This document shows, in pieces, positions 1-64,000 of a DNA stretch of 64,000 nucleotides (its first letter is position 1; the number at the start of each line of letters is the position of its first letter). A program made the translations under genes and the position numbers. The notes under the pieces were generated by a model. The model had not been told where the DNA came from, searched no databases, and worked only from the letters and a program-made list of their open reading frames with translations. The DNA is from Maricaulis maris MCS10 (GTDB taxonomy: Bacteria > Pseudomonadota > Alphaproteobacteria > Caulobacterales > Maricaulaceae), in assembly GCF_000014745.1 (NCBI RefSeq), contig NC_008347.1, positions 434,001 to 498,000 of the forward strand, read 5' to 3'.

Positions 1-1
1 A

Positions 2-157
2 GTGGTCGGCGGTTTCGCTGTGGGCGCGGACGGGCACCGCCTGGTCGTGGTCAGCGCGCTCGACAACCTGCTCAAGGGCGCAGCCGTGCAGGCGATGCAG
101 AACCTGACACTGGCCCTGGGTCTGCCCGAAGGAAGCTACCGCCCCTCTCCGCTATAG
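2..157 (+). CDS. argC: N-acetyl-gamma-glutamyl-phosphate reductase, C-terminal end (partial)
   Basis: Only the last 51 codons are present; the gene runs off the left edge and stops with TAG at 155-157. The visible protein contains [17 protein letters not shown] followed by LGLPE. This is the conserved C-terminal signature of ArgC, which reduces N-acetyl-glutamyl phosphate to the semialdehyde in arginine biosynthesis. The family match rests on this short tail, but the DNL-KGA-QA-QN pattern is distinctive. The end overlaps the convergent glycosyltransferase gene by 22 bases. Confidence 0.85.
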
Positions 158-1716
158 CCGCGTGCGGGGGGCGCCTCATCCGACGCATCAAATGCCTGCC
201 ACCGGATTTCATAGGCCTCGTCGCGTTCGACCCGCTGATAGCCCTCGGCTTCCCACAGGGTGAAGTCACGCGTATAGGCGCCGTCCAGCGGTATGGCTAA
301 GCGGCCGACCGCTTCAAACCTGTCGAAATCCTCACGCAGCCGCGGCACTTCGCGGGGCCGGTTCGAGATCACCAGCAGGCGACCGGCCTGATCCTCTGAC
401 AGGGGCCAGACATCCTCGGCGTGGTTGGTCGGTCCGGAATAGCGCAGCCACATGGCCATGCGGCCCTCCAGCTGCGGGGCATAGCGTTGCATCTGGTGGA
501 AGGCATTGCGGTCGTCAAAGACGATCATCGCATAGTCATCAGACTCTGCCGCGGCGAGGATCTGTTCGGCGGTGACGTCCCAGGCGCGAATGCGCTTGGT
601 CGCATCGGCTGCCCCGAGGGCAACCACGAGAGCCGGGCTGGCGGCCAGTGCAATGGCGATGATACCGATGACGGTGTGCAGTCCGATCGACCCGTACAAC
701 GCCCAGCGTCGCCATGTTGCACCGCGCAACAAAAACCCGACAACCAGCAAGGTCCCGGCAACATAGGTCGCGGCGGCCCAGTTGGCGTGAGCGCGTGAAA
801 TGAAGGCCTGAACAGCGACGACCGCCAGCGGCGGCACGGAATAGAGAACCAGCAGGCGCTGATCCGGATCGGCCCGCAGGAAGCTCGCGATGGTGAGACC
901 GAAAATGGTCGCCAGAACACCGAATGTGACCGGGCCGAACACCCCGAGCTGGGCGGCCAGAAACTCGAATAATTCGCCGGGATGGAACAGGTCGCCGCCC
1001 CAATTGGCATTGGCGGCCGTATGGGTGACGGTCGCAAAGTCATTGGCCGCATTCCAGGCCAGGTTGGGGGCGAGAAGGGCCAGGAAAATGGCGAGGGCAG
1101 CCGCGCCGCGAAGGCCCAGCAAGGCCCGGCGCGTGGGTGCGTCAAAGAGGATGGCCAGACCGGTCGAGACCAGAAAATAGATCATCGCGTATTTTGACAG
1201 GAAGCCGAAGCCCAGGGCGACGCCCAACCCGATTGCGGCGCCCCATCCATGATCCGCCCGTAAACGGAGCAGGGCGTACAATCCGCCCGACCAGGCCACG
1301 AAAAGCACGGCATCAGTGGAGATCACGAAGCCTGACAGCCAGATGCCCGGCATGGTGAGATACAGGGCCGCCGTCCAGAAACCGGCCCGCTCATCCCACA
1401 ACTGGCGCGCGCTCAGCATGAGGAAAGTCGCGGTTGCGGTATGCAGCAGGGTTGCCGGCAGGCGGATCGCGAAATCACTGTCGCCGAACAGGCCGGTCGA
1501 CAGGCTGATCAGCCAGGCGATCATCGGTGGTTTGGAATAATAGCCCCAGTCGAACTGGCGCGACCAGACCCAGTATTGGGACTCGTCCTGATAGAGCGAT
1601 ACCGGGCTGATCGCGAGGGCGAGGATGCGGAGGACCGCGAAGCCGGCGATGAGCACGATTGCGGCGCGTGTCCAGTTGTCCCGACTCAGTGGAGACGCAT
1701 TGAATGACTCGGGCAT
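136..1716 (-). CDS. ArnT/PMT-like membrane glycosyltransferase (GT39/GT83 type)
   Basis: A 526-residue polytopic membrane protein. A first hydrophobic helix (about residues 18-38) is followed by a periplasmic loop with [21 protein letters not shown], where the acidic residue and the YYSKPP motif are typical of ArnT/PMT-family enzymes. Roughly ten more hydrophobic segments lie before residue 370, and the last 150 residues form a soluble periplasmic domain. Such enzymes move a sugar from a polyprenyl-phosphate carrier onto lipid A, protein or another envelope acceptor. The acceptor cannot be told from sequence. ATG start at 1716. The gene stands alone on this strand and converges on argC. Confidence 0.85.
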
Positions 1717-2040
1717 GATGGGTCCGGAAGGCTGCCAAAAAGTGTTACATTTTCGCCGCAGCCTATGCGCTTTTCGACTCCGACCGTAAAGGGCTGTGGG
1801 GATAAAAAAATGGAGCGAGATCTTCTGAAGGGGGCGGATTTTGAGGTTTTGTGCGGCTGCACACGCATATCTTGGGATTTGCTGCGGCTGCGAGCCTTCA
1901 ACTTTATCGACTCCGGAACGTGCGCTGTCACAAAAGCTTCGCGCTGGTGTCTTGGAAAGTTCGACCGCCCGGCGTAGACGGCGCTTGCTTCGTACGGGGA
2001 ACTCAATCCTCGCTCTTCGGTTTATCGGGGGACATGATCA
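1717..2040. promoter_or_regulatory. Intergenic region upstream of TonB receptor, with one PHO-like half-site
   Basis: This 324-base gap lies between divergent genes and has no convincing ORF. At 1925-1935 it contains CTGTCAC followed by AAAA, identical to the first half of the PHO box ahead of phnC (31887-31897). The second repeat (1936-1942) is degenerate. It is an incomplete candidate PhoB site about 98 bases before the receptor start. Nothing else recognisable was seen. Confidence 0.3.
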
Positions 2041-5000
2041 ATGTCTTTTACTAAGAAACTTTCTCTCGGCACGGCGGCCATCGCCCTGCTGGCTGCAGCT
2101 CCGGCTGCGGTTTACGCGCAGGAGACCACTGGTGGTGTCCGCGGTACTGTCAGCGCTGACGGCGCGCCGGTCTCTGGTGCATCGGTTGTTGTCACGCACG
2201 TGCCGTCTGGTTCCGTGTCTCGCGTGACGACGAGCGCCAACGGCGGGTTCAACGCCCGCGATCTGCGCGTCGGCGGTCCTTACACGGTCCGTGTTGATGC
2301 TGCTGGATATGGCAGCCAGATGGTCGAGGATGTCTACCTCGCGCTCGGCGCACCGGCCAACCTGCCGATCGTGCTGAATTCCGGCGCTGCCGACGTGATC
2401 GTCGTGACCGCGTCCGCCAGCATGTTCACCGACATCGAGACCGGCCCCGCGGCGCGTTTTACCGCTGATGACATCAACGGTCTGCCGTCGATCTCCCGCG
2501 ACCCGCGCGACGTGGCTCGCCTGAGCACCTTCGCCAACCTGGATCCGGAAAACTCCGACGCGATCTCGCTCGCCGGCTCCAACAACCGCTACAACTCCTT
2601 CACCGTTGACGGCGTTGCGCAGAACGACCTGTTCGGTCTGAACTCCTCGGGCTTCCCGTCCGAGAACCGCGGACCGGTTTCCATCGACGCCCTGGCTGCT
2701 CTCTCGGTCGAGATCGCACCGTTCGACGTCCAGTATGGTGGCTTCACCGGCGGTACGATCAACGCCGTCACCCGCTCGGGCGACAACGACTTCCACGGTT
2801 CGCTCTACTATTTCCGCACCGATGACAGCCTGATCGGTGACAGCAGCCGCGGCCGCGCCATCAACTTCAGCGAATTTGCCGAAGAGACCCGCGGTGGCTG
2901 GCTGTCGGGCCCGATCATCGAGGATCGCCTGTTCTTCTTCGTGTCTTACGAAGAATTCGATCGCGCACAGCCGCTGTTCACTGGTCCGCTAGGCTCCGGT
3001 GCCCTGAATGAGCGCAGCGGCATCACTCAGGCTGACATCGATGAAATCATCAATATTGGTAATACGGTCTATGGTCTCAACCTGACCAACTTCCCGGATG
3101 CCAGCCTCGGCAGCCTTGACGAGAAGCTGCTGATCTCGCTCGACTGGAACATCAACGAAGATCACCGCGCCAAGCTGACCTACAACACCAATGATGGTGG
3201 CTCGGTCCAGGAGCGTTCGGACCGTGCGGACCTCGGCACGCCGTCGACCTGGTATAATCGCTCTGAAGCCACCGAGACGCTGTCCTTGCAGGTCTTCTCT
3301 GATTGGTCTGACAACTTCTCCACCGAACTGACCATCTCCCAGTCCACCCAAGACACCGGTCAGGACTCGGTTGACGGTTCCGATTTCGCCCAGATGGATA
3401 TCGAGCTGGCAAGCGGCAGCGTTGTGTCGGTCGGCCCGGATTTCTTCCGTCACGCCAATGCGCTGGCCAATGAAACCTTCCAGTTCAAGCTGCGCGGCGA
3501 GTATGTCTACGACAACCACGTCATCTCTGGCGGCTATGAGCGTCGTACCCAGGACATCTTCAATCTTTTCGTTCCAGGTTCGGAAGGCTCCTATGACTTC
3601 GGTTCCGTCAATGACTTCCGGAACCAGGTTGCTGACAGCCTGTTTTACCAGAACGCAGTCACCAACGACGAAAACGATGGTGCAGCTGAATTCTCCTTCA
3701 CGCTCGACACTCTTTACCTGCAAGACGAAATCGATGTCAGCGACCGCCTGACGGTGGCGTTCGGTGTTCGTTATGATCGCTACTCCACCGACGATGCTCC
3801 GACCGCCAACGCCAACTTCCTCGGCCGTTACGGTTACAGCAACGCCGGCACCATCGATGGTCTCGACGTGATCATGCCGCGCGCATCGTTCAACTACGAA
3901 GCTCCCTTCACCTATGATGCCAGCTTTGCTGACTTCTCGGTCACGGGCGTCACGCTGCGCGGTGGTATCGGCCGCTTCTCGGGCGGTAACCCGCTGGTCT
4001 GGATTTCCAACACCTACTCGAACAACGGCGTCAGCATCGACAGTGTCTTCGTCGGTGGCCCGATTGCCAATGTGGACGCCTTCAACGTCCCGGCTGGTGC
4101 CCAGGGCGCCCTGACGGCTGGCGACGGTTCGGTCAATGCGATCGCCCCGGGCTTCGACATCCCGTCGACGCTTCGCGCCTCGCTGGGTGCGGACGTCATG
4201 TTCGACATGTTCGACAGTAACGACTGGATGTTCACCGTGGAATACCTCCACGACGAGCAGGCCAACGCGCCGTTCTGGTATGATGCCAACTGCCCGGCCG
4301 CTGGAACATCGCCGGTTGATGGACGTCCGATCTATAACTGTAACACCGACCGCCAGGATATCGTCCTGACGAGCGTTGACATGGGTCAGTCCGACATCTG
4401 GTCGTTCGAACTCGAGAAGGATTTCGATAACGCGATCTCCTTCTGGTTCGGCTACACCAACCAGAATGTTGAAGATGCCCACTCCGGTACGTCCTCGACG
4501 GCTACGTCGAACTACTCGGATTACGCGTCTTTCGATCGTCAGAACGCCCGGGTTTCGACGTCCAACTACGAGATTCAGCATGACTTCAAGCTGCGTCTGG
4601 GTTGGTCTCATGCCTTCTACGAAGACTATGAGACCCGCGTCGAGATGTTCGTGAACCACCGTTCCGGCCGTCACTTCAGCTACACCTATGACTACTCGAA
4701 CGGCGATGCGAACCAGTACCGCAACCAGTCGCCCTTCGGTATTCACGAGAGTGCCGCTGACGACGAGGGAACGCTGCTCTACGTGCCGATGACCGATGGC
4801 ACGGGCAATGTGACACTCACGTCCGACCCGCTGATCAACTATACGGCGGGCTTCGACATCACCGGGTTCAACGAGTACCTGCAGCGTACCGGTCTGATCA
4901 ATTACGCGGGCGAAATTGCCCCGCGTAACGGTTTTGACAGCCCGTGGTCGACCCGTGTCGACATGCGCTTCCAGCAGGAAATCCCGGCCTTCTTCCCGGC

Positions 5001-5241
5001 CGCGGCTCGCGGTGTCTTCTACATGGACATCGAGAATTTCGGTAACCTGTTGAACGACAATTGGGGTCGCTTTGAGCAGGTCGGCTACGAGTACTTCCAG
5101 CCGGTCGTCGAGATCGACAATATCGACCCGGTTTCCGGCGCCTACCTGTATGACGACTTCCGCGGTGACGCGGCCTCCGAAACGCGTGTCTCCACGTCTT
5201 CGGTCTGGCAGGTCCAGTTCGGCGTGCGCTACCAGTTCTAA
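2041..5241 (+). CDS. TonB-dependent receptor with N-terminal carboxypeptidase-regulatory-like domain (Oar type)
   Basis: A 1066-residue outer-membrane receptor. A signal peptide (MSFTKKLSLG, hydrophobic core, cleavage near AVYAQ, residue 27) is followed by an Ig-like carboxypeptidase-regulatory domain (about 30-105, starting TTGGVRGTV). A plug domain follows (about 120-240, with NRYNSFTVDGVAQND and FDVQYGGFTGGTINAVTRSG), then a long beta-barrel ending in a terminal Phe (VQFGVRYQF), as expected for BAM-inserted barrels. These receptors import large substrates with TonB energy. The ligand is unknown. A purine-rich GGGGGA lies about 8 bases before the ATG. Codon use is strongly biased, suggesting high expression, and a strong terminator follows. 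Confidence 0.93.
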   Translation: MSFTKKLSLGTAAIALLAAAPAAVYAQETTGGVRGTVSADGAPVSGASVVVTHVPSGSVSRVTTSANGGFNARDLRVGGPYTVRVDAAGYGSQMVEDVYLALGAPANLPIVLNSGAADVIVVTASASMFTDIETGPAARFTADDINGLPSISRDPRDVARLSTFANLDPENSDAISLAGSNNRYNSFTVDGVAQNDLFGLNSSGFPSENRGPVSIDALAALSVEIAPFDVQYGGFTGGTINAVTRSGDNDFHGSLYYFRTDDSLIGDSSRGRAINFSEFAEETRGGWLSGPIIEDRLFFFVSYEEFDRAQPLFTGPLGSGALNERSGITQADIDEIINIGNTVYGLNLTNFPDASLGSLDEKLLISLDWNINEDHRAKLTYNTNDGGSVQERSDRADLGTPSTWYNRSEATETLSLQVFSDWSDNFSTELTISQSTQDTGQDSVDGSDFAQMDIELASGSVVSVGPDFFRHANALANETFQFKLRGEYVYDNHVISGGYERRTQDIFNLFVPGSEGSYDFGSVNDFRNQVADSLFYQNAVTNDENDGAAEFSFTLDTLYLQDEIDVSDRLTVAFGVRYDRYSTDDAPTANANFLGRYGYSNAGTIDGLDVIMPRASFNYEAPFTYDASFADFSVTGVTLRGGIGRFSGGNPLVWISNTYSNNGVSIDSVFVGGPIANVDAFNVPAGAQGALTAGDGSVNAIAPGFDIPSTLRASLGADVMFDMFDSNDWMFTVEYLHDEQANAPFWYDANCPAAGTSPVDGRPIYNCNTDRQDIVLTSVDMGQSDIWSFELEKDFDNAISFWFGYTNQNVEDAHSGTSSTATSNYSDYASFDRQNARVSTSNYEIQHDFKLRLGWSHAFYEDYETRVEMFVNHRSGRHFSYTYDYSNGDANQYRNQSPFGIHESAADDEGTLLYVPMTDGTGNVTLTSDPLINYTAGFDITGFNEYLQRTGLINYAGEIAPRNGFDSPWSTRVDMRFQQEIPAFFPAAARGVFYMDIENFGNLLNDNWGRFEQVGYEYFQPVVEIDNIDPVSGAYLYDDFRGDAASETRVSTSSVWQVQFGVRYQF

Positions 5242-5269
5242 CCGACAGGTAGTTCACGAAGTGATTGGA

Positions 5270-5299
5270 AGGGCGGCCCTCGGGCCGCCCTTCTTTTTT
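5270..5299 (+). terminator. Rho-independent terminator after TonB receptor
   Basis: The 10-bp GC-rich stem AGGGCGGCCC / GGGCCGCCCT (5270-5279 and 5282-5291) has a tiny loop and is followed by TCTTTTTTG. It lies 28 bases after the receptor stop codon. Confidence 0.9.
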
Positions 5300-5362
5300 G
5301 CCCGGGCGCCACGGCTTTTTTGCCGCTCGCCAAGTCCCTGGCTGCATGATAGATGCGCGGCC

Positions 5363-6382
5363 ATGACGAAAGAGCTTCCCCACGAAACCGCCCGCCAGTC
5401 GCGACTGTTCACCTGTTGGCCGTCCGATGCCGACTTGTGGGAAGACAATCTGCAGCCGGCCCAGGCCGAGTTCGCGGCCTTCCTGACGGCGGTCACTGAA
5501 CCTTCGGCGACCGGTGGGACGGTGGCTCTGACCGTGCTGGCCGCGACAGACCAGGCCGAGGCTTCCGCCAGGCAGGCACTGGGCGAGCGGGCGACCATTG
5601 TCCGCGCGGCGTTCGGCGACGTCTGGGCCCGTGATACCGGGCCTGTCTTCCTGCGTGACCGCGGCGAGGCAGTGGCCGTCCGTTTCCGCTTCAATGGCTG
5701 GGGCGGCAAGTATGAACTGCCGGGCGATGATACGGTCGGCGGCGTGATCGCCAGGCTGGCCGGGGCCACCGAACGCCGTGTCGATCTGGTCGCCGAAGGC
5801 GGGGCGCTGGAGTTTGACGGCGAGGGCACGCTGCTGACCACGCGCCAATGCCTGCTCAATGAGAATCGCAATCCGGGTCGCAGCGAGGCCGAGGTCGAAG
5901 CCGTGCTCAAACAGGCGCTCGGCGTCGAAACAGTGCTGTGGATTGATGAGGGCCTGCTGGCCGACCACACCGATGGCCATGTCGACAATATCGCCCGTTT
6001 CGCCGCGCCCGGCGTGGTGGTCTGCCAGAGCCCGTGGGGCGATGATGACCCCCAGGCCGAAGCGTTGGAGGCGATCGCGGCCCAGCTGGCGGAAATGACG
6101 GATGCCAGGGGAAGGCGTCTGGATGTGCGTCGCATCCCGTCCCCCGGCCGCATTGATCTGGGCGATGGTGACATCGTGCCGGCCAGTCACATGAACTGGG
6201 TCATCGGCCCGCGTCATGTCGTTGTCCCGGTTTATGATCAGACAGCCGGTGACGCGGCCGTGGCGGCCTTGCGTGATATTTTCCCGCACCATGAGGTGGT
6301 CGGCTCGCCATCGCGTGCCATACTCACCGGCGGAGGGGCATTTCACTGTGTGACCTGTCACCAAGCCGGAGAGCTGGATTGA
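5363..6382 (+). CDS. aguA: Agmatine deiminase
   Basis: A 339-residue member of the guanidino-group-modifying superfamily that hydrolyses agmatine to N-carbamoylputrescine and ammonia. Family signatures are visible: WARDTGPVF near residue 88, RFRFNGWGGKY, DHTDGHVDN around residue 200, and the C-terminal GGGAFHCVTCHQ, whose first Cys (about residue 329) is the expected nucleophile. ATG 5363 is chosen because the upstream in-frame extension crosses the terminator of the previous gene. The stop overlaps the TTG start of the serine hydrolase by four bases, and aguB follows, so the three genes form an operon. Confidence 0.92.
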   Translation: MTKELPHETARQSRLFTCWPSDADLWEDNLQPAQAEFAAFLTAVTEPSATGGTVALTVLAATDQAEASARQALGERATIVRAAFGDVWARDTGPVFLRDRGEAVAVRFRFNGWGGKYELPGDDTVGGVIARLAGATERRVDLVAEGGALEFDGEGTLLTTRQCLLNENRNPGRSEAEVEAVLKQALGVETVLWIDEGLLADHTDGHVDNIARFAAPGVVVCQSPWGDDDPQAEALEAIAAQLAEMTDARGRRLDVRRIPSPGRIDLGDGDIVPASHMNWVIGPRHVVVPVYDQTAGDAAVAALRDIFPHHEVVGSPSRAILTGGGAFHCVTCHQAGELD

Positions 6383-7590
6383 TCCGAACCGTTCTGACCG
6401 CCGCGTTCAGCCTGACCCTGTCTGCCCTTGCGGGTGCGCAGACATCCGAGGCGATTGTCTCCCAACCGTCTGCCCCGCAGCCGTCGCCAAGCGGCCTCGC
6501 AGATGCGCGTACGGCCTATCCCTATCTCGACAGTCTGGAAGCCCGTCTCGACGGTGCGATGTCGGACCGACGCATTGTCGGCCTGGTCGCGGCTGTGATC
6601 GAGCAGGGCGAGCCCGTCTTCGTCTACACGCATGGCGAAACCGTCGCCGGCAGTGGCGATGCGGTGACCCGCGAAACCCTGTTTCGGGCCGCCTCTGTCT
6701 CCAAGACCTTCACGGGCACCTTGCTCGGCATGCTGGAAGCGGACGGGGTGATCGACCTCGCCGCGCCGGTGCCCGGTGATGTCCTGCGTCTGCAAGGCAG
6801 CCGCCAGCCGACGCTGGAGGAAATCGCCAGCCACCGCACCGGCCTGCCACCCAATGCCTATGACCTGGACCTGGAAGCCGGGCAGTCACCGGCCCGCATC
6901 CGGAACCGGCTGGCTTCGGTCGATCTTCTGTGTCCGGTCGGCGATTGCTACACCTATCAGAACATCGCCTTCTCGGCGCTCGAGACCGTGGTCGCTGATG
7001 CGACCGGCGAGGACTTCTCCCAGACCTTGCGCGCCCGCCTGCTGGAACCGCTTGGCCTTCCGGCGGCGTCTGTCGGAACCGCGGCGCTGACGGCCTCTCC
7101 ATCCTGGGCCCGTCCGCACAGTGGCTGGCGGCGGGTGATCAATATCGCGGGCGATCCGGAGACGCCCTATGATCGCATTCCCTCGGCCTCCGGTCTCAAC
7201 CTGTCGCTGGACGACATGATCGTCTGGGCGCAATTGCAACTGGGCACCCGGCCCGGCCTGTCCGACACGGTGCGCGGCCGGATCCATGCACCGCTGACCG
7301 TGACCCTGCGCGAGACCCGCCGCCTGGGTGATCTGCGCCAGCGGGTCGACCAGACCTGGTACGGGCTGGGCTGGCGGATCTATGACTGGGAGGGGCGGAC
7401 CCTGGTCCTCCACTCCGGCTATCTGTCCGGCTATGGCGCGCAGATCGTGCTTGAACCGGAGACCGGTTTCGCCTTTGTAGCGCTCTGGAATTCCGATAAC
7501 CGGCCAGCCTGGTGGCTGTGGCCGACGGTGATGGATCTACGCACGGGCAATGGTACGGGCAGCTGGCTCGACCGTTTCGAAGAGGACTGA
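6379..7590 (+). CDS. Serine hydrolase, beta-lactamase class C / penicillin-binding-protein-like, exported
   Basis: A 403-residue secreted protein starting at TTG 6379, with GGAGAG just upstream and a four-base overlap with the aguA stop. A signal peptide (to about residue 21, ALAGAQ) is followed by a class C beta-lactamase-like fold. The SxxK motif is S106-V-S-K109, the YxN motif is Y193-Q-N, and an HSG triad stands in for KTG near residue 345. Such enzymes act as D-aminopeptidases, esterases or DD-peptidases; the substrate is not predictable here. Its place between two cytosolic polyamine enzymes in a tight operon is unexpected for an exported hydrolase. Confidence 0.88.
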   Translation: MIRTVLTAAFSLTLSALAGAQTSEAIVSQPSAPQPSPSGLADARTAYPYLDSLEARLDGAMSDRRIVGLVAAVIEQGEPVFVYTHGETVAGSGDAVTRETLFRAASVSKTFTGTLLGMLEADGVIDLAAPVPGDVLRLQGSRQPTLEEIASHRTGLPPNAYDLDLEAGQSPARIRNRLASVDLLCPVGDCYTYQNIAFSALETVVADATGEDFSQTLRARLLEPLGLPAASVGTAALTASPSWARPHSGWRRVINIAGDPETPYDRIPSASGLNLSLDDMIVWAQLQLGTRPGLSDTVRGRIHAPLTVTLRETRRLGDLRQRVDQTWYGLGWRIYDWEGRTLVLHSGYLSGYGAQIVLEPETGFAFVALWNSDNRPAWWLWPTVMDLRTGNGTGSWLDRFEED

Positions 7591-7595
7591 GCGCG

Positions 7596-8453
7596 ATGGC
7601 ACGCACACTCAAGATCGCCGGCCTGCAGGCCGCTTTCGGGTCGGACATGACGGCCAATATCGCCACTGTCAGCGAATTGATCCGCGACGCGGCGGGCCAG
7701 GGAGCGCAGGTCATCCTGCCGCCGGAACTCTTCCAGGGACCCTATTTCTGCAAGGTCCAGGATGAGGCCTTCTTCGAGACCGCCTGGCCGGCCATGGACC
7801 ATCCCTGCGTGACCGCCCTGCAGCCACTGGCCGCCGAACTGGGCGTGGTCATCCCCGTCTCGATCTATGAGCGTGACGGGCCGCATTATTACAATTCGCT
7901 GGTGATGCTGGATGCCGATGGTTCGGCGCTGGGCGTCTATCGCAAGAGCCATATTCCTGACGGGCCGGGCTATATGGAGAAATTCTACTTTCGCCCCGGC
8001 AATACCGGTTTCAAGGTCTGGGATACCCGGTTCGGCCGGATCGGTGTCGGCATTTGCTGGGACCAGTGGTTCCCGGAAGCGGCGCGGGCGATGGCCCTGC
8101 AGGGTGCCGAGGTCCTGCTCTATCCGACGGCAATTGGATCCGAGCCCCATGATGACAGCCTGGACACCGCAGCGCGCTGGCAAAGGGCGATGCAGGGGCA
8201 TGCCGTATCCAATGTGATCCCGGTGCTCGCGGCCAACCGGATCGGCGATGAGGGCGGGCAGGTGTTTTACGGCTCGTCCTTCGTCGCCAGCCATACGGGC
8301 GAGAAGGTCAGCGAACTGGGCCGGTCGGAAACCGGCCTGGTGACGGGCGAGTTCGATCTGGACTATCTGCAACGCCACCGCGCCGCCTGGGGCTTCTTCC
8401 GCGACCGGCGTCCGGATCTCTACGAGCCCTATTTCACGCCACGTTCGTCCTGA
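7596..8453 (+). CDS. aguB: N-carbamoylputrescine amidase
   Basis: A 285-residue nitrilase-superfamily enzyme converting N-carbamoylputrescine to putrescine, CO2 and ammonia, the step after AguA. The catalytic triad is visible: Glu in LPPELFQGPYFC (about residue 46), Lys in YRKSHIPDGPGY (about 117), and Cys in GVGICWDQWFPE (about 155). Length and motifs match AguB rather than other nitrilase branches. The ATG is five bases after the hydrolase stop, giving an aguA-hydrolase-aguB operon. The 3' end overlaps a convergent small gene by 25 bases. Confidence 0.93.
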   Translation: MARTLKIAGLQAAFGSDMTANIATVSELIRDAAGQGAQVILPPELFQGPYFCKVQDEAFFETAWPAMDHPCVTALQPLAAELGVVIPVSIYERDGPHYYNSLVMLDADGSALGVYRKSHIPDGPGYMEKFYFRPGNTGFKVWDTRFGRIGVGICWDQWFPEAARAMALQGAEVLLYPTAIGSEPHDDSLDTAARWQRAMQGHAVSNVIPVLAANRIGDEGGQVFYGSSFVASHTGEKVSELGRSETGLVTGEFDLDYLQRHRAAWGFFRDRRPDLYEPYFTPRSS

Positions 8454-8644
8454 CGGTCCGGCGTCTTGCGGCGCCGGCGCCCGGTTGGCATCAACATCAC
8501 CACCACAAAGGCGACAGCAATGGCCGGCCATCCAAAGGCGATGGCCTGGTCAGTCTGTCCCTGGGTCAGGCTGAAAGCTGAGGCGGTCAGGCCGCCGGCA
8601 GTCACGGTCGCTGCGCTGAGCAGCATGGCAAGGCTGTAGCCCAT
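8429..8644 (-). CDS. Small two-helix membrane protein, unknown function
   Basis: A 71-residue protein starting MGYSLAMLLSAATVTAGG. It has two hydrophobic segments (about 5-25 and 35-53) and a very basic C-terminus (GRRRRKTPDRQDERGVK). The ATG at 8644 has a perfect GGAGGA five bases upstream. A longer GTG-initiated form would begin inside that ribosome site, so it is rejected. No family is recognised. The 3' end overlaps aguB on the other strand by 25 bases. Confidence 0.6.
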   Translation of the reverse strand: MGYSLAMLLSAATVTAGGLTASAFSLTQGQTDQAIAFGWPAIAVAFVVVMLMPTGRRRRKTPDRQDERGVK

Positions 8645-8837
8645 GCATTCCTCCAACACCCCCGCGTGGTCGTTATCATCGACCCCTCTATGGCTGCATC
8701 ATGGCAGAAAGGGGCTAATACTTGGTTTCCGGGACTCGCGAGGCAAGGCCCCAGGGGACGCACGCGGTTCAAATCCCTCGTTTCAAAAAGTTCTTTAATT
8801 TATAAAGTTCTTCTGCATTCGAACGAGGAGAACCGAT

Positions 8838-9428
8838 ATGCCGATCCAACAGACTTCAATTTCCCATCACCCGACCCGGGTGCTGACGCAGCTGGCGGTC
8901 CCCTTGGCCATCGCCCTGGTTGCCGCCACCGGGGCGACCGCGCCGGGCCTGGCCCAGGAGGGCGGTGACAGGGCCCGCCCGGGAGAGGTGCTGGCCGCCA
9001 TGGTCGGCACCTGGCAAGGCTCGGGATGGTCCATGAACCGGACCCAGGAACGCGAGACCTTTGATGTCTTCGAACGGGTTGAGTCCGTTGCCGGTGGCCA
9101 TCTCGTCATGATCCGGGGGCGCGGCTATGCGCCAGCCGGTACCGGTGAGGATGGACGGCTGGTCCATGATGCCGGCGGTATTGTCCGCCTGACTGAAGCG
9201 GGTGGCTACGAGATGTTCGCGGCCACCGCCATGAATGGCGCCGACGGCTTCGCCATGGAGGTCACCGGGACGGGCTATACCTGGGAAATTCCGCTCGGCC
9301 CGCATGGCCGGATCGTCTATGAGGCCGTCTTCACCGCCGACAGCTGGACTGAAACCGGCCAGTATTGTGACCCGGCCGGCCAGTGCTATCCGACCCTGTC
9401 GATGACGCTCACGCGGGTCGCCGACTGA
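8838..9428 (+). CDS. Exported lipocalin-like (DUF1579-like) protein, hypothetical
   Basis: A 196-residue protein with a signal peptide (hydrophobic about 19-36, cleavage near GLAQ). The mature domain opens with MVGTWQGSGW and continues as alternating beta-strands ending MTLTRV. That is the general look of small calycin/DUF1579-like barrels, in which a GxW motif starts the first strand. Two Cys near the end (YCDPAGQCYP) could form a disulfide. GAGGAG lies a few bases before the ATG. The ligand is unknown. Confidence 0.75.
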   Translation: MPIQQTSISHHPTRVLTQLAVPLAIALVAATGATAPGLAQEGGDRARPGEVLAAMVGTWQGSGWSMNRTQERETFDVFERVESVAGGHLVMIRGRGYAPAGTGEDGRLVHDAGGIVRLTEAGGYEMFAATAMNGADGFAMEVTGTGYTWEIPLGPHGRIVYEAVFTADSWTETGQYCDPAGQCYPTLSMTLTRVAD

Positions 9429-9434
9429 CCACGA

Positions 9435-10079
9435 TCAGTGTGCGTTCACCAGCGCGCCCAGAATGCCGTCAATGATGAACTGGGCGGCGAGGGCGGCAAG
9501 GATGACGCCGAGGATGCGGGTGATCATGGCGGCCATGGAGTCGCCGATGACCCGCATCACCGGTCCGATCGCGAGGAAGGTGATCAGGCAGATCACCAGG
9601 ATCACGCCTGCAGCGGCCAGCACGACTCCGCGCTCGGCCCAGCCACCGGCATCCGACATGTAGAGCATGACGGTTGCGATCGCGCCGGGCCCCGCCAGCA
9701 TCGGGATCGCCATCGGGAAGACCGAGATGTCCTCCCAGGTCTCCGGATGGGCATCATGCTCGTCCATGATCGACTCGGCCCGTTCCTCGCGGCGTTCGGT
9801 GCGCTTTTCGAAGATCATTTCCAGGGCCATCAGGAACAGCAGGACGCCACCGGCAATCCGGAAGGCATCGAGGCTGATATGCATCGCATTGAGCAGCCAG
9901 CCGCCGGCCAAAGCAAAGCCCAGCAGAACGCCGGTCGCGATCACCACCGACTTGATCGCCATGGCCCGGCGGTGCGCATTCGGCGCGCCATTGGTCAGCG
10001 ACGCAAAAATCGGCGCGACACCGGGCGGGTCGATGGCCACGAAGAACGTGACGAGGGCAGAGGTGAAGATCTCAAGCAT
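9435..10079 (-). CDS. MarC family integral membrane protein
   Basis: A 214-residue protein with six hydrophobic segments in two three-helix sets, separated by a charged loop (about 90-115, EKRTERREERAESIMDEHD). MarC-family hallmarks are present: FVAIDPPGVAPIF near residue 15 and FPMAIPMLAGPGAIATVM near residue 122. The name comes from the E. coli mar locus, but no drug-resistance role has been shown for the family and its transport substrate is unknown. The gene converges on the lipocalin-like gene, six bases away. Confidence 0.9.
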   Translation of the reverse strand: MLEIFTSALVTFFVAIDPPGVAPIFASLTNGAPNAHRRAMAIKSVVIATGVLLGFALAGGWLLNAMHISLDAFRIAGGVLLFLMALEMIFEKRTERREERAESIMDEHDAHPETWEDISVFPMAIPMLAGPGAIATVMLYMSDAGGWAERGVVLAAAGVILVICLITFLAIGPVMRVIGDSMAAMITRILGVILAALAAQFIIDGILGALVNAH

Positions 10080-10189
10080 GGCGGCATTCCTGTTTCAGAG
10101 GCCCGCATAACCGTCGTGGCGAAGAAGGTCACGGAAAATCTCTCGCAGGGGCAAGCAGGAGAGGTATGCAAAAACGAAGATAAGGACGG

Positions 10190-10663
10190 TCATCGCTCAC
10201 CGCCCGGCCTGGCGCCGCGGCCACCTTCCACCAGCTCCCAACTCTCCGGCCAGCGCGGCTCGGGATCGGGATCGCCGGCCTCACGCGCCCGTCGGATGCG
10301 TTCGGCATCCTCGCGGATCTGCAGGTCAAGCTCGATCTCCTCGACCGACATTCCGGCCGCCTTGTACCAGGCGACCTCAGCATCACGCTCGGCAATTTCG
10401 TTTTCCGCCGCCAGCCGCAATTGCTCGCGCGCCAGCGCCACATTGGCGCGCGCTTGGGCGATGAAATCCCTGGCCAGGCCGAGCAGCTTCTGCGCCGCCA
10501 CGTCATCTCCGGAATTGAGCGCCACCGCCGCCGCGCCGAGGCATCGGCGCCCGGTCGTCGCACCGTCACGAAGGCCCGGGTCGGGCGCCTCCCCGGCCGG
10601 TCGGAGGCGCGGATGCGCTGACAAGGAATTCCGACGGTGTTGGCAGGGGAGGCGACGTGACAT
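10190..10663 (-). CDS. Hypothetical small soluble helical protein
   Basis: A possible 157-residue protein. Residues from about 50 onward read as a genuine charged, helical protein (DDVAAQKLLGLARDFI, then NVALAREQLRLAAENEIAE) and end in an acidic-Pro tail. The first 45 residues are rich in Arg, Pro and Cys and look less protein-like. ATG 10663 has AAAGGA about seven bases upstream, which favours it over the ATG at 10678. No family is recognised. A competing frame on the same strand is Trp/Arg-rich and was rejected as a shadow. Confidence 0.45.
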   Translation of the reverse strand: MSRRLPCQHRRNSLSAHPRLRPAGEAPDPGLRDGATTGRRCLGAAAVALNSGDDVAAQKLLGLARDFIAQARANVALAREQLRLAAENEIAERDAEVAWYKAAGMSVEEIELDLQIREDAERIRRAREAGDPDPEPRWPESWELVEGGRGARPGGER

Positions 10664-11056
10664 GGCAGGTCCTTTCATGGATGGAACAGGTGGATGACAA
10701 GCCCCACCGCGCCATGGCGTGAAGGCCTGGCGGTTTGGGCAGTAGAGGGGTGCGAGGTGCCGTTCCGGAGCCTTGCTATGTAATGTGTATGGGTGGCGCC
10801 GGGGGCACCTCGCACACGGAGATTTACTCGGTCCCCTTGCGGGTCCCGTCTCGAAACCGGCTGGAAGAAGCGGTCGAGCTTTGTGCCGCCGTCCAACCGA
10901 TGGCCACGCCGGGGCAGGTGATGGTCAACTCCACCCAACCGGACGAGCTCCGTCCTCCCCACGCCCCCGGATAACCAGTCCGGGCCTCAGGTGACGTGGG
11001 AACGGGGTGAGTATGCGGTGGGGTCAAAGGGGTGGGGATAAGTTTTGTGAGAAAAC
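10664..11056. other. Gene-free stretch with one long inverted repeat
   Basis: No supportable gene. A perfect 12-bp inverted repeat (GTGCGAGGTGCC at 10750-10761, GGCACCTCGCAC at 10804-10815) encloses a 42-base loop. Short ORFs on both strands read as low-complexity shadows. Confidence 0.4.
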
Positions 11057-11345
11057 ACGCTTCCCCTCTCCCTCGGGAGAGGGTCAGGGTGAGGGGTAAA
11101 TCCCGGTGAAAGCAGGAGGAATCCCCCTCATCCGCGCTGCGCGCACCTTCTCCCCAGGGAGAAGGAAGGGCCTCGCAGCGGGGATAATCTGCCTCTCCCC
11201 GGTCGGGGAGAGGTCCCGGAGCGCGTCAGCGCGCAGGGGGTGAGGGGCGCGCCGCGATGCGGCGCCAGGGAAAGGATTCTCCTGGGCGCCGACGCGCCGC
11301 CCCTCATCGGCCCTGCGGGCCACTTCTCCCCGGTCGGGGAGAAGC
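11057..11345. repeat. Cluster of CCTCTCCC/GGGAGAGG palindromic intergenic repeats
   Basis: Several short GC-rich palindromes of one style follow each other: CCCTCTCCC-TCG-GGAGAGGG near 11065, CTTCTCCCC-AGGGAGAAG near 11148, CCTCTCCCCGGTCGGGGAGAGG near 11191, and CTTCTCCCCGGTCGGGGAGAAG near 11323. Each is accompanied by an imperfect GC-rich arm such as GCGCTGCGCGC or GGCCCTGCGGGCC. This matches REP-like intergenic repeats common in alphaproteobacteria. No coding frame is credible. Confidence 0.7.
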
Positions 11346-11384
11346 AGGGCGTCCGGTTTCTGACCCCCACACGCACCCCCCTCC

Positions 11385-11484
11385 CATTTTTCCCGGGCGA
11401 AGACCCGGGACCCACGGAGCGACCTTTCAGGCGCTGAGTCTCCGGTCGGTCCCGGATCGTGCTGACGCACGTCCGGGAAAAATG
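11385..11484. repeat. Palindromic repeat bounded by CATTTTTCCCGG ... CCGGGAAAAATG
   Basis: A 100-base element whose ends are perfect inverted repeats (CATTTTTCCCGG at left, CCGGGAAAAATG at right), with inner GGGACC/GGTCCC and CTCCG/CGGAG complements. A relative with the same ends lies at 47690-47808. Confidence 0.65.
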
Positions 11485-11522
11485 GAGTGGAGTGGGCGGC
11501 TCGCTTCAATACCAACTCCACC

Positions 11523-11657
11523 TTGTCATCCCGGACGTATGCCCGGCCACGAGCCGGGCGGAGATCCGGGACCTATTGTCGCGAAGGTTCGCAGCGCCGG
11601 GCGTATGGGTCCCGGGTCTGCGGCCTGCTTGCGCAGGCCATTCGCCCGGGATGACAA
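11523..11657. repeat. TTGTCATCCCGG palindromic repeat element
   Basis: A 135-base element starting TTGTCATCCCGG and ending CCGGGATGACAA, with inner arms around ATCCGGGACC and GGTCCCGGGT and smaller GC hairpins. The same GTCATCCC/GGGATGAC end motif recurs at 47439-47553 and in part at 47890. Confidence 0.7.
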
Positions 11658-11675
11658 CCGAAATTTGCCCCCAAC

Positions 11676-11708
11676 GAAAAAAGCCCCGGCGTTCCCGCCA
11701 GGGCTTCT
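11676..11708 (-). terminator. Rho-independent terminator for the deoxyhypusine-synthase-like gene
   Basis: Read on the minus strand, a 9-bp stem (11683-11691 with 11696-11704, loop 11692-11695) is followed by six T. It lies 23 bases past the stop codon at 11731. Confidence 0.85.
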
Positions 11709-11730
11709 TCTTTGACGCAGAACCAAGCGT

Positions 11731-12777
11731 TTAGTCTTGGAACATGTCCCCATACCGATGCCGGGGACGCTTTTCCCAATCTCTCCGGTGATAGACGTCG
11801 GAGGCGATGACCGGGGCAACGGTCGAGGCTTCCGCGAACACCATCTGTTCCAGTGCCACATCGACCTTGCCCCAGGAGCAGGCTTCTTTCAGCGTGGAGG
11901 AAGAGCAGGCGCCGTCGCGGACGTCGGCGACGGTGATCTGGACGGCGTAGGCGTGCATCGGCACTTCGACGCCGAGGATTTCGGCGCAGACGACGGTGTC
12001 CTGGGCGAAGTTCTTGGGCACGCCGCCGCCGACCATGAACAGGCCCGTCTTGCCGGCCTTGATCTTGATGTCGGTGAGCTCACGGAAATCGGCGACGCTG
12101 TCGATCGAGAGATAGGGCTGTTTGGCCTTCATCCGCTCGACCTGGTGCTTGACCAGGCCGAAGCCGGCGGAACAGTCGGAAAAGGCCGGGCAGAAGATCG
12201 GCACGCCCTGCTCATAGCATTCCTGGACCAGCGAGCCTTCCTTCTTGGCATTGCCATCGGCCAGCCATTTGCCCATTGCCTTGATATAGGAGCGCGAAGA
12301 GCGCGGGCCGGGTTCCAGAAGGTCGGCGATTTCCAGGGTTGCCGCGTCGCAGGCCTGCAGTTCTTCCTCGTCGATATAGGTGTCGTAGATGCGGTCGATA
12401 TAGAGATCGCGCAGCTCGCGGTCGTCGGGGATTTCGCGGGCCTGGTAGTGCTTGAAGCCGAGGGCTTCAAAGAAGTCCATGTCGACGATGGAGGCGCCGG
12501 TCGAGACGATGGCGTCGACCATGTTGTTGCGCACCATGTCGCGCCAGACATGCATGCAGCCGCCGGCGCTGGTCGAGCCGGCCAGGGTCAGGATGACCGA
12601 GCAATCCGGATCGGCGACAGCCTGTTCCAGGATGCGGGCCGCACGGGCGGCATCGCGCGAGGTGAAGGACATCTTCTCCCAGGCGTCGATCATGTGGCGG
12701 CCGTCAAAGGCGGTGATGTCGATATGTTCGACCGGGTTGGACAGCAACTCGGCCTTGCGGTTCGATTTGTCGCTCAT
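11731..12777 (-). CDS. Deoxyhypusine-synthase-like protein, probable polyamine (homospermidine/spermidine-type) synthase
   Basis: A 348-residue member of the deoxyhypusine synthase fold. Visible signatures include GSTSAGG near residue 67, VSTGASIVDMDF, CPAFSDCSAGFGL, FMVGGGVPKNF, and a C-terminal SWGKVDVALEQMVFAEAS. The Lys of that WGK (about 302) corresponds to the catalytic, imine-forming Lys of deoxyhypusine synthases. Bacteria lack eIF5A, and plant homospermidine synthase arose from this family, so the likely role is NAD-dependent aminobutyl transfer between polyamines. It lies ten bases downstream of the ornithine decarboxylase gene in one operon, which supports putrescine as substrate. 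The exact product is inferred. Confidence 0.85.
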   Translation of the reverse strand: MSDKSNRKAELLSNPVEHIDITAFDGRHMIDAWEKMSFTSRDAARAARILEQAVADPDCSVILTLAGSTSAGGCMHVWRDMVRNNMVDAIVSTGASIVDMDFFEALGFKHYQAREIPDDRELRDLYIDRIYDTYIDEEELQACDAATLEIADLLEPGPRSSRSYIKAMGKWLADGNAKKEGSLVQECYEQGVPIFCPAFSDCSAGFGLVKHQVERMKAKQPYLSIDSVADFRELTDIKIKAGKTGLFMVGGGVPKNFAQDTVVCAEILGVEVPMHAYAVQITVADVRDGACSSSTLKEACSWGKVDVALEQMVFAEASTVAPVIASDVYHRRDWEKRPRHRYGDMFQD

Positions 12778-12787
12778 GTCTGTTTCC

Positions 12788-14041
12788 TCAGGCGCGCCGT
12801 TTCAGGCGCGGGCGGCGCCGGCGGGCGCGGGCAAAATTGATGACCGTGGCGCCGTCGTCTTCGGCCAGGTCAGGTTGGGCTTCGAACATAGACGGCCACG
12901 GCATATCCTCAACCGCAACGCGTTCGATGGTGCCGAAGCCATTGAAATCCGTGGCCAGCGCGGTGCCATAGGCGCCGAGCATGCCGATCTCGATGACGTC
13001 ACCCTCACGGATGTCGGCGGGCAGTTCGAACGGGCCGGGAATGGCATCGAGGCTGTCGCAGGTCGGACCGAAGAAGCGGAAAGACGCGGTCTGCTCGCTG
13101 CTTTCATCGCGCGGGCCGGTCGAGCGGCGACGGTGCAGACGGACCGGGAAGGGCCATTTCGCATGCGCCGCGTCGAACAGGCGTCCATAGGCGCCGTCAT
13201 TGAGATAGAGGGCGTCACCCTTGCGCAGCTCGACCCGGGTCAGGACAGACTCCGCTTCGGCCACCAGGGCGCGACCGGGCTCGCACCACAGGTCGGCATT
13301 CTCGAGCACCATCATCTCTTCGAAAGCGTCCTCGATGGCGGCGACATAATCGTCCATCGGCGGCGGCTGCATGCCCGGATAGATGGAGGGGAAACCGCCA
13401 CCGACATCGACAATGTCGACGGTGACACCGGCCTGGGCGATCAGGCGCGAAGCTTCCAGCATGGCCGAGCGATAGGCCGAAGGCTGCATGCACTGACTGC
13501 CGACATGGAAGCTCACACCCAGCTCGAAGGCGTGGGCGCGGGCCGTTCGGATCAGTTCGGCGGCTTCATAGGCCGGCGCGCCGAACTTGCCGGCCAGCGA
13601 GAACATCGCTCCGTCATTGGACACGGCCAGGCGCACGACCAGCGTGACATCGTCGGCGTGATTGGTCTCTTCCAGGATCTTGGCCAGCTCGGCTTCGCAA
13701 TCGAGCGCAAAGATGCGCACGCCGAACTCGTAATAGGCACGACGGATCGACTCGCGGCTCTTGACCGGATGCAGGAAGGCCATGCGGCTGTCGGGGCAAT
13801 GCTCCGCCACCAGCTGGATTTCCGGGATCGAGGCGACGTCGAAAAAGCGCGTTCCGGCCTTGTGCAGCGCCTGGAGGATCCAGGGCGCCGGATTGGCTTT
13901 GACGGCGTAGAGAACTTCGCCCGGGAAATTGTCCTGGAACCAGCGCCCAGCTTCAGCAACACGGTCAGGACGTACACAGACGACCGGACTTTCTACGTGC
14001 CGCGAACGGACCAGGTCCAGGGGAGTATGGTACGTGTGCAA
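12788..14041 (-). CDS. Ornithine (lysine/ornithine) decarboxylase, fold-type III PLP enzyme
   Basis: A 417-residue alanine-racemase-fold decarboxylase. PLP is held by Lys in VLYAVKANPAPW (about residue 46). HVGSQ, DVGGGFPS and EPGRALVAE (about 253) bind cofactor phosphate, and GPTCDSLD (Cys about 328) supplies the second active-site residue from the partner subunit. These fit eukaryote-type ornithine decarboxylase rather than diaminopimelate decarboxylase; lysine use cannot be excluded. The start is TTG with AGGGGG nine bases upstream, and no earlier in-frame ATG exists. The C-terminus is an unusual basic tail (ARARRRRPRLKRRA). It is first in an operon with the deoxyhypusine-synthase-like gene. 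Confidence 0.88.
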   Translation of the reverse strand: MHTYHTPLDLVRSRHVESPVVCVRPDRVAEAGRWFQDNFPGEVLYAVKANPAPWILQALHKAGTRFFDVASIPEIQLVAEHCPDSRMAFLHPVKSRESIRRAYYEFGVRIFALDCEAELAKILEETNHADDVTLVVRLAVSNDGAMFSLAGKFGAPAYEAAELIRTARAHAFELGVSFHVGSQCMQPSAYRSAMLEASRLIAQAGVTVDIVDVGGGFPSIYPGMQPPPMDDYVAAIEDAFEEMMVLENADLWCEPGRALVAEAESVLTRVELRKGDALYLNDGAYGRLFDAAHAKWPFPVRLHRRRSTGPRDESSEQTASFRFFGPTCDSLDAIPGPFELPADIREGDVIEIGMLGAYGTALATDFNGFGTIERVAVEDMPWPSMFEAQPDLAEDDGATVINFARARRRRPRLKRRA

Positions 14042-14614
14042 TTCACGTGACCCCCTGCTCGTTGTTAACCCAATCCGGCATCGTCACCTCCGCCGGGAAA
14101 ATCGCGATTAAAGTCAATTTCCGGGTGTGTAAAGCGGGAAATTTGCGGCGGCTGAATTTTTGCCCCGGCAGGGCGGTCTCCCAACCGATGGCGACCGCAA
14201 TTCCCGTCGCTTTCAGCTCATGGTCACACCCGCTGCGACAAGCATCCAAAACAAATCCGTACCCGGATTGAAGTTCAGAATTCATCTGTCCAATCAAACA
14301 TTTCGGGCAATCCCGTAATGAGTGTAAATGAAGCGTTACGTTCCGCAATGTCACAAAAAATTCAATCACCAATACTTCGTCAGTGACCGATTTGCCACCA
14401 CGGCGATTTTGCCAACTGGGACAGTATCTAGCGGGTCGCAGATGATGCCTGCACTACCGATTGTGGGCGCTGCAGGCTCGGCTCGGATGCGAGTCCGGTC
14501 AGGGGTGTCATGCCGCCGTTACAAAGCTGATGTTTACCCGCCTCCCGAGTGATCGGGGTGGAACGGGTCCCCTCCGGTCGTCAGTGAAATTCATTCCTTT
14601 TCCGGGGGACTTCA
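14042..14614. promoter_or_regulatory. Long intergenic region between divergent operons; weak PHO-box candidate
   Basis: This 573-base gap has no credible ORF and is AT-richer than its surroundings from 14090 to 14400. At 14505-14533 it carries heptamers at 11-base spacing: GTGTCAT, CCGTTAC, CTGATGT, separated by GCCG and AAAG. Against the PHO consensus CTGTCAY-N4-CTGTCAY the first matches 6/7, the second 5/7 and the third poorly. The site ends 81 bases before the lipoprotein ATG. It is a tentative PhoB site. Confidence 0.35.
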
Positions 14615-17422
14615 ATGTCGGTGAAGAACAATTTTCGAAAGCTTCTGCTTGTTTCCACGTCCTGCGCCTTCTTCGCGGCGTGCGCGGATACATCCATCTC
14701 CTCGCCTGGTAATACCAATGTCGGCACGCCTCCGGGCACCGGCGGTGGTGGCGGCGGCGGCAGCCAGACCACGATCGACCTGATCCCGGCTGGCGGCTGC
14801 GGCACCGGCTCGGTCCGCGAGACCTCGGTCACCAATGGCGACATCACGATCAATGCCTGTGAGATCACCGGCAACATCACGTCCAACACCACGATCGCCG
14901 CGAATGCCGGCGTGATCATCACCGGCCCGGTCTTCGTCGGTGTCGATGGTGGCGGTTCGGTGACCCTTGAAATCGGCGCAGGCGCAACCCTGTTCGGTTC
15001 AGCCGGTTCTGACTATCTGGTCATCTCCCGTGGCTCGCGCCTCGAAGCGGTCGGCACGTCGGACGCGCCGGTTGTCTTCACATCGCGCCAGGACATTGAA
15101 GGCACAGCCGGTCCGCTCGATCGCGGCCAGTGGGGCGGCCTGATCATCAACGGCTTCGCACCGATCAATGCCTGCATCGACGGCACCGCGACGGGCGGTA
15201 CGGCTGGTTGTGAAAAATCGGGTGAAGGTTCATCCGGCCTGTTCGGCGGCGACAATCCGGCCGATGACAGCGGCATCCTGCGCTATGTCCAGGTCCGTTA
15301 TGCGGGCTTCCTCATCAACAATGAGGACGAGCTCAACGGCATCGCCTTCCAGGGTGTCGGTTCGGGCACCGAAGTCGACTACGTCCAGGTCTCCAACAAT
15401 GCCGATGACGGCGTCGAGATGTTCGGTGGTACGGTGGATGTCAGCCACCTGGTCCTGACCAATATTCGCGATGACAGCTTCGACTACACCGATGGCTGGA
15501 TTGGCCGCGCCCAGTTCGTGCTCGTCCGCCAGTCCGGCGATGACGCCGACCAGGGCTTCGAGTTCGACAATCGCGGCTCCAACAACACGCTGTTGCCGCG
15601 CTCCAACCCGCGCATCTCCAACTTCACCCTGATCGGTGAGCGCAACGCCGCCGAGTCCGACCAGGGCATGCTGCTCCGGGCCGGTACCGCCGGTGAACTC
15701 TACAATGGCATCGTGGTCGATTTCGGCGAGGATTGCCTCGACATCGACGACCAGGAAACCTTTGACCGTATCGGCGCCAGCGGCGCTGCCGGTGACGAAG
15801 ACATCATCATGCAGTCGATCGTTCTCGATTGTACGACGAATTTCGACGAAGAAGCCGGTGACACCACCGACCTCTCGACCTGGTTCCTGGGTCAGGCCAA
15901 CAATGCCGAGATCAACAACTCGATGTCCGGTGTCTTCCCGGGCCCGATCGAGCAAGCGGTCACGGCCTTCGACATCAATGCGTTGGACAACTGGTTCACC
16001 GATGTCGACTATATCGGTGCCTTCTCCGGTTCCGAAACGGACGCTTCCAACTGGGCAGCCGGCTGGACCTACAACCTGTTCGCCGATCCGGGTTGCCCGA
16101 CGGGCACCACCGAATCCGTTGAGGTCATCAATGGTCAGCGCATCTGCCAGATCACTGGCAACTTGACCTCCGACCTGCGCCTGACGCGCGGCTCCATGTA
16201 TGAGCTCGTCGGTCCGGTCTTCGTCGGTGTTGACCGCGGCCCCGATCCGGCCAGCCCGCTGCCGTCCGGTATCGAAGCCGAACTCACAATCGATCCCGGT
16301 GTCACCATTTTCGGCTCGGCCGGCTCTGACTACATCGTCATCACACGTGGCTCGAGCATTCGCTCGAACGGTACCGCAACCGCTCCAGTCACCATGACCT
16401 CGCGCTCGGATGTCGAAGGTACGGTCGGCGCCAATGACCGCGGTCAGTGGGGCGGCCTGATCATCAATGGTCGCGCACCGATCAATGCCTGTATCGATGG
16501 TACGGCAACGGGCGGTACAACCGATTGTGAGAAGTCGGGTGAAGGCTCTTCCGGTCTCTTCGGTGGCGCCACGCCAACCGATGACTCGGGCAATATCTTC
16601 TACACCCGTCTCCTGTACGCCGGCTTCCTGATCAACAACGAAGACGAGCTCAACGGCATCGCCTTCCAGGCTGTCGGTTCGGGCACCGAAGTCGACTACG
16701 TCCAGGTCCACAACAATGCCGATGACGGCGTCGAAATGTTCGGCGGCGCGGTTGATGTGAGCCATCTGGTCCTCACCGGTATTCGCGATGACAGCTTCGA
16801 CTACACCGATGGCTGGGTTGGTCGCGCTCAGTTCGTGATCGTGTCCCAGTCCGGCGACGACGCCGACCAGGGCTTCGAATTCGACAATCGCGGTTCCAAC
16901 AACACCCTGCTGCCGCGCTCCAACCCGCGCATCTCCAACTTCACCCTGATCGGTGAACGCGGTGCAGCTGAATCGGACCAGGGCATGCTGCTCCGGGCCG
17001 GTACGGCGGGCGAGCTCTACAACGGCATCGTGGTCGATTTCGGCGAGGATTGCCTCGACATCGACGACCAGGAAACCTTCGACCGTATCGGCGCCACCGG
17101 CGCCGCTGGTGACGAAGACATCATCATGCAGTCGATCGTTCTCGACTGTACGACGAACTTCGACGAGAGCGCCGGTGACACCACCGATCTCTCGACCTGG
17201 TTCCTGGGTCAGGCCAACAATGCCGAGATCACCCACACGATGACGGGCTTCGCCTTCATCCCGGGCAATACCGGTGTCGTGCCGGGCGCGACCGAACAAG
17301 CGGTCACCGCCTTCGACATCAATGCTCTCGACAGCTGGTTCGTCGATGTCGACTACATCGGCGCCGTCGAAGACGCCAACGACACCTGGTACCAGGGTTG
17401 GACCTTCCGTCGCACGCAGTAA
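14615..17422 (+). CDS. Secreted/surface lipoprotein with two tandem near-identical domains (ElpS-like candidate)
   Basis: A 935-residue lipoprotein. A signal peptide ends in the lipobox FFAAC (Cys23). Ala follows Cys, which argues for outer-membrane sorting. A Gly-rich linker (residues 40-50) leads to two copies of a roughly 425-residue domain (about 60-480 and 492-935) of beta-helix-like repeats. Both share IIINGxAPINACIDGTATGG, NNEDELNGIAFQ, NNADDGVEMFGG, FDNRGSNNTLLPRSNPRISN and DFGEDCLDIDDQETFDRIG. Its setting, beside a TonB receptor and a 12-gene T2SS, resembles Caulobacter elpS, a phosphate-starvation lipoprotein whose release needs the adjacent T2SS. Homology to ElpS is inferred from context, not alignment. 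Confidence 0.8.
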   Translation: MSVKNNFRKLLLVSTSCAFFAACADTSISSPGNTNVGTPPGTGGGGGGGSQTTIDLIPAGGCGTGSVRETSVTNGDITINACEITGNITSNTTIAANAGVIITGPVFVGVDGGGSVTLEIGAGATLFGSAGSDYLVISRGSRLEAVGTSDAPVVFTSRQDIEGTAGPLDRGQWGGLIINGFAPINACIDGTATGGTAGCEKSGEGSSGLFGGDNPADDSGILRYVQVRYAGFLINNEDELNGIAFQGVGSGTEVDYVQVSNNADDGVEMFGGTVDVSHLVLTNIRDDSFDYTDGWIGRAQFVLVRQSGDDADQGFEFDNRGSNNTLLPRSNPRISNFTLIGERNAAESDQGMLLRAGTAGELYNGIVVDFGEDCLDIDDQETFDRIGASGAAGDEDIIMQSIVLDCTTNFDEEAGDTTDLSTWFLGQANNAEINNSMSGVFPGPIEQAVTAFDINALDNWFTDVDYIGAFSGSETDASNWAAGWTYNLFADPGCPTGTTESVEVINGQRICQITGNLTSDLRLTRGSMYELVGPVFVGVDRGPDPASPLPSGIEAELTIDPGVTIFGSAGSDYIVITRGSSIRSNGTATAPVTMTSRSDVEGTVGANDRGQWGGLIINGRAPINACIDGTATGGTTDCEKSGEGSSGLFGGATPTDDSGNIFYTRLLYAGFLINNEDELNGIAFQAVGSGTEVDYVQVHNNADDGVEMFGGAVDVSHLVLTGIRDDSFDYTDGWVGRAQFVIVSQSGDDADQGFEFDNRGSNNTLLPRSNPRISNFTLIGERGAAESDQGMLLRAGTAGELYNGIVVDFGEDCLDIDDQETFDRIGATGAAGDEDIIMQSIVLDCTTNFDESAGDTTDLSTWFLGQANNAEITHTMTGFAFIPGNTGVVPGATEQAVTAFDINALDSWFVDVDYIGAVEDANDTWYQGWTFRRTQ
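14768..17419 (+). repeat. Long in-frame tandem duplication inside the lipoprotein gene
   Basis: Two segments, about 14768-16076 and 16087-17419, encode the same domain with long runs of identical protein and largely identical DNA; for example the stretches near 15540-15640 and 16850-16950 differ at only a few bases. Identity is highest in the second half of each unit, and the first 100 residues have diverged more. Confidence 0.85.
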
Positions 17423-17436
17423 CGCAATTGCCTGAA

Positions 17437-17460
17437 CCGGCCGGCCTTCGGGCCGGCCGG
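17437..17460 (+). terminator. Perfect 10-bp hairpin between lipoprotein and TonB receptor genes (attenuator-like)
   Basis: CCGGCCGGCC-TTCG-GGCCGGCCGG is a very stable stem with a UUCG tetraloop, starting 14 bases after the lipoprotein stop. No T-run follows, so it is more likely a partial terminator or 3' mRNA stabiliser that sets a higher lipoprotein than receptor level. Confidence 0.55.
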
Positions 17461-17486
17461 GGATGGCGTCTGTCAATCGCAGTCAC

Positions 17487-20165
17487 ATGGTGATGAAGAT
17501 GAAAACCACACGATTTGCGCTCTCGGCTGCGTTGCTGGCGTCCACGACGCTCGTGCCGGTCGCAGCCCTTGCCCAGGACGCCGATGAAGATGTCATCGAA
17601 GTCCGCTTTCAATACATTCCCGACGATCGCCGGGTGACGTCGGAAGTCGCCGCGTCGCTGTCGATCGACGATCTGGCAACAACCGGCGACAGCGATCTCG
17701 CTTCCGCCCTGGTCCGCGTTACCGGCCTGTCCACGGTTGGTGGCCGGTTCGTGGTCGTTCGCGGCCTCAACGAGCGTTACTCCAACACGCTGCTCAACGG
17801 CTCTCCGATGCCGTCGCCGGAACCCTTCCGTCGCGCAGCCCCGCTCGACATCCTGCCGACCAACGTGCTCTCCAACGTGCTCGTCCAGAAAACCTTCTCG
17901 CCGGAATTCCCGGGTGAGTTCGGTGGCGGCGTGATCGGCATCGAAACCGCATCCCTGCCGGACGATCGCTTCTTCAGCGTCTCGATCGGCGCCAGCGGCG
18001 ATACGGTCACGACCGGTAATCACGGCCTCACCTATGGCGGTTCCGATACCGACTGGATGGGCTATGACGACGGTCTGCGCGACATGCCGGACGAACTCGC
18101 GGCGGTGTTCGACACCACCCGCGTCGGCAATAACCTGCCAGCCGCCCAGCAGCAGGCCATCGGCCGCTCGCTGGTCAATTCCGAACTCTGGGTCGTCCAG
18201 CAGATTGACACCGACGCCAACGGCTCGATTTCCATCGAAGCCGGTGAACGTTTTGACTTCGACAACTTCTCGCTTGGTCTTTTGGTCGCCGGCTCGTTCT
18301 CGAACGAGTGGGAGACCCGCGAAGGTCAGCGCGGCAAGGGCGCCATCGGCGCCGGCGACGAGCTGATCTACGAAAACGGACCGCCCAGTGAAGACCGCTC
18401 GGGTCTGGCCCCGGTCGGCGAAGGCATCAACAACTTCTTCGGCACAGAGAACGAGATCAACGCCTCCGGCCTTATCTCGGTCGGCGTTGACTTCTACAAC
18501 GACCACTCGATCAGCTTCCTGTCGATGGCCCTGCGCTCCACCTCGAAAGAGGCCCGGATCGAAGAGCAGTTCAATGCCGGTTCTTCGGCAGTTGTTCGGG
18601 GTGACTACACCGAGTGGTTCGAGCGTCAGGTCCTGTTCAACCAGCTTCGCGGTGAACACCTGTTTGAAAGCCTCGGCGGACTGGCTCTCGACTGGCGCCT
18701 GTCTGATGCCACCGCGACCCGCGACGCGCCTTACCAGCGCTTCGTGAACTACCAGTACGAAGATGTCCCGCAGACCTATCGCTATGAAGGCGACATCAAC
18801 GACAACTTCACGCGCTTCTCGGAAATCGAAGACAGCACGCAGGACGGTGGTTTTGACCTCACCCTGCCGGTGTCCCTCGGTGACTTTGATGCCGAACTCA
18901 AGGCCGGTTACTCCAACACCAGCCGCGAGCGTGATGCCTATACCCGTCAGTTCGCCTTCGAACAGGGTTCCGACGGTATTCCGGCTGACCTCCTGTTCTC
19001 GCGCATTGATTACATCTTTGCCGAGCAGAACATCGTCGACGAGCGCCTGCGTCTCGTTGAGACGGGTGGCCTGACCTTCCCGGAAGCCTATAACGGCCGC
19101 CTTTTCGTCGAAGGTTATTATGCCGGTGTCGATGTCGGTCTGACCGACTTCGTCCGCGCGGCTGTCGGTGTCCGTTTTGAGCAGGGCACACAGAAGGTCG
19201 ACACATTTGCCTTCCCGGCAAACACTGCCGACAGTGGCCAGGTCGAGACCCGGATCGAAGAGGACTATGTCCTGCCGGCCCTGACCCTGACCTGGACCTT
19301 CGCTGACAACCTTCAGCTTCGTACCGGTTACTCCCAGTCGATCGCCCGCCCGCAATTCCGCGAGCTGGCTTTCGCCGAGTTCTTCAACACCGATACGGAC
19401 CAGCGCTTCCAGGGCAACCCGTTCCTCGTGAACACCGAGATCGAGAGCTATGACGCGCGCCTGGAGTATTACTTCGGCCGTGACCAGTTCGTGACCGTCG
19501 GTGCCTTCTACAAGGTCCTGGAAAACCCGATCGAGGAATACATCATCCCGATCGGTGATGGCCTGAACACCTCCTTCATCAACGCGCCGGAAGCGACGTT
19601 GACGGGTGCGGAGTTCGAGTTTGAGAAGTCCTTCGACTTCTCGGATCGCTGGGACGGTGCTTTCTTCAATGACCGTGAGTGGTTCATTAAGACGAACTAC
19701 ACCTACATCCAGTCTGAAGTGACTGCTGACGGCACGGTCACGATCGCCCAGGGTGCCTTTGGCAGCCCGTCGGCGATCGAGCTGAATGCCGCCGGCTTCG
19801 TGCAGGACGGTCGCGCCCTTCAAGGCCAGTCGGAGCACCTGTTCAACCTGCAGGTCGGTTTCGAAACCTTTGACGGTCGTGCCCGCGGTGCCCTGCTGTA
19901 CAACTTCACCGGTGAACGGTCCCGTGCCGTGGCCAACCTGTCGGACAATCTCCCCGAGATTTCCGAGCAGCTGCCGGCCTCGCTCGACTTCGTCTACTCC
20001 CGCACGCTCGAACTGGGCGGGAATGACTGGGACTTCGGTTTCTCCGTCCGCAATATCCTGGGCGAAGACTATGAAGCCACCCAGTCCGCCGGCGGCGTTG
20101 AACTGCCGGTCGACACCTATGATATCGGGACCTCGCTGAGCCTTTCGGTCAGCCGGACCTGGTAG
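17487..20165 (+). CDS. TonB-dependent receptor paired with the duplicated lipoprotein
   Basis: About 892 residues. The signal peptide (MKMKTTRFALSAALL, cleavage near AALAQ) is followed by a plug with LASALVRVTGLSTVGGRFVVVRGLNERYSNTLLNG and FSPEFPGEFGGGVIGIET, then a long barrel ending SLSVSRTW with the terminal aromatic residue of outer-membrane barrels. Four in-frame ATGs (17463, 17487, 17493, 17499) are possible. 17463 abuts the preceding hairpin, so 17487 or 17493 is favoured, but no start has a good ribosome site. Lipoproteins of this kind commonly sit beside such receptors, and the pair probably forms a surface capture-and-import complex. The ligand is unknown; context suggests phosphate-bearing compounds. 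Confidence 0.92.
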   Translation: MVMKMKTTRFALSAALLASTTLVPVAALAQDADEDVIEVRFQYIPDDRRVTSEVAASLSIDDLATTGDSDLASALVRVTGLSTVGGRFVVVRGLNERYSNTLLNGSPMPSPEPFRRAAPLDILPTNVLSNVLVQKTFSPEFPGEFGGGVIGIETASLPDDRFFSVSIGASGDTVTTGNHGLTYGGSDTDWMGYDDGLRDMPDELAAVFDTTRVGNNLPAAQQQAIGRSLVNSELWVVQQIDTDANGSISIEAGERFDFDNFSLGLLVAGSFSNEWETREGQRGKGAIGAGDELIYENGPPSEDRSGLAPVGEGINNFFGTENEINASGLISVGVDFYNDHSISFLSMALRSTSKEARIEEQFNAGSSAVVRGDYTEWFERQVLFNQLRGEHLFESLGGLALDWRLSDATATRDAPYQRFVNYQYEDVPQTYRYEGDINDNFTRFSEIEDSTQDGGFDLTLPVSLGDFDAELKAGYSNTSRERDAYTRQFAFEQGSDGIPADLLFSRIDYIFAEQNIVDERLRLVETGGLTFPEAYNGRLFVEGYYAGVDVGLTDFVRAAVGVRFEQGTQKVDTFAFPANTADSGQVETRIEEDYVLPALTLTWTFADNLQLRTGYSQSIARPQFRELAFAEFFNTDTDQRFQGNPFLVNTEIESYDARLEYYFGRDQFVTVGAFYKVLENPIEEYIIPIGDGLNTSFINAPEATLTGAEFEFEKSFDFSDRWDGAFFNDREWFIKTNYTYIQSEVTADGTVTIAQGAFGSPSAIELNAAGFVQDGRALQGQSEHLFNLQVGFETFDGRARGALLYNFTGERSRAVANLSDNLPEISEQLPASLDFVYSRTLELGGNDWDFGFSVRNILGEDYEATQSAGGVELPVDTYDIGTSLSLSVSRTW

Positions 20166-20177
20166 TGTGACAGGACG

Positions 20178-20205
20178 GGGCGGGCCGGTTGGTCCGCCCT
20201 GTTTT
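20178..20205 (+). terminator. Terminator after the second TonB receptor
   Basis: Stem GGGCGGGCC / GGTCCGCCC with one G-U pair (20178-20186 and 20191-20199), loop GGTT, then TGTTTTC. It separates the receptor from the T2SS operon. Confidence 0.75.
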
Positions 20206-20224
20206 CACGACTAAACGATAAACC

Positions 20225-20268
20225 GCGAAACGTCGTAAAACTAACGGCGAAACGTCGTAAAACTGACG
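20225..20268 (+). promoter_or_regulatory. Two 22-bp tandem direct repeats upstream of gspC (operator candidate)
   Basis: GCGAAACGTCGTAAAACTAACG (20225-20246) is followed at once by the same 22 bases with one change, A to G at 20265 (20247-20268). Each copy contains ACGTCGT-AAAA-CTRACGK, heptamers at 11-base period with the same AAAA spacer as the PHO boxes at 31887 and 34878, though the heptamers match CTGTCAY at only 4-5 of 7. The array ends 91 bases before gspC and is likely the operator of the T2SS promoter. Confidence 0.5.
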
Positions 20269-20359
20269 TACAGCGCGTGTATCCGAAACCGATCCCCGAC
20301 GGATCAGCCACCTTTGGTGCGTTCGACGTCACGGGGCGTGCAGACGGGCGCTGGATGCG

Positions 20360-21238
20360 ATGACGCAAACAACAACTACCACACAGGCACAGGGCGGTCG
20401 CAACCGCATGCCGGCGTTGGTGGGCCTCATGATCCGCGCCGCTGAACTGGTCCTGCTCGTTGCCCTCACATTTGTCCTCGCGCGGATGATCTGGCTGGTC
20501 GCCTTTGGTGCCAGTGCCGGCGATTTCCGGCAGGACAGTGTCGACACCGCCACCGTCGCCGGATCCGGCATCGCCTACGACGCCGATCTCAACCGGCTCA
20601 CCCAGACCACGCTGTTTTCCGCCCCTCGTGCTGCCGCCGCCGCCGATGCCGCGCCGGCGCTGGCTCCTGAAACCCGGCTCGCACTGGTCCTGCGCGGCGT
20701 GCGACGCGGCGCGACGGATGACACTGGCGGCGCCATTATCCAGACGCCGGACAACCGACAGCGCTTTTTCCGGGTCGGCTCGGAAATCCTTGACGGCGTT
20801 ACGCTCGACAGGGTGCTGGTCGATCATGTCCGCATCAGCCGCCGCGGCATTGCCGAAGTCCTTTATCTGCGTCCTGAAGCCGCCGCCGCCGCGCGCGAGG
20901 CCGGGGGCGAGCCATCCGCCGCGTCCGGTCGGGCGACGACGCCGACCGGCGCCCCCCGCCGCGGTCAGCTCGAAGACGTCGCCGGCCTGTTCCAGGTTCG
21001 CGCCCGCTATGCCGGCGACACCCTGACCGGCTATCGCATCGAGAGCGGCAATGCCGCCATGCTGTCGGTGCTGGGGCTGCGCGAAACCGACGTGATTACC
21101 GCCATTGAAGGCCGGCCGGTCGCCACGATCGGCGACCTCCAGGCCCTGCTCGACCGCGATGGCGGGAGCAATTCCATCCGTTTCTCCATTTCACGGGGCG
21201 GTCTGCCCCTGACCATTTCGAGGACTTTGCCGCAATGA
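20360..21238 (+). CDS. gspC: Type II secretion protein GspC
   Basis: A 292-residue inner-membrane clamp protein of the T2SS that links the platform to the secretin. One N-terminal helix (about 26-48) is followed by the homology region with YDADLNRLTQTTLFS and LVLRGVRRG (about 72-125), an Ala/Pro-rich linker, and a C-terminal PDZ domain (about 205-285, with GLRETDVITAIEGRPV). It is the first gene of a twelve-gene run in the order C-N. Its stop overlaps the gspD start as ATGA. Confidence 0.9.
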   Translation: MTQTTTTTQAQGGRNRMPALVGLMIRAAELVLLVALTFVLARMIWLVAFGASAGDFRQDSVDTATVAGSGIAYDADLNRLTQTTLFSAPRAAAAADAAPALAPETRLALVLRGVRRGATDDTGGAIIQTPDNRQRFFRVGSEILDGVTLDRVLVDHVRISRRGIAEVLYLRPEAAAAAREAGGEPSAASGRATTPTGAPRRGQLEDVAGLFQVRARYAGDTLTGYRIESGNAAMLSVLGLRETDVITAIEGRPVATIGDLQALLDRDGGSNSIRFSISRGGLPLTISRTLPQ

Positions 21239-23187
21239 CCCAGTTTGCGAAAAACGCCCTGGCCGCCCTGTGTGTGCTGTCTGTCCTCGTGCTGGCGCCG
21301 ATGGCCCGCGCCCAGGACCAGGTGGTCAATTTCAACCAGGCCGAGATCCAGGCGGTCATCGATGATGTCTCGGCGGTGACCGGATACACTTTCATCGTTG
21401 ATCCGAATGTACGCGGTCGGGTGACCATCACCTCGCAGGCGCCGCTGACCTCGGACCAGTATTTCCAGGTCTTCCTGTCGACCATGCGGGTGCATGGCTA
21501 CACCGTGGTGCCGACCGCGTCGGGGGCCTACCAGATCGTCCCGGACCAGGCCGGCGCCCGCTCCGCCAATCCGGTCAATTCCAACCTGCGTGGCGACCAG
21601 TATGTGACCGCCGTCGTGCGTCTGAACCATGTCGCCTCGCGCGATGCGCTCGCCGTGGTGCGGCCCCTGATCGGTGCCCAGGGCAGCGTCAATGCGACCG
21701 AGACCGGCAATGTGCTGGTGATGGTCGACTATGCCGAGAACATCGCCCGCCTGCGCCAGGTCATCCGCGATCTCGACCGTGACACCTCGGTGGTGGAAAT
21801 GGTCGAGCTGACCAATGTCTCGGCCGGCGACATGACACGCATCCTGCAACAGATGCGGACCAGTTCGACGGCGGGCGAGGACGAGACCATTTTCAACGTT
21901 GCCATCGCGCCGATCCCGGCTTCCAACACCGTCCTGCTGCGCGGCAATCGTGACGCCGTTGACCGCATGATTGCCCTGGTGCGCCGGGTCGACAGTGTCA
22001 GCCAGTCGAACCGGAGCTTCCGCGTCATCTATCTCAGCCATGCCGATGGCGAGCATTTGCTGCCGATCCTGCAGCAGGTGGTCGACACCCTGGTGGCAGG
22101 TGAGGGAACGACGCGCGCCCCGTCAGTCTCGCACCATGCCCCCACCAATGCGCTGGTCATCAATGCCGATCCGGACGTGCAGCGCCAGCTCGAACTGGTG
22201 ATCCGCCAGCTCGACATCCGCCGGCCGCAAGTGCTGGTCGAGGGCATCATTGTCGAGATGTCCGACAGCACGGCCCGCGAACTCGGCGTGCAGATGCTGC
22301 TGGCCGGTGGTGAGGGCGACACGCCTTTGGCAATGACCCGCTTCTCCTCCAACAATCCCGACCTGCTGGCCCTGACCGGAGCCGCGACCTCGCCCGGCGA
22401 TGATGACAGCGATCTCAATGTGTCGCTGCGCGATGCGGCGATCAATTCGCTGCTTGGTGCCTCGGGTGGCACGCTGGGCTTTGGCGGCCAGAACGGCAGC
22501 GGCAACCTGTTCGGCCTGGTCCTCAACGCGGTCGAAAGTGACGTCAATTCCAACGTTCTGGCCACGCCCTCCATCATGGCGCTGGACAATGAGGAAGCCT
22601 ATTTCCTGTCCGGTCAGGAAATCCCGGTGACCACCGGCGAGGCGCTTGGCTCGAACAACACCAACCCGTTCCGGACGGTTGACCGCGAAGAGGTCGGTGT
22701 GAAGCTGACCGTCCTGCCGCAGATCACCGAGGGCAATACGGTGCGTCTGCACATCGTGCAGGAAGTCTCCTCGGTGGCGGGTGCGGTCAATGCCGGCTCG
22801 TCCGACCTGATCACCAACAAGCGTGAAATCTCGACGACGGTGCTGGCCGATAATGGCGAGATCATCGTGCTGGGTGGCCTGATCCAGCAGGAAGACGAGA
22901 TCAGCGAGGACGGCGTGCCGGGCCTGCGTCGCCTGCCCGGCGTCGGTCGCCTGTTCCGCTCGGAGGGCTCCACCACCCGCCGCACCAATCTGATGGTCTT
23001 CATCCGTCCGACCATCATCCGCTCAGAGGCCGACATGCAGGCCCTGACCGACAATCGTTATGACTTCATCCGCAATGAGCAGATCGCCGGCAGCCCGAAC
23101 GGGACCAGCTCGCTGGAATCGATTGTCGAGATGATGCTGGTCGAGATGGATGCGCCTGTCGCCACAGCGGAGACGCCGGGTGACTGA
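21235..23187 (+). CDS. gspD: Type II secretion outer-membrane secretin GspD
   Basis: A 650-residue secretin with a signal peptide (cleavage near ARAQD, residue 23). The N0 domain (VVNFNQAEIQAVIDDVSAVTG) precedes three N-domain repeats (about 125-365). The C-terminal secretin core has VNSNVLATPSIMALDNEEA, ISTTVLADNGEIIVLGGLI and VPGLRRLPGVGRLFRS, the standard secretin signatures. It forms the gated outer-membrane channel of the T2SS. Overlaps gspC by 4 bases and gspE by 8. Confidence 0.96.
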   Translation: MTQFAKNALAALCVLSVLVLAPMARAQDQVVNFNQAEIQAVIDDVSAVTGYTFIVDPNVRGRVTITSQAPLTSDQYFQVFLSTMRVHGYTVVPTASGAYQIVPDQAGARSANPVNSNLRGDQYVTAVVRLNHVASRDALAVVRPLIGAQGSVNATETGNVLVMVDYAENIARLRQVIRDLDRDTSVVEMVELTNVSAGDMTRILQQMRTSSTAGEDETIFNVAIAPIPASNTVLLRGNRDAVDRMIALVRRVDSVSQSNRSFRVIYLSHADGEHLLPILQQVVDTLVAGEGTTRAPSVSHHAPTNALVINADPDVQRQLELVIRQLDIRRPQVLVEGIIVEMSDSTARELGVQMLLAGGEGDTPLAMTRFSSNNPDLLALTGAATSPGDDDSDLNVSLRDAAINSLLGASGGTLGFGGQNGSGNLFGLVLNAVESDVNSNVLATPSIMALDNEEAYFLSGQEIPVTTGEALGSNNTNPFRTVDREEVGVKLTVLPQITEGNTVRLHIVQEVSSVAGAVNAGSSDLITNKREISTTVLADNGEIIVLGGLIQQEDEISEDGVPGLRRLPGVGRLFRSEGSTTRRTNLMVFIRPTIIRSEADMQALTDNRYDFIRNEQIAGSPNGTSSLESIVEMMLVEMDAPVATAETPGD

Positions 23188-24703
23188 GACCGCTGATACT
23201 GCATCGGCCCGCACACCGGTCACCTACGCCTTCGCCCGCCAGACGGGCGTCGCCTACCAGCCCGCTGACACGGCCAGCGGCGTCGGCGCCTTCCTGCTGC
23301 GCAGCGGTGCCGACCGTCGTGCCTTGCTGGAATTGCGACGCGTGGTGGGACGGACCTGTCCGGTGCGCGAATGCCCGCCCGGCGAGTATGACCGCGCCCT
23401 GTCGGACATCTATGCCTATTCCGGCCTCGGCGAGGACGCGATCGACAGCGCCGATGAGAGCGATGAAAGCCTGTCGCGCCTGATCGACGAGATGCCGCGC
23501 ACCGAGGACCTGCTCGACAGTGACAGCGATGCGCCGATCATCCGGCTGATCAATGGCATGATCGCCGAGGCCGTGCGGACGGCCGCCTCTGACGTCCATG
23601 TCGAACCCTTCGAGGACCGGGTCTCGATCCGTTACCGGGTCGATGGCGTCTTGCACGAGACGGCCGCCGTGCCGCCGCGTCTGGCATCGCCGCTGGTATC
23701 GCGGATCAAGGTCATGGCCCGCCTCGACATTGCCGAGAAACGCATCCCCCAGGATGGTCGCCTGTCGATCTCGCTGGGCGGGCAGTCGGTCGATGTCCGT
23801 GTCTCCACCCTGCCATCGCGGCATGGCGAACGGGTGGTCCTGCGCCTGCTCGACAATTCCGCAGCGCGCTTCAAGCTCGACGACCTGGGCATGCCGGCGA
23901 CGATGCTGGCCGACATGAAGAAGGCGCTGGCCCAGCCCAATGGCATCATCCTGGTCACCGGTCCGACCGGTGCCGGCAAGACCACAACCCTCTATGCGGG
24001 GCTGAACCTGCTCAATGAGGAAACCCGCAATATCCTCACTGTCGAGGACCCGGTCGAATACGCCATCGACGGGATCGGTCAGACCCAGGTCAATGCCAAG
24101 GTCGGCATGACATTCGCCGCCGGTCTGCGCGCCATCCTGCGCCAGGACCCGGACATCGTCATGGTCGGCGAGATCCGCGATGTCGAGACCGCGCAGATCG
24201 CGGTCCAGGCCAGCCTGACCGGCCATCTCGTCCTGTCGACCGTGCACACCAATTCGGCCGTCGCCGCCATACCGCGCCTGCGCGACATGGGCGTTGAAAG
24301 CTATCTGCTGGCCTCGACCCTGACCGCGATTGTCGCCCAGCGCCTGGTGCGCCGCCTGTGCGGCCATTGCCGCGAGGCCTATACGCCGGACGCCGCCGAA
24401 CTGGCCCTGCTGGGTCTGACCGGGCGGGCCGATGTGACCTTGTGGAAGCCGGTCGGTTGCCCCCATTGCAAGCAGACCGGACATGACGGTCGGACCGGGC
24501 TCTATGAGCTGGTCATGGTCGACGACACATTGCGCAAGCATATCCATGACGATGCCCGCGAGGCCGACATGGCGGCGCACGCCTTCGCCCATCGCCCGAC
24601 CCTGTTCCGCAATGGTGTCGAGCTGGCGCTGGCGGGAACGACCAGCCTGGCCGAAATCCTGCGCGTCTGCCGTGAGGAAGGCGAGCGTCATGCCGGCGTT
24701 TGA
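23180..24703 (+). CDS. gspE: Type II secretion ATPase GspE
   Basis: A 507-residue hexameric ATPase powering the T2SS pseudopilus. Walker A GPTGAGKTTT lies near residue 260, the Asp box nearby, Walker B-like DPDIVMVGEIRD near 325, and His-box LVLSTVHTN after it. A zinc-binding C-terminal insert has two CxxC pairs (LCGHC near 393, GCPHC near 427). GTG 23180 is taken as start because GGAG lies eight bases upstream; an ATG 30 bases earlier (23150) would add an Arg-rich stretch and lie deeper inside gspD. Confidence 0.95.
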   Translation: MTETADTASARTPVTYAFARQTGVAYQPADTASGVGAFLLRSGADRRALLELRRVVGRTCPVRECPPGEYDRALSDIYAYSGLGEDAIDSADESDESLSRLIDEMPRTEDLLDSDSDAPIIRLINGMIAEAVRTAASDVHVEPFEDRVSIRYRVDGVLHETAAVPPRLASPLVSRIKVMARLDIAEKRIPQDGRLSISLGGQSVDVRVSTLPSRHGERVVLRLLDNSAARFKLDDLGMPATMLADMKKALAQPNGIILVTGPTGAGKTTTLYAGLNLLNEETRNILTVEDPVEYAIDGIGQTQVNAKVGMTFAAGLRAILRQDPDIVMVGEIRDVETAQIAVQASLTGHLVLSTVHTNSAVAAIPRLRDMGVESYLLASTLTAIVAQRLVRRLCGHCREAYTPDAAELALLGLTGRADVTLWKPVGCPHCKQTGHDGRTGLYELVMVDDTLRKHIHDDAREADMAAHAFAHRPTLFRNGVELALAGTTSLAEILRVCREEGERHAGV

Positions 24704-25925
24704 GTATGAAGCCCTCGACGCCCGCGGCAAGAAGGCCCGCGGCCTGATCACCGCCGACAGCGCCCTGGCGGCGCGTCGGGTGCTGCGCGGTCGTTCCATG
24801 GCCCCGTTGACGATCCGCCAGGCCGAGACCCGCTCCGGCGCTGGCAGCGGCGAGACGGTCAGCCTGACGGACCGGCTGCGGCGACAGGACCTGTCCTCGC
24901 GCGAACGCATGCTGGTGACCCGTCAGCTGGCCAGCCTGCTGGGGGCCGGCATGCCGGTCGCGGAATGCCTGGGACTGCTCGCCGACCAGGGCGGACGTCA
25001 TCACATGCGGCGCGTCCTGATGGCGGTTCGGGCCCGGGTTTCCGAGGGCGAGCGCCTGTCCGATGCCATGCAGGCCTTCCCCAAATCCTTCCCCGCCGTC
25101 TATCGCGCCATGGTTTCGGCCGGTGAGGTGGCAGGCGGTCTCGACCGGGTCCTGTCGCGTCTTGCCGACTATCTGGAAAAGGAAGAGGCCGTCGCCAACC
25201 GCATCACCGGCGCCCTGGTCTATCCGCTGGTGTTGAGCACGGTGGCCGCGGGGGTAGTGACGCTGTTGATGACCTTCGTGGTGCCGCGCATCGCCGAACA
25301 ATTCACCGGCATGGGCATGACCCTGCCGGCGCTGACCCGTTTCATGATCGCGGTCTCGGGCTTTCTGACTGAAGGCTGGCCATGGATCCTCGGCCTCGTC
25401 CTGGCCCTGGTCATCATCAGCAATATCGTGTTGCGACAGGCCAGCGCGCGCCTGGCCCTGCATCGCGTCCTTGCCGGCCTGCCCGGCCTCGGCGGTTTCC
25501 TGCGCAAGGTCGAGGCGGCGCGTTTTGCCCGTACGATGGGCATTCTGATCGAAAGCGGGGCGATCCTGCCGGACGCCTTGCGTGCGGCGGCCCGGGCGGC
25601 CTCCAACCTGGCCTTCCGTGACCGTCTGGAGCGGGTTCTGGTCGAGGTCGAGAGCGGCCGCGCCCTGACCGAAGCGCTGCGGGCACAGTCCTGGTTGCCG
25701 CCGCTGATGCTGTTCATGGTCGCCGCCGGCGAGCGCTCCGGCGCGCTGGGGGAAATGTTCCGCCGCGCCGCCGACCAGCTTGATCAGGATATCGATGGCG
25801 CCATCGTGGTCGGCCTTAATCTTCTCGAGCCCGGGATCATCCTGCTCCTGGGCATCGTGGTCGTGGTGATCGTCCTGTCGATCCTGCTGCCCATTCTTCA
25901 ACTCAACACTTTGGCCCTAGGCTAG
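24690..25925 (+). CDS. gspF: Type II secretion inner-membrane platform protein GspF
   Basis: 411 residues starting MPAFEYEALDARGKKARG, the standard GspF opening. Two homologous cytoplasmic helical bundles (about 65-190 and 270-375) each end in membrane helices, with three transmembrane segments in all. The motifs LLGAGMPVAECLGLL and GILIESGAILPDALRAAA mark each half. GspF couples the ATPase to pseudopilus assembly. Overlaps gspE by 14 bases; the much longer upstream frame is gspE shadow. Confidence 0.95.
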   Translation: MPAFEYEALDARGKKARGLITADSALAARRVLRGRSMAPLTIRQAETRSGAGSGETVSLTDRLRRQDLSSRERMLVTRQLASLLGAGMPVAECLGLLADQGGRHHMRRVLMAVRARVSEGERLSDAMQAFPKSFPAVYRAMVSAGEVAGGLDRVLSRLADYLEKEEAVANRITGALVYPLVLSTVAAGVVTLLMTFVVPRIAEQFTGMGMTLPALTRFMIAVSGFLTEGWPWILGLVLALVIISNIVLRQASARLALHRVLAGLPGLGGFLRKVEAARFARTMGILIESGAILPDALRAAARAASNLAFRDRLERVLVEVESGRALTEALRAQSWLPPLMLFMVAAGERSGALGEMFRRAADQLDQDIDGAIVVGLNLLEPGIILLLGIVVVVIVLSILLPILQLNTLALG

Positions 25926-25935
25926 GGAGGCGTCG

Positions 25936-26391
25936 ATGACCGACCAACTCGCTCATGACAACACCGACGGGGAAGCCCGCAAGGATGCCGGCTTCTCGCT
26001 GCTGGAAATCCTCATCTCGATCACCATTCTCGGCCTGCTCGCGACCATCGTCGTGATCAATGTCCTGCCGGCCCAGGACCAGGCGATGGTCCAGAAGGCG
26101 CGCACCGATATCGCGACGCTGGAGCAGGCGCTGGATGCCTATCGCATGGACATGCGCGAATATCCGTCCTCCGAGGCCGGGCTGGTGGCGCTGACCACCG
26201 CGCCGCGCGATGCCGGCGCGCGCTATCGCGAAGGTGGCTATATCCGCCGCCTGCCGGATGACCCCTGGGGCAATCCCTACCAGTATATCTATCCGGGCCG
26301 GAACGGCATGCTGGACATTTTCTCGCTTGGCCGTGACGGCCGTGAGGGAGGCGAGGGCCTCGATGCCGATATCGGCAACTGGCAGGGCTGA
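25936..26391 (+). CDS. gspG: Major pseudopilin GspG
   Basis: A 151-residue prepilin. Cleavage is expected after Gly19 in KDAG|FSLLE, with Glu at +5, followed by the hydrophobic helix ILISITILGLLATIVVINVL. The C-terminal part has the GspG features YPSSEAGLVAL, DPWGNPYQY and the calcium-site region with DIFSLGRDGREGGEG. It builds the shaft of the T2SS pseudopilus. Overlaps gspH by one base. Confidence 0.96.
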   Translation: MTDQLAHDNTDGEARKDAGFSLLEILISITILGLLATIVVINVLPAQDQAMVQKARTDIATLEQALDAYRMDMREYPSSEAGLVALTTAPRDAGARYREGGYIRRLPDDPWGNPYQYIYPGRNGMLDIFSLGRDGREGGEGLDADIGNWQG

Positions 26392-26927
26392 TGCCGGCAG
26401 GCCCGACATATCGCGGCCGGGACGCCGGTATCTCGCTGATCGAAATCCTCGTCGGCGTCTCGATCCTGGCGGTCGTGGCCTTTGCCGTGAGCCTGTCGAT
26501 GACGCCGGTCCGTTCGCCCTTGCAGGCGTCAACCGATGCGCTTGCGGCGCGGCTGCAGGTGGCCAGCGAAGAGGCAATCATTTCCGGCGCGCCCATCGGT
26601 CTGGTGATCCATGATTTCGGGGCCGGATATGGCTTCTACCGCTATGTCGACCGGCGCTGGTGGCCGCTCGCCGATCATCCGGCCCTGCAGTCGCGCCTTC
26701 TGCCGGACAGTGTGCGCCTGATTGCGCGTGACGCGATGATTGTCGCCGGCGATGCTGACACGGCCGATGAAAGCCGTGGGCAAGCGGGTGCCATCCCGGT
26801 GATCTGGTTCGATCCGGCCGGCCTGACCGAACCCTTCCGCCTGCGCCTTGAAGCCGCCGGCGAGGCCATTGATCTGGACTGGCAGGCCTCGGGCGGGCTG
26901 GTTGTCCTCGACGGGTCCGCGTCATGA
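26391..26927 (+). CDS. gspH: Minor pseudopilin GspH
   Basis: A 178-residue prepilin-like protein processed after Gly13 (RDAG|ISLIEIL, Glu at +5), followed by one hydrophobic helix and a variable beta domain (GLVIHDFGAGYGFYRYVDRRWWPL). GspH sits in the pseudopilus beneath the tip complex. Assigned by position between gspG and gspI and by the processing motif. Its stop overlaps the gspI start. Confidence 0.88.
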   Translation: MPAGPTYRGRDAGISLIEILVGVSILAVVAFAVSLSMTPVRSPLQASTDALAARLQVASEEAIISGAPIGLVIHDFGAGYGFYRYVDRRWWPLADHPALQSRLLPDSVRLIARDAMIVAGDADTADESRGQAGAIPVIWFDPAGLTEPFRLRLEAAGEAIDLDWQASGGLVVLDGSAS

Positions 26928-27292
26928 CAGGGTCGCGAACCGATAGCGGCTTCTCGCTGATCGAGATGATGGCGGCGCTGGCCGTGGTCGCCATTGCCGG
27001 TCTGGCGCTGATGAGCCTGACCCAGACCACCACCCGCAATGCCGCCGCCGTGGAGCGCCGGGCGCTGGCCGCGCTGGCGGCGGAAAACCTGCTCAATACC
27101 GAATGGTTGCGCGAGGGCATGCCCGAGGCGCGGTCGGGCCGCTACGAGCTGGGCGGGATCGCCTATGACTGGCGCACCCGGGTCGCGCAGACCGGCGAGG
27201 CGGGCTTCGTGCGCATCCATCTGGAGCTGAGCGAGAGCGATCAGGACCAGGTCCTGGCGTCGCTGGACACGTTCCGCCGGGTGACGCCATGA
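26924..27292 (+). CDS. gspI: Minor pseudopilin GspI
   Basis: A 122-residue prepilin processed after Gly9 (RTDSG|FSLIEMM). The conserved sequence AALAAENLLNTEWLREG after the helix and the short length are typical of GspI, which starts the tip complex with GspJ and GspK. Four-base overlaps with both neighbours. Confidence 0.9.
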   Translation: MTGSRTDSGFSLIEMMAALAVVAIAGLALMSLTQTTTRNAAAVERRALAALAAENLLNTEWLREGMPEARSGRYELGGIAYDWRTRVAQTGEAGFVRIHLELSESDQDQVLASLDTFRRVTP

Positions 27293-27951
27293 CCCCGGTC
27301 CAGCCATCCGCACAGGCCGGCTTCTCGCTCACCGAAGTCCTGGTCTCGGTCTTCATCTTCGCCATCATCGGCTCGATCTCGGTCGGGCTGATGGCGTCGA
27401 GCCTGTCGGCGCAGGAACAGAACTCCGATGTGCTCGACCAGGCCGCCATGCTGGACACCACCCGCACCCTGTTGCGTGAGGATTTCGGGCAGGTGGTGCT
27501 GCGCCCGGCGCGCGATGCGGAAGGTCGTACCCTGACCGCCCTGTTCGCCGGAGATGTGGACGGGGTGGACCGGAGCGGTTTCGGTGACGGCGTGCGTTCC
27601 GGCGACACCATTCTCACCCTCACCCGCCGGGGTCGGTCCAATCCCGGCTTGCTGCGTCCGCGGTCCAGCCTGGCCCGCGTCGATTATGTGCTGCGCGACG
27701 GCAATCTCGTGCGCCGGATGATGCGCCATGTCGATGGCAGCCAGCCGATCGATGATGGCGAGATCGTGCTGGTGGCCGGTGTCAGCGATGTCGAACTCGA
27801 TTTCCTGGTCGGCGCGGCGTGGACGCGGCGGGTGATGCTCAGATCGGGCCAGGGCGAGGCCGGGCTGCCGCGCGCCGTGCGCCTGCGCTACAACGCGCCG
27901 CGCCTGGGCGTCGTTGAACATGTGGTCCTCACATCGGGGGCAGGCGGATGA
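27289..27951 (+). CDS. gspJ: Minor pseudopilin GspJ
   Basis: A 220-residue prepilin processed after Gly11 (QAG|FSLTEVL). The region with DTTRTLLREDFGQVVLRPARD and LTRRGRSNPGLLRPRSSLARV matches the GspJ pattern (an aromatic/basic RRGWxNP-like stretch). Part of the I-J-K tip. Four-base overlaps with gspI and gspK. Confidence 0.92.
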   Translation: MTPVQPSAQAGFSLTEVLVSVFIFAIIGSISVGLMASSLSAQEQNSDVLDQAAMLDTTRTLLREDFGQVVLRPARDAEGRTLTALFAGDVDGVDRSGFGDGVRSGDTILTLTRRGRSNPGLLRPRSSLARVDYVLRDGNLVRRMMRHVDGSQPIDDGEIVLVAGVSDVELDFLVGAAWTRRVMLRSGQGEAGLPRAVRLRYNAPRLGVVEHVVLTSGAGG

Positions 27952-28949
27952 GCGGGCGTTCCGTTGACCTGTCCCACCGCGAAAGCGGGGCCTCGCTGGT
28001 CAGTGCCCTGTTGCTGGTCGCCGTGATGGCCTCGATGGCGATGATTCTGGCTGGCGAGCTGCGCGTCTCGCTGCGCCGTTCGGCCAATATGGAGGTGCGT
28101 GACCAGGCCTATTGGTATGCGATCGGCGCGCGCGAATATGCCAGCGGGCTGATCGGCGCTGCCATGGATGATCCGTCCACCGCGCTGCGCCCGGACGCGG
28201 CCTGGCTGCGCGGTGCGCGTGAGTTTCCGATCGAGCGCGGCATGCTGTCCGGGCGCGTGCGTGATGGCAATAACTGTTTCAATATCAATGGTCTTGTCGT
28301 TGATGATGGCCAGGGCGGCCGGGCCGCGGACGCTATCCAGCAACGCCGCTTCGAGCGCCTGATGACGGCTGTCGGTGTGCCGGCAACCGATGCCGGACGG
28401 ATCGCGGCAGAGGCCGGCGACTGGATCGACAGCGATGTCCGCCCGATGGCCGGTGGCGCCGAGGACGAGATCTATACCCGGCGTCCCACACCCTATCGCA
28501 GCGGCAATACGCTGATGGCCGAGCGCGAGGAATTGCTGGCCCTGGCCTCGATGACCCCGGCGCTCTATCGCCGGATCGAGCCACTGGTCTGTGCCCGACC
28601 GGTCGCTGCGCCGCTGCCGCTCAACATCAATACGATGACCGCCGACGACTGGCCGCTGCTGGTCGCCCTGTTCGATGGGGAGCTGGGCCGGGTCGCGGTC
28701 GAAGGCCTGTTGCTGGCCAGACCGGCGTCCGGCTTCGCGACCGTCGAGGCCTTCTGGGCGCTGGAGGCGATCCAGGCGCTTGATCCCGATGCGACCCTGC
28801 GCGAGGCCATCGGCCTGGAAACGCGGTATTTTTCGGTCGAGGTGGACGTCCTTCATGACGGTCAGACCTATCATCTCGACGCCTTGTATGAATGGACAGG
28901 CAGTCCGCTGCCGACCCGTCTCAACCAACGTTATGGACATGTGACATGA
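27948..28949 (+). CDS. gspK: Pseudopilus tip protein GspK
   Basis: 333 residues, processed after Gly14 (RESG|ASLVSALLL). As usual for GspK there is no Glu at +5, because this large pseudopilin caps the filament. The C-terminal half contains two SAM-like domains; NCFNINGLV, DWIDSDVRPM, TPYRSGNTLM and LNINTMTADDWPLL are characteristic. Stop overlaps gspL as ATGA. Confidence 0.94.
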   Translation: MSGRSVDLSHRESGASLVSALLLVAVMASMAMILAGELRVSLRRSANMEVRDQAYWYAIGAREYASGLIGAAMDDPSTALRPDAAWLRGAREFPIERGMLSGRVRDGNNCFNINGLVVDDGQGGRAADAIQQRRFERLMTAVGVPATDAGRIAAEAGDWIDSDVRPMAGGAEDEIYTRRPTPYRSGNTLMAEREELLALASMTPALYRRIEPLVCARPVAAPLPLNINTMTADDWPLLVALFDGELGRVAVEGLLLARPASGFATVEAFWALEAIQALDPDATLREAIGLETRYFSVEVDVLHDGQTYHLDALYEWTGSPLPTRLNQRYGHVT

Positions 28950-30166
28950 GCCAGGACCTGATCCTGAAGCCGATGCGTGAGGGCGCGATCGCCTGGTCGG
29001 TCGTCGACCGGCGTGGCGCGACCCGCCTCCACGAAGGACGGCTGGCCAGCGGAGAAAGCTTTCCCGTCGGTGTCGCCGATGCGGTCGATCGCACGCTCAT
29101 CCTGCTGCCAGGTGAGCATCTCCATGTGACCCGGCTGGCCATTCCGGCAAAATCCGAGCACCAGGCCCGGCAGGCGGCGCCCTTCCTGCTCGAGGACGAG
29201 CTCGCCTCGCGCCTGTCCGGGACCACCATACTGCCCGGCCCGCGCGCCGATGATGGCAGCCGCTGGGTGGTGGCGGTTGAAACTGGCTTGCTGGATGAGT
29301 GGCGCGAGGCGCTGGCCCCGTTGATCGTCCGTCCGGCCTTCATCGTTCCGGACAGCCTGGTGGCCGCCGAACCCGGCGCCGCGCTGACGCTGTATGACCG
29401 TGGTGACGCAATCCTGTTTGCCCATGATCCCGATGCCGAGGAGCCGGCCCGGCCGCTCGCCGGCGTGATGGACACGGCGCTGTTCGGGTCGGTGGTGCAG
29501 GCCCTGGTCAAGGCGGCCGGAAGCGGCGAGATCGCCGTGTCGCGCTCGCTGGGGCTGACCGGTGCCAATTTCCGCGCCATCGGGCAGGGCGGGATCGACC
29601 TGCGCGCCAGCGCTCTCGATGCCGAACGGCTGGCGGCCCTGCCGCGCCTGTTCGGCGACAGTTTTGCCTCGACCATGGACTGGTCGTCTCTGGTGCGGCC
29701 GCTGCGCCGCCCGCTCCTGCTGGCGGCCGGTCTATTGCTGGCCTTCTGCCTGCTGATCGGCGGCGAGACGATCTATTACCGCCTGCAGGCCGAGCGCTTT
29801 GAAACAGCGACCCTGGCCGAGTTCGATCATGCCATGCCGGACTTTGGCCGTGCGGTCATTCCGGCCGAGGCCGAGCGCCTGCTGCGGGCCCGTGTCGAGC
29901 GTCTGTCCGGTGACGGTCAGTCGGCCTTCCTGCAGCTGATCACGGCGCTAGACGAGCTGGTCGACGGCAATGACAGCGTCCGCATCGACCATGTCCGTTA
30001 CGACCCGGCCCGCGCGGCCCTGTCGGTCGGTGCGACCTATTCGGACTTCTCCGATTTTGACGACCTCAATGCCCGCGCCGACCAGCTGGGTCTGCGTCTG
30101 GACGATGGCGGTGCCCGTGAGAGCACGGCCGGGATTGAGGGCGAGTTTGTGATGAGGCTGCCATGA
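28946..30166 (+). CDS. gspL: Type II secretion protein GspL
   Basis: 406 residues. The N-terminal cytoplasmic actin-like domain (about 1-245, with LILLPGEHLHVTRLAIP and QAAPFLLEDELA) binds GspE. A transmembrane helix follows (about 255-277, LLLAAGLLLAFCLLIGG), then a periplasmic ferredoxin-like domain. ATG 28946 overlaps the gspK stop by four bases and gives the canonical N-terminus; a longer frame from 28892 is gspK overlap. Confidence 0.92.
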   Translation: MSQDLILKPMREGAIAWSVVDRRGATRLHEGRLASGESFPVGVADAVDRTLILLPGEHLHVTRLAIPAKSEHQARQAAPFLLEDELASRLSGTTILPGPRADDGSRWVVAVETGLLDEWREALAPLIVRPAFIVPDSLVAAEPGAALTLYDRGDAILFAHDPDAEEPARPLAGVMDTALFGSVVQALVKAAGSGEIAVSRSLGLTGANFRAIGQGGIDLRASALDAERLAALPRLFGDSFASTMDWSSLVRPLRRPLLLAAGLLLAFCLLIGGETIYYRLQAERFETATLAEFDHAMPDFGRAVIPAEAERLLRARVERLSGDGQSAFLQLITALDELVDGNDSVRIDHVRYDPARAALSVGATYSDFSDFDDLNARADQLGLRLDDGGARESTAGIEGEFVMRLP

Positions 30167-30660
30167 TGACGCGTTTTGCCCCGGTGCTGGCCTGGTGGGA
30201 CGGCCTGTCCAGCCGTGAACAGGTGATGATGGCGGTGCTGGGCGCGCTGGCCATGATCCTGCTGGTCAGCCTGCTCATCATCCAGCCGCTTCTGGGCGCC
30301 CATGACCGGGCCCGTGACAGCTATGCCGCGTCGATGCGTCTCTACCGCGCGGTCGAGGCCGATGCCGATACCGTGCAGGCACTGGCCGCTGCGGCTCCGG
30401 CCAGCACGGCGCCGGCGCAGTCGCTGCGGGCGGTGGCCGGCTCGATGGCCCTGCGTCACGATATCGCCCTGGCCCGCATGGTGCCCGGTGAGGATGGTCG
30501 GCTGACCGTCAATATTGATCGCGCCGAGACCGCAGCCATTCTGGCCTGGCTGGTTGATCTGGACCGGCGCTACGGTATCCGCGCCCAGGCCTCGACGCTT
30601 GACCGCGACGCTGACGGCTTTGTCTCGGCCTCCTTCGTCCTCAGCCGCGGGGGTGCCTGA
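30163..30660 (+). CDS. gspM: Type II secretion protein GspM
   Basis: A 165-residue bitopic protein. A short cytoplasmic N-terminus with WWDGLSSREQVMMAVLG leads into one transmembrane helix (about 24-45) and a ferredoxin-like periplasmic domain. GspM pairs with GspL in the platform. Overlaps gspL by four bases and gspN by one. Confidence 0.88.
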   Translation: MMTRFAPVLAWWDGLSSREQVMMAVLGALAMILLVSLLIIQPLLGAHDRARDSYAASMRLYRAVEADADTVQALAAAAPASTAPAQSLRAVAGSMALRHDIALARMVPGEDGRLTVNIDRAETAAILAWLVDLDRRYGIRAQASTLDRDADGFVSASFVLSRGGA

Positions 30661-31412
30661 TGTTTGCCCGTCTCCTGCTTGTTGCCGGCCTGCTGTTGGT
30701 CTGGCTGATTGCCCTGATGCCGCTCAAGCTGGTGGCGCTGGCGGCTGGCGGTTCGCCGGCATTGGGTTATCGCGATGTGTTCGGCACGATCTGGGACGGT
30801 CGGGTCTACGGGCTCGAACTCAATGGTGTTCCGGTCAGCGAGCTGGACGTGTCGCTCGATCCGCTGGCCCTGGTGCGCGGCCGGATCGGCGGCGAATGGC
30901 GCGTCAGCGACACCAGCCTGCGCGGCACGGGCGAGGCCCGGCTGTCGGGGTCCGGCCTGCAACTGGACGCGACCCAGCTGGTCGCCACGCTGGACCGTCT
31001 CGGCCTCGACACCATTCCCGGCCTCGATCCGCGCGAGCGGGTCTTTGTGCGGCTTGACCGGCTGGACTACCGCGACGGCCTCTGTCGTCAGGCCTCAGGA
31101 TCGGCCCGCACCTCTGCCCTGGTCGGACTGGCACGCCTGTACGGGCAGGACGGTCCGGAACTGACCGGGGATATCAGCTGCGAGGATGGCCGCGTCGTGC
31201 TCGATTGGGCCGGTGCGGCCGAGGGGGTTGTCCTTGAGGGACGGGTCAGCTTCCGCGCCGACGGCTATGACTGGCAGGCAAGCATCGAGACCGCCTGGCC
31301 GGAATTCGCCGAGGCGCTGGCACTTGCCGGCATGCAACGGGACGGCAGCGTCTGGACCGCGACCGGCACGGTCAACCTCGATGCGGGTGCCGGCGGTCAG
31401 AATCCGGGATAA
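30660..31412 (+). CDS. gspN: Type II secretion protein GspN
   Basis: A 250-residue protein with one N-terminal helix (about 3-25) and a periplasmic beta-rich domain. The motifs GYRDVFGTIWDGRV near residue 40 and SCEDGRVVLDWAG fit GspN, an accessory T2SS part found in some systems. It ends the C-N run and overlaps the convergent prepilin peptidase gene by 16 bases. Confidence 0.85.
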   Translation: MFARLLLVAGLLLVWLIALMPLKLVALAAGGSPALGYRDVFGTIWDGRVYGLELNGVPVSELDVSLDPLALVRGRIGGEWRVSDTSLRGTGEARLSGSGLQLDATQLVATLDRLGLDTIPGLDPRERVFVRLDRLDYRDGLCRQASGSARTSALVGLARLYGQDGPELTGDISCEDGRVVLDWAGAAEGVVLEGRVSFRADGYDWQASIETAWPEFAEALALAGMQRDGSVWTATGTVNLDAGAGGQNPG

Positions 31413-31879
31413 AGCCCCGGCCCGTAGGCGCGGTGCAGCCAGCCGGCGAAAAAGCCCAATGCCAGCCAGGGCCCGAACGGCCAGGGCTGGCTGCCATCGG
31501 GCAGGCGACGTCGCAGCAGTGCCAGGAGCGCGATGAAGACGAGCGCGCCCAGCGTGCCGATCAGCACGATCAGCGGCAGCAGCCAGCCGCCGCACCAGGC
31601 ACCCGCGGCCCCCATCAGCTTGGCATCGCCGCGCCCCAGCCCGTCGCGGCCGCGCAAATGCCGGTAGCCGATCTCGATGGCGACAAAGCTGCCATAGCCC
31701 AATGCGGCACCGATCAGCGATGTCCAGGGCGTGCCGAGCCAGAGCGTGTTCAGGACGACACCGGCGACGATCAGCGGCAGGGTGCCGATGTCGGGCAGGC
31801 GGAAGCTGCGCGCATCAGTCCAGGCAAGCCAGGCAAGGCTGACGACGAGGATGACTGTGGCGAGGTGAATGTGAATCAT
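31397..31879 (-). CDS. Type IV prepilin peptidase, minimal form (GspO-like)
   Basis: A 160-residue A24-family aspartic protease with about six membrane helices. The two catalytic Asp lie in WTDARSFRLPD (about residue 21) and GRGDAKLMGAAGAW (about 80). It lacks the N-terminal Cys-rich methyltransferase domain of full-length PilD/GspO, like CpaA-type peptidases. Lying tail-to-tail with gspN, it likely processes GspG-K. ATG 31879 starts MIHIHLATV; the longer upstream frame crosses the PHO box and phnC. A second A24 peptidase (CpaA) is at 62062. Confidence 0.9.
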   Translation of the reverse strand: MIHIHLATVILVVSLAWLAWTDARSFRLPDIGTLPLIVAGVVLNTLWLGTPWTSLIGAALGYGSFVAIEIGYRHLRGRDGLGRGDAKLMGAAGAWCGGWLLPLIVLIGTLGALVFIALLALLRRRLPDGSQPWPFGPWLALGFFAGWLHRAYGPGLYPGF

Positions 31880-31886
31880 TCCCGTC

Positions 31887-31904
31887 CTGTCACAAAAGTG
31901 TAAT
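31887..31904 (+). promoter_or_regulatory. PHO box upstream of phnC
   Basis: CTGTCAC-AAAA-GTGTAAT: two heptamers at 11-base period, matching the PhoB consensus CTGTCAY-N4-CTGTCAY at 7/7 and 5/7. It lies 42 bases before phnC. It is only seven bases from the divergent peptidase start, too close to serve that gene in the same way. Confidence 0.75.
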
Positions 31905-31946
31905 ACGCATGGGCCACAAGGTCTGGACTCAATAAGGGACGACACC

Positions 31947-32741
31947 ATGACAGACGCCGCGCTGGCGCTCCAAGCCGAAAATCTCCGGATGACATTCGGC
32001 GAAACCAAGGCGCTCGACGATGTCAGCCTAAGCGTCAAGCCGGGTGAGATGGTCGCGCTGATCGGTCCGTCCGGATCGGGCAAATCGACCCTGTTGCGTG
32101 TCGCTGCGGCCCTGCAGGTTGCGGACGCGGAAAGCGGTCCCGTCTCGGTTCTCGGCAAGACCATGCAGCAACGCGGCAAATTGTCGGGTAGGGTGCAACG
32201 CAACCGGATCCAGCTGGGCTTCATTTTCCAGCAGTTCAACCTGGTCGGTCGCCTGTCCCTGTTTCAGAACGTGCTTGTCGGCGCGCTCGGACGCTTGCCG
32301 ACCTGGCGCGGCGTGCTGGGCATCTTCCCCGATGACGTCAAACAGTCCGCCATGGACGCGTTGACCCGCGTTGGCGTCGAAAGTTTCGCCGCCCGCCGGG
32401 CCTCCAACCTGTCCGGTGGCCAGCAGCAGCGCGGCGCGATCGCCCGCGCGCTTGTCCAGGGCGCGCAAGTCCTGTTCGCCGATGAACCGATCGCCTCGCT
32501 CGACCCGGTCTCGGCCCGCAAGGTCATGGAGACCCTGCGCGAGTTGAACAAGGATGATGGTCTGACGGTTGTCGTGACGCTGCATCAGGTCGACTACGCC
32601 AAGCGTTTCTGCGACCGCATCGTTGCCCTGAACAAGGGGCGGGTCGTTTATGACGGGCCGGCGGACGGACTGTCGCGCGACAAGTTGATTGAAATCTACG
32701 GCCCCGAATTCGAGACGGCCTTCGAAGGCGGAGACGCGTGA
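31947..32741 (+). CDS. phnC: Phosphonate/phosphate-type ABC transporter ATPase PhnC
   Basis: A 264-residue ABC ATPase: Walker A GPSGSGKST near residue 38, Q-loop FIFQQFNLVGRLSLFQNV, signature LSGGQQQR near 154, Walker B VLFADEPIASLDP near 176, and H-loop LHQVDYAKRFCDRI. The FNLVGRLSLFQNVLVGALG stretch is a hallmark of the PhnC branch, which energises uptake of phosphonates, phosphite or phosphate. Preceded by a PHO box and overlapping the PhnDE fusion gene by four bases. Confidence 0.93.
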   Translation: MTDAALALQAENLRMTFGETKALDDVSLSVKPGEMVALIGPSGSGKSTLLRVAAALQVADAESGPVSVLGKTMQQRGKLSGRVQRNRIQLGFIFQQFNLVGRLSLFQNVLVGALGRLPTWRGVLGIFPDDVKQSAMDALTRVGVESFAARRASNLSGGQQQRGAIARALVQGAQVLFADEPIASLDPVSARKVMETLRELNKDDGLTVVVTLHQVDYAKRFCDRIVALNKGRVVYDGPADGLSRDKLIEIYGPEFETAFEGGDA

Positions 32742-34780
32742 TGAACACGATCCTGACCCAACCTTTCCGCCTTCTGGCCAAGGCCCTTCTGGTGCTCGCC
32801 GTGCTGTCGCTGGCCGCCTGCTCGGGCAGTGCCAACGAGCCGCGTTCGGCGACCGGTGTCGATGCAGCGTCCAATCCGGCTGACGGTGAGCGGCGCGTCC
32901 TCAATTTCGGCATTATCGCCACCGAGTCCTCCTCAACCCAGGAGGTCAACTGGCGCCCCTTTATCGACGCCATGTCGGAATGGACCGGCTATGATATCGA
33001 GCCGTATTACGCCTCGGATTATGCCGGTGTGATCCAGGCCATGCGCTATGACAGCGTCCAGTTCGCCTGGTTCTCCAATTTCTCCGGCCTGCAGGCCGTG
33101 CGCCGGGCTGGCGGTGAAGTGTTCGCCAAGGCTACCTATCCGGACGGGTCGGAGGGTTATCACTCCGTCCTTCTGGTTCCCAATGACAGCCCGATCCAGT
33201 CGCTGGAAGATATCCTCACCTGCGATGGCAGCCTCGATTTCGGTATGGGCGACCCCAATTCCACGTCCGGCTATCTGGTGCCGTCGGCCTTCATTTTCGC
33301 GCCGCGCGGGATTGACCCGAACGAGTGCTACAACTCGGTTCGCAACGCCAATCACGAAGCCAATGCGGTCGCGGTCGCCAATAGCCTTATTGATGTTGGC
33401 ACCAACAATACCACCAACATGGTGCTGCTCGAGCGGTCGCGTCCGGAGATGTATAATCGGGTGCGCGAGATCTGGCGTTCGCCGATGATCGGCACCGATC
33501 CAATCATCTGGCGCGCTGACCTGGATGTCGAAGCCAAGCAGCGCCTGCAATACTTCTTCATGAATTACGGCCGCATGGGCACGCCTGAAGAGGTTGCCGA
33601 GGCACGGGCCATTCTCGACCCGCTCTATTTCGGCACCTTCCTGCCGGCGTCAAACGCCCATCTGGACCCGATCGTCCAACTGGAAATCGTGCGCGACCTG
33701 ACCAATGTCCGCAATGATGCCGACCTGACCGAGGAAGAGCGTACGACGCGTATTGCGGCGCTCGAGGCGCGTCTCGCGGAAGTGGAGGCGGGCAATTCCG
33801 GGCTCACCAGTCAGGGCAATTCCTTCGAGCAGATGACGGATGCCGCCGCGCATCAGGAGCCGACCGAGGAGCCGGGTGTCGACTGGTTGATGGGCGGCGT
33901 CCTGATGATTGTCGCAGTCGGTGGCCTGGTGCTGTTGCTATGGGCGTCCGCGCCGCGCGGGCCGGGACCGAAAGTTCCGCTGATGGAACGTATCGCCAAT
34001 GCGGTGATCGCGGCCGGAATTGTCGTCATCCTGGTCTGGAGCTTCAACTCTGCCAACATGGATCGCGCCTATCTGCTGGTCGAGAATGCCGGCGACATGG
34101 GCGAATTCATCTCCGGCTTCCTGCCCGATGACATCGCCGATGCGGCATCACGGGCCAGCTATTGGGAGGCCCTGTCGAGTGGCCTCGAGGAAGCCATCCC
34201 GCAAATGGTGGTGACCGTCCAGATCGCCATCTGGGGCACGTTCATTGCGGTGGTATCTGCCATCCCGTTCGGTCTCTTGAGTGCCCGCAATGTGGCGCCG
34301 GGCTGGATCGTCCAGCCGGTGCGCCGCCTGATGGACGTTTTCCGGTCGATCAACGAGCTGATCATCGCGCTGGTGTTCATTGCTGCGGTGGGGCTCGGGC
34401 CGCTGGCGGGTGTCATGGCCCTCGCTGTCCATACGACCGGCGTTCTGGCCAAGCTCTTCTCCGAGGCGGTCGAGTCGATCGATCACGGCCCGGTCGAGGG
34501 CGTTCGCGCCACCGGTGCCCGACCGATCCATGAAGTGATCTGGGCGGTGATTCCCCAGGTTGCGCCGCTGTGGACCTCCTTCGGCCTGTACCGTTTCGAG
34601 TCGAATGCGCGCTCTGCCACTGTGCTCGGTCTGATCGGTGCCGGCGGTATCGGACAGATTCTGTTCGAGGCTGTTCGCGCCTTTGACTACCAGCGCACGG
34701 CCGCGATCGTGATCGTCATCGTTGTGGCGGTCAGCGCGATCGACATGATGTCCCAGCTTCTGCGCAAGCGACTGACCTGA
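32738..34780 (+). CDS. Fused phosphonate/phosphate ABC transporter binding protein and permease (PhnD-PhnE)
   Basis: A 680-residue protein joining two usually separate subunits. Residues 1-28 form a signal with lipobox LSLAAC (Cys28). Residues 45-335 are a PhnD-like binding protein (FGIIATESS, FAWFSNFSGLQAVRRAGGE, FGMGDPNSTSGYLVP, NTTNMVLLERSRPEM). A charged helical linker (335-380) leads to a first membrane helix (383-405), a second (about 419-437), and a PhnE-type permease (485-680) with the coupling loop EGVRATGARPIHEVIWAVIP near 588. The frame is open throughout, so the fusion is encoded. It resembles fused binding-protein/permease designs such as OpuA. Substrate could be phosphonate, phosphite or phosphate. 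Confidence 0.92.
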   Translation: MMNTILTQPFRLLAKALLVLAVLSLAACSGSANEPRSATGVDAASNPADGERRVLNFGIIATESSSTQEVNWRPFIDAMSEWTGYDIEPYYASDYAGVIQAMRYDSVQFAWFSNFSGLQAVRRAGGEVFAKATYPDGSEGYHSVLLVPNDSPIQSLEDILTCDGSLDFGMGDPNSTSGYLVPSAFIFAPRGIDPNECYNSVRNANHEANAVAVANSLIDVGTNNTTNMVLLERSRPEMYNRVREIWRSPMIGTDPIIWRADLDVEAKQRLQYFFMNYGRMGTPEEVAEARAILDPLYFGTFLPASNAHLDPIVQLEIVRDLTNVRNDADLTEEERTTRIAALEARLAEVEAGNSGLTSQGNSFEQMTDAAAHQEPTEEPGVDWLMGGVLMIVAVGGLVLLLWASAPRGPGPKVPLMERIANAVIAAGIVVILVWSFNSANMDRAYLLVENAGDMGEFISGFLPDDIADAASRASYWEALSSGLEEAIPQMVVTVQIAIWGTFIAVVSAIPFGLLSARNVAPGWIVQPVRRLMDVFRSINELIIALVFIAAVGLGPLAGVMALAVHTTGVLAKLFSEAVESIDHGPVEGVRATGARPIHEVIWAVIPQVAPLWTSFGLYRFESNARSATVLGLIGAGGIGQILFEAVRAFDYQRTAAIVIVIVVAVSAIDMMSQLLRKRLT

Positions 34781-34800
34781 TTTTACGGGGATAATCGAAG

Positions 34801-34836
34801 AAAGCCCGGGACGTTGGCGTCCCGGGCTTTTTTTTT
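34801..34836 (+). terminator. Strong terminator after phnC-phnDE
   Basis: Perfect 13-bp stem AAAGCCCGGGACG / CGTCCCGGGCTTT with loop TTGG, followed by further Ts to 34836. It isolates the transporter operon from the porin gene. Confidence 0.95.
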
Positions 34837-34859
34837 GCCGACCCGCAACTGCAACAAAG

Positions 34860-34888
34860 GTGTCATCGAGGTGTAGTAAAACTGTCAC
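34860..34888 (+). promoter_or_regulatory. Triple-repeat PHO box upstream of the porin-pstS unit
   Basis: GTGTCAT-CGAG-GTGTAGT-AAAA-CTGTCAC: three heptamers at exact 11-base period, with 6/7, 4/7 and 7/7 matches to CTGTCAY. PhoB binds such direct repeats head to tail. The last repeat ends 132 bases before the porin start. Confidence 0.8.
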
Positions 34889-35020
34889 CGAGTCGAAGTA
34901 CGAGTTTTCGCGAAATAACGAAATCGTAGCAAAAGCTTCACTCAATCGACGCCTCTTTGACACATTGTGCCTATAGCGCAGCTAATCAGAGCGGCGTCCT
35001 GATGACCCAGGACCGCCACC

Positions 35021-36220
35021 GTGACCCAACGTTTTCTTGCGAGCACCCTCTTGGCTGCCAGCACTGCCCTCATCGCCACCACAACAGCTTCCGCCCAGGA
35101 CACGGGCGGCTGGGAATTTGACGGCGTGCCGTCCTGGTCGGATCCAGTCAACGGCAACAGCTTCACCTTCCGGGGCCGTGTCTATCTCGATTATGGCGAT
35201 ATCGAATTCGAGACCGGCGGCCTGAGCACCAGCTATGCCGACAGCGAAATTCGCACCGCGCGCCTGGGAGTGACCGGTTCGGTCAGTGGCATCGACTATG
35301 TCGCCGAATTTGACTGGATCAATGAGGCGATCGCTGCCAACGACGTCTATCTGACCTTCGATCTGGATGGTTTCGACCTCAAGCTCGGCCACATGAAGAC
35401 CCCCAATTCACTCGATGAGCAGACCTCCTCGCGTTATATCACCTACATGGAGCGCGGTCTGGGCACGGACCTGTTCGGCCTTGACCGGCGTGTTGGTGCG
35501 ACGCTGGTCCGTTCGGGCAGCAATTACAGCCTCAGCGCCGGTGTATTTGGCGGCCGACCGGGCGATCTCTCGGACAGCCTTGAGCTGGATGACAGTTCGG
35601 CCATTGCAGCCCGTGCAACACGGACCTTCACCCATGGCGAGGCCACCGTGCATCTGGGTGCCTCGGTGCGTCATCTTGATTATGGCAATGTCGGCACGCG
35701 TGTTCGTGTCCGCCCGCAAACGCACATCACGGATCGCGTCGTCACCGCCGATTTCCGCCCCGGCCGTCCGCTGGGCGAAGCCGAGACCTCCTTCTTCTGG
35801 GGACTGGAAGCCGCGGTCATCAATGGCCCATTCCACGCCGAAGCCGAGTGGATGGACATGTCGCTGGACGGCCCGGCTGGCGATCCCGACTTCAACACGC
35901 AATACGCCAGCATGGGCTGGTTTCTTACCGGGGAAAGCCGTTCCTATTCGGCCGGCTCCGGCAAGTTCGGCCGCACGCGTCCCGGCACCACCGTTTCCGA
36001 AGGCGGACCCGGTGCCTGGGAAATCGCGGTGCGCTATGACCGTGCCGACCTCGACAGTGTCGCAGCGGGCGAACTCACCAATTGGACCCTTGGCGTGAAC
36101 TGGTATCTGGAAGACCATGTTCGCATCATGGCCAACCTCGTCGACGGCAGCCTTTCAGTCCCGGGCGCAGCCGACACCGACGTGTCGGGCGCACAGCTTC
36201 GACTGCAATGGGATTTCTGA
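35021..36220 (+). CDS. Phosphate-selective porin, OprP/OprO-like
   Basis: 399 residues starting at GTG, with AGGA eight bases upstream. The signal peptide ends near TASAQ (residue 25), followed by a 16-strand-type porin. Family cues include SFTFRGRVYLDYG, RTARLGVTGSVSGIDYVAEFDW, DLKLGHMKTPNSLDEQTSSRY and the end WYLEDHVRIMANLVDGSL, with an extreme C-terminal Phe. OprP-type porins pass phosphate or polyphosphate across the outer membrane and are Pho-regulated. The triple PHO box upstream and pstS 57 bases downstream support this role. Confidence 0.9.
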   Translation: MTQRFLASTLLAASTALIATTTASAQDTGGWEFDGVPSWSDPVNGNSFTFRGRVYLDYGDIEFETGGLSTSYADSEIRTARLGVTGSVSGIDYVAEFDWINEAIAANDVYLTFDLDGFDLKLGHMKTPNSLDEQTSSRYITYMERGLGTDLFGLDRRVGATLVRSGSNYSLSAGVFGGRPGDLSDSLELDDSSAIAARATRTFTHGEATVHLGASVRHLDYGNVGTRVRVRPQTHITDRVVTADFRPGRPLGEAETSFFWGLEAAVINGPFHAEAEWMDMSLDGPAGDPDFNTQYASMGWFLTGESRSYSAGSGKFGRTRPGTTVSEGGPGAWEIAVRYDRADLDSVAAGELTNWTLGVNWYLEDHVRIMANLVDGSLSVPGAADTDVSGAQLRLQWDF

Positions 36221-36277
36221 TCAACCCGGGCCCGGCCAAATCGGGTCCGCATCGTTTGGTAGCAAGGAATTGAAGAC

Positions 36278-37333
36278 ATGAAACTCCAGGCTCAACTCGC
36301 CGCCGCCCTCGCGGTCGTGGCGATCGCTGGCGGCGCCGAGGCGCAACAGCGTGACCAGATCCGCATTGTCGGCTCCTCGACCGTATTCCCCTTCTCGACG
36401 GCGGTTGCCGAAAGCTTTGGTGCCAAGACCGGCCAGCCGACCCCGGTGGTCGAGTCAACCGGTTCGGGCGGCGGGCTTCGCCTGTTCTGCTCCGGTGTCG
36501 GCACCGAGCACCCCGATATTGTCAACGCCTCGCGCCGCATGCGCGGTTCGGAATATGAGCGCTGCCAGGACAATGGCGTGCGCGAGATCACCGAAGTGCG
36601 GATCGGTTTTGACGGCATTGTCATCGGTGCCGCCGATCGTGGTGCTGCCGATGTCGACATGACGCTCGACCAGGTTTGGCTGGCCCTCGCCGCCGAAGTT
36701 CCGGCCGATGACAGCTGCTCCAGCTTCATCCCCAATCCGAACACACGCTGGTCGGATATCGATCCGTCCCTGCCGCGTCAGCGCATTGAGGTTTTCGGAC
36801 CGCCGCCGACCTCGGGCACCCGGGACGCCTTTGTCGAACTGGCCCTGCAGGACGGCGCCCGCCACATCGCCTGCATGGACGAGCTGCGTGACGCGGACCG
36901 CGACCGTTTCGAGCAGATCGCCAGCCGTATCCGTGAAGATGGCGCCTGGATCGACGCCGGCGAGAATGACAATGCTATCGTCCAGACGCTGGTCAACACG
37001 CCGACCGCCTTTGGCGTCTTCGGCTTCTCCTTCCTCGACCAGAATTCCGACCGCATCTCGGCGGTCTCGATCGACGGTGTCGCACCGGAATTCGATAATA
37101 TCGCAGACGGCAGCTATCCGGTCTCCCGCTCGCTCTTCTTCTACGTGAAGAACCAGCATGCGGCGATCATTCCGGGTCTGACCGGCTATGTCGAAGAGTT
37201 CACCTCCGAGGAATCCTGGGGCGAATTCGGCTATCTCACCGATCGCGGCCTGATCCCGCTGCCGGACGCCGAGCGCAACGCCACCCGCGACGCCGCCGTC
37301 AACCTGACCGCGATGACGCAGTCGCCGGAATAG
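36278..37333 (+). CDS. pstS: Periplasmic phosphate-binding protein PstS
   Basis: A 351-residue exported binding protein (signal cleaved near GAEAQ, residue 22). The phosphate-site sequences are visible: RIVGSSTVFPF near residue 31, ESTGSGGGLRLFC, NASRRM, and PPTSGTRDAFVELAL near 183. An internal Cys-rich segment (DSCSSFIPNPNTRW) is a family variation. It lies 57 bases after the porin, probably in the same PHO-box-driven transcript. No pstC, pstA or pstB follows in the window, so it must work with a distant permease. Confidence 0.95.
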   Translation: MKLQAQLAAALAVVAIAGGAEAQQRDQIRIVGSSTVFPFSTAVAESFGAKTGQPTPVVESTGSGGGLRLFCSGVGTEHPDIVNASRRMRGSEYERCQDNGVREITEVRIGFDGIVIGAADRGAADVDMTLDQVWLALAAEVPADDSCSSFIPNPNTRWSDIDPSLPRQRIEVFGPPPTSGTRDAFVELALQDGARHIACMDELRDADRDRFEQIASRIREDGAWIDAGENDNAIVQTLVNTPTAFGVFGFSFLDQNSDRISAVSIDGVAPEFDNIADGSYPVSRSLFFYVKNQHAAIIPGLTGYVEEFTSEESWGEFGYLTDRGLIPLPDAERNATRDAAVNLTAMTQSPE

Positions 37334-37372
37334 GCCTCGCCTGCAGCCACAGGCAAGCGGGTCACAAACAAG

Positions 37373-37403
37373 CGGGGGCGACCAGATGGTCGCCCCCGTT
37401 TTT
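37373..37403 (+). terminator. Terminator after pstS
   Basis: Perfect 11-bp stem CGGGGGCGACC / GGTCGCCCCCG, loop AGAT, then TTTTTG. It sits between convergent pstS and the glycosyltransferase gene and may serve both. Confidence 0.9.
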
Positions 37404-37426
37404 GTTCGTGTTCGTGGCAATACCCC

Positions 37427-38611
37427 CTAGTACAGCGTCTTGCGCTTGCGCAGGCGGCGCCAGAAGCGGCGGCGTTCGGGTTTGGGGTGCGGGGTCAGAT
37501 TGGCGATGAAATCCATCGCGCACTGGCGCCAGGAATGTTTCTCGGCATGGGCACGCGGTGCGGCGCGGTCGATTTCGAGGCAGTCGAGGCAGGCCTGGCG
37601 CAGATCGTCATTGATGAAGCCGCCGCCGGACCCGGGAATGATGTCCTTGGGTCCGTGCGCCGGGAAGGCCGCGACCGGAGTGCCGCAACCCATGGCTTCC
37701 AGATTGACCAGGCCGAATGTGTCGGTCCAGCTCGGGAAAACGAAGACGTCGGCATCGGCGAACCAGCGCGCCAGCTCCGGGCCGAATTTCGGTCCGGGGA
37801 AGACGGCATCGGGATAGCGCTCCTGCAATTCCTCGCGCTGGGGGCCGTCGCCGACCACCACCTTGGTGCCGGGCAGGTCGAGCTTGAGGAAGGTCTCGAT
37901 ATTCTTCTCGACCGCGATCCGACCGACATTGACGTAGACCGGACGCTCAAGCCCGGCATAGACGTCTTCGCCGCCGACGAAGCGCTTGTCCGGGTTGAAC
38001 AGGTCGACATCGACACCGCGGGCCCAGGCGGTGAGATTCTTGAAGCCGCGTGCGGCGAGATCATCGCGCATCGACGGCGTCGTCACCATCACCCGGCCCG
38101 AGGCGTTGTGGAACCAGCGCATGAAAGCATAGCCCAGGCCGACCGGGATGAAGGGGAAGCGGGCATTGATGTATTCAGGGTATTTGGTGTGATAGCTGGT
38201 GGTGAAGGGCAGTTTCCACTTCACGCAGATCCGGCGCGCCGCCATGCCCAGCGGGCCTTCGGTGGCGATGTGGATGGCTTCCGGTTCGAAGGCCTTGAAA
38301 CGCTGCGCGATATCCTTGCGGGCACCCAGGGCCAGCTTGATCTCGGGATAGGTCGGCATCGGAAAGGTCTTGTAGCCCAGACCGGGGTGAATCACCTCGA
38401 CCTGGTGGCCCATGGCGCGGGCTTCCTCGACCGTGCGCGACAGGGTCCGCACGACGCCATTCACCTGCGGCTCCCAGGCATCGGTCACGAGCATGATGCG
38501 CTGTGGGCGTTCGTCGCCACCATTGCCGCTTTCGATATCGGTATCCGTATCCAGATCAGTCTCGAGATCGGAGTCGAGGTCGGGTGACAGGGTGTCGTTG
38601 GCGTCGGTCAT
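37427..38611 (-). CDS. GT4-family glycosyltransferase (mannosyl/sulfoquinovosyl-transferase-like)
   Basis: 394 residues. An acidic low-complexity N-terminus (DSDLETDLDTDTDIES) precedes a GT-B fold: IMLVTDAWEPQVNGVVRTL near 39-57, GPLGMAARR, TTSYHTKYPEY, then the donor domain with VNVGRIAVEKN (about 228), VVGDGPQ, and the E-x7-E motif region DTFGLVNLEAMGCGTPVAAFP (about 305). This pattern is shared by lipid mannosyltransferases and SqdX/SqdD-type enzymes. A basic tail suggests membrane association. Its nearness to Pho genes makes a glycolipid role under phosphate limitation conceivable but unproven. Confidence 0.85.
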   Translation of the reverse strand: MTDANDTLSPDLDSDLETDLDTDTDIESGNGGDERPQRIMLVTDAWEPQVNGVVRTLSRTVEEARAMGHQVEVIHPGLGYKTFPMPTYPEIKLALGARKDIAQRFKAFEPEAIHIATEGPLGMAARRICVKWKLPFTTSYHTKYPEYINARFPFIPVGLGYAFMRWFHNASGRVMVTTPSMRDDLAARGFKNLTAWARGVDVDLFNPDKRFVGGEDVYAGLERPVYVNVGRIAVEKNIETFLKLDLPGTKVVVGDGPQREELQERYPDAVFPGPKFGPELARWFADADVFVFPSWTDTFGLVNLEAMGCGTPVAAFPAHGPKDIIPGSGGGFINDDLRQACLDCLEIDRAAPRAHAEKHSWRQCAMDFIANLTPHPKPERRRFWRRLRKRKTLY

Positions 38612-39011
38612 GGCGTCCTGTGTCTGGTCGGGCGCGCGAGGCGCCGGGCAGTTCCGGTGAGTGTGCTGCGGATGTAGCGGAAGGCAGCCACAATGTCAGC
38701 TGTCAGCATAACCGCGAATGTCGCTGCTTGAAGCGAAGAAAGCGGTAAGCGTGCCGGGGCGCGAAAAAGCAGTGGATCCAGGCTGGGAGACTTCGCCGCA
38801 GGGGGCGGCTTGGCGGACAAGAAATTTGTGATCCGGGCGGGCTTCCAGCGGTCGCCGCGCAATGTTTGTCTCGAAGTCGAAGGGCGTTCGCTGTTTGGAC
38901 CATCCAAGGCATGTGAGCATGAAGACAGACGAGCGGAAGACTTCGCTTGCCCTTGTCAAAACGCCATACCATTGTCCGCGCTAATCACTTGCCCAACAGG
39001 GAGTTTCCGCC
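38612..39011. other. 400-base intergenic region between divergent glycosyltransferase and putA genes
   Basis: No supportable gene; the small plus-strand frame at 38810-39049 has no ribosome site and overlaps putA. No PHO box was seen. ATGTCAGCTGTCAGC near 38694 is a 7-base-period repeat, not the 11-base PHO spacing. Confidence 0.4.
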
Positions 39012-42000
39012 ATGAATGTCCAGGCTCGAGACATGATGCGATGGGATGATCTTGATGCGGTGAAATTCGCCGACGAGACGGCGGCGGTCCGTGATCTGGC
39101 GGCAGCGACCGGACTGGATGAGGCGGCCCAGGCCCGCGTCCACGATGCGGCTGTTGCATTGGTTAAGACAGCCCGCGAGACCACCAAGTCGCGCGGACTC
39201 ATGGACAGCTTCCTGCAGGAATTCACCCTGTCCAACCGTGAGGGGCTGGCGCTGATGTGTCTGGCCGAGGCCCTGCTGCGCGTGCCTGACGCGCCGACAG
39301 CCGACAAGCTCATCGCGGAAAAGATCTCCGATGGTGCCTGGTCGGAGCATATGGGCCGTTCGGAAAACTGGCTGGTCAATGCCTCCACGATCGGGCTGAT
39401 GCTGACCGGCAATATCATTGATGTCGAACCGGAAGCGCGCAAAAGCCCCGGCACCTATCTGCGCAAACTGACCCAGAAAATGGGTGAGCCGGTGATCCGC
39501 GCCGCCGTTTTCCGCGCCATGGGCATCATGGGCGAGGAATTCGTGTTGGGGCGTTCCATCAAGGAGGGCCTCAAGCGCGCCAAGAAGGGTGAGGGCGAGC
39601 TGTGCTCCTTTGACATGCTGGGCGAGGGGGCGCGCACGGCCAAGGACGCGGCGCGCTATCACAAGCGCTATCTGGAAGCGATCGCCGCGGTCGGCAAGGC
39701 CCGCGAGGACGGTCCGGTCGAACGCGTGCACGGCGTGTCGGTCAAGCTCTCCGCCCTGCACCCCAAATATCTGGCGGTAAAGGAAAAGCGGGTAATCGAG
39801 GAGCTCTACCCGCTGGTGCTTGAACAGGCCGTCGCGGCGAAGTCGCACGATATCAGTTTCTGTCTCGACGCCGAGGAATCCGACCGCCTGATCCTGTCGC
39901 TGAAACTGCTCGAAAAGCTGGCGCGTGCGCCGGAGCTGGCCGGGTGGAACGGACTCGGGCTGGCGGTGCAGGCCTACCAGAAGCGCGCCCGCCGGGTGAT
40001 CGAGACCCTGGTCGAGCTGGGCCGGGCCAGCGAACGTCGCTTCATGGTCCGCCTCGTCAAGGGTGCCTATTGGGACAGTGAGATCAAATTCGCCCACCAG
40101 AATGGCTGGCCCGACTTTCCGGTCTGGACCACAAAGCCGGCAACGGATCTCAACTATCTCGTCTGCGCCCGCGTGATGCTGGGTGCGCCGGATGCGATCT
40201 ATGGCCAGTTTGCGACCCATAACGCCCATTCGCTGGCCGCCGTTCGCGAGCTGGCCCAGCAGGCCGGTGTCGAGTCCTATGAATTCCAGCGGCTGCACGG
40301 GATGGGTGAGGCGCTCTATGCCGCTGACAGTCAGCTGAACCTCGATACGCCGGTCCGCGTCTATGCCCCGGTCGGCAGTCACGAGGATTTGCTGCCCTAT
40401 CTGGTCCGCCGACTGCTGGAGAATGGGGCCAATACCTCGTTCGTGCACTCATTCCTCGATCCGGACGTGCCGGTCGAGCAGGTCGCCAGCGGTCCGTTCG
40501 AGGTCGCCAGGACAATCGACCGTCACGCCAAGATCGCCCTGCCGCGGGATCTGTATGGCGAAGAACGTGCCAACTCGGTCGGGCTGGACCTGGCCCAGGC
40601 ATCGGCCCGTGACCGGGTTGCGCGGGCGCTGACGGCCTTTGATCGCGAAGACCAGTTGATGGCGTCGCCGCTGGTGGCCGGCCATGCGGTCGATGGCGCG
40701 GCGCACCAGGTCATGTCGCCGGTCGACATGGCTCGTCAGGTCGGTGCTGTGGTCGACGCGTCGGTTGAAGATGTCGATACGGCCTTCGACAGCGCGGTGG
40801 CGGCCCAGCCGGGCTGGGACCGGCGCGGCGGCAAGGCACGCGGCGCCATCCTGCGCGCCATGGGCGATGCCATGGAGGCCGACATGGACCGGTTGCTGGC
40901 GATCATGGCGATCGAAGCCGGCAAGACCCTCGCAGACGGTATTGCCGAGGTGCGCGAGGCGGTCGATTTTTGTCGTTATTATGCCGCCCAGGCCGAACGT
41001 GAGTTCGACAGCGCCGTCCGCCTGCCGGGACCGGCGGGCGAGACCAATCATCTGGGCATGAAGGGGCGCGGTGTCTTTGTCACCATCAGCCCGTGGAACT
41101 TCCCGCTGGCCATTTTTGCCGGCCAGATTGCGGCGGCGCTGGCCGCGGGCAATACCGTTCTGGCCAAACCGGCCGAGCAGACCCCTTTGATCGCCTTTGA
41201 AGCGGTGAGGATGTTCCACGCTGCCGGGCTGCCGGCGGATGTCCTGCACCTGTTGCCGGGGCGCGGCGAGATCGTCGGCGCAGCGCTGACCACCGATCCC
41301 CGCACGGCCGGCGTCGCCTTCACTGGCTCGACCGAAGTGGCACGCCTGATCAACCGCTCGCTGGCGGCCCGCGAAACGGCGATCGCGCCTCTGGTCGCCG
41401 AGACCGGCGGGCTCAACGGCATGTTCGTCGATACAACGGCACTGAAGGAACAGGTCATTGATGACGCGATCAACTCGGCCTTCGGTTCGGCCGGTCAACG
41501 CTGTTCGGCGCTGCGGGTGATCTTCCTGCCGGAAGATACGGCAGACGAGATCATCGAGGGTCTGGCCGGCGCCATGGACGAGTTGCAGATCGGTGATCCG
41601 ACCGATCCGGCGACTGATGTCGGGCCGGTGATCGACAATGAGGCCCGGGAAATCCTGCTGCGCCATGTCGAGCGCATGGAGGCCGGTGCGAAGATCATCA
41701 AGCAGATCGATGTCGGCGACAAGTTTGACAGCGGTTTCTTCTTTGGCCCGACCCTGGTCGAACTGCCCTCGCTGGACCTGCTCGAGCGCGAGGTGTTCGG
41801 GCCGATTCTTCATGTCGTGCGCTACAAGCGCAAGGAAATGACGGCCATTGCCGCCGAGCTGGCCGACAAGGGCTACGGCCTCACCCTGGGCATCCATTCC
41901 CGCCTGTCATCTTTCCACAGGCAAATTCAGTCGCTCGTGCCGGCCGGCAATATCTACGTCAATCGCAACATGGTCGGTGCCGTTGTCGGGGTCCAGCCGT

Positions 42001-42137
42001 TCGGCGGGGAAGGCTTGTCTGGCACGGGTCCCAAGGCGGGTGGTCCCCACTATCTGCATCGTTTCGCAGGCGAGCGGACGGTCACAATCAACATTGCGGC
42101 GCAGGGTGGTGACCCGGAGCTGCTCAATCTCGACTGA
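39012..42137 (+). CDS. putA: Bifunctional proline dehydrogenase / pyrroline-5-carboxylate dehydrogenase
   Basis: A 1041-residue PutA oxidising proline to glutamate. The FAD-binding proline dehydrogenase barrel occupies about 95-450 (FCLDAEESDRL, GLAVQAYQKRA, RLVKGAYWDSEI near 347, FATHNAHS, RLHGMGEALY). The NAD-linked aldehyde dehydrogenase covers about 520-1000 (TISPWNFPLAIF, FTGSTEVA near 771, ETGGLNGMF, and catalytic Cys in SAGQRCSALR near 830). It starts directly at the enzymatic part with no ribbon-helix-helix domain, so it is a non-repressor, minimal type A PutA. Confidence 0.96.
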   Translation: MNVQARDMMRWDDLDAVKFADETAAVRDLAAATGLDEAAQARVHDAAVALVKTARETTKSRGLMDSFLQEFTLSNREGLALMCLAEALLRVPDAPTADKLIAEKISDGAWSEHMGRSENWLVNASTIGLMLTGNIIDVEPEARKSPGTYLRKLTQKMGEPVIRAAVFRAMGIMGEEFVLGRSIKEGLKRAKKGEGELCSFDMLGEGARTAKDAARYHKRYLEAIAAVGKAREDGPVERVHGVSVKLSALHPKYLAVKEKRVIEELYPLVLEQAVAAKSHDISFCLDAEESDRLILSLKLLEKLARAPELAGWNGLGLAVQAYQKRARRVIETLVELGRASERRFMVRLVKGAYWDSEIKFAHQNGWPDFPVWTTKPATDLNYLVCARVMLGAPDAIYGQFATHNAHSLAAVRELAQQAGVESYEFQRLHGMGEALYAADSQLNLDTPVRVYAPVGSHEDLLPYLVRRLLENGANTSFVHSFLDPDVPVEQVASGPFEVARTIDRHAKIALPRDLYGEERANSVGLDLAQASARDRVARALTAFDREDQLMASPLVAGHAVDGAAHQVMSPVDMARQVGAVVDASVEDVDTAFDSAVAAQPGWDRRGGKARGAILRAMGDAMEADMDRLLAIMAIEAGKTLADGIAEVREAVDFCRYYAAQAEREFDSAVRLPGPAGETNHLGMKGRGVFVTISPWNFPLAIFAGQIAAALAAGNTVLAKPAEQTPLIAFEAVRMFHAAGLPADVLHLLPGRGEIVGAALTTDPRTAGVAFTGSTEVARLINRSLAARETAIAPLVAETGGLNGMFVDTTALKEQVIDDAINSAFGSAGQRCSALRVIFLPEDTADEIIEGLAGAMDELQIGDPTDPATDVGPVIDNEAREILLRHVERMEAGAKIIKQIDVGDKFDSGFFFGPTLVELPSLDLLEREVFGPILHVVRYKRKEMTAIAAELADKGYGLTLGIHSRLSSFHRQIQSLVPAGNIYVNRNMVGAVVGVQPFGGEGLSGTGPKAGGPHYLHRFAGERTVTINIAAQGGDPELLNLD

Positions 42138-42176
42138 AGCAAGGTTAACGGCTGTTAATCCTTGTTGGATGCGGAG

Positions 42177-42210
42177 ATGCGCCCCGTTAACGATGTGTGA
42201 CGGGGCGCAT
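42177..42210 (+). terminator. Hairpin terminator candidate after putA
   Basis: Perfect 11-bp stem ATGCGCCCCGT / ACGGGGCGCAT with a 12-base loop, followed by the weakly T-rich ATCTTATT. Several TTAAC motifs flank it (42144, 42154, 42229), but none has exact CtrA spacing. Confidence 0.6.
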
Positions 42211-42286
42211 ATCTTATTAGGCGTCTGTTAACCAAAAAATCCGCTCAAGGATCATTCTCCCCGTTGACCAGTGCCCCGGCTTTGAT

Positions 42287-42333
42287 CCACTATATGTTGG
42301 GTCGGCTGGCGACAGCGGCACACTATACAGATT
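42287..42333 (+). promoter_or_regulatory. Paired NrdR boxes upstream of nrdA
   Basis: Two sites resembling the NrdR consensus ACACWATATATWGTGT: 42287-42302 (core CTATATGTTG, about 13/16) and 42318-42333 (core CACTATACAG, about 11/16). The offset is exactly 31 bases, the three-turn spacing known for NrdR. The pair ends about 90 bases before the nrdA ATG. Confidence 0.75.
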
Positions 42334-42422
42334 TTCAAACGACCTTTGGGTTTGTTCGGTGCGCAGCATTGGGGCTGTCGCAACAGGAATTTTTTGCCTC
42401 GGGCTTGGGGAGTAGATTGACC

Positions 42423-44336
42423 ATGACGCCACTGGATACAGCCGCCAAACAGACGCCGGACGATGTCCGGCAGACCGTTTCCACGACCCGTCGTGGCAAG
42501 CCCAAATCCACGACGTCGAAGCCGGCCGCTGACACCACGCATCTGCGTGTCGTTGAAAGCGTACGTATTGATCGCTCGCGTGATGCCTTCCTGACCGAGT
42601 TCGGCAAGAAGACCCTGGAAGACCGCTATCTCCTGCCGGGAGAGAGCTATCAGGACATGTTCGCCCGTGTCGCCACGGCCTATGCCGACGACACCGAACA
42701 CGCCCAGCGTCTTTATGATTACATTTCCCAGCTCTGGTTCATGCCGGCGACGCCCGTCCTGTCCAATGGTGGCGCCGATCGCGGCCTGCCGATCTCCTGC
42801 TTCCTCAATTCGGTTGGCGACAGCCTCGACGACATTGTCGGCACCTGGACCGAGAATGTCTGGCTCGCCTCCAACGGCGGCGGCATCGGCACCTATTGGG
42901 GCGATGTCCGCTCGATCGGCGAGAAAATCGGCGAGATTGGCCAGACCTCCGGCATCATTCCCTTCATCCGCGTGATGGACAGCCTGACCCTGGCGATCTC
43001 GCAAGGCTCGCTGCGCCGCGGATCTGCCGCCGTCTATCTCGACATCCACCATCCGGAGATCGAGGAATTCCTCGAAATCCGCAAACCGTCCGGTGATTTC
43101 AACCGCAAGTCCCTGAACCTGCACCACGGTCTCAACATCTCCGATGCCTTCATGGAAGCCGTTCGCGATGATGAAGAGTTCGAACTGAAATCCCCGAAAT
43201 CCGGCGAAGTGGTCAAGACGGTCAATGCCCGCAAGCTGTGGCAGAAGATCATCGAGCTGCGCCTGCAGACCGGCGAGCCCTACATCATCTATTCCGACAC
43301 CGTGAACCGCGCCCTGCCAGCCCATCAGCGCAAGCTGGGTCTGAAGGTCCGCCAGTCCAACCTGTGTGCCGAGATCATGCTGCCGACCGGTTTCGACCAG
43401 AACGGCAAGGAGCGCACCGCGGTCTGCTGCCTGTCTTCGCTCAATGCGGCGAAATACATGGAGTGGAAAGACAATCCCGACTTCATCGAGGATATCTACC
43501 GCTTCCTCGACAATGTCCTGCAGGACTTCATCGACCGCGCACCGGCGGAAATGGACCGCGCTGTCTATTCAGCCATCCAGGAACGCTCTGTGGGTTTGGG
43601 CCTGATGGGCATGCACACCCTGCTGCAGCAGATGAATGCGCCCTTCGAGAGCGCCATGGCCAAGTCGTGGAACCTCAAACTGTTCAAGCATATCCGCACC
43701 GCCGCCGATGCCGCGTCGGTCAAGCTGGCCGAAGAGCGTGGCGCCTGTCCGGATGCCGAGGCCTCCGGCGTCAAGGCCCGCTTCTCGCACAAGCTGGCAA
43801 TTGCGCCGACGGCCTCGATCTCGATCATTTGTGGCGGCGTGTCCGCCGGCATCGAGCCGATCCCGGCCAATGTCTACACCCACAAGACGCTGTCGGGTTC
43901 GACCACGGTCAAGAATCCGCAACTGGAAGCCGTGCTGGAAGCCAAGGGGCTCAACACGCCGGGCATGTGGGCCTCGATCCTGGAAGCGGAAGGCTCGGTC
44001 CAGCATCTTGAATGCCTCGACGAGCACGAGAAGGCGACTTTCCGCACCGCTTTCGAGATTGATCAGCGCTGGGTCATCGAGCACGCGGCCGACCGCACGC
44101 CCTATGTGTGCCAGTCGCAGTCGTTGAACATCTTCCTGCCGGGTGACGTCGATAAGTGGGATCTGCACATGCTGCATTGGTCAGCCTGGGAGAAGGGCGT
44201 GAAGTCGCTCTACTACTGCCGCTCCAAATCGATCCAGCGGGCGGCCTATGCCGGCTCCGAGAAAAAGTCCGATGCCGAAGTCTCGATGGCTGAGGCGGCG
44301 CCGACCGACTACGAGGAATGCCTCGCCTGCCAATAG
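42423..44336 (+). CDS. nrdA: Ribonucleoside-diphosphate reductase class Ia, alpha subunit
   Basis: 637 residues that reduce ribonucleotides to deoxyribonucleotides. Active-site features: PISCFLNSVGD (Cys about 126), SNLCAEIMLPT (the N-x-C-x-E radical-site motif, about 313), RTAVCCLSSLN, and the C-terminal redox pair ECLACQ. ATG 42423 follows GGGGAG about nine bases away; the longer frame would run through the NrdR boxes. There is no room for an N-terminal ATP-cone domain, so allosteric overall-activity control by dATP is probably absent. Transcribed apart from nrdB. Confidence 0.93.
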   Translation: MTPLDTAAKQTPDDVRQTVSTTRRGKPKSTTSKPAADTTHLRVVESVRIDRSRDAFLTEFGKKTLEDRYLLPGESYQDMFARVATAYADDTEHAQRLYDYISQLWFMPATPVLSNGGADRGLPISCFLNSVGDSLDDIVGTWTENVWLASNGGGIGTYWGDVRSIGEKIGEIGQTSGIIPFIRVMDSLTLAISQGSLRRGSAAVYLDIHHPEIEEFLEIRKPSGDFNRKSLNLHHGLNISDAFMEAVRDDEEFELKSPKSGEVVKTVNARKLWQKIIELRLQTGEPYIIYSDTVNRALPAHQRKLGLKVRQSNLCAEIMLPTGFDQNGKERTAVCCLSSLNAAKYMEWKDNPDFIEDIYRFLDNVLQDFIDRAPAEMDRAVYSAIQERSVGLGLMGMHTLLQQMNAPFESAMAKSWNLKLFKHIRTAADAASVKLAEERGACPDAEASGVKARFSHKLAIAPTASISIICGGVSAGIEPIPANVYTHKTLSGSTTVKNPQLEAVLEAKGLNTPGMWASILEAEGSVQHLECLDEHEKATFRTAFEIDQRWVIEHAADRTPYVCQSQSLNIFLPGDVDKWDLHMLHWSAWEKGVKSLYYCRSKSIQRAAYAGSEKKSDAEVSMAEAAPTDYEECLACQ

Positions 44337-44383
44337 GCGTGGCGAGCACATCGCCGGTCCGACCGAGGGGGTAGGAACGGCAG

Positions 44384-44412
44384 AAAAGGGGCGCGGCAAG
44401 GCGCCCCTTTTT
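44384..44412 (+). terminator. Terminator after nrdA
   Basis: 11-bp stem AAAAGGGGCGC / GCGCCCCTTTT with loop GGCAAG, continuing into T. It separates nrdA from the next gene. Confidence 0.9.
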
Positions 44413-44558
44413 GCATCCGGTGTCGACCGGGCTTCGCATTGCAACATTCCTTTCATTGGACCCGGTTGGCGGGCGCCGTTAACCTTTTCGCCTCAAGGGT
44501 GAATCAGCGTGCGTTCTGGCTGCGCTTTACCCATGGTGGTGCCTGGGGGAGAGGCGTG

Positions 44559-45389
44559 ATGGCATTCGGACGCACATCAGAGATCGTGACCGCCGGGCTG
44601 ATTGCGCTCGGTGGGGTCTCATGGGTGATGACCCAACCCGGTGAGGCGGCGTCGGACTGGGCCTCGTCCTCGCAGATGATCCGCCAGCAGATGGCGACCG
44701 AAGGTGATGTCCGACCGCTGTCACCGGAAGCGGCCCGCGTTGCCCTGTCGGCGCTGGCTTTGAGCGACGACCCGTTCAACGGCAATCCGCTCGCCGGTCT
44801 GACGCCGACCGGGGCAACAAGGATCGACTTGGGCAATGCCGGTGTGATCGAAGTTGCGGTGCTCGACGATGGGCGCGCTGATCACGCCCACCAATTGTTC
44901 GCCGCCCGGGCCGACGCCTATTCGCCGGTGGTGCTGGACCGGGGCCAGCGCGAGGCAACCATCGCCGTTGCCTATGAGCGGGCCTTCCAGTCGACCGGTG
45001 CCGGGGAGGAGCTGGATGTCAGCTTCACACCACGCGCTGCGGTCAGCGTCGGACCGGATGGTTCGGCGACCAGCGCCGGCGCCGAAGTGCGGGTCGGCCA
45101 GTATCTGCGCCAGAACAATCTGTCCGAGAGCCCGGCCTGGTATGTCTTTGCCGGCGCCGACCGTCGGGCCCTGATGTACAATCCTGCCGAGGGCGTCGAC
45201 TTTCAGAACGCCATGTATCTGACCCAGCGCGAGGTGGTTGGTGATGCCCAGGCCGGTATTGCCGTGCGCATGGGCAAGGCGGACCTGTCACTGGCCTATG
45301 TGCGCCGCGAATACCGTCATGTCGCCGGTGTGCGATCGTTCGACGAGACCGAGGAATTCGGCGCCGTGACGGTGAACTGGCGCTGGTAG
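44559..45389 (+). CDS. Outer-membrane beta-barrel protein, possibly LpxR/DUF2219-like
   Basis: 276 residues from ATG 44559, which has GGGGGAGAGG just upstream; a longer in-frame extension to 44439 lacks this. A hydrophobic N-terminal segment (about 10-25) is followed by a region of alternating strands. The C-terminal half (WYVFAGADRRALMYN, then YLTQREVVGDAQAGIAVRMGKADLSLAYVRREYRH and a final W) resembles the lipid A 3'-O-deacylase LpxR family barrel. Catalytic residues could not be confirmed. It lies between nrdA and nrdB but has no evident link to nucleotide reduction. Confidence 0.65.
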   Translation: MAFGRTSEIVTAGLIALGGVSWVMTQPGEAASDWASSSQMIRQQMATEGDVRPLSPEAARVALSALALSDDPFNGNPLAGLTPTGATRIDLGNAGVIEVAVLDDGRADHAHQLFAARADAYSPVVLDRGQREATIAVAYERAFQSTGAGEELDVSFTPRAAVSVGPDGSATSAGAEVRVGQYLRQNNLSESPAWYVFAGADRRALMYNPAEGVDFQNAMYLTQREVVGDAQAGIAVRMGKADLSLAYVRREYRHVAGVRSFDETEEFGAVTVNWRW

Positions 45390-45505
45390 GGGCCAGGGGC
45401 CGAGGCCCGTGACGCGCCACCCTCTGACAGAAATCGTGATGACTCCAACCCTGCCCATGAGTAGGAGAATCGGGCAGTTTCCACAGTCGCGATCAGTCAT
45501 GGCTT

Positions 45506-45552
45506 CATCAAGCTGTAGACGATTTGGAAACCACGAACACAATATGTTGTGT
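45506..45552 (+). promoter_or_regulatory. Paired NrdR boxes upstream of nrdB
   Basis: A near-perfect box ACACAATATGTTGTGT (45537-45552, 15/16) and a weaker one with core CAAGCTGTAG (45506-45521, about 8/16), again 31 bases apart. The strong box ends 63 bases before the nrdB ATG. Confidence 0.8.
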
Positions 45553-45615
45553 TCATCGCAATGATTCGGGCGCGCGCCATCCAGGCTGTCGGCGCCAAGC
45601 AGGAGAGCCAAAGAC

Positions 45616-46653
45616 ATGACCACCGAGACTGATGCGCTGCCGGGCCTCCTGACCACCAGTCACTCCTACAAGCCGTTCCGCTATCCGTGGGCCTATGACT
45701 TCTGGAAGAAGCAGCAACAGGTTCACTGGATGCCGGAAGAAGTGCCGCTGGGCGAGGATTGCAAGGATTGGGCGACCAAGCTCAATGATGGCGAGCGCAA
45801 TCTGCTGACCCAGATCTTCCGTTTCTTCACCCAGTCCGATGTCGAGGTGAATGACAATTACATGGAGCGTTACAGCCGTGTCTTCCGCCCGACCGAGGTG
45901 AAGATGATGCTGGCCTCCTTCTCCAACATGGAGACGATCCACATTGCCGCCTATGCGCTCCTTCTGGAGACGATCGGCATGCCGGACAGCGAGTTCTCGG
46001 CTTTCATGGAATACCAGGCCATGGCCGACAAGCATGACTACATGCAGCGTTTCGGCGTCGAGGATGAAGCCGACATCCTGCGCACCGTGGCCATGTTCGG
46101 CGCCTTCACCGAAGGCCTGCAGCTGTTCGCCTCCTTCGCCATGCTGATGAATTTCCCGCGCTTCAACAAGATGAAGGGCATGGGCCAGATCGTGACCTGG
46201 TCGATCCGCGATGAGAGCCTGCACTGTGAGGGCATGATCAAGCTCTTCCACGCCTTCGCCGAGGAGACCGGTGCCCTCACGCAGGAGGTCAAGGACGACA
46301 TCACCGAGTGCTGCCGCACCGTGGTCGGCCTGGAAGACAAGTTCATCGATCTGGCCTTCGAGGCCGGTGATGTCGAAGGCATGACGCCGGACGATATCAA
46401 GACCTATATCCGCTACATCGCCGACTGGCGCCTCGGCCAGCTTGGTTTGCCCAAGATCTACGGCGTCAAGGAACACCCGCTCCCCTGGCTGTCGGAAATC
46501 CTCAACGGCGTCGAGCACGCCAACTTCTTTGAAGCGAGAGCCACCGAATACTCCAAGGGCGCCACCAAGGGCGACTGGCACGGCGATGAAGGCGTGTGGG
46601 GCATGTTCGACAAGATGAAGACCGAGAAGACGCAGGAAGAACCGGCGGAGTAA
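45616..46653 (+). CDS. nrdB: Ribonucleoside-diphosphate reductase class Ia, beta subunit
   Basis: A 345-residue ferritin-like radical subunit. Metal ligands fall in FFTQSDVEVNDNY, METIHIAAYALLLE (with the likely radical Tyr in HIAAY, about residue 113) and CEGMIKLFHAF. The N-terminus PFRYPWAYDFWKKQQQVHW is typical of NrdB, with no ATP-cone fused here either. The Glu-rich tail (KTEKTQEEPAE) would dock into NrdA. Own NrdR-controlled promoter and own terminator, so alpha and beta are separate transcripts. Confidence 0.95.
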   Translation: MTTETDALPGLLTTSHSYKPFRYPWAYDFWKKQQQVHWMPEEVPLGEDCKDWATKLNDGERNLLTQIFRFFTQSDVEVNDNYMERYSRVFRPTEVKMMLASFSNMETIHIAAYALLLETIGMPDSEFSAFMEYQAMADKHDYMQRFGVEDEADILRTVAMFGAFTEGLQLFASFAMLMNFPRFNKMKGMGQIVTWSIRDESLHCEGMIKLFHAFAEETGALTQEVKDDITECCRTVVGLEDKFIDLAFEAGDVEGMTPDDIKTYIRYIADWRLGQLGLPKIYGVKEHPLPWLSEILNGVEHANFFEARATEYSKGATKGDWHGDEGVWGMFDKMKTEKTQEEPAE

Positions 46654-46680
46654 TTCGTCGCCATCCGGACCGTATCAGAG

Positions 46681-46709
46681 GGCCCTCGGCAGATGCCGGG
46701 GGCCTTTTT
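46681..46709 (+). terminator. Terminator after nrdB
   Basis: 10-bp stem GGCCCTCGGC / GCCGGGGGCC (one wobble), loop AGAT, then TTTTT. Confidence 0.9.
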
Positions 46710-46824
46710 GTTTTGGGGCTTGCGCGGGGCAGAGAACCATGATATTTCGAAGGAAGATTCTTCGCTGAGTTAGAAGATTCCTTGTGTGTGGACATCTTTG
46801 CTTGTATTTCTAGTTATATTCGGG

Positions 46825-46960
46825 CAAAAGAAAACGCCCCCAGCATGAGCTGAGGGCGTCTAATTCACCGGGGGAGTGCAATCCCCCAGAGATGGGCGCT
46901 AGCGCCCGAACCACCAAGCCCCACCCGGGAGATTGGAGGTAGATCGTGATTATCGTTGAT
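46825..46960 (-). ncRNA. Candidate structured small RNA ending in a Rho-independent terminator
   Basis: Read on the minus strand this gene-free stretch has, in order, the perfect palindrome GGGCGCTAGCGCCC (46907-46894), the hairpin GGGGGA-TTGCAC-TCCCCC (46887-46870), and a third hairpin ACGCCCTCAGC / GCTGGGGGCGT (46859-46834, loop TCAT) directly followed by TTTTCTTTTG. No minus-strand gene ends here, so the terminator needs another transcript. No known RNA family is recognised and the 5' end is uncertain. The AT-rich 46735-46825 just beyond is featureless. Confidence 0.4.
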
Positions 46961-47049
46961 ATAGCGCAATTCAGAAGAGCTTGAAAGGCGCTAGCGCGCC
47001 GATCGCTATCATCCCTAGTCGCACTTTATCTTCAAAAACGGAGTGGTTC

Positions 47050-47202
47050 ATGAAACCGCCAACCCGCAAACAATCTGGTAATCGCGTATCCACCATCGCA
47101 TCCAAGGCTCTGCAGGGGAAAAAGTTGACCGCGTCAGAAGTCAAATCGCTTGCAGGATCGGTTCTCTCTCAAGATGAAACCAAGGGCCGTCGTCCGAAAT
47201 AG
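47050..47202 (+). CDS. Small conserved-looking basic protein, unknown function
   Basis: 50 residues: MKPPTRKQSGNRVSTIASK, then a helical Lys/Ser/Ala-rich part with LTASEVKSLAGSVLSQDE. It resembles short alphaproteobacterial proteins of the form VSxxASKxL...AKSLAGSALSQ. GGAG lies about six bases before the ATG. The longer in-frame start at 46981 lacks this and overlaps the possible RNA promoter. No function is known. Confidence 0.6.
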   Translation: MKPPTRKQSGNRVSTIASKALQGKKLTASEVKSLAGSVLSQDETKGRRPK

Positions 47203-47203
47203 C

Positions 47204-47242
47204 GACGTCGTGGCCGCCAGAGCTATATCTGGCGGCCACGTC
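47204..47242 (+). terminator. Hairpin just after the 50-residue gene
   Basis: A 12-bp stem GTGGCCGCCAGA / TCTGGCGGCCAC with loop GCTATA (47210-47239) starts eight bases after the stop codon. No T-run follows, so termination would be Rho-assisted, or the hairpin protects the 3' end. Confidence 0.5.
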
Positions 47243-47265
47243 AGCTTCCGGCGCCACGCGCCCAC

Positions 47266-47399
47266 CCATACATAAACCTCTTGTCAGCCAGCGGGCCGTA
47301 TCCGGGTCTTCAGGTCAAGGGCGGCGCAGCCGCCGCTTCGCGGTTTCACCCTTGAGCTGAAGACCCGGATACGGCGAACTCCCGGCAAGTGATTTATGG
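47266..47399. repeat. Palindromic intergenic element, copy A
   Basis: A 134-base element. Terminal CCATA...CTTG and CAAG...TATGG flank a 26-base inverted repeat (47296-47321 with 47349-47374, one mismatch) and an inner GGCGGC-GCA-GCCGCC hairpin. Copy B lies inverted at 56004-56134. The arms differ between copies at paired positions, so pairing is kept. Confidence 0.8.
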
Positions 47400-47438
47400 C
47401 GCAGTCCGCGCCGTGAGCGCCTTCACCTCCACCATTTA

Positions 47439-47553
47439 CCCGTCATCCCACGGTGGCTGCGAAGCAGGCATCCGGGGGACCTTTGCTACCCCGTCAGATC
47501 GATGGTTGAGGTCCCCCGGATCGCGGCGATGCCGCGACCGTGGGATGACGGGG
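47439..47553. repeat. CCCGTCATCCC palindromic repeat element
   Basis: A 115-base palindromic element starting CCCGTCATCCCACGGT and ending ACCGTGGGATGACGGG, with inner arms ATCCGGGGGACC and GGTCCCCCGGAT. A half-copy lies near 47890-47932 (CGTCATCCCCCGGTGACTGC, then GCATCCGGGGGACC). Same GTCATCCC end motif as the element at 11523. Confidence 0.75.
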
Positions 47554-47689
47554 AGACAGGTTTGTGGGTAGAGGCCGGTCGCCGCTACGTGGTTGCCCCC
47601 CTGGTTAAAGACCCGGATGTGGCTGTTTCCGGGCAAACGGCTTCTGGCGGGGCATGGGCCCTGCGCCGCTTCCCAATCCTCACCCCACT

Positions 47690-47808
47690 ATTTTTCCCGG
47701 ACGCGCGTGAGCGCGATCCGGGACCAACGGGAGACTCATCGCTTGCCAGTCAGGCCGGTCGGTCCCGGCTCTGCGCCCCGCTTTTGCGGGGCTCCGGCCG
47801 GAAAAAAT
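47690..47808. repeat. ATTTTTCCCGG palindromic repeat, second copy
   Basis: A 119-base element with ATTTTTCCCGG at the left and CCGGAAAAAAT at the right, and inner GGGACC and GGTCCC complements. It is a relative of 11385-11484. Confidence 0.6.
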
Positions 47809-48024
47809 GTGTGTGCTGAGGAGGTTGTGAGCGTGTGGGGCGCAAAGACCGGGGCGCCTTGCGCCTCTGTCAAAACAAACCCCATACTTCCGTCATCCCC
47901 CGGTGACTGCGAAGCAGGCATCCGGGGGACCTCTACTCGCTTGCCGACGGGTGGTAGCGGGGCTGGCCCCAGCCCCCCGCTACTCCGCCTCAAGCCGGTC
48001 CAGGATCGGGCAATCGGGGCGGTC

Positions 48025-48195
48025 ATGAGCCTGGCCATCGTCAACGGGCTTTTGACCTCGATCGCCCTGGAAACCGTTATCCTGTCGCGCCAGATGGCGC
48101 TCGCAATGGCGTTCAGGACGGCCGTCGGCATGTCCTTCATTTCGATGATTGCCATGGAAGCGGTGATGAACGGGGTCGATGTCTGGCCGCCCTGA
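48025..48195 (+). pseudogene. Remnant of a polytopic membrane protein (possibly DUF4396-like C-terminus)
   Basis: A 56-residue frame from ATG 48025: hydrophobic with regular membrane-helix character (IALETVILSRQMALAMAF, then TAVGMSFISMIAMEAVMNGVD). The last part resembles the conserved end of DUF4396-type membrane proteins, which normally exceed 130 residues. Upstream in-frame sequence is repeat-derived, so the protein appears truncated by repeat accumulation. An intact tiny protein cannot be excluded. Confidence 0.35.
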
Positions 48196-48340
48196 ACAGG
48201 GCTTGTCACTGAAGCAGTCACTTTGAGGCGAACCATTTTCCCGCTTGACCTCCCGCGCAAATGACGGATTTCCTTCAAGGAACCCCATTGGCCGATCACC
48301 GGTCAGTTGGTCCGCCGGGTGCGCGGGGGAGAGCAGGGAC

Positions 48341-48814
48341 ATGGCACGAAAATTCAAGGCAGATATTCGTCGGGAGGCGAGCTGTGCTGCTTGCGGCACG
48401 GGTTATTACTATTTCCACGATGTCGAGGTGGACGAAATCGACAGCGAAAAATTCGATGAGAAAGTGCGCGCAGCGGTGGAGGTCGGTGTCGGCGTCGCCC
48501 CCTGTCCGTCCTGCGGCGAACTCAATCCCGAGATGAAGGCGGCGCATGGCAAGGCACTCCGCTCGCATCTGATCGGAATCGCCGTCTCGCTCGCCATTCT
48601 CGCTTTCGGCTGGATGATGCTGGAGGAGGGCCTCCTGCTCTACATTCTCCTGCCGGTGGGCGGGCTGTCGCTGCTCGGCTATCTCGGCATCACCATCGCC
48701 TGGGTGTTTGAACCCAAGACCAACCGCAAGCATTCCATTTTGCCCGGCCGCGAAGCCGAGGCGTCGGAGAAGGCCCGGACCCAGCTCGCGGCCTGGCAGG
48801 CTCGCACGCCCTGA
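48341..48814 (+). CDS. Zinc-ribbon membrane protein, unknown function
   Basis: 157 residues. An N-terminal zinc ribbon with two CxxC pairs (CAACG near residue 15 and CPSCG near 52) is followed by two membrane helices (about 72-90 and 96-118) and a charged tail. A cytosolic metal-binding module on a membrane anchor is suggested. No named family is recognised. CAGGGA lies a few bases before the ATG. Tail-to-tail with the AraC regulator gene. Confidence 0.8.
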   Translation: MARKFKADIRREASCAACGTGYYYFHDVEVDEIDSEKFDEKVRAAVEVGVGVAPCPSCGELNPEMKAAHGKALRSHLIGIAVSLAILAFGWMMLEEGLLLYILLPVGGLSLLGYLGITIAWVFEPKTNRKHSILPGREAEASEKARTQLAAWQARTP

Positions 48815-48928
48815 GCGTGAAGCCGGTAGCCGGGACGGCATCGCAAGCCTGACCCTTGCAGCCATCTTCCCTCGGAGATGGCGCAGCAGGCGGCCGGGGA
48901 CCCGGGCTGGCCTGCAACACGCACCGCC

Positions 48929-50131
48929 TCATCCCGGCCCGGCCACCTGGCTGGCGCGCCAGTCTCGTGGCGTCTGGCCGGTGGCGGCCTTGAAGGCGGT
49001 ATAGAAGGTCGAGCGGGCGTTGAAGCCGACATCCAGCGCGATGGTCAGCACGGTCTCTTCGCCGGCCAGGATGCGCGGCAGCGATGCCTCGATCCGGCAG
49101 CGATTGACGTAGTCGAAAAAGGTCGTGTCCAGGGTCTGGTTGAGGACTTGTGAGACCAGATTGGCCGGTACGGCGATGGCCTTGGCCAGCCTGGGCAGGG
49201 ACAGGTTGGGGTCGAGATAGAGTGCGTCCTTGGCCATGATTGCCTCGATCCGCGCCGCGATGCGGGCAGCGTGCTCCGGTTCAAGGGCGGATTTGCGGTA
49301 TTTCTCCGCCGGAAGGTCGTCGGTGGCGGTTGCGTCAGGCGGGCTCGCGACCGTGTCTTCGGCGACGGGTTCTGTCGCGGCCAGCCCCGGATGTTGCGAC
49401 AGGCCGCGAGTGGCGAGCATCGCCGTCAGCGCCATGATGAGCACAGAGCCGACGACCGGCGGGACCGCCAGGCTGGCGATCAGATTGTCCCAGACAAGCA
49501 GCGCCATCACCGCCAGCCAGACCGCGATGATGGCCAGGATCGTCAGGCGCAGCCAGATCAGTTCGCGACGTTCGGTATTGGAGAAGTGATCGTGCAATGC
49601 GTGGCGGTAGGCCTTCAGGCGCGCCAGGATGCGCCAGACATAAAAGGCTGACACGAAACTCCAGGCGATCACCAGCACGAAGACGGCCAGAACCGCCGTG
49701 GCGGCCCGGGCGCCACCTGGCAATTCCCCGGTGGTGAGGATGAAATCAACGCTCCCCGCCGGCAGCGTCCAGACCAGCATGGCGCTGGCCAGGGCCAGGC
49801 CCGGTCCGGTCAGATGCCAGGGAGAGATCGCCGACCTGTCGGTCCTGTCTGCTCGGGTCAGCGCCTGGACATAGCCCCAGAACAGCGGCGGCAAGGCGTA
49901 GAGTCCGACCAGCACCAGCCCGGCCATCGGCGTCACGCCCTCAGGCTGGATGGCGACGACCACCGGCCCGGCGGCGAGGCTCGCCAGCACGCCGAACAGT
50001 CCGGCGAGCCAGTGTCGCGGCAATGGGCTGGACTGGCCGGTCAACACGACCAGAAGGCAGAGCAAGGCCTGCCCGGTCGCGGCGGAAGCGAGAATGAGAG
50101 GCAGTGTGTCGGCGGCGGGCAGGGTCATCAC
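48929..50131 (-). CDS. AraC-family regulator with seven-helix membrane sensor domain
   Basis: 400 residues. Seven hydrophobic segments fill residues 8-250. After a Pro/Asp-rich linker, an AraC helix-turn-helix domain follows (about 300-395: LSLPRLAKAIAVPANLVSQVLN, then LTIALDVGFNARSTFYTAFKAATGQTPRDWR). The RSTFYTAFKAATGQTP stretch is the classic AraC second-helix signature. Membrane-tethered regulators of this design probably sense a small or lipophilic signal. It is divergent from the DUF2306-like pair 173 bases away, its likely target. Confidence 0.9.
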   Translation of the reverse strand: MMTLPAADTLPLILASAATGQALLCLLVVLTGQSSPLPRHWLAGLFGVLASLAAGPVVVAIQPEGVTPMAGLVLVGLYALPPLFWGYVQALTRADRTDRSAISPWHLTGPGLALASAMLVWTLPAGSVDFILTTGELPGGARAATAVLAVFVLVIAWSFVSAFYVWRILARLKAYRHALHDHFSNTERRELIWLRLTILAIIAVWLAVMALLVWDNLIASLAVPPVVGSVLIMALTAMLATRGLSQHPGLAATEPVAEDTVASPPDATATDDLPAEKYRKSALEPEHAARIAARIEAIMAKDALYLDPNLSLPRLAKAIAVPANLVSQVLNQTLDTTFFDYVNRCRIEASLPRILAGEETVLTIALDVGFNARSTFYTAFKAATGQTPRDWRASQVAGPG

Positions 50132-50304
50132 GGCATCGGCTTTCGCGGGTGTCGGCTGTTGGTTTTCGCCAGTTGGTTTTCACCTGTCCGGCCCAGCCGG
50201 CCCGGACATTTTGTGTCCGCGCCTGCAGGGCGGGGCGCCGGACAGGGCAATTCCGGCGATACGGGACCCTCGCTCTCTGACACAGCCAATATCGGGAATC
50301 CAGC

Positions 50305-50994
50305 ATGTTGCCTGAACTGCTCACACTGTTTCACGTCCTCTCCGGCACGCTGTGCGTCGGAGCCGGGGGGATCGCCTTCCTCGCTCCCAAGGGCAGGCCG
50401 GTGCACCGCGCCGCGGGCACGGTCTTCCTGGTCTCGATGCTGGCGACGGCCCTGTCCGGCGCCGTGATCGGCGTGCTGGAACCCGCGCGTCTGCTGATCA
50501 CCGCGTTTGCCGGCCTGCTGGCTGCCTATCTGGTTCTGACCGGCTGGCGCACGGCGCGCTGGCGGACCGGCCGACCCGGTGGCTTCGAGTGGGTCGCGCT
50601 GGTCGCCATCCTCGCCGGTACGGCCGGCCTGGCGACACTGGCCGTTCTGGCTTTGCAGACAGAGACCGGCCGCCTGCTCGGTTTTGCCGGCGAGGACTAT
50701 GCAATGCTGGCGATGATGTCGGCCCTGGGCGCGGTCGCCGACCTGACCCTTCTGATACGTGGCCCGCTATCGCCGCGTCACCGTATCGCGCGACATCTCT
50801 GGCGCATGGGTCTGGCCTTTTTCATTGCGGTCGGGTCCTTTTTCACCGGACCGGGCGCTCGCGTCTTTCCCGAGGCGTTGCGAGAGAGCGGATTGCTGTC
50901 CCTGCCCGAGGGGCTGACGGCCTTGCTGATCCTGCTGTTCCTGGTCCGGACCCTGTTCAAGCGGTCCCGCCGTGATCCAGGAGCGGCGTCATGA
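50305..50994 (+). CDS. Integral membrane protein (DUF2306-like), copy 1
   Basis: 229 residues with about seven hydrophobic segments. The start MLPELLTLFHVLSGTLCVGAGGIAFLAPKGRPVHRAAGTVF has the His pairs (FHVLSG, VHRAAG) and glycines of this family, repeated later as SPRHRIARHLWRMGLAFFIAVGSFFTGPG. The conserved His residues suggest a haem- or metal-related role, unproven. Its stop overlaps the start of copy 2 (ATGA). Confidence 0.8.
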   Translation: MLPELLTLFHVLSGTLCVGAGGIAFLAPKGRPVHRAAGTVFLVSMLATALSGAVIGVLEPARLLITAFAGLLAAYLVLTGWRTARWRTGRPGGFEWVALVAILAGTAGLATLAVLALQTETGRLLGFAGEDYAMLAMMSALGAVADLTLLIRGPLSPRHRIARHLWRMGLAFFIAVGSFFTGPGARVFPEALRESGLLSLPEGLTALLILLFLVRTLFKRSRRDPGAAS

Positions 50995-51704
50995 TCAGCA
51001 CCATCAGCAGCCTGCCGCTCATCGGACAGCTCCACTTCCTCGTCGGGGTGATCGGCCTCCTTGCCGGCGTCACGCCCTTTCTTGTCCGCAAGGGCGGGAC
51101 TTCGCATCGTCTGGCCGGGCGGGTGTTTGTCGTCTGCATGCTGCTGCTTTGCGCCAGTGGCCTGTATATGAGCCTGACCCGCTCAATCCTGTTCACCGCC
51201 TTCCTTGCCCTCTTGGCCGGGCATGCCGTGACGACCGGCTGGATGGCCGCGGCCCGGATCACCGGCCGGGCCGAGCAGCTCGCCGCTGGCGTGATTTCAC
51301 TCGTCGCCATGACAGCGGCCGGCTCCGGCCTGGTGGTCGCCAGCCTGCCCTCGGGCACATTGAACGATCTGCCGCCCGTGGCTTTTTACAGTCTTGGCGG
51401 TGTGGCGCTCTGGATTGCCGGCATTGATGTCCTGGCCCTGCGGCGCGGAGCTGCGAATGATCGCCAGCGCCTGACCCGGCATATCTGGCGCATGGGTTTT
51501 GCCCTCTTCATCGCCAGCTTCATCTTCTTTTTCGGCAATAATTCTGTGCTGCCGCCCGTCCTGCGCTCGCCGCTGGCGCTGCTGACGCCGGTCCTGAGCG
51601 TTATCGGTCTGACCCTGTATGCGAGTTTGCGCATGCGCCTCGGCCGCCGCCCTGCGTTTCCATCCGGGATGAAAACGCAGGGTCGGGGAGAGGGAGGCGG
51701 CTAG
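50991..51704 (+). CDS. Integral membrane protein (DUF2306-like), copy 2
   Basis: 237 residues, a paralogue of the preceding gene. It shares the HFLVGVIGLLAGVTPFLVRKGGTSHRLAGRVF opening (equivalent His and Lys-Gly positions) and the RLTRHIWRMGFALFIASFIFFFGN segment. Translationally coupled to copy 1, probably forming a heteromeric membrane complex regulated by the divergent AraC-type sensor. Overlaps the convergent lysC-lysA gene by four bases. Confidence 0.8.
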   Translation: MISTISSLPLIGQLHFLVGVIGLLAGVTPFLVRKGGTSHRLAGRVFVVCMLLLCASGLYMSLTRSILFTAFLALLAGHAVTTGWMAAARITGRAEQLAAGVISLVAMTAAGSGLVVASLPSGTLNDLPPVAFYSLGGVALWIAGIDVLALRRGAANDRQRLTRHIWRMGFALFIASFIFFFGNNSVLPPVLRSPLALLTPVLSVIGLTLYASLRMRLGRRPAFPSGMKTQGRGEGGG

Positions 51705-54274
51705 ATCACCGCCTCACCCGCCGGTTCGCGCATGTTGTAGCTCGACGCCATGACCCGCCCATAGGCCCCGCCATTGGCGATCAGGATGATATCGCCTTCC
51801 TCGGTTTCCGGCATCAGGCGCTGGGCGCCGAGGCGGTCAGCGGTTTCGCAGATAGGACCGACGATATCGGCGACATAGGCCGGGCTCTCATCAAGCCGCG
51901 TCAGGTTGACGATCTCGTGACGCGCGCCGTACAGGGCCGGGCGGATGAGCGAGTTCATGCCGGTATTGATGCCGACAAAGCGCGCATCCGGCGTGTGTTT
52001 GAGCTGGGTCACGCGGGCCAGCAGTACGCCTGACTCGGCCGAGATATAGCGGCCCGGCTCGATCCAGAGCTGGTATTTCGGGTGCGCCGTCTTGAGGTCG
52101 GTCAGGACCTGGTCGAGCGCATCCATGTCGATCCGGCGGACGCCGGAGGCTTCATCGACCGAGAGACCGCCGCCGAGATCGAGGATTTCGACATCGGGCA
52201 TGTCGCGGGCGGTGTCCACCAGGAAGAGGCCGACACGGCGCCAGTGATCGGGATCGGAAATGCCCGAGCCGGAATGGACGTGCAGGCCATTGATGATGGC
52301 GCCGGCCTTCTTCGCGAGGTCGCGCGCCTCGACCAGCTCGTCGGCATGCAGGCCGAACTTGGCTTCCGGCCCGGCCGTGCGGACATGTTTGTGATGACCT
52401 TCCGGACGCTGGGGATTGATCCGCAGCGTGATCTTGCGGCCGGAAAAGATCTCCGGCCAGGCGCGCAGCGGGTGCAGACCGTCCAGGGTCAGGTGGATCC
52501 CCAACTCCAGCGCCTGGGCGTATTCCGCCCTGGGCGCGAAATTTGGGGTGAAGAGGATGCGGTCGACCGGCAGGTCCGGCACCGCCTTGCGGGCCGCCAT
52601 GACTTCATTGATCGAGACGCATTCCACGCCCAGCCCGGCTTCAACCGCGGTGCGGATCATGTCGGGATGGCCATTGGCCTTCATCGCATACCAGCCGCGA
52701 TCGAGGCCCTTGAGGCCGGCAACGGCCGAAGCGCGCGTTTTCACGGTCTCAAGGTCGTAGACATAGGTCGCGCCATCAACCGGGCAGAGATCGAGCAGGG
52801 CCTGACGCTTGGCGCGCCACCAGGTGCCGGTTCCCGCCGGGGCGGTCTCGGTCAGGTTTTCGCCGATCTCGCGCCAGGAGGGGCCGAAGGTCCTGTCCAT
52901 GGGCTTGGGCTGGATCAGCTGGTCGTGCAGGCGGCGGCAGAGCGGCTTGCCCTGGTCGCCATCGACGACGACGGTGAGATTGAGATCATTCGCCGCTTGG
53001 CTGACCAGCCGCACCGGATAATGGGCGAAGGCCTCCATGGCCGGGCCGAATTGGGCCAGAAGCGCGCGCACGCCGCGACCGACCAGGCTGACGGCGGCGC
53101 AATTCTCGATGATCTCGACGCGGGCGATCTGGGCCAGATCATCCTCCAGCGCGCCGAGCACGTCCGGGGTCAGGCCCGGATCATCATCCAGCGACACCGT
53201 GACCGAGGTTTCCGAGGTCGACACCAGGTCGATCGAGACGCCGTGACGGGCGAAGGGTTCGAAGGCTTTCGACAAAAAGCCGGAGGCGCGCCACATGCCG
53301 TCGGTTTCCAGCGTGATCAGGCGCACGCCCTGCTTGACCGAAACGGCTTTCAGGCGCGGCGCGTCCTCGGACGGATTGACCGAGATCGTCGTGCCGGACA
53401 TGTCCGGGCGGTGGGTGCACAAGACCTGCATCTCGATTCCGGCCTTGCGGACCGGCGAGATGGCCCGCGGATGCAGCACGCCGGCGCCCATCGAGGCCAG
53501 TTCCTGGGCTTCGGCATAGGCGAGGGAGCGGATCTGCCGGGCGGCGCCGGTCAGGCGCGGATCGGCGGAGAAGAAGCCGGGCACATCGGTCCAGATCTCG
53601 ATCCGTTCGGCGCCCAGCTTGGCCGCGAAATAACTGGCCGAGGTGTCCGACCCGCCGCGTCCCAAGAGCGCCGTGTCGCCATCCTCACGCCGGGCGATGA
53701 AGCCTTGCGTGACAATGACCGGCGGCAGCGCGGCGCACTGGCCCAGCAATCCGTCATCGCGATCATGCTCACAATCGACCGCCAGATAACCGCGCGCACC
53801 CGCGGCGGGCAGGGCGGCCAGGTGGTCACGGGCATCAAGCCAGATCGAGTCGGTGCCGCCCTTGGCCAGCCAGGCCTGGCCGAGGCGGGTCGCCATCAGC
53901 TCTCCCTGGGCCATGATGCGCGCTTTCAGGCGTGGCGAGGCATCGCCGGTGAGGGCGAGGCCGGCGCGCAGCCGGGTCAGCGCGTCGAAATGGTCGGCGA
54001 GGAGGTTGTTGCCGTCCACACCCAGCTCGTCGGCCAGCGTCAGATGGCGCGCCTTGATGGCGTCCAGCTCGGCTTCGCCCCCACCTTCGACGGCCCGGGC
54101 GACCAGCGTGTCGAGAAGGTTGGAGATGGTGGCGATGGCCGAATGCACCACGAAAACGCGCTTGCCTTCAGCCCGCACGGCTTCAATCCGTTTCGAGATC
54201 ACACGCCAATCAGCCAGCGATTTAACGCTGGTGCCGCCAAATTTCAGGACGACCCAATTTTGCGCATGTTCCAT
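51701..54274 (-). CDS. Bifunctional aspartate kinase / diaminopimelate decarboxylase
   Basis: An 857-residue fusion of the first and last enzymes of lysine synthesis. Aspartate kinase: KFGGTSV at 11-17, TQGFI and LGRGGSDTSA near 210, then ACT-type regulatory region (about 310-460). Diaminopimelate decarboxylase: YAMKANGHPD (PLP Lys about 531), HVHSGSGISDP, LDLGGGLSVDE, EPGRYISAES near 741, and GPICETADRLG (about 803). Both active sites look intact. Such fusions are known from Xanthomonas-type bacteria. Separate LysC and LysA are the norm in alphaproteobacteria, so this may be an additional copy. Confidence 0.95.
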   Translation of the reverse strand: MEHAQNWVVLKFGGTSVKSLADWRVISKRIEAVRAEGKRVFVVHSAIATISNLLDTLVARAVEGGGEAELDAIKARHLTLADELGVDGNNLLADHFDALTRLRAGLALTGDASPRLKARIMAQGELMATRLGQAWLAKGGTDSIWLDARDHLAALPAAGARGYLAVDCEHDRDDGLLGQCAALPPVIVTQGFIARREDGDTALLGRGGSDTSASYFAAKLGAERIEIWTDVPGFFSADPRLTGAARQIRSLAYAEAQELASMGAGVLHPRAISPVRKAGIEMQVLCTHRPDMSGTTISVNPSEDAPRLKAVSVKQGVRLITLETDGMWRASGFLSKAFEPFARHGVSIDLVSTSETSVTVSLDDDPGLTPDVLGALEDDLAQIARVEIIENCAAVSLVGRGVRALLAQFGPAMEAFAHYPVRLVSQAANDLNLTVVVDGDQGKPLCRRLHDQLIQPKPMDRTFGPSWREIGENLTETAPAGTGTWWRAKRQALLDLCPVDGATYVYDLETVKTRASAVAGLKGLDRGWYAMKANGHPDMIRTAVEAGLGVECVSINEVMAARKAVPDLPVDRILFTPNFAPRAEYAQALELGIHLTLDGLHPLRAWPEIFSGRKITLRINPQRPEGHHKHVRTAGPEAKFGLHADELVEARDLAKKAGAIINGLHVHSGSGISDPDHWRRVGLFLVDTARDMPDVEILDLGGGLSVDEASGVRRIDMDALDQVLTDLKTAHPKYQLWIEPGRYISAESGVLLARVTQLKHTPDARFVGINTGMNSLIRPALYGARHEIVNLTRLDESPAYVADIVGPICETADRLGAQRLMPETEEGDIILIANGGAYGRVMASSYNMREPAGEAVI

Positions 54275-54441
54275 GTTGAATTCTCCGTTCTGATGCCCGT
54301 GCCGGGCAACCGGCGTGCATATCCGCTAAGCGGCGCAAGGCCAATCTCTGATTACGATTGTCATGGAGTTTTGGCAGCCTGCATTTCCGGGACGCGGCTT
54401 TGCCCTTTATCCGGAGCGCAAAATCGGGCATGAGAGCGGCG

Positions 54442-55908
54442 ATGAAAAAAGACTATAAGGTCGCAAAGACACCCGCTGAAGCGGTGGAGCAACTCGAAGC
54501 GCTCTACCAGACGTCCGTTGAACGCCTCCAGACCGCGTTGAAAACCTTCCTTGATGGCGGACCGCCGCCGTCGGAAGCGACGCGAAAGTCGGGGGCTTTT
54601 GTTTATCCCGAACTGCGCGTGACCTATGAGCCGGACGGCCCGCCGCCGCCGATCAGCCGTGCTTTCGGCAAATTCACCGATACCGGGCTTTACGCCTCCA
54701 CCATCACCCATCCCGAGCTGTTTGCCGATTATCTGATCGAGCAGCTGACCCTTCTGGCCGACCAGTACGAGATCACCATCGAGACCGGGCCGTCGGAGAC
54801 GGAAATCCCCTTCTCCTATGTGCTCGACGGGGCCGATGATCTGGACATGGACGCGGCGTCGCCCGCCGAGCTGGTCCGCCACTTCCCCTATGCTGACCTG
54901 TCCAAGGTCAATGATGACCTGCCCAACGGGCTCAAGGTGATGCAGCAGGCGGCGGTCAAACCGCTCTCCCTGTTCGAGGCGCCCCGGGTCGATTATTCGC
55001 TGCAGCGGCTGCGCCACTACACCGGCACGCCTTATGAAGACACGCAGCAATTCATCCTGTTCACAAACTACCACCGCTATGTCGATGCCTTCACCGCTTG
55101 GGCGATCCGCCAGTTGAAGGAAGACAATCACTACGAGGCCTTCTCGGCGGCCGGCAATGTGCGCGTCGATGCCGATACGCCGAACGCCCATGCCGTGGTC
55201 GAGGGCGCGCCCTGGCGCCGCTTCCAGATGCCGGCCTACCACCTGATCGCTCCGGGCGGTCGCGGCATCACCCTGGTCAATATCGGCGTCGGCCCGTCCA
55301 ACGCCAAGACCATCACCGACCATCTCGCCGTGCTGCGTCCGCAGTGCTGGTTGATGATCGGCCATTGCGGCGGGCTGCGTCACTCGCAGCGCCTGGGTGA
55401 TTATGTGCTGGCCCACGCCTATCTGCGCTATGATGCGGTGCTGGACGAGGACCTGCCGCTGGAAGTCCCGATCCCGCCGATCGCCGAGATCCAGATCGCG
55501 CTGGAACAGGGGGTCGCCTCGGTCTCCGGCGATAATCGCGAAGCGCTGAAAGCGCGCCTGCGCACCGGTACCGTCGCCACCTATGCCGACCGGAACTGGG
55601 AGCTGCGCTACGCGGCCCAGGCGCGGCGCATCAACCAGTCACGCGCCATCGCCGTCGACATGGAATCGGCCACGATCGCTGCCAATGGCCTGCGCCTGCG
55701 GGTGCCCTATGGCACGCTACTCTGCGTCTCCGACAAGCCGTTGCATGGTGAGCTGAAACTGCCGGGTGCGGCCAACCTCTTCTACCAACGCTCAGTGTCC
55801 GAACATCTGGCCGCGGGGATCGAGACCATCGAGATCCTGAAACGCGATGAGGGCGAGGCCCTGCATTCGCGCAAATTGCGCAGTTTTGACGAGCCGCCGT
55901 TCAGGTAG
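54442..55908 (+). CDS. amn: AMP nucleosidase
   Basis: 488 residues that hydrolyse AMP to adenine and ribose 5-phosphate. An N-terminal AMP-nucleosidase domain (about 10-180; RVTYEPDGPPPPISRAFGKF) is followed by a phosphorylase-type domain (about 275-470) with NIGVGPSNAKTITDHLAVLRP, MIGHCGGLRHSQRLGDYVLA, and MESATIAANGLRLRVPYGTLLCVSDKPLHGE. ATG 54442 gives MKKDYKVAKTP; starts at 54358 or 54430 are possible but have no better ribosome site. It is divergent from lysC-lysA. Confidence 0.94.
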   Translation: MKKDYKVAKTPAEAVEQLEALYQTSVERLQTALKTFLDGGPPPSEATRKSGAFVYPELRVTYEPDGPPPPISRAFGKFTDTGLYASTITHPELFADYLIEQLTLLADQYEITIETGPSETEIPFSYVLDGADDLDMDAASPAELVRHFPYADLSKVNDDLPNGLKVMQQAAVKPLSLFEAPRVDYSLQRLRHYTGTPYEDTQQFILFTNYHRYVDAFTAWAIRQLKEDNHYEAFSAAGNVRVDADTPNAHAVVEGAPWRRFQMPAYHLIAPGGRGITLVNIGVGPSNAKTITDHLAVLRPQCWLMIGHCGGLRHSQRLGDYVLAHAYLRYDAVLDEDLPLEVPIPPIAEIQIALEQGVASVSGDNREALKARLRTGTVATYADRNWELRYAAQARRINQSRAIAVDMESATIAANGLRLRVPYGTLLCVSDKPLHGELKLPGAANLFYQRSVSEHLAAGIETIEILKRDEGEALHSRKLRSFDEPPFR

Positions 55909-55922
55909 GGTGGTGACCGACA

Positions 55923-55959
55923 CCGCTTTTCCTCCCCATGCCATGGGGAGGAAAAGCGG
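55923..55959. terminator. Perfect 18-bp palindrome after amn
   Basis: CCGCTTTTCCTCCCCATG and its exact reverse complement are separated by one base, starting 14 bases past the amn stop. No T-run follows. It may terminate transcription or be a repeat-type palindrome. Confidence 0.6.
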
Positions 55960-56003
55960 GGCTGGTTTTGGGGTTTAAACCCGGCGCCTTGGCGCACACC
56001 CGT

Positions 56004-56134
56004 CCATACACCGCTTGCCGAGAGTTCGCCGTATCCGCTTCTTGAGCTCAAGGGGCTTGCCCGCGGAGCGGCGCCTGCGGCGCCCTTGACCTCAAGAAGC
56101 GGATACGGCCCGCTAGCTGACAAGCGATCTATGG
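56004..56134. repeat. Palindromic intergenic element, copy B (inverted relative to copy A)
   Basis: A 131-base relative of 47266-47399 in opposite orientation, with the same CCATA...TATGG ends. The 26-base arms are 56029-56054 and 56083-56108. Its arms keep pairing, with the same single mismatch, although three arm positions and one inner-stem position differ from copy A. Confidence 0.8.
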
Positions 56135-56276
56135 ATCAAGCCGCGCCTGGCGCAAATATTCAAGACGCCGGCCCGGCGCTCACCGTCATAAACAGGGGGA
56201 CGCACAACGCACGCGTCCTGTTGTTGTCCGACGGCAATTCTGCATAGTTTCGTCTGAAACAGCACCGGACCTGCTC

Positions 56277-56909
56277 ATGTCGACACACTCATCCCCCTTC
56301 CTGCCGTCCTGGCTTGGCCGCGCCCTTGTCGAGGGACTGTTGATCCTGTTCGCCGTCGTGCTCGGCTTTATCGTCAATGAATGGCGCGAGGATGTGGCCG
56401 ATCAACGTGCTGCCGAGGCGGCGATGGGGCGTGTGGTGGCCGAGATCGAGGCCAATATCGAGGCGCTGGAAGATGTTGTCGCCTATCACGAAGAAGTGGT
56501 CGAACGGATCGGTGCGCGGGTGGCTGAGATCGAAGCATCGCCAGAGCCGGTCGAGAGCGTGTTGTTTGACGAGTTTCCGCGGGTCCTGCCGCGCGGGGTC
56601 AATGCGCCCGGCCTGTCCCGCTTCGCCTGGGAACATGCCCAGCAACACGGCCGGCTGAACGTGTTGCCCTATGAGCGCGTGTCGGAAGTCGCCCGCATTT
56701 ATGAAATGCAAGCCTATGGTGTCGAATCGACCTGGCGTCAGATCGTCGATCTGCTGTTTTCCGGCCCCCAGATCATGAGCAGCCAGGACCTCGTGCCCAG
56801 CCTGCGTTTCACCCAGATCGGCTTTACCGAACTGGCCTCGCAGGAACGCTTCCTGATCAATCAATATCAGCGACTTCTGGTCGAAATGGGTGAGGCCGAG
56901 CAGGGGTGA
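56277..56909 (+). CDS. Single-pass membrane protein with coiled coil, unknown function
   Basis: 210 residues. A membrane helix near the N-terminus (about 15-34, LVEGLLILFAVVLGFIVNEWRED) is followed by a heptad-like helix (about 40-85, RVVAEIEANIEALEDVVAYHEEVVERIGARVAEIE) and a helical C-terminal domain. The 'VLGF-VNEWRED' border is shared by a broad family of DUF6090-like anchored proteins. No catalytic motif is seen. Start at ATG 56277; the upstream gap holds copy B of the palindromic element. Confidence 0.75.
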   Translation: MSTHSSPFLPSWLGRALVEGLLILFAVVLGFIVNEWREDVADQRAAEAAMGRVVAEIEANIEALEDVVAYHEEVVERIGARVAEIEASPEPVESVLFDEFPRVLPRGVNAPGLSRFAWEHAQQHGRLNVLPYERVSEVARIYEMQAYGVESTWRQIVDLLFSGPQIMSSQDLVPSLRFTQIGFTELASQERFLINQYQRLLVEMGEAEQG

Positions 56910-57003
56910 GTCTGGCAGATCCGTTGGCCGGTCATTCGGGATAGACCGCAAATTGTCGGCGACCTCTCTTGCCGCCCCGGCTGCGATTGCGTACCTCCGG
57001 AGC

Positions 57004-57774
57004 ATGACACGCATCACATCGCTCGAGGGCGTCCACAATTTCCGGCATTTCCACGGCTATGACGGCCTGGATGGTGCGCGCGTGAAGGACGGGCTTTATC
57101 GCTCGGGCCACTTCTCCCGTGCCAGTGCTCCTGACTGGGATCATATCGGCGGGCTGGGCATCCAGGTCGTGGCCGATCTGCGCAAGCCCCGTGAGCGCAC
57201 CAATGAACCGTCCAACTGGCCCGACCCGATTGCCCCGCGCGTGCTGGCGTCTGACAAGGGCGATACAGGCGAGCCGCCGCATCTGCGTTTCCTGCGCACC
57301 GGCGTGCACACGACCGAAGGCGTGCGGGACTACATGCTCTCAGCCTATCGCCGCATTCCAATGGAAGCGGGCAATATGGACGTCTATCGCGATGCCTACC
57401 GGGCCCTGGCGACGGGCGATGCCGAAGCCGGCTTCCTGGTGCATTGCGCCGCCGGCAAGGACCGGACCGGGATTTTCTGCGCCATCATTCTCGACGAGCT
57501 GGGCGTTGATGCCGACACTGTCATTGCCGATTATGAGATGACCAACCAGGCGGTCGATTTCGACGCCATCATTCCGCGTATCCGCGAACGCGTGCTGGCC
57601 GATTACGGCCAGGCCATGGAGCCGGCCATGATGCGCACCTTCCTGGGCGTTGATGGCGATTATCTGCGTCAGGCCTTCGAGGTGATGGGCGGGGTCGATC
57701 ACTATGTGCGCGACCATCTGGGCATTGATGAGCACGAGCGGGATGCGCTGCGTGCGCGCTGGCTGACGGGCTAG
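57004..57774 (+). CDS. Tyrosine-specific protein phosphatase (dual-specificity-like)
   Basis: 256 residues with the Cys-phosphatase loop VHCAAGKDRTG (Cys about residue 147, Arg 152), the N-terminal NFRHFHGYDG motif typical of bacterial Ptp/IphP-like enzymes, and LYRSGHFSR. The Lys-Asp in the loop (GKDRTG) is shared with enzymes that also use phosphoinositides or phosphoserine. ATG 57004 is chosen over an upstream 38-codon extension that reads as non-protein. Followed 13 bases later by pabB. Confidence 0.9.
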   Translation: MTRITSLEGVHNFRHFHGYDGLDGARVKDGLYRSGHFSRASAPDWDHIGGLGIQVVADLRKPRERTNEPSNWPDPIAPRVLASDKGDTGEPPHLRFLRTGVHTTEGVRDYMLSAYRRIPMEAGNMDVYRDAYRALATGDAEAGFLVHCAAGKDRTGIFCAIILDELGVDADTVIADYEMTNQAVDFDAIIPRIRERVLADYGQAMEPAMMRTFLGVDGDYLRQAFEVMGGVDHYVRDHLGIDEHERDALRARWLTG

Positions 57775-57787
57775 GCCGGCGCGCCCG

Positions 57788-59092
57788 ATGGCGGTCTCCC
57801 GACATGACATTTCCCTGGCCTGGCGTGACCCGGTCACGGTGTTCGCGCCATGGAGTGACCAGTCCCGGGCGCTGCTTTTGCATGACGGGCGGCAACACAG
57901 GGCGCGCCTCTTTGTCTCGCCGGACCAGGTCCTGTCTGGTGAGGGCCGTGACGGTTTTGACCGGCTCGCGACGGCAGCGCGGCGCGCTGGCGGCATGTGG
58001 GCCGGGCTGCTGGGCTACGACCTTGCTGCCGCCTTCGAGCGTCTTCCCCATCTCGACCCGCGCTGGCCGCCCCTGGCGATGGCCCACTATCCGGCCTGGG
58101 CCGAGTTTGACCGGTTGGCGGGCACGCTTGTCGTGCGTGGAAATACGCGGCAGGCGGTGGAGGTGCTGGCCGGCGCGATAGAGGCGGCCGCCGAGCCAGC
58201 CGAGCCAGCCGAGTCACCCGTTCCGGCCGGACGCGCCGACTGGTCGCCGCGCTGGGATCGCGACACCTATCTCGCGGCAGCGCGCAAGGCCCGCGATTAT
58301 GTGCATGCCGGCGATGTCTTCCAGGTCAACCTGTCGCAAGCCTTCGATGTTTGTCTCGATCCGGCAGACACGCCCTGGCAGGCCTTCCGGCGATTGTGCG
58401 TCAGCTCGCCGGCACCGCACGCCGCCTATTTCTGTCTGGACCCGGACCGGGTCGTGCTGACCAATTCGCCCGAGCGTTTCCTGCGGGTCGATGGCGGACG
58501 GGTCGAGGCGCGACCGATCAAGGGCACGCGGCGCCGATCTGCCGATCCGGCCGAGGACAAGGCCTTGGCCGCTGAATTGTCAGCCAGCGCCAAGGACCGG
58601 GCGGAAAACCTGATGATCGTCGATTTGATGCGCAATGACCTGTCGCGGGTCTGCCGCCCCGGCTCGGTCCGGGTGCCGGCTCTGTGCGACATTGAGAGCT
58701 ATGCCAATGTCCATCATCTGGTTTCCGTGGTCGAAGGCGAGCTGGCGGGCGAGCGCGATGTTTTCGATCTTCTGGCTGCCAGCTTCCCGCCCGGATCGAT
58801 TACCGGTGCGCCCAAGGTGCGGGCCATGGAAATCATCGCCGAACTGGAGGGCGAGCCGCGCGGTGCCTATTGCGGCGCGCTGGGCTGGATCGATTGCGAC
58901 AGCGGCGATATGGACCTCAATGTCATGATCCGGACGGCAGCCCTGCGGAAAGATGCAGAGGGCCGCAACTGGCGGGCCAGCCTGCGGTCTGGCGGTGGCA
59001 TCGTCGCCGACAGCGATCCGGTCTCGGAGTATGAGGAAACACTGACCAAGGTATCGGCGTTGCGCCGGGCGCTGGGAGCGGGGGAGCCATGA
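57788..59092 (+). CDS. pabB: Aminodeoxychorismate synthase component I
   Basis: A 434-residue chorismate-binding enzyme making 4-amino-4-deoxychorismate for folate. Core motifs: HAGDVFQVNLSQAF, SPERFLRV, ARPIKGTRRRS (the PIKGT active-site Lys signature of PabB/TrpE, near 240), ENLMIVDLMRNDLSRVC, SFPPGSITGAPKVRAME and SGGGIVADSDP near the end. Ammonia must come from a PabA glutaminase elsewhere. Overlaps pabC by four bases (ATGA). Confidence 0.93.
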   Translation: MAVSRHDISLAWRDPVTVFAPWSDQSRALLLHDGRQHRARLFVSPDQVLSGEGRDGFDRLATAARRAGGMWAGLLGYDLAAAFERLPHLDPRWPPLAMAHYPAWAEFDRLAGTLVVRGNTRQAVEVLAGAIEAAAEPAEPAESPVPAGRADWSPRWDRDTYLAAARKARDYVHAGDVFQVNLSQAFDVCLDPADTPWQAFRRLCVSSPAPHAAYFCLDPDRVVLTNSPERFLRVDGGRVEARPIKGTRRRSADPAEDKALAAELSASAKDRAENLMIVDLMRNDLSRVCRPGSVRVPALCDIESYANVHHLVSVVEGELAGERDVFDLLAASFPPGSITGAPKVRAMEIIAELEGEPRGAYCGALGWIDCDSGDMDLNVMIRTAALRKDAEGRNWRASLRSGGGIVADSDPVSEYEETLTKVSALRRALGAGEP

Positions 59093-59889
59093 CGGGTATC
59101 GCCTTCAAGGACGGGGACTGGCTGGAAACCGGGCAGACCGGATGGGCGCTGGCGGACCGCGGCGTCCTGCTGGGCGATGGCCTGTTCGAAACCCTGCATG
59201 TGATCAGGGGCAAGGTCGTCCGGCTCGACCGCCACATGGCGCGACTGACCCGCAGTGCGGCCGAGCTGGGCCTGCCGGGGCCACGTGACGGTGACAGTAT
59301 CGCCGAGCTGGTCGCTGAACTGGTCGCCCGCAATGCCCTGAAGGACGCCATTGTGCGCCTGACCCTCACGGCGGGACCCGGGCTGCGCGGGTTGGAGCGA
59401 CCGGAGGAGCTGGTTCCCTCACTGACCCTGACCGCCGCACCGCGGCTGGCGCCGCCGGCCTCGATCCGTCTGGCGCTCAGTGAAGTCCGGCGCTCGCCGG
59501 CCAGCCTCGCCGCGCGTCACAAGACACTCTCTTACATGGACAACATCCAGGCCCGGCGGCAGGCGCGCGGGCAGGGGGCCGACATGGCCTTGCTGCTGGA
59601 TACGCGCGGCAATGTGTCCGGGTGTGATTGCGCCAATGTGTTCTGGCTCATTGGCGGCGAGGTCTACACGCCGGCTACCGCCTGCGGCGTGCTGGCCGGA
59701 ACCGTGCGGGCCGAGATCGTGGACTCGATGCCGGTCGAGACCGGCGCCTTCGGGCTGGATGTGCTGGAGGGTGCCGAAGCGGTGTTCGTCACCAATGCCG
59801 CTTTCGGCGCGGTGCCGGTGACCGAGCTGGACGGGCGACCGCTGGGATCCGGTGAGTTGCCGGCCCGGATCCGGGCTCTCTTCGCCTAG
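59089..59889 (+). CDS. pabC: Aminodeoxychorismate lyase (class IV PLP aminotransferase fold)
   Basis: 266 residues: DRGVLLGDGLFETLHVIRGKVVRLDRHMARL near the N-terminus, catalytic Lys in ARHKTLSYMDNIQARRQA (about residue 144), and GNVSGCDCANVFWLIGGEVYTPA. The lyase removes pyruvate from aminodeoxychorismate to give 4-aminobenzoate. The coupling to pabB supports this over a branched-chain or D-amino-acid aminotransferase. Convergent four-base overlap with the TadG-like gene. Confidence 0.9.
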   Translation: MTGIAFKDGDWLETGQTGWALADRGVLLGDGLFETLHVIRGKVVRLDRHMARLTRSAAELGLPGPRDGDSIAELVAELVARNALKDAIVRLTLTAGPGLRGLERPEELVPSLTLTAAPRLAPPASIRLALSEVRRSPASLAARHKTLSYMDNIQARRQARGQGADMALLLDTRGNVSGCDCANVFWLIGGEVYTPATACGVLAGTVRAEIVDSMPVETGAFGLDVLEGAEAVFVTNAAFGAVPVTELDGRPLGSGELPARIRALFA

Positions 59890-60437
59890 CTGCGCGACAC
59901 CACGATCGAGCGGCGCGGGCGCAGGTAAAAGATTTCCGAGATATCGAAGTGATTGACGCCGAGCTCGCCGAACATCGTCTCATAGCGGTACTCGACCTCG
60001 ACCATGATCACCGAGCGATTGCGTTCCAGCACACCGTCCGGAACCGATATCGCGCTGCCCTCGGCATAGGGCGACATGCCCGAGGCATCGGACCATTGCA
60101 CTTCGACATCGCCGCCCGAGTCCATCAGGATTGAAGTGATCCGGATTTCCAGGGGAGTGGGGTCGAACGGCGCGACAATCACGGCGCCTGCATTGAGGAT
60201 GTCGGTGATCTCGTCATCTGTGATCACGTCGTCCTGGGCAACCAGGTCGGCCAGGGCGCTGGAGATGGACGTGATCTTGCGGTCGATCGACAGGGCCAGG
60301 CTGACCTCGACCGAGCCGAGATAGAGCAGGATCATGAAGGGGGCGATCAGCGCGAACTCCACGGCTGACACGCCGCGGCGGTCCCCGCCAAAGCGACGCA
60401 GGAAGCCTGTCAGGGGGCGGGCGAGTGATCTAATCAT
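59886..60437 (-). CDS. TadE/TadG-like pilus assembly protein
   Basis: 183 residues. A basic N-terminus and the pseudopilin-like segment RRGVSAVEFALIAPFMILLYLGSVEVSLA (Glu at +5 after Gly) are followed by a periplasmic domain ending YEVMFGEL-type sequence and SEIFYLRPR. Pseudopilins of this class help assemble Flp/Tad pili. It is translationally linked to the upstream TadE-like gene (eight-base overlap). Confidence 0.82.
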   Translation of the reverse strand: MIRSLARPLTGFLRRFGGDRRGVSAVEFALIAPFMILLYLGSVEVSLALSIDRKITSISSALADLVAQDDVITDDEITDILNAGAVIVAPFDPTPLEIRITSILMDSGGDVEVQWSDASGMSPYAEGSAISVPDGVLERNRSVIMVEVEYRYETMFGELGVNHFDISEIFYLRPRRSIVVSRS

Positions 60438-60987
60438 CGAAGGGCTCGTTGCGGAAAACCGTCGCCGAGGTGATGAGACGCTGATTGTGCTCCATGTTGG
60501 AAAGGGCGCCGCCGAAATTCGGCGTCATCAATGACCAGCGGTAGAAGACACGCACCAGGACAATGTCGCCGGCATCGCCGGGTTCCCAACCGAAATCACC
60601 GGTGTCCATCGATCCATCTTCCTGGATCGGGCTGGATTGATCGACAGTGTCAAAATCCTCGAACACCTGGACGTCGATTTCCAGATTGTCGCAATTGGCG
60701 ACAGCCTCGATGAGTTCACAGACTTCCTGACGGAAGCCGGCTTGTGACATGCCGCCGGTCTGGGCTTCGCCGGTGCGGATTTTCCGGGCCGACTCCAGCA
60801 CTGCATTCTCCAGCACCGTGCCGGTGAAGAAGACCGCTGCGATCTCGATCATGGCGAACAGGAGCAGGAAGAACGGCGCGCCGATCATCGCGAACTCGAC
60901 CGCGGTCGCACCGGATCGCGCCCGCACGAAACGCGCAATGCGGGATGCGGGCTGGTTCGTGGATGGCGTGACTGACGCGCGGGTCAT
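60430..60987 (-). CDS. TadE-like pseudopilin
   Basis: 185 residues starting MTRASVTPSTNQPASRIARF. The processing-type motif RSGATAVEFAMIGAPFFLLLFAMIEIAAVFF (Gly, then Glu at +5) is typical of TadE. A Cys pair in EVCELIEAVANCDN and a C-terminal periplasmic domain follow. ATG 60987 is chosen; the longer upstream frame runs over the intergenic spacer and the next gene. Forms a minus-strand unit with the TadG-like gene. Confidence 0.82.
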   Translation of the reverse strand: MTRASVTPSTNQPASRIARFVRARSGATAVEFAMIGAPFFLLLFAMIEIAAVFFTGTVLENAVLESARKIRTGEAQTGGMSQAGFRQEVCELIEAVANCDNLEIDVQVFEDFDTVDQSSPIQEDGSMDTGDFGWEPGDAGDIVLVRVFYRWSLMTPNFGGALSNMEHNQRLITSATVFRNEPFDD

Positions 60988-61045
60988 GACGGGGTGCCCT
61001 TCAGGGGTCCGGCCAGGGAGCGGACCGTGTTGAGTGTTGTGTCGC

Positions 61046-61504
61046 TTATTGTGGTGCGTCGCCGGCCATTGCGGCCTCGGCTGTCGCCAGTCGAGCGCCT
61101 TGCTGGTCGGTGAGGACTTCGGTGCGCGTCGCGTCACCGCCAACGCGCGGGATCTCGTCGCAGACCGCGCCGCAGGACAGAGTGCTCTGGTTCGGGCCGC
61201 GGAACAGGGCGACCTGTCCCTCGACCGGATTGGAGACCACAATGTCGCGCTCATAGATGACGCGACCGACGCGGTCGAGCGCGATCACATTGGTGCGGCC
61301 CTGCAGGCGACCGGTTACCACCAGCGTCCGGCCATCATGGACGAGGGCGTCGGCGATCGACGGGTTGCCTACCACAATGGCAGAGGCTTCGGCGGGCAGG
61401 CGGATCACCTCGGCGTGCTCGACCGGGACTGCGAGGTCGTGAGCGGCCGCGGGGGCGACGCAGACAATCGCCAGGGTGAAAGCTGTGGCAATCCGGTTGA
61501 ACAT
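61046..61504 (-). CDS. Exported protein with CpaC/RcpA N-terminal (pilus secretin N) domain
   Basis: 152 residues with a signal peptide (cleavage near AAAHD, residue 22). The body is one domain with IRLPAEASAIVVGNPSIADALV and LVVTGRLQGRTNVIALDRVGRVIYE, the pattern seen at the start of Tad secretins (compare VVHLPVDVADVLVTNPAVVEAIV in cpaC at 63700). It has no secretin barrel, so it may be an accessory periplasmic part of the pilus machine. Two Cys (SCGAVCDE) could pair. Its start is 274 bases from the divergent pilA. Confidence 0.82.
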   Translation of the reverse strand: MFNRIATAFTLAIVCVAPAAAHDLAVPVEHAEVIRLPAEASAIVVGNPSIADALVHDGRTLVVTGRLQGRTNVIALDRVGRVIYERDIVVSNPVEGQVALFRGPNQSTLSCGAVCDEIPRVGGDATRTEVLTDQQGARLATAEAAMAGDAPQ

Positions 61505-61662
61505 GGCAGGGCTCCGAGCCGCGAGTGAAAAACGTGATGGCCATCCTCGCGCGCGCGTCTGAATCTTTTCTAAACGCAGCTGCCAAAGTTTGAATTCTGT
61601 GTTGAGGGGTTCGATTATCCAAGTATTAACTATAGCGCACGTTGTCGCATATATAGATTTTG

Positions 61663-61677
61663 TTAAGTACGAATTTT
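61663..61677 (+). promoter_or_regulatory. Weak CtrA-like site upstream of pilA
   Basis: TTAA-GTACGAA-TTTT matches the Caulobacter CtrA consensus TTAA-N7-TTAA at 6/8 and lies 101 bases before the pilA ATG in an AT-rich promoter region. pilA is CtrA-activated in Caulobacter; here this is only a suggestion. Confidence 0.3.
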
Positions 61678-61778
61678 TACTCCGTTGAAATCCTTCTCGT
61701 GTTTATTGGGTCTCGTTCAGGAGGGGTCGGGACGGATCGGCTCCTGATGGTTGGGAAAAAAACACGGGAGTAATACCA

Positions 61779-61937
61779 ATGAAAATGATTTCACGTTTCT
61801 TCAAAGACGAATCTGGCGCCACCGCGATCGAGTACGGCCTGATTGCCGCCCTTATCGCCGTTGTCATTATCGGCGCCGTGACGGCCCTCGGTACGGGCGT
61901 CAGCGACAACTTCAACACGGTTGCCGGCGCGCTCTAA
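61779..61937 (+). CDS. pilA: Flp-family pilin (Tad pilus major subunit)
   Basis: A 52-residue prepilin, MKMISRFFKDESG|ATAIEYGLIAALIAVV. Cleavage is expected after Gly13, and the Glu-Tyr at mature positions 5-6 is the Flp signature. The rest is one hydrophobic helix and a short polar tail (GVSDNFNTVAGAL). CpaA, encoded next, is the likely peptidase. Strong terminator immediately after, as expected for an abundant subunit. Confidence 0.95.
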   Translation: MKMISRFFKDESGATAIEYGLIAALIAVVIIGAVTALGTGVSDNFNTVAGAL

Positions 61938-61963
61938 GCGTCCGTCAAATGTGACACGACAAG

Positions 61964-62000
61964 CGGGGTCGCTCCAATCGGAGCGGCCCCGTTTCGTTTT
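61964..62000 (+). terminator. Terminator after pilA
   Basis: Stem CGGGGTCGCTCC / GGAGCGGCCCCG with one wobble, loop AATC, then TTTCGTTTT. It lets pilA be made in excess over cpa genes. Confidence 0.9.
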
Positions 62001-62061
62001 GCCAACCGCTCATTAAGTTTCGCCGGTCACTCTTCCGATCGACGACGAAGCGGGGGTGCGC

Positions 62062-62559
62062 ATGTTGATTCAGATCACGATACTGGCTCTGGCCGGGCTG
62101 ATGCTCGCCGCGGCAATCTTCGATGCGACCAAATTCATCATCCCGAACTGGTTGTGCGGCCTCGTCCTGCTGACCTTTCCCATTGCTGCCGTGGCCGCTG
62201 GTCTGGGTTGGGCCGAGGTCGGCAATCACCTGCTGGGAGGCGCGCTGGCGCTCGTGATAGGATTTGCCCTGTTCGCACCAGGCTGGGTCGGTGGCGGCGA
62301 CGCCAAATTGTTTGCGGCCGCGGCGCTATGGTTCGGTTGGCCCGAATTCCTTGCATTTCTTATCCATACTGTGCTGGCCGGCGGTGTTCTGGTTGTCATC
62401 CTTCTGGCTCTGCGCTGGCTGGCGCCACGCCTTCCCGTCCTGGCGACCCGGACCGAAGGCACGGCCCTGGCCGTAAATGCACCTGTCCCTTACGGAATCG
62501 CGATTGCGGCGGGTGTTTTCTGGAGCCTGCCGAACACTGTCTTCTGGGCCGCATTTTAG
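62062..62559 (+). CDS. cpaA: Tad pilus prepilin peptidase CpaA
   Basis: A 165-residue A24-family peptidase with six hydrophobic segments. Catalytic Asp residues lie in FDATKFIIPNW (residue 21) and GGGDAKLFAAAALW (about 81). ATG 62062 has GGGGG six bases upstream. It processes PilA and probably the TadE/G-like pseudopilins. Order pilA-cpaA-cpaB-cpaC is as in Caulobacter. Confidence 0.92.
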   Translation: MLIQITILALAGLMLAAAIFDATKFIIPNWLCGLVLLTFPIAAVAAGLGWAEVGNHLLGGALALVIGFALFAPGWVGGGDAKLFAAAALWFGWPEFLAFLIHTVLAGGVLVVILLALRWLAPRLPVLATRTEGTALAVNAPVPYGIAIAAGVFWSLPNTVFWAAF

Positions 62560-62626
62560 GGGCATTTGAACGGTGTTTTACCGAGCCTGACAAAAGGGCC
62601 GCTTAGTCGGCATTCTCGTGGAAGCA

Positions 62627-62641
62627 TTAACGCGACTTTGA
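62627..62641 (+). promoter_or_regulatory. CtrA-like site upstream of cpaB
   Basis: TTAA-CGCGACT-TTGA, 7/8 match to TTAA-N7-TTAA, 57 bases before the cpaB ATG. Tentative. Confidence 0.35.
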
Positions 62642-62698
62642 GGAATTCAGCGTCTCCTAGCACATGTATTCGTGTGCCTGAGAGGTTCGAGACGCCTG

Positions 62699-63535
62699 AT
62701 GAACGCCGTCCGCATCGCCATTCTTGCTGCTGCCGCCCTTGCCGCGGTCGCTGTGGCCTTTTTTGTTCGCCAGGCCATGTCCAGCAACGAAGTTGCGCAA
62801 GTCGTCGAAGTCGAAGAAAGGCCGGCAGTGCGCATTCTTGCCGCGCGTCGCGACGTCGAGATCGGCGAGCGAATCAGTGCCGCAGATTTCTACTGGCAGG
62901 CCTGGCCCGATGAGGCCCTGGCGCCGGGATATATTGTCGAGAACCGCGGGCAGACTATTGCCGATTTTGCCGGCTCGGTGGTTCGTGCGCCGATCAGCCA
63001 GGGTGAGCCGATCACCGGCCGTCGCCTTGTTCAGCCCGGCGATGCCGGCTTCATGGCCGCCGTCCTGACGCCCGGCATGCGGGCCGTCGCCGTGCCGATT
63101 TCTGCCGAAACGGGGGCGGGTGGCTTCATCCTTCCCAATGACCGTGTCGATGTGATCGTGTCGTTCGAGGAAGAGACCGAGGGGCGCCGCGGTGCCGGTC
63201 GGGCATTTGTTGCACGCACGATTGTCGAGAACGCCCGCGTTCTGGCCATCGACCAATCCTTCTCCAGTGAGGCCGATGACGAAGTCGCGGTCGGCGAGAC
63301 CGCCACGCTCGAGCTGACGCCGGACCAGGCCCGCGCCGTGTCCGTTGCTGTGGCCCGCGGCGAGATCGCGCTTGTGCTGCGCAGCCTGACCGACAATTCC
63401 GGTGCGCCGGTCCTGGTGTCGGGCGGCGAATTGCCGGAAGCGCCGTCGCAATCATTCCAGGAGCGCCGTTCAAGCTCCGTCACCCTGATCCGCTATGGCC
63501 GCGCCCAGCAAGTTGCGCTGGGTGGGGACGAATGA
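62699..63535 (+). CDS. cpaB: Tad pilus assembly protein CpaB (RcpC)
   Basis: 278 residues. An N-terminal membrane helix (about 5-25) precedes a SAF domain (VRILAARRDVEIGERISAADFYWQAWPD, about 50-80) and the CpaB core (AVLTPGMRAVAVPISAETGAGGFILPNDRVDVIVSF), typical of the periplasmic partner of the Tad secretin. ATG 62699 gives a proper signal-anchor; the GTG 27 bases earlier is less likely. Stop overlaps cpaC by four bases. Confidence 0.93.
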   Translation: MNAVRIAILAAAALAAVAVAFFVRQAMSSNEVAQVVEVEERPAVRILAARRDVEIGERISAADFYWQAWPDEALAPGYIVENRGQTIADFAGSVVRAPISQGEPITGRRLVQPGDAGFMAAVLTPGMRAVAVPISAETGAGGFILPNDRVDVIVSFEEETEGRRGAGRAFVARTIVENARVLAIDQSFSSEADDEVAVGETATLELTPDQARAVSVAVARGEIALVLRSLTDNSGAPVLVSGGELPEAPSQSFQERRSSSVTLIRYGRAQQVALGGDE

Positions 63536-64000
63536 GGACCGAGATGATGATCCGCACCCTGCTCCTGCTGGCCAGCCTGGCCATGGCCGCGCCTGTCGCG
63601 GCACAGCCCGCCGGCACAGAACGTGGCAACACGATGCAGGTCTATATCCGCGAGCCGGGCAATGGGCCGGTCTCGGAGACACTGGACCTGCCCCTGTCGA
63701 AAGCGGCCGTGGTGCACCTTCCGGTCGATGTGGCGGATGTGCTGGTGACCAATCCGGCGGTCGTCGAAGCCATCGTGCGAACGCCGCGCCGCGCCTACAT
63801 CATGGGCATGGGCATCGGCCAGACGAATGCCTTCTTCTTCGACGCCAATGGCCAGTTGATCCTGGACCTGGATCTGCGGGTCGAGCGCGACTTGTCGCCC
63901 CTGCAAGAGTCCATCGACCGTTTCCTGCCCAATGCGCGGATCGAGGTCGAGGCCATGAATGACCATATCGTGCTGTCAGGCCGCGCTCCCAGCGCGTCTG
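63532..64000 (+). CDS. cpaC: Tad pilus secretin CpaC, N-terminal part (runs off window)
   Basis: The first 156 codons are visible. A signal peptide (MIRTLLLLASLAMAAPVAAQ region) is followed by the pilus-secretin N-domain with LPLSKAAVVHLPVDVADVLVTNPAVVEAIV, then RRAYIMGMGIGQTNAFFFD and the BON-like start FLPNARIEVEAMNDHIVLSG. It forms the outer-membrane pore for the Flp pilus. Starts at ATG 63532 overlapping cpaB, with a second possible ATG at 63544. The 3' part is beyond the edge. Confidence 0.92.
   Translation, partial: MRTEMMIRTLLLLASLAMAAPVAAQPAGTERGNTMQVYIREPGNGPVSETLDLPLSKAAVVHLPVDVADVLVTNPAVVEAIVRTPRRAYIMGMGIGQTNAFFFDANGQLILDLDLRVERDLSPLQESIDRFLPNARIEVEAMNDHIVLSGRAPSAS

Follow-up and report, generated by a model that had tools for sequence, protein, structure and literature searches.

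The window analysed here is a 64,000-nt stretch of Maricaulis maris MCS10 (GCF_000014745.1, NC_008347.1 positions 434,001-498,000, forward strand). Calling genes with Pfam and NCBIfam profiles, with family cut-offs applied, placed within it, contiguously and in the places where a preliminary description had put them, genes for an ElpS-like lipoprotein (itself without a match in either collection), a TonB-dependent receptor (TBDR), GspC through GspN with a peptidase, PhnC, a PhnDE fusion, an OprP-like porin and a PstS-like protein (Table 1). Of the two bounds given in that description, position 14505 is a PHO-like repeat and 37403 is where a terminator-like hairpin ends, as judged by eye from the sequence. 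The polyamine-synthase pair on its left is a syntenic anchor and not a Pho component. A recent foreign origin of the island is unsupported: GC content in the window (0.638) equals that of the left (0.630) and right (0.636) flanks, no tRNA was found, and gene-by-gene GC3 (0.71-0.89) is like that of the neighbours (0.77-0.84). A generic scan of 14000-33000 was uninformative, with 2 promoters against 3.1 expected and 7 terminators against 9.8 expected.

Table 1. Features of the island and its left neighbour, by position in the window.
Feature	Position	Strand	Details
1,9-bis(guanidino)-5-aza-nonane synthase (deoxyhypusine-synthase family) and ornithine/arginine decarboxylase-like gene	11731..14041	-	PF01916, PF02784; NF002699 over cut-off
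PHO-like element 1 before elpS	14348..14365	+	ATGTCACAAAAAATTCAA; score 8.32
PHO-like element 2 before elpS	14505..14533	+	three 11-bp-spaced half sites; score 7.76
elpS-like lipoprotein gene	14615..17422	+	935 aa; two tandem predicted right-handed beta-helix domains
TonB-dependent receptor	17463..20165	+	PF00593, PF07715; starts 40 bp after elpS
Degenerate PHO box before gspC	20230..20269	+	four half sites, 11-bp period; score 8.08
gspC, D, E, F, G, H, I, J, K, L, M, N	20360..31412	+	all 12 over Pfam cut-off
gspO-like A24 prepilin peptidase (likely CDS)	31397..31879	-	160 aa; A24 domain only, no methylase domain found
Strong PHO box between gspO and phnC	31887..31904	+	score 10.96, best site of 64-kb scan
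phnC ATPase	31947..32741	+	TIGR02315 282.1 bits (cut-off 266.1)
phnDE fusion (binding protein and permease)	32738..34780	+	PF12974 and PF00528, one frame
Terminator-like hairpin after phnDE	34802..34836	+	read by eye from sequence
Strong PHO box before oprP	34849..34888	+	four half sites, 11-bp period; sites 34871, 34849
OprP/OprO-family porin	35021..36220	+	PF07396 190.5 bits (cut-off 20.9)
PstS-like phosphate-binding protein	36278..37333	+	PF12849 over cut-off

By profile match, gspC through gspN are a complete type II secretion core, and with the prepilin peptidase they make up the gene set of a type II secretion system (T2SS). The gspF reading frame (24483) overlaps gspE, and the true gspF start probably lies later. 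A 280-aa version of the peptidase was rejected as an antisense artefact: its long TTG frame runs partly antisense to phnC, and in each of the 5 matching Maricaulis relatives tblastn conservation of that frame begins only at residue 105 or beyond. Shortened to 176 aa, the protein matched nothing in NCBIfam, and 'gspO' tblastn matches lying on phnC in four genomes (G058, G014, G004 and G009) reflect the same artefact.

PhnDE is a true fusion, encoded in one stop-free 680-aa frame that is unbroken in all 4 congeners having it; its PhnE part is over the TIGR01097 cut-off and its PhnD part falls just below that of TIGR03431 (252.6 against 261.1). The PstS-like protein is below the TIGR02136 cut-off (134 against 206.6 bits) and also matches PBP_like_2; its gene is the sole matching place in this genome, and PstC-, PstA- and PstB-like genes lie elsewhere, about 93 kb away. 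Since phnC and PhnE pass NCBIfam equivalog cut-offs, the strong PHO boxes might be thought to serve a phosphonate-eating pathway, the island then being a C-P lyase-type system. However, C-P lyase (PhnJ) was not found in this genome, which places the transporter outside the class of PhnCDE systems accompanied by that enzyme. Of 100 genomes of the order, 8 encode PhnJ, and in 7 of those 8 a different PhnD/E paralogue lies on the same contig within ~13 kb of it; window-type PhnD/E is also present in 7 PhnJ genomes and is never within 26 kb of PhnJ there. We consider this reading very improbable. The earlier suggestion that the locus captures organic phosphate is unsupported as written, the Phn transporter not being tied to C-P lyase. 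The suggestion that it releases enzymes is likewise unsupported as written: among the island's genes none could be recognised as encoding a secreted hydrolase or phosphatase, and the genome's one match to PhoX, the phosphatase family searched, is outside the island.

PHO boxes were scored against two null sets, windows of the same locus (in this window, those away from the island) and resampled sequence, the latter produced by first-order Markov resampling and not by exact dinucleotide shuffling; random windows overlapping the true site were excluded from p values. Clear direct repeats had been claimed before phnC and the porin, and the two highest-scoring sites of the 64 kb lie there. The phnC box is the only genome match to TGTCAYNNNNNTGTMAY, a pattern made with that site in view, and is conserved in Maricaulis, most weakly in G088. 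The oprP site at 34871 scores 9.76, the second best of the scan, that at 34849 (9.16) shares third place with one at 16144, within elpS, and the oprP box is conserved in G049, G063 and G083. Both boxes reach p 0.0003, the floor, against windows of equal length taken from outside the island, and p 0.001 (floor) and 0.003, respectively, against resampled sequence; a site of this kind with a similar score (9.88) is also present at the pst operon of this genome. TBDR and pstS have no box of their own and follow their neighbours after short gaps (40 and 57 bp), and elpS-tbdr and oprP-pstS therefore look like operons. PhoB control of phnC-phnDE and oprP-pstS is likely on this evidence.

The boxes reported as weaker, before the lipoprotein gene and gspC, proved marginal when taken alone; the 11-bp direct repeat that marks Pho-regulon promoters is strong at phnC and oprP and weak at elpS and gspC. 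For elpS (8.32), p was 0.022 against windows and 0.18 against resampled sequence, and the far part of the gap between the decarboxylase and elpS (14042-14300) scores similarly (8.08; p 0.036 and 0.10). The core of element 1, GTCRCAAAAAnTTCAA, is present in all 5 aligned Maricaulis sequences, and element 2 is kept in 4 of the 5, this window included, the fifth (G083) having CCGTCACGGCACCGTCAC there. For gspC (8.08), p was 0.041 against windows and 0.020 against resampled sequence. The 3' half of that box (20252-20269) recurs in G049, G063 and L136, and p<0.05 is reached at two of the six scored loci from congeners, L136 and L026 (G083: GTGTTGCGAAACTGTCATGCGGGTGTCGCAGAACTGTCGG), and missed at L021, L022, L025 and L031. 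Across T2SS loci generally, 12 of 42 upstream segments were significant at p<0.05 and 30 were not.

These results bear on whether only phnC-phnDE and oprP-pstS, and elpS with them, are PhoB targets, with T2SS and receptor essentially constitutive and mere neighbours. The weak gspC box, its lack of significance in four of six congener loci and the receptor's want of its own box fit such an arrangement, as do Caulobacter data: PMC2996285 (2010) reports constitutive expression of the receptor CC0171 (data not shown) and similar levels of GspL protein in rich and poor media. The same paper nevertheless gives a 1.7-fold rise of gspE and gspL transcripts in poor medium, and 2024 RNA-seq, in the part of PMC11208175 cited here, lists the T2SS within the Caulobacter PhoB regulon. 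Against it also stand the gspC box itself, an 11-bp repeat of four half sites that is clearer in G083, and the position of the receptor gene so close behind elpS. We regard a constitutive T2SS and receptor as somewhat unlikely.

The lipoprotein is the least familiar product of the island. It has no match in Pfam, NCBIfam or PDB sequences, and its two halves are 73% identical to each other by BLASTP; we report as new that they evolve in concert. An AF2 model (pLDDT 88.7; second half 94.6) presents ElpS as a predicted right-handed beta-helix with no close solved relative. A single domain retrieved beta-helix lyases, epimerases, adhesins and tailspikes among PDB structures, none with E<=0.001 and the best with a TM-score of 0.37, and a phosphatase fold, tried as a candidate, is unsupported by these matches, none of them close. 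With the two-domain model, 10 PDB matches passed E<=0.001; nine were PL6 alginate lyases and one was antigen 43, and their TM-scores on the query were 0.12-0.19. TM-scores to known beta-helices are low. An N-terminal lipobox is present (FAAC, residues 20-23); its F at -3 departs from the consensus L-(A,S)-(G,A)-C quoted in PMC2996285, and the congener G083 carries LAAC in its N-terminus. An SPG motif after the lipid cysteine, considered as a T2SS signature, does not discriminate: of the 80 rows retained from 87 once 3 duplicates and 4 doubtful starts had been set aside, 41 loci had a T2SS and 36 of these carried the motif, as did 28 of the 39 lacking one. In SusC/SusD-type pairs a surface lipoprotein is likewise encoded beside a TonB receptor. 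ElpS differs from these in being a predicted beta-helix and not a SusD fold, with no Pfam SusD match.

A TonB receptor gene lies directly 3' of elpS in the window, as it follows elpS in 79 of 80 related loci, and comparison among such loci gives the elpS box its weight. We scored 84 of 87 elpS loci, leaving out 3 duplicates; the loci are mutually related, and the counts that follow are not independent. Against windows of their own locus, 65 of 84 reached p<0.05 and 45 reached p<0.01, and against resampled sequence 59 and 39 did so, compared with 5 and 1 of 104 elpS-tbdr intergenic control segments in the first case and 8 and 1 in the second. The signal is specific to 11-bp spacing (62/84 with a spacer of 4; 6-23/84 at nine other spacers) and falls to 16/84 on the minus strand; a reversed consensus gave 36/84, which is no clean control as it retains the 11-bp repeat. 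Boxes were found in 10 of 12 gammaproteobacterial loci. New here is the 11-bp-repeat PHO box before elpS in 59-65 of 84 loci, depending on the control used; among the matches listed, in a search that left subscription journals mostly outside, we found no paper on PHO boxes before elpS outside Caulobacter. By comparison across loci, PhoB control of elpS is likely.

Earlier work on Caulobacter has already described both the order of elpS, receptor and T2SS and its control by phosphate; elpS and the T2SS are phosphate- or PhoB-regulated there (PMC2996285 and PMC11208175). The Caulobacter crescentus locus, elpS (CC0170)-CC0171-gspC-N, shares with the island the lipoprotein, the TonB receptor, the gspC to gspN order, a reversed gspO downstream and the link to phosphate starvation (PMC2996285, in the part cited). 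It differs in that the Maricaulis lipoprotein is a tandem double domain of 935 aa and its T2SS runs into phnC-phnDE-oprP-pstS. CC0170 is given as ~50 kDa (PMC2996285, same part), and six Caulobacteraceae ElpS proteins are single-domain, of 486-554 aa with starts called here (L060, L066, L067, L070, L071, L086); L060, L066 and L067, in the same gene context, match ElpS. The cited part of PMC11208175 likewise has T2SS, TonB receptors and Pst under PhoB, as a transcriptome of another genus with nothing there on Maricaulis gene order. Release of ElpS by the T2SS in Caulobacter, which the preliminary description stated, stands in one respect only: the passages in PMC2996285 have the T2SS required for release, probably via a secreted protease, but not translocating ElpS, whose surface display is independent of it.

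Surveying 100 genomes of the order showed that the island is two separately conserved modules. (Matches weaker than ~E 1e-55 were left out of the phn rows, 40 of 49 genomes being retained; one sub-cut-off match, G012, was left out of the gspN rows, 60 of 61 being retained; secondary fragments of elpS and pstS were also left out.) Module A comprises the ElpS lipoprotein and its receptor, often with the T2SS; elpS and gspN are linked in 45 of 57 genomes. Module B is the polyamine-synthase-phn-oprP-pstS block; where a genome has both synthase and phn, the two are no more than 26 kb apart in 24 of 37 cases, and oprP is linked to pstS in 23 of 34. Where both genes are present, elpS is linked to phn in 5 of 29 genomes, to oprP in 5 of 22 and to pstS in 6 of 66; proximity of elpS to other phosphorus genes is rare outside Maricaulis and G009, the linked cases being mostly those same genomes. 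Among the papers listed, none dealt with this arrangement of genes in Maricaulis, again with subscription journals mostly outside the search.

A stronger reading of the locus, close to the one PhoB programme first proposed, holds that contiguity itself was selected in a single release-capture-import system, in which the T2SS would release ElpS and enzymes, the receptor would capture organic phosphate, and porin, Phn and Pst would import it. Checking gene order across the order did recover the full chain of both modules in 4 genomes of two genera, and nearly so in G088. In families other than that of Maricaulis, gspN has a weak pstS match ~1.2 kb away in G087 and, in G010, an oprP match at 155 bp. 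In Kordiimonas L119, an A24 peptidase and elpS-tbdr-T2SS follow pstS-pstC-pstA-pstB-phoU at a distance of 1.6 kb, and in the Caulobacteraceae MAG L084 phnC-phnD-phnE adjoins elpS-tbdr. Yet the modules are apart in most genomes holding both, including G044, G058, G078 and the congener G083, where both lie >20 kb from contig ends; contiguity is not required. The absence of a recognised hydrolase gene and the T2SS-independent display of ElpS also count against the integrated system, which we think unlikely. What survives of the one-programme proposal is likely PhoB control of phnC-phnDE, oprP-pstS and elpS, and not one physical unit. A phosphate-controlled T2SS exists in the Hxc/phosphatase system of Pseudomonas aeruginosa, with genes and neighbours that differ from those of the island; we know of no ElpS in that system.

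We favour, at a probability of roughly 0.7, a neighbourhood of at least four probable PhoB-controlled units, elpS-tbdr, gspC-N, phnC-phnDE and oprP-pstS, formed by juxtaposing two older modules. Gene content, conservation and synteny are observed directly, and the boxes are observed as sequence; PhoB binding and induction are what we infer from them. Under low phosphate, PhoR-PhoB would become active and PhoB would bind the 11-bp repeats. OprP and PstS would hand phosphate to the distant PstCAB, and PhnC-PhnDE may import a second phosphorus anion. ElpS, with its predicted fold, would be displayed at the cell surface, partnering the TonB receptor, and the T2SS would export hydrolases and, by Caulobacter precedent, the protease activity that sheds ElpS; localization, ligands and secreted cargo are likewise inferred. 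Our confidences in the alternatives overlap with each other and with that in the favoured reading, and the readings are not exclusive.

At least 3 of gspC-G were found in 30 of 80 elpS loci. We tentatively suggest, as a possibility short of an even chance, that ElpS and its receptor form a two-part outer-membrane unit, widespread in Alpha- and Gammaproteobacteria and controlled by PhoB, whose lipoprotein, a beta-helix in single or tandem form from an unclassified family, may bind or process a phosphorus-bearing polymer or ligand for the receptor. The T2SS would then be an optional shedding add-on and not a core partner, and tandem halves may be kept alike within lineages by repeated gene conversion, as both must bind the same partner.

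The contrast between G083 and the other Maricaulis genomes offers a natural experiment on whether contiguity matters. An observation from one species, ElpS in Caulobacter, becomes a testable general claim about a family that lacks a Pfam match, has a predicted beta-helix fold and a receptor partner, and carries PHO boxes in most loci examined; if true, it would represent an unrecognised phosphorus-acquisition unit common in aquatic bacteria.

The island, which runs from elpS through a TonB receptor gene, gspC-N, a reversed A24 (gspO-like) peptidase gene, phnC, phnDE and oprP to pstS, is a variant of a known locus. As described in PMC2996285, the Caulobacter locus has the same lipoprotein-receptor-gspC-N order with gspO reversed, and similar orders occur in Xanthomonas, Sphingomonas and Hyphomonas; Caulobacter ElpS is induced by phosphate starvation, and its release is T2SS-dependent, probably following cleavage before Asn38. 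Two further papers assign the T2SS to the Caulobacter PhoB regulon (PMC11208175) and report phosphate-starvation induction, together with MucR/CcrM effects, for the elpS promoter (PMC5172544). Because these sources report it, the core idea is already published, and what we add is a double-domain ElpS, the joining of two modules, box conservation and concerted evolution. The preliminary description saw in the island a single PhoB-controlled phosphate-scavenging programme; what it observed stands, and its interpretation is supported in part.

The window (434001-498000) lies on one contig of 3,368,780 bases. Apart from the lipoprotein, the gene families named beforehand were recovered with Pfam and NCBIfam models, and the proposed PhnDE fusion is genuine, a single 680-aa frame holding both domains that is intact in all four congeners possessing phnDE. 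A 280-aa frame for the A24 peptidase was rejected in favor of the shorter one in the table. The glycosyltransferase gene adjoining the island lies beside it in all five congeners examined and in G009, a genome of another genus; in G014 it is found near the phn-oprP genes. Roughly 300 bases beyond the right end of the window is a third secretin domain (575-aa frame, locus L003), probably belonging to a Tad/Cpa pilus. This genome also has a second T2SS-like locus; its secretin is 686 aa long and has an N-terminus resembling a lipobox, and the locus further includes relatives of gspE (44%), gspF (31%) and gspG (40%).

Coordinates of individual features (window positions unless a contig is given)
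Feature	Position	Strand	Remark
Element 1, PHO-like repeat before elpS	14348-14365		
Element 2, PHO-like repeat before elpS	14505-14533		
A24 peptidase	31397-31879	-	160 aa; A24 protein
GT4 glycosyltransferase	37427-38611		convergent with pstS
GANTC sites	14491, 31873, 31926, 34890		within ~25 bp of three PHO elements
Second T2SS-like locus (L144 and L001)	G000:C1, near 3.05-3.06 Mb		same genome

Synteny was tallied across 100 genomes of the order, with linkage defined as a distance within 26 kb. By this measure elpS and gspN are linked in 45 of the 57 genomes that have both, the polyamine-synthase gene to the left of the island is linked to phn in 24/37, phn to pstS in 22/37, and oprP to pstS in 23/34. 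The full order is present in G049, G063 and G009, as in the window's own genome, but not in G083, of the same genus, where polyamine genes precede gspO-phnC-phnDE-oprP-pstS and elpS-tbdr-gspC-N occupies another contig, with over 20 kb separating each module from the nearest contig end. The modules are also apart in G044, G058 and G078; G088 carries elpS-T2SS-phn without adjoining oprP and pstS, and in G033 and G087, from another family, elpS-T2SS lies near the polyamine gene, with a weak pstS match past gspN in G087. The island thus brings together two modules that are each conserved, and their joined state may be ancestral or may have arisen several times. In Kordiimonas (L119), pstS-pstC-pstA-pstB-phoU ends 1.6 kb before the A24 gene of the elpS module, an arrangement that a second Kordiimonas locus, L130, resembles as judged by tblastn and an ORF list, and phnC-phnD-phnE lies near the elpS module of a Caulobacteraceae MAG (L084). 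The T2SS of G083 matches that of the window at 33% for gspN and 35% for gspL, as against 46-47% and 44-50% in other congeners; its elpS and receptor are not similarly diverged (76-78%).

The PHO consensus consists of two CTGTCAT half sites with an 11-bp period. When the whole 64-kb window was scanned with it, the top two sites lay upstream of phnC and oprP, and third place was shared by another oprP site and one within elpS. A single site scored at least 10.5 (0.05 expected on average from resampled windows), and four scored at least 9 where 3.4 were expected, so total site counts are not enriched and it is position that matters. Compared with windows outside the island, the phnC and oprP boxes reached the floor value of p = 0.0003, and compared with resampled sequence p = 0.001-0.003; those of elpS and gspC are marginal when judged on the window sequence alone, and the segments before the receptor, pstS and GT4 genes scored negative. 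When the window is aligned with four congeners, the two elements before elpS prove to be conserved, the G083 version of element 2 being altered. For gspC, the 3′ half of the repeat is common to the window, G049 and G063, G083 has a clearer version with four half sites, and the box is significant in two of six congener loci (G083 and L136). GANTC, the CcrM-type site, is strongly depleted in the window (72 sites, 320 expected).

Elsewhere in the genome, the pst operon (phoR-like kinase, pstC, pstA, pstB, phoU, phoB) is preceded by TTGTCACAAAACTGTAGCTAAGCTGTCAT, with PHO scores of 9.28 and 9.88, a good positive control for the scan. At the PhoX locus no site of 8.5 or more precedes the gene, and one of 9.28 lies beyond it. 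PhnJ was not found in the M. maris MCS10 genome. Among the 100 genomes it occurs in eight, and in seven of these a PhnD/E paralogue less similar to the window's protein shares its contig and lies no more than about 13 kb away; window-type Phn is also present in seven PhnJ genomes, never within 26 kb of PhnJ (0/7). The window's Phn system is therefore not coupled to C-P lyase, and its candidate substrates are Pi, phosphite, an ester and 2-AEP.

For ElpS itself neither Pfam nor NCBIfam gave a match, and a profile built from the family hit no PDB sequence. AlphaFold models the protein with confidence as a right-handed beta-helix, at pLDDT 94.6 for a single half and 88.7 for the whole. Its structural matches in the PDB are distant beta-helices, among them alginate epimerases, alginate lyases, pectate lyases and tailspikes; the single domain had no PDB match at E<=0.001. 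Conserved acidic residues about one coil apart (E188, D213-D214-E217, D235-D236-D239 and E265, A3 numbering) possibly form a ladder on one face, a putative metal or ligand site. In 64/80 ElpS proteins an SPG motif is located ~5-10 residues after the lipid cysteine, and 11 gammaproteobacterial proteins have CGGDIN-like starts in its place.

The two halves of the window's ElpS are 73% identical. A tree built from 86 halves plus 6 single-domain proteins requires at least 22 changes between the N and C labels on well-supported branches: homogenisation, or renewed duplication, of the tandem halves has taken place many times. Maricaulis N halves form one clade, which places most such events at or before the stem of the genus. 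Over columns 180-420 the window's own halves are 82-96% alike, compared with 51-91% to the same half of G063 and 72-86% to that of G083; columns 0-180 show the reverse, being closer to the same half of G063 and G083 than to each other. All 20 four-fold sites in columns 360-420 agree between halves. Between-half likeness over columns 180-420 is 86-94% in G063 and G049; toward the end it falls to 76% and 70% in G083 and to 68% in G088. The pattern looks like partial gene conversion.

Loci containing elpS were drawn from relatives and from a genome scan (the best 80 of at least 551 loci), and 84 with a usable start, including loci from those 80, were scored for the box. Against windows of their own locus, 65/84 reached p<0.05 and 45/84 p<0.01 (59/84 and 39/84 against resampled sequence), counts that are not independent because the loci are mutually related. 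Control segments between elpS and the receptor gave 5/104 and 1/104 (8/104 and 1/104 against resampled sequence), and T2SS upstream segments 12/42 and 8/42 (14/42 and 8/42). The elpS signal is specific to the 4-nt spacer, that is, the 11-bp period: 62/84 loci, versus 6-23/84 with nine other spacers and, for the 12 gammaproteobacterial loci, 10 versus 0-4. The minus strand of the elpS upstream segments gave 16/84.

Among the best 80 of at least 551 elpS loci, a TonB receptor gene directly follows elpS in 79, and in the one locus without it the contig edge falls within elpS. Three or more of gspC-G are present in at least 30 of these 80, a lower bound, since loci were cut and tblastn used the window's own proteins. 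The receptor is thus the constant partner of ElpS and the T2SS an optional one, and it is in this wider claim, on ElpS and its receptor, that the finding has its best value.
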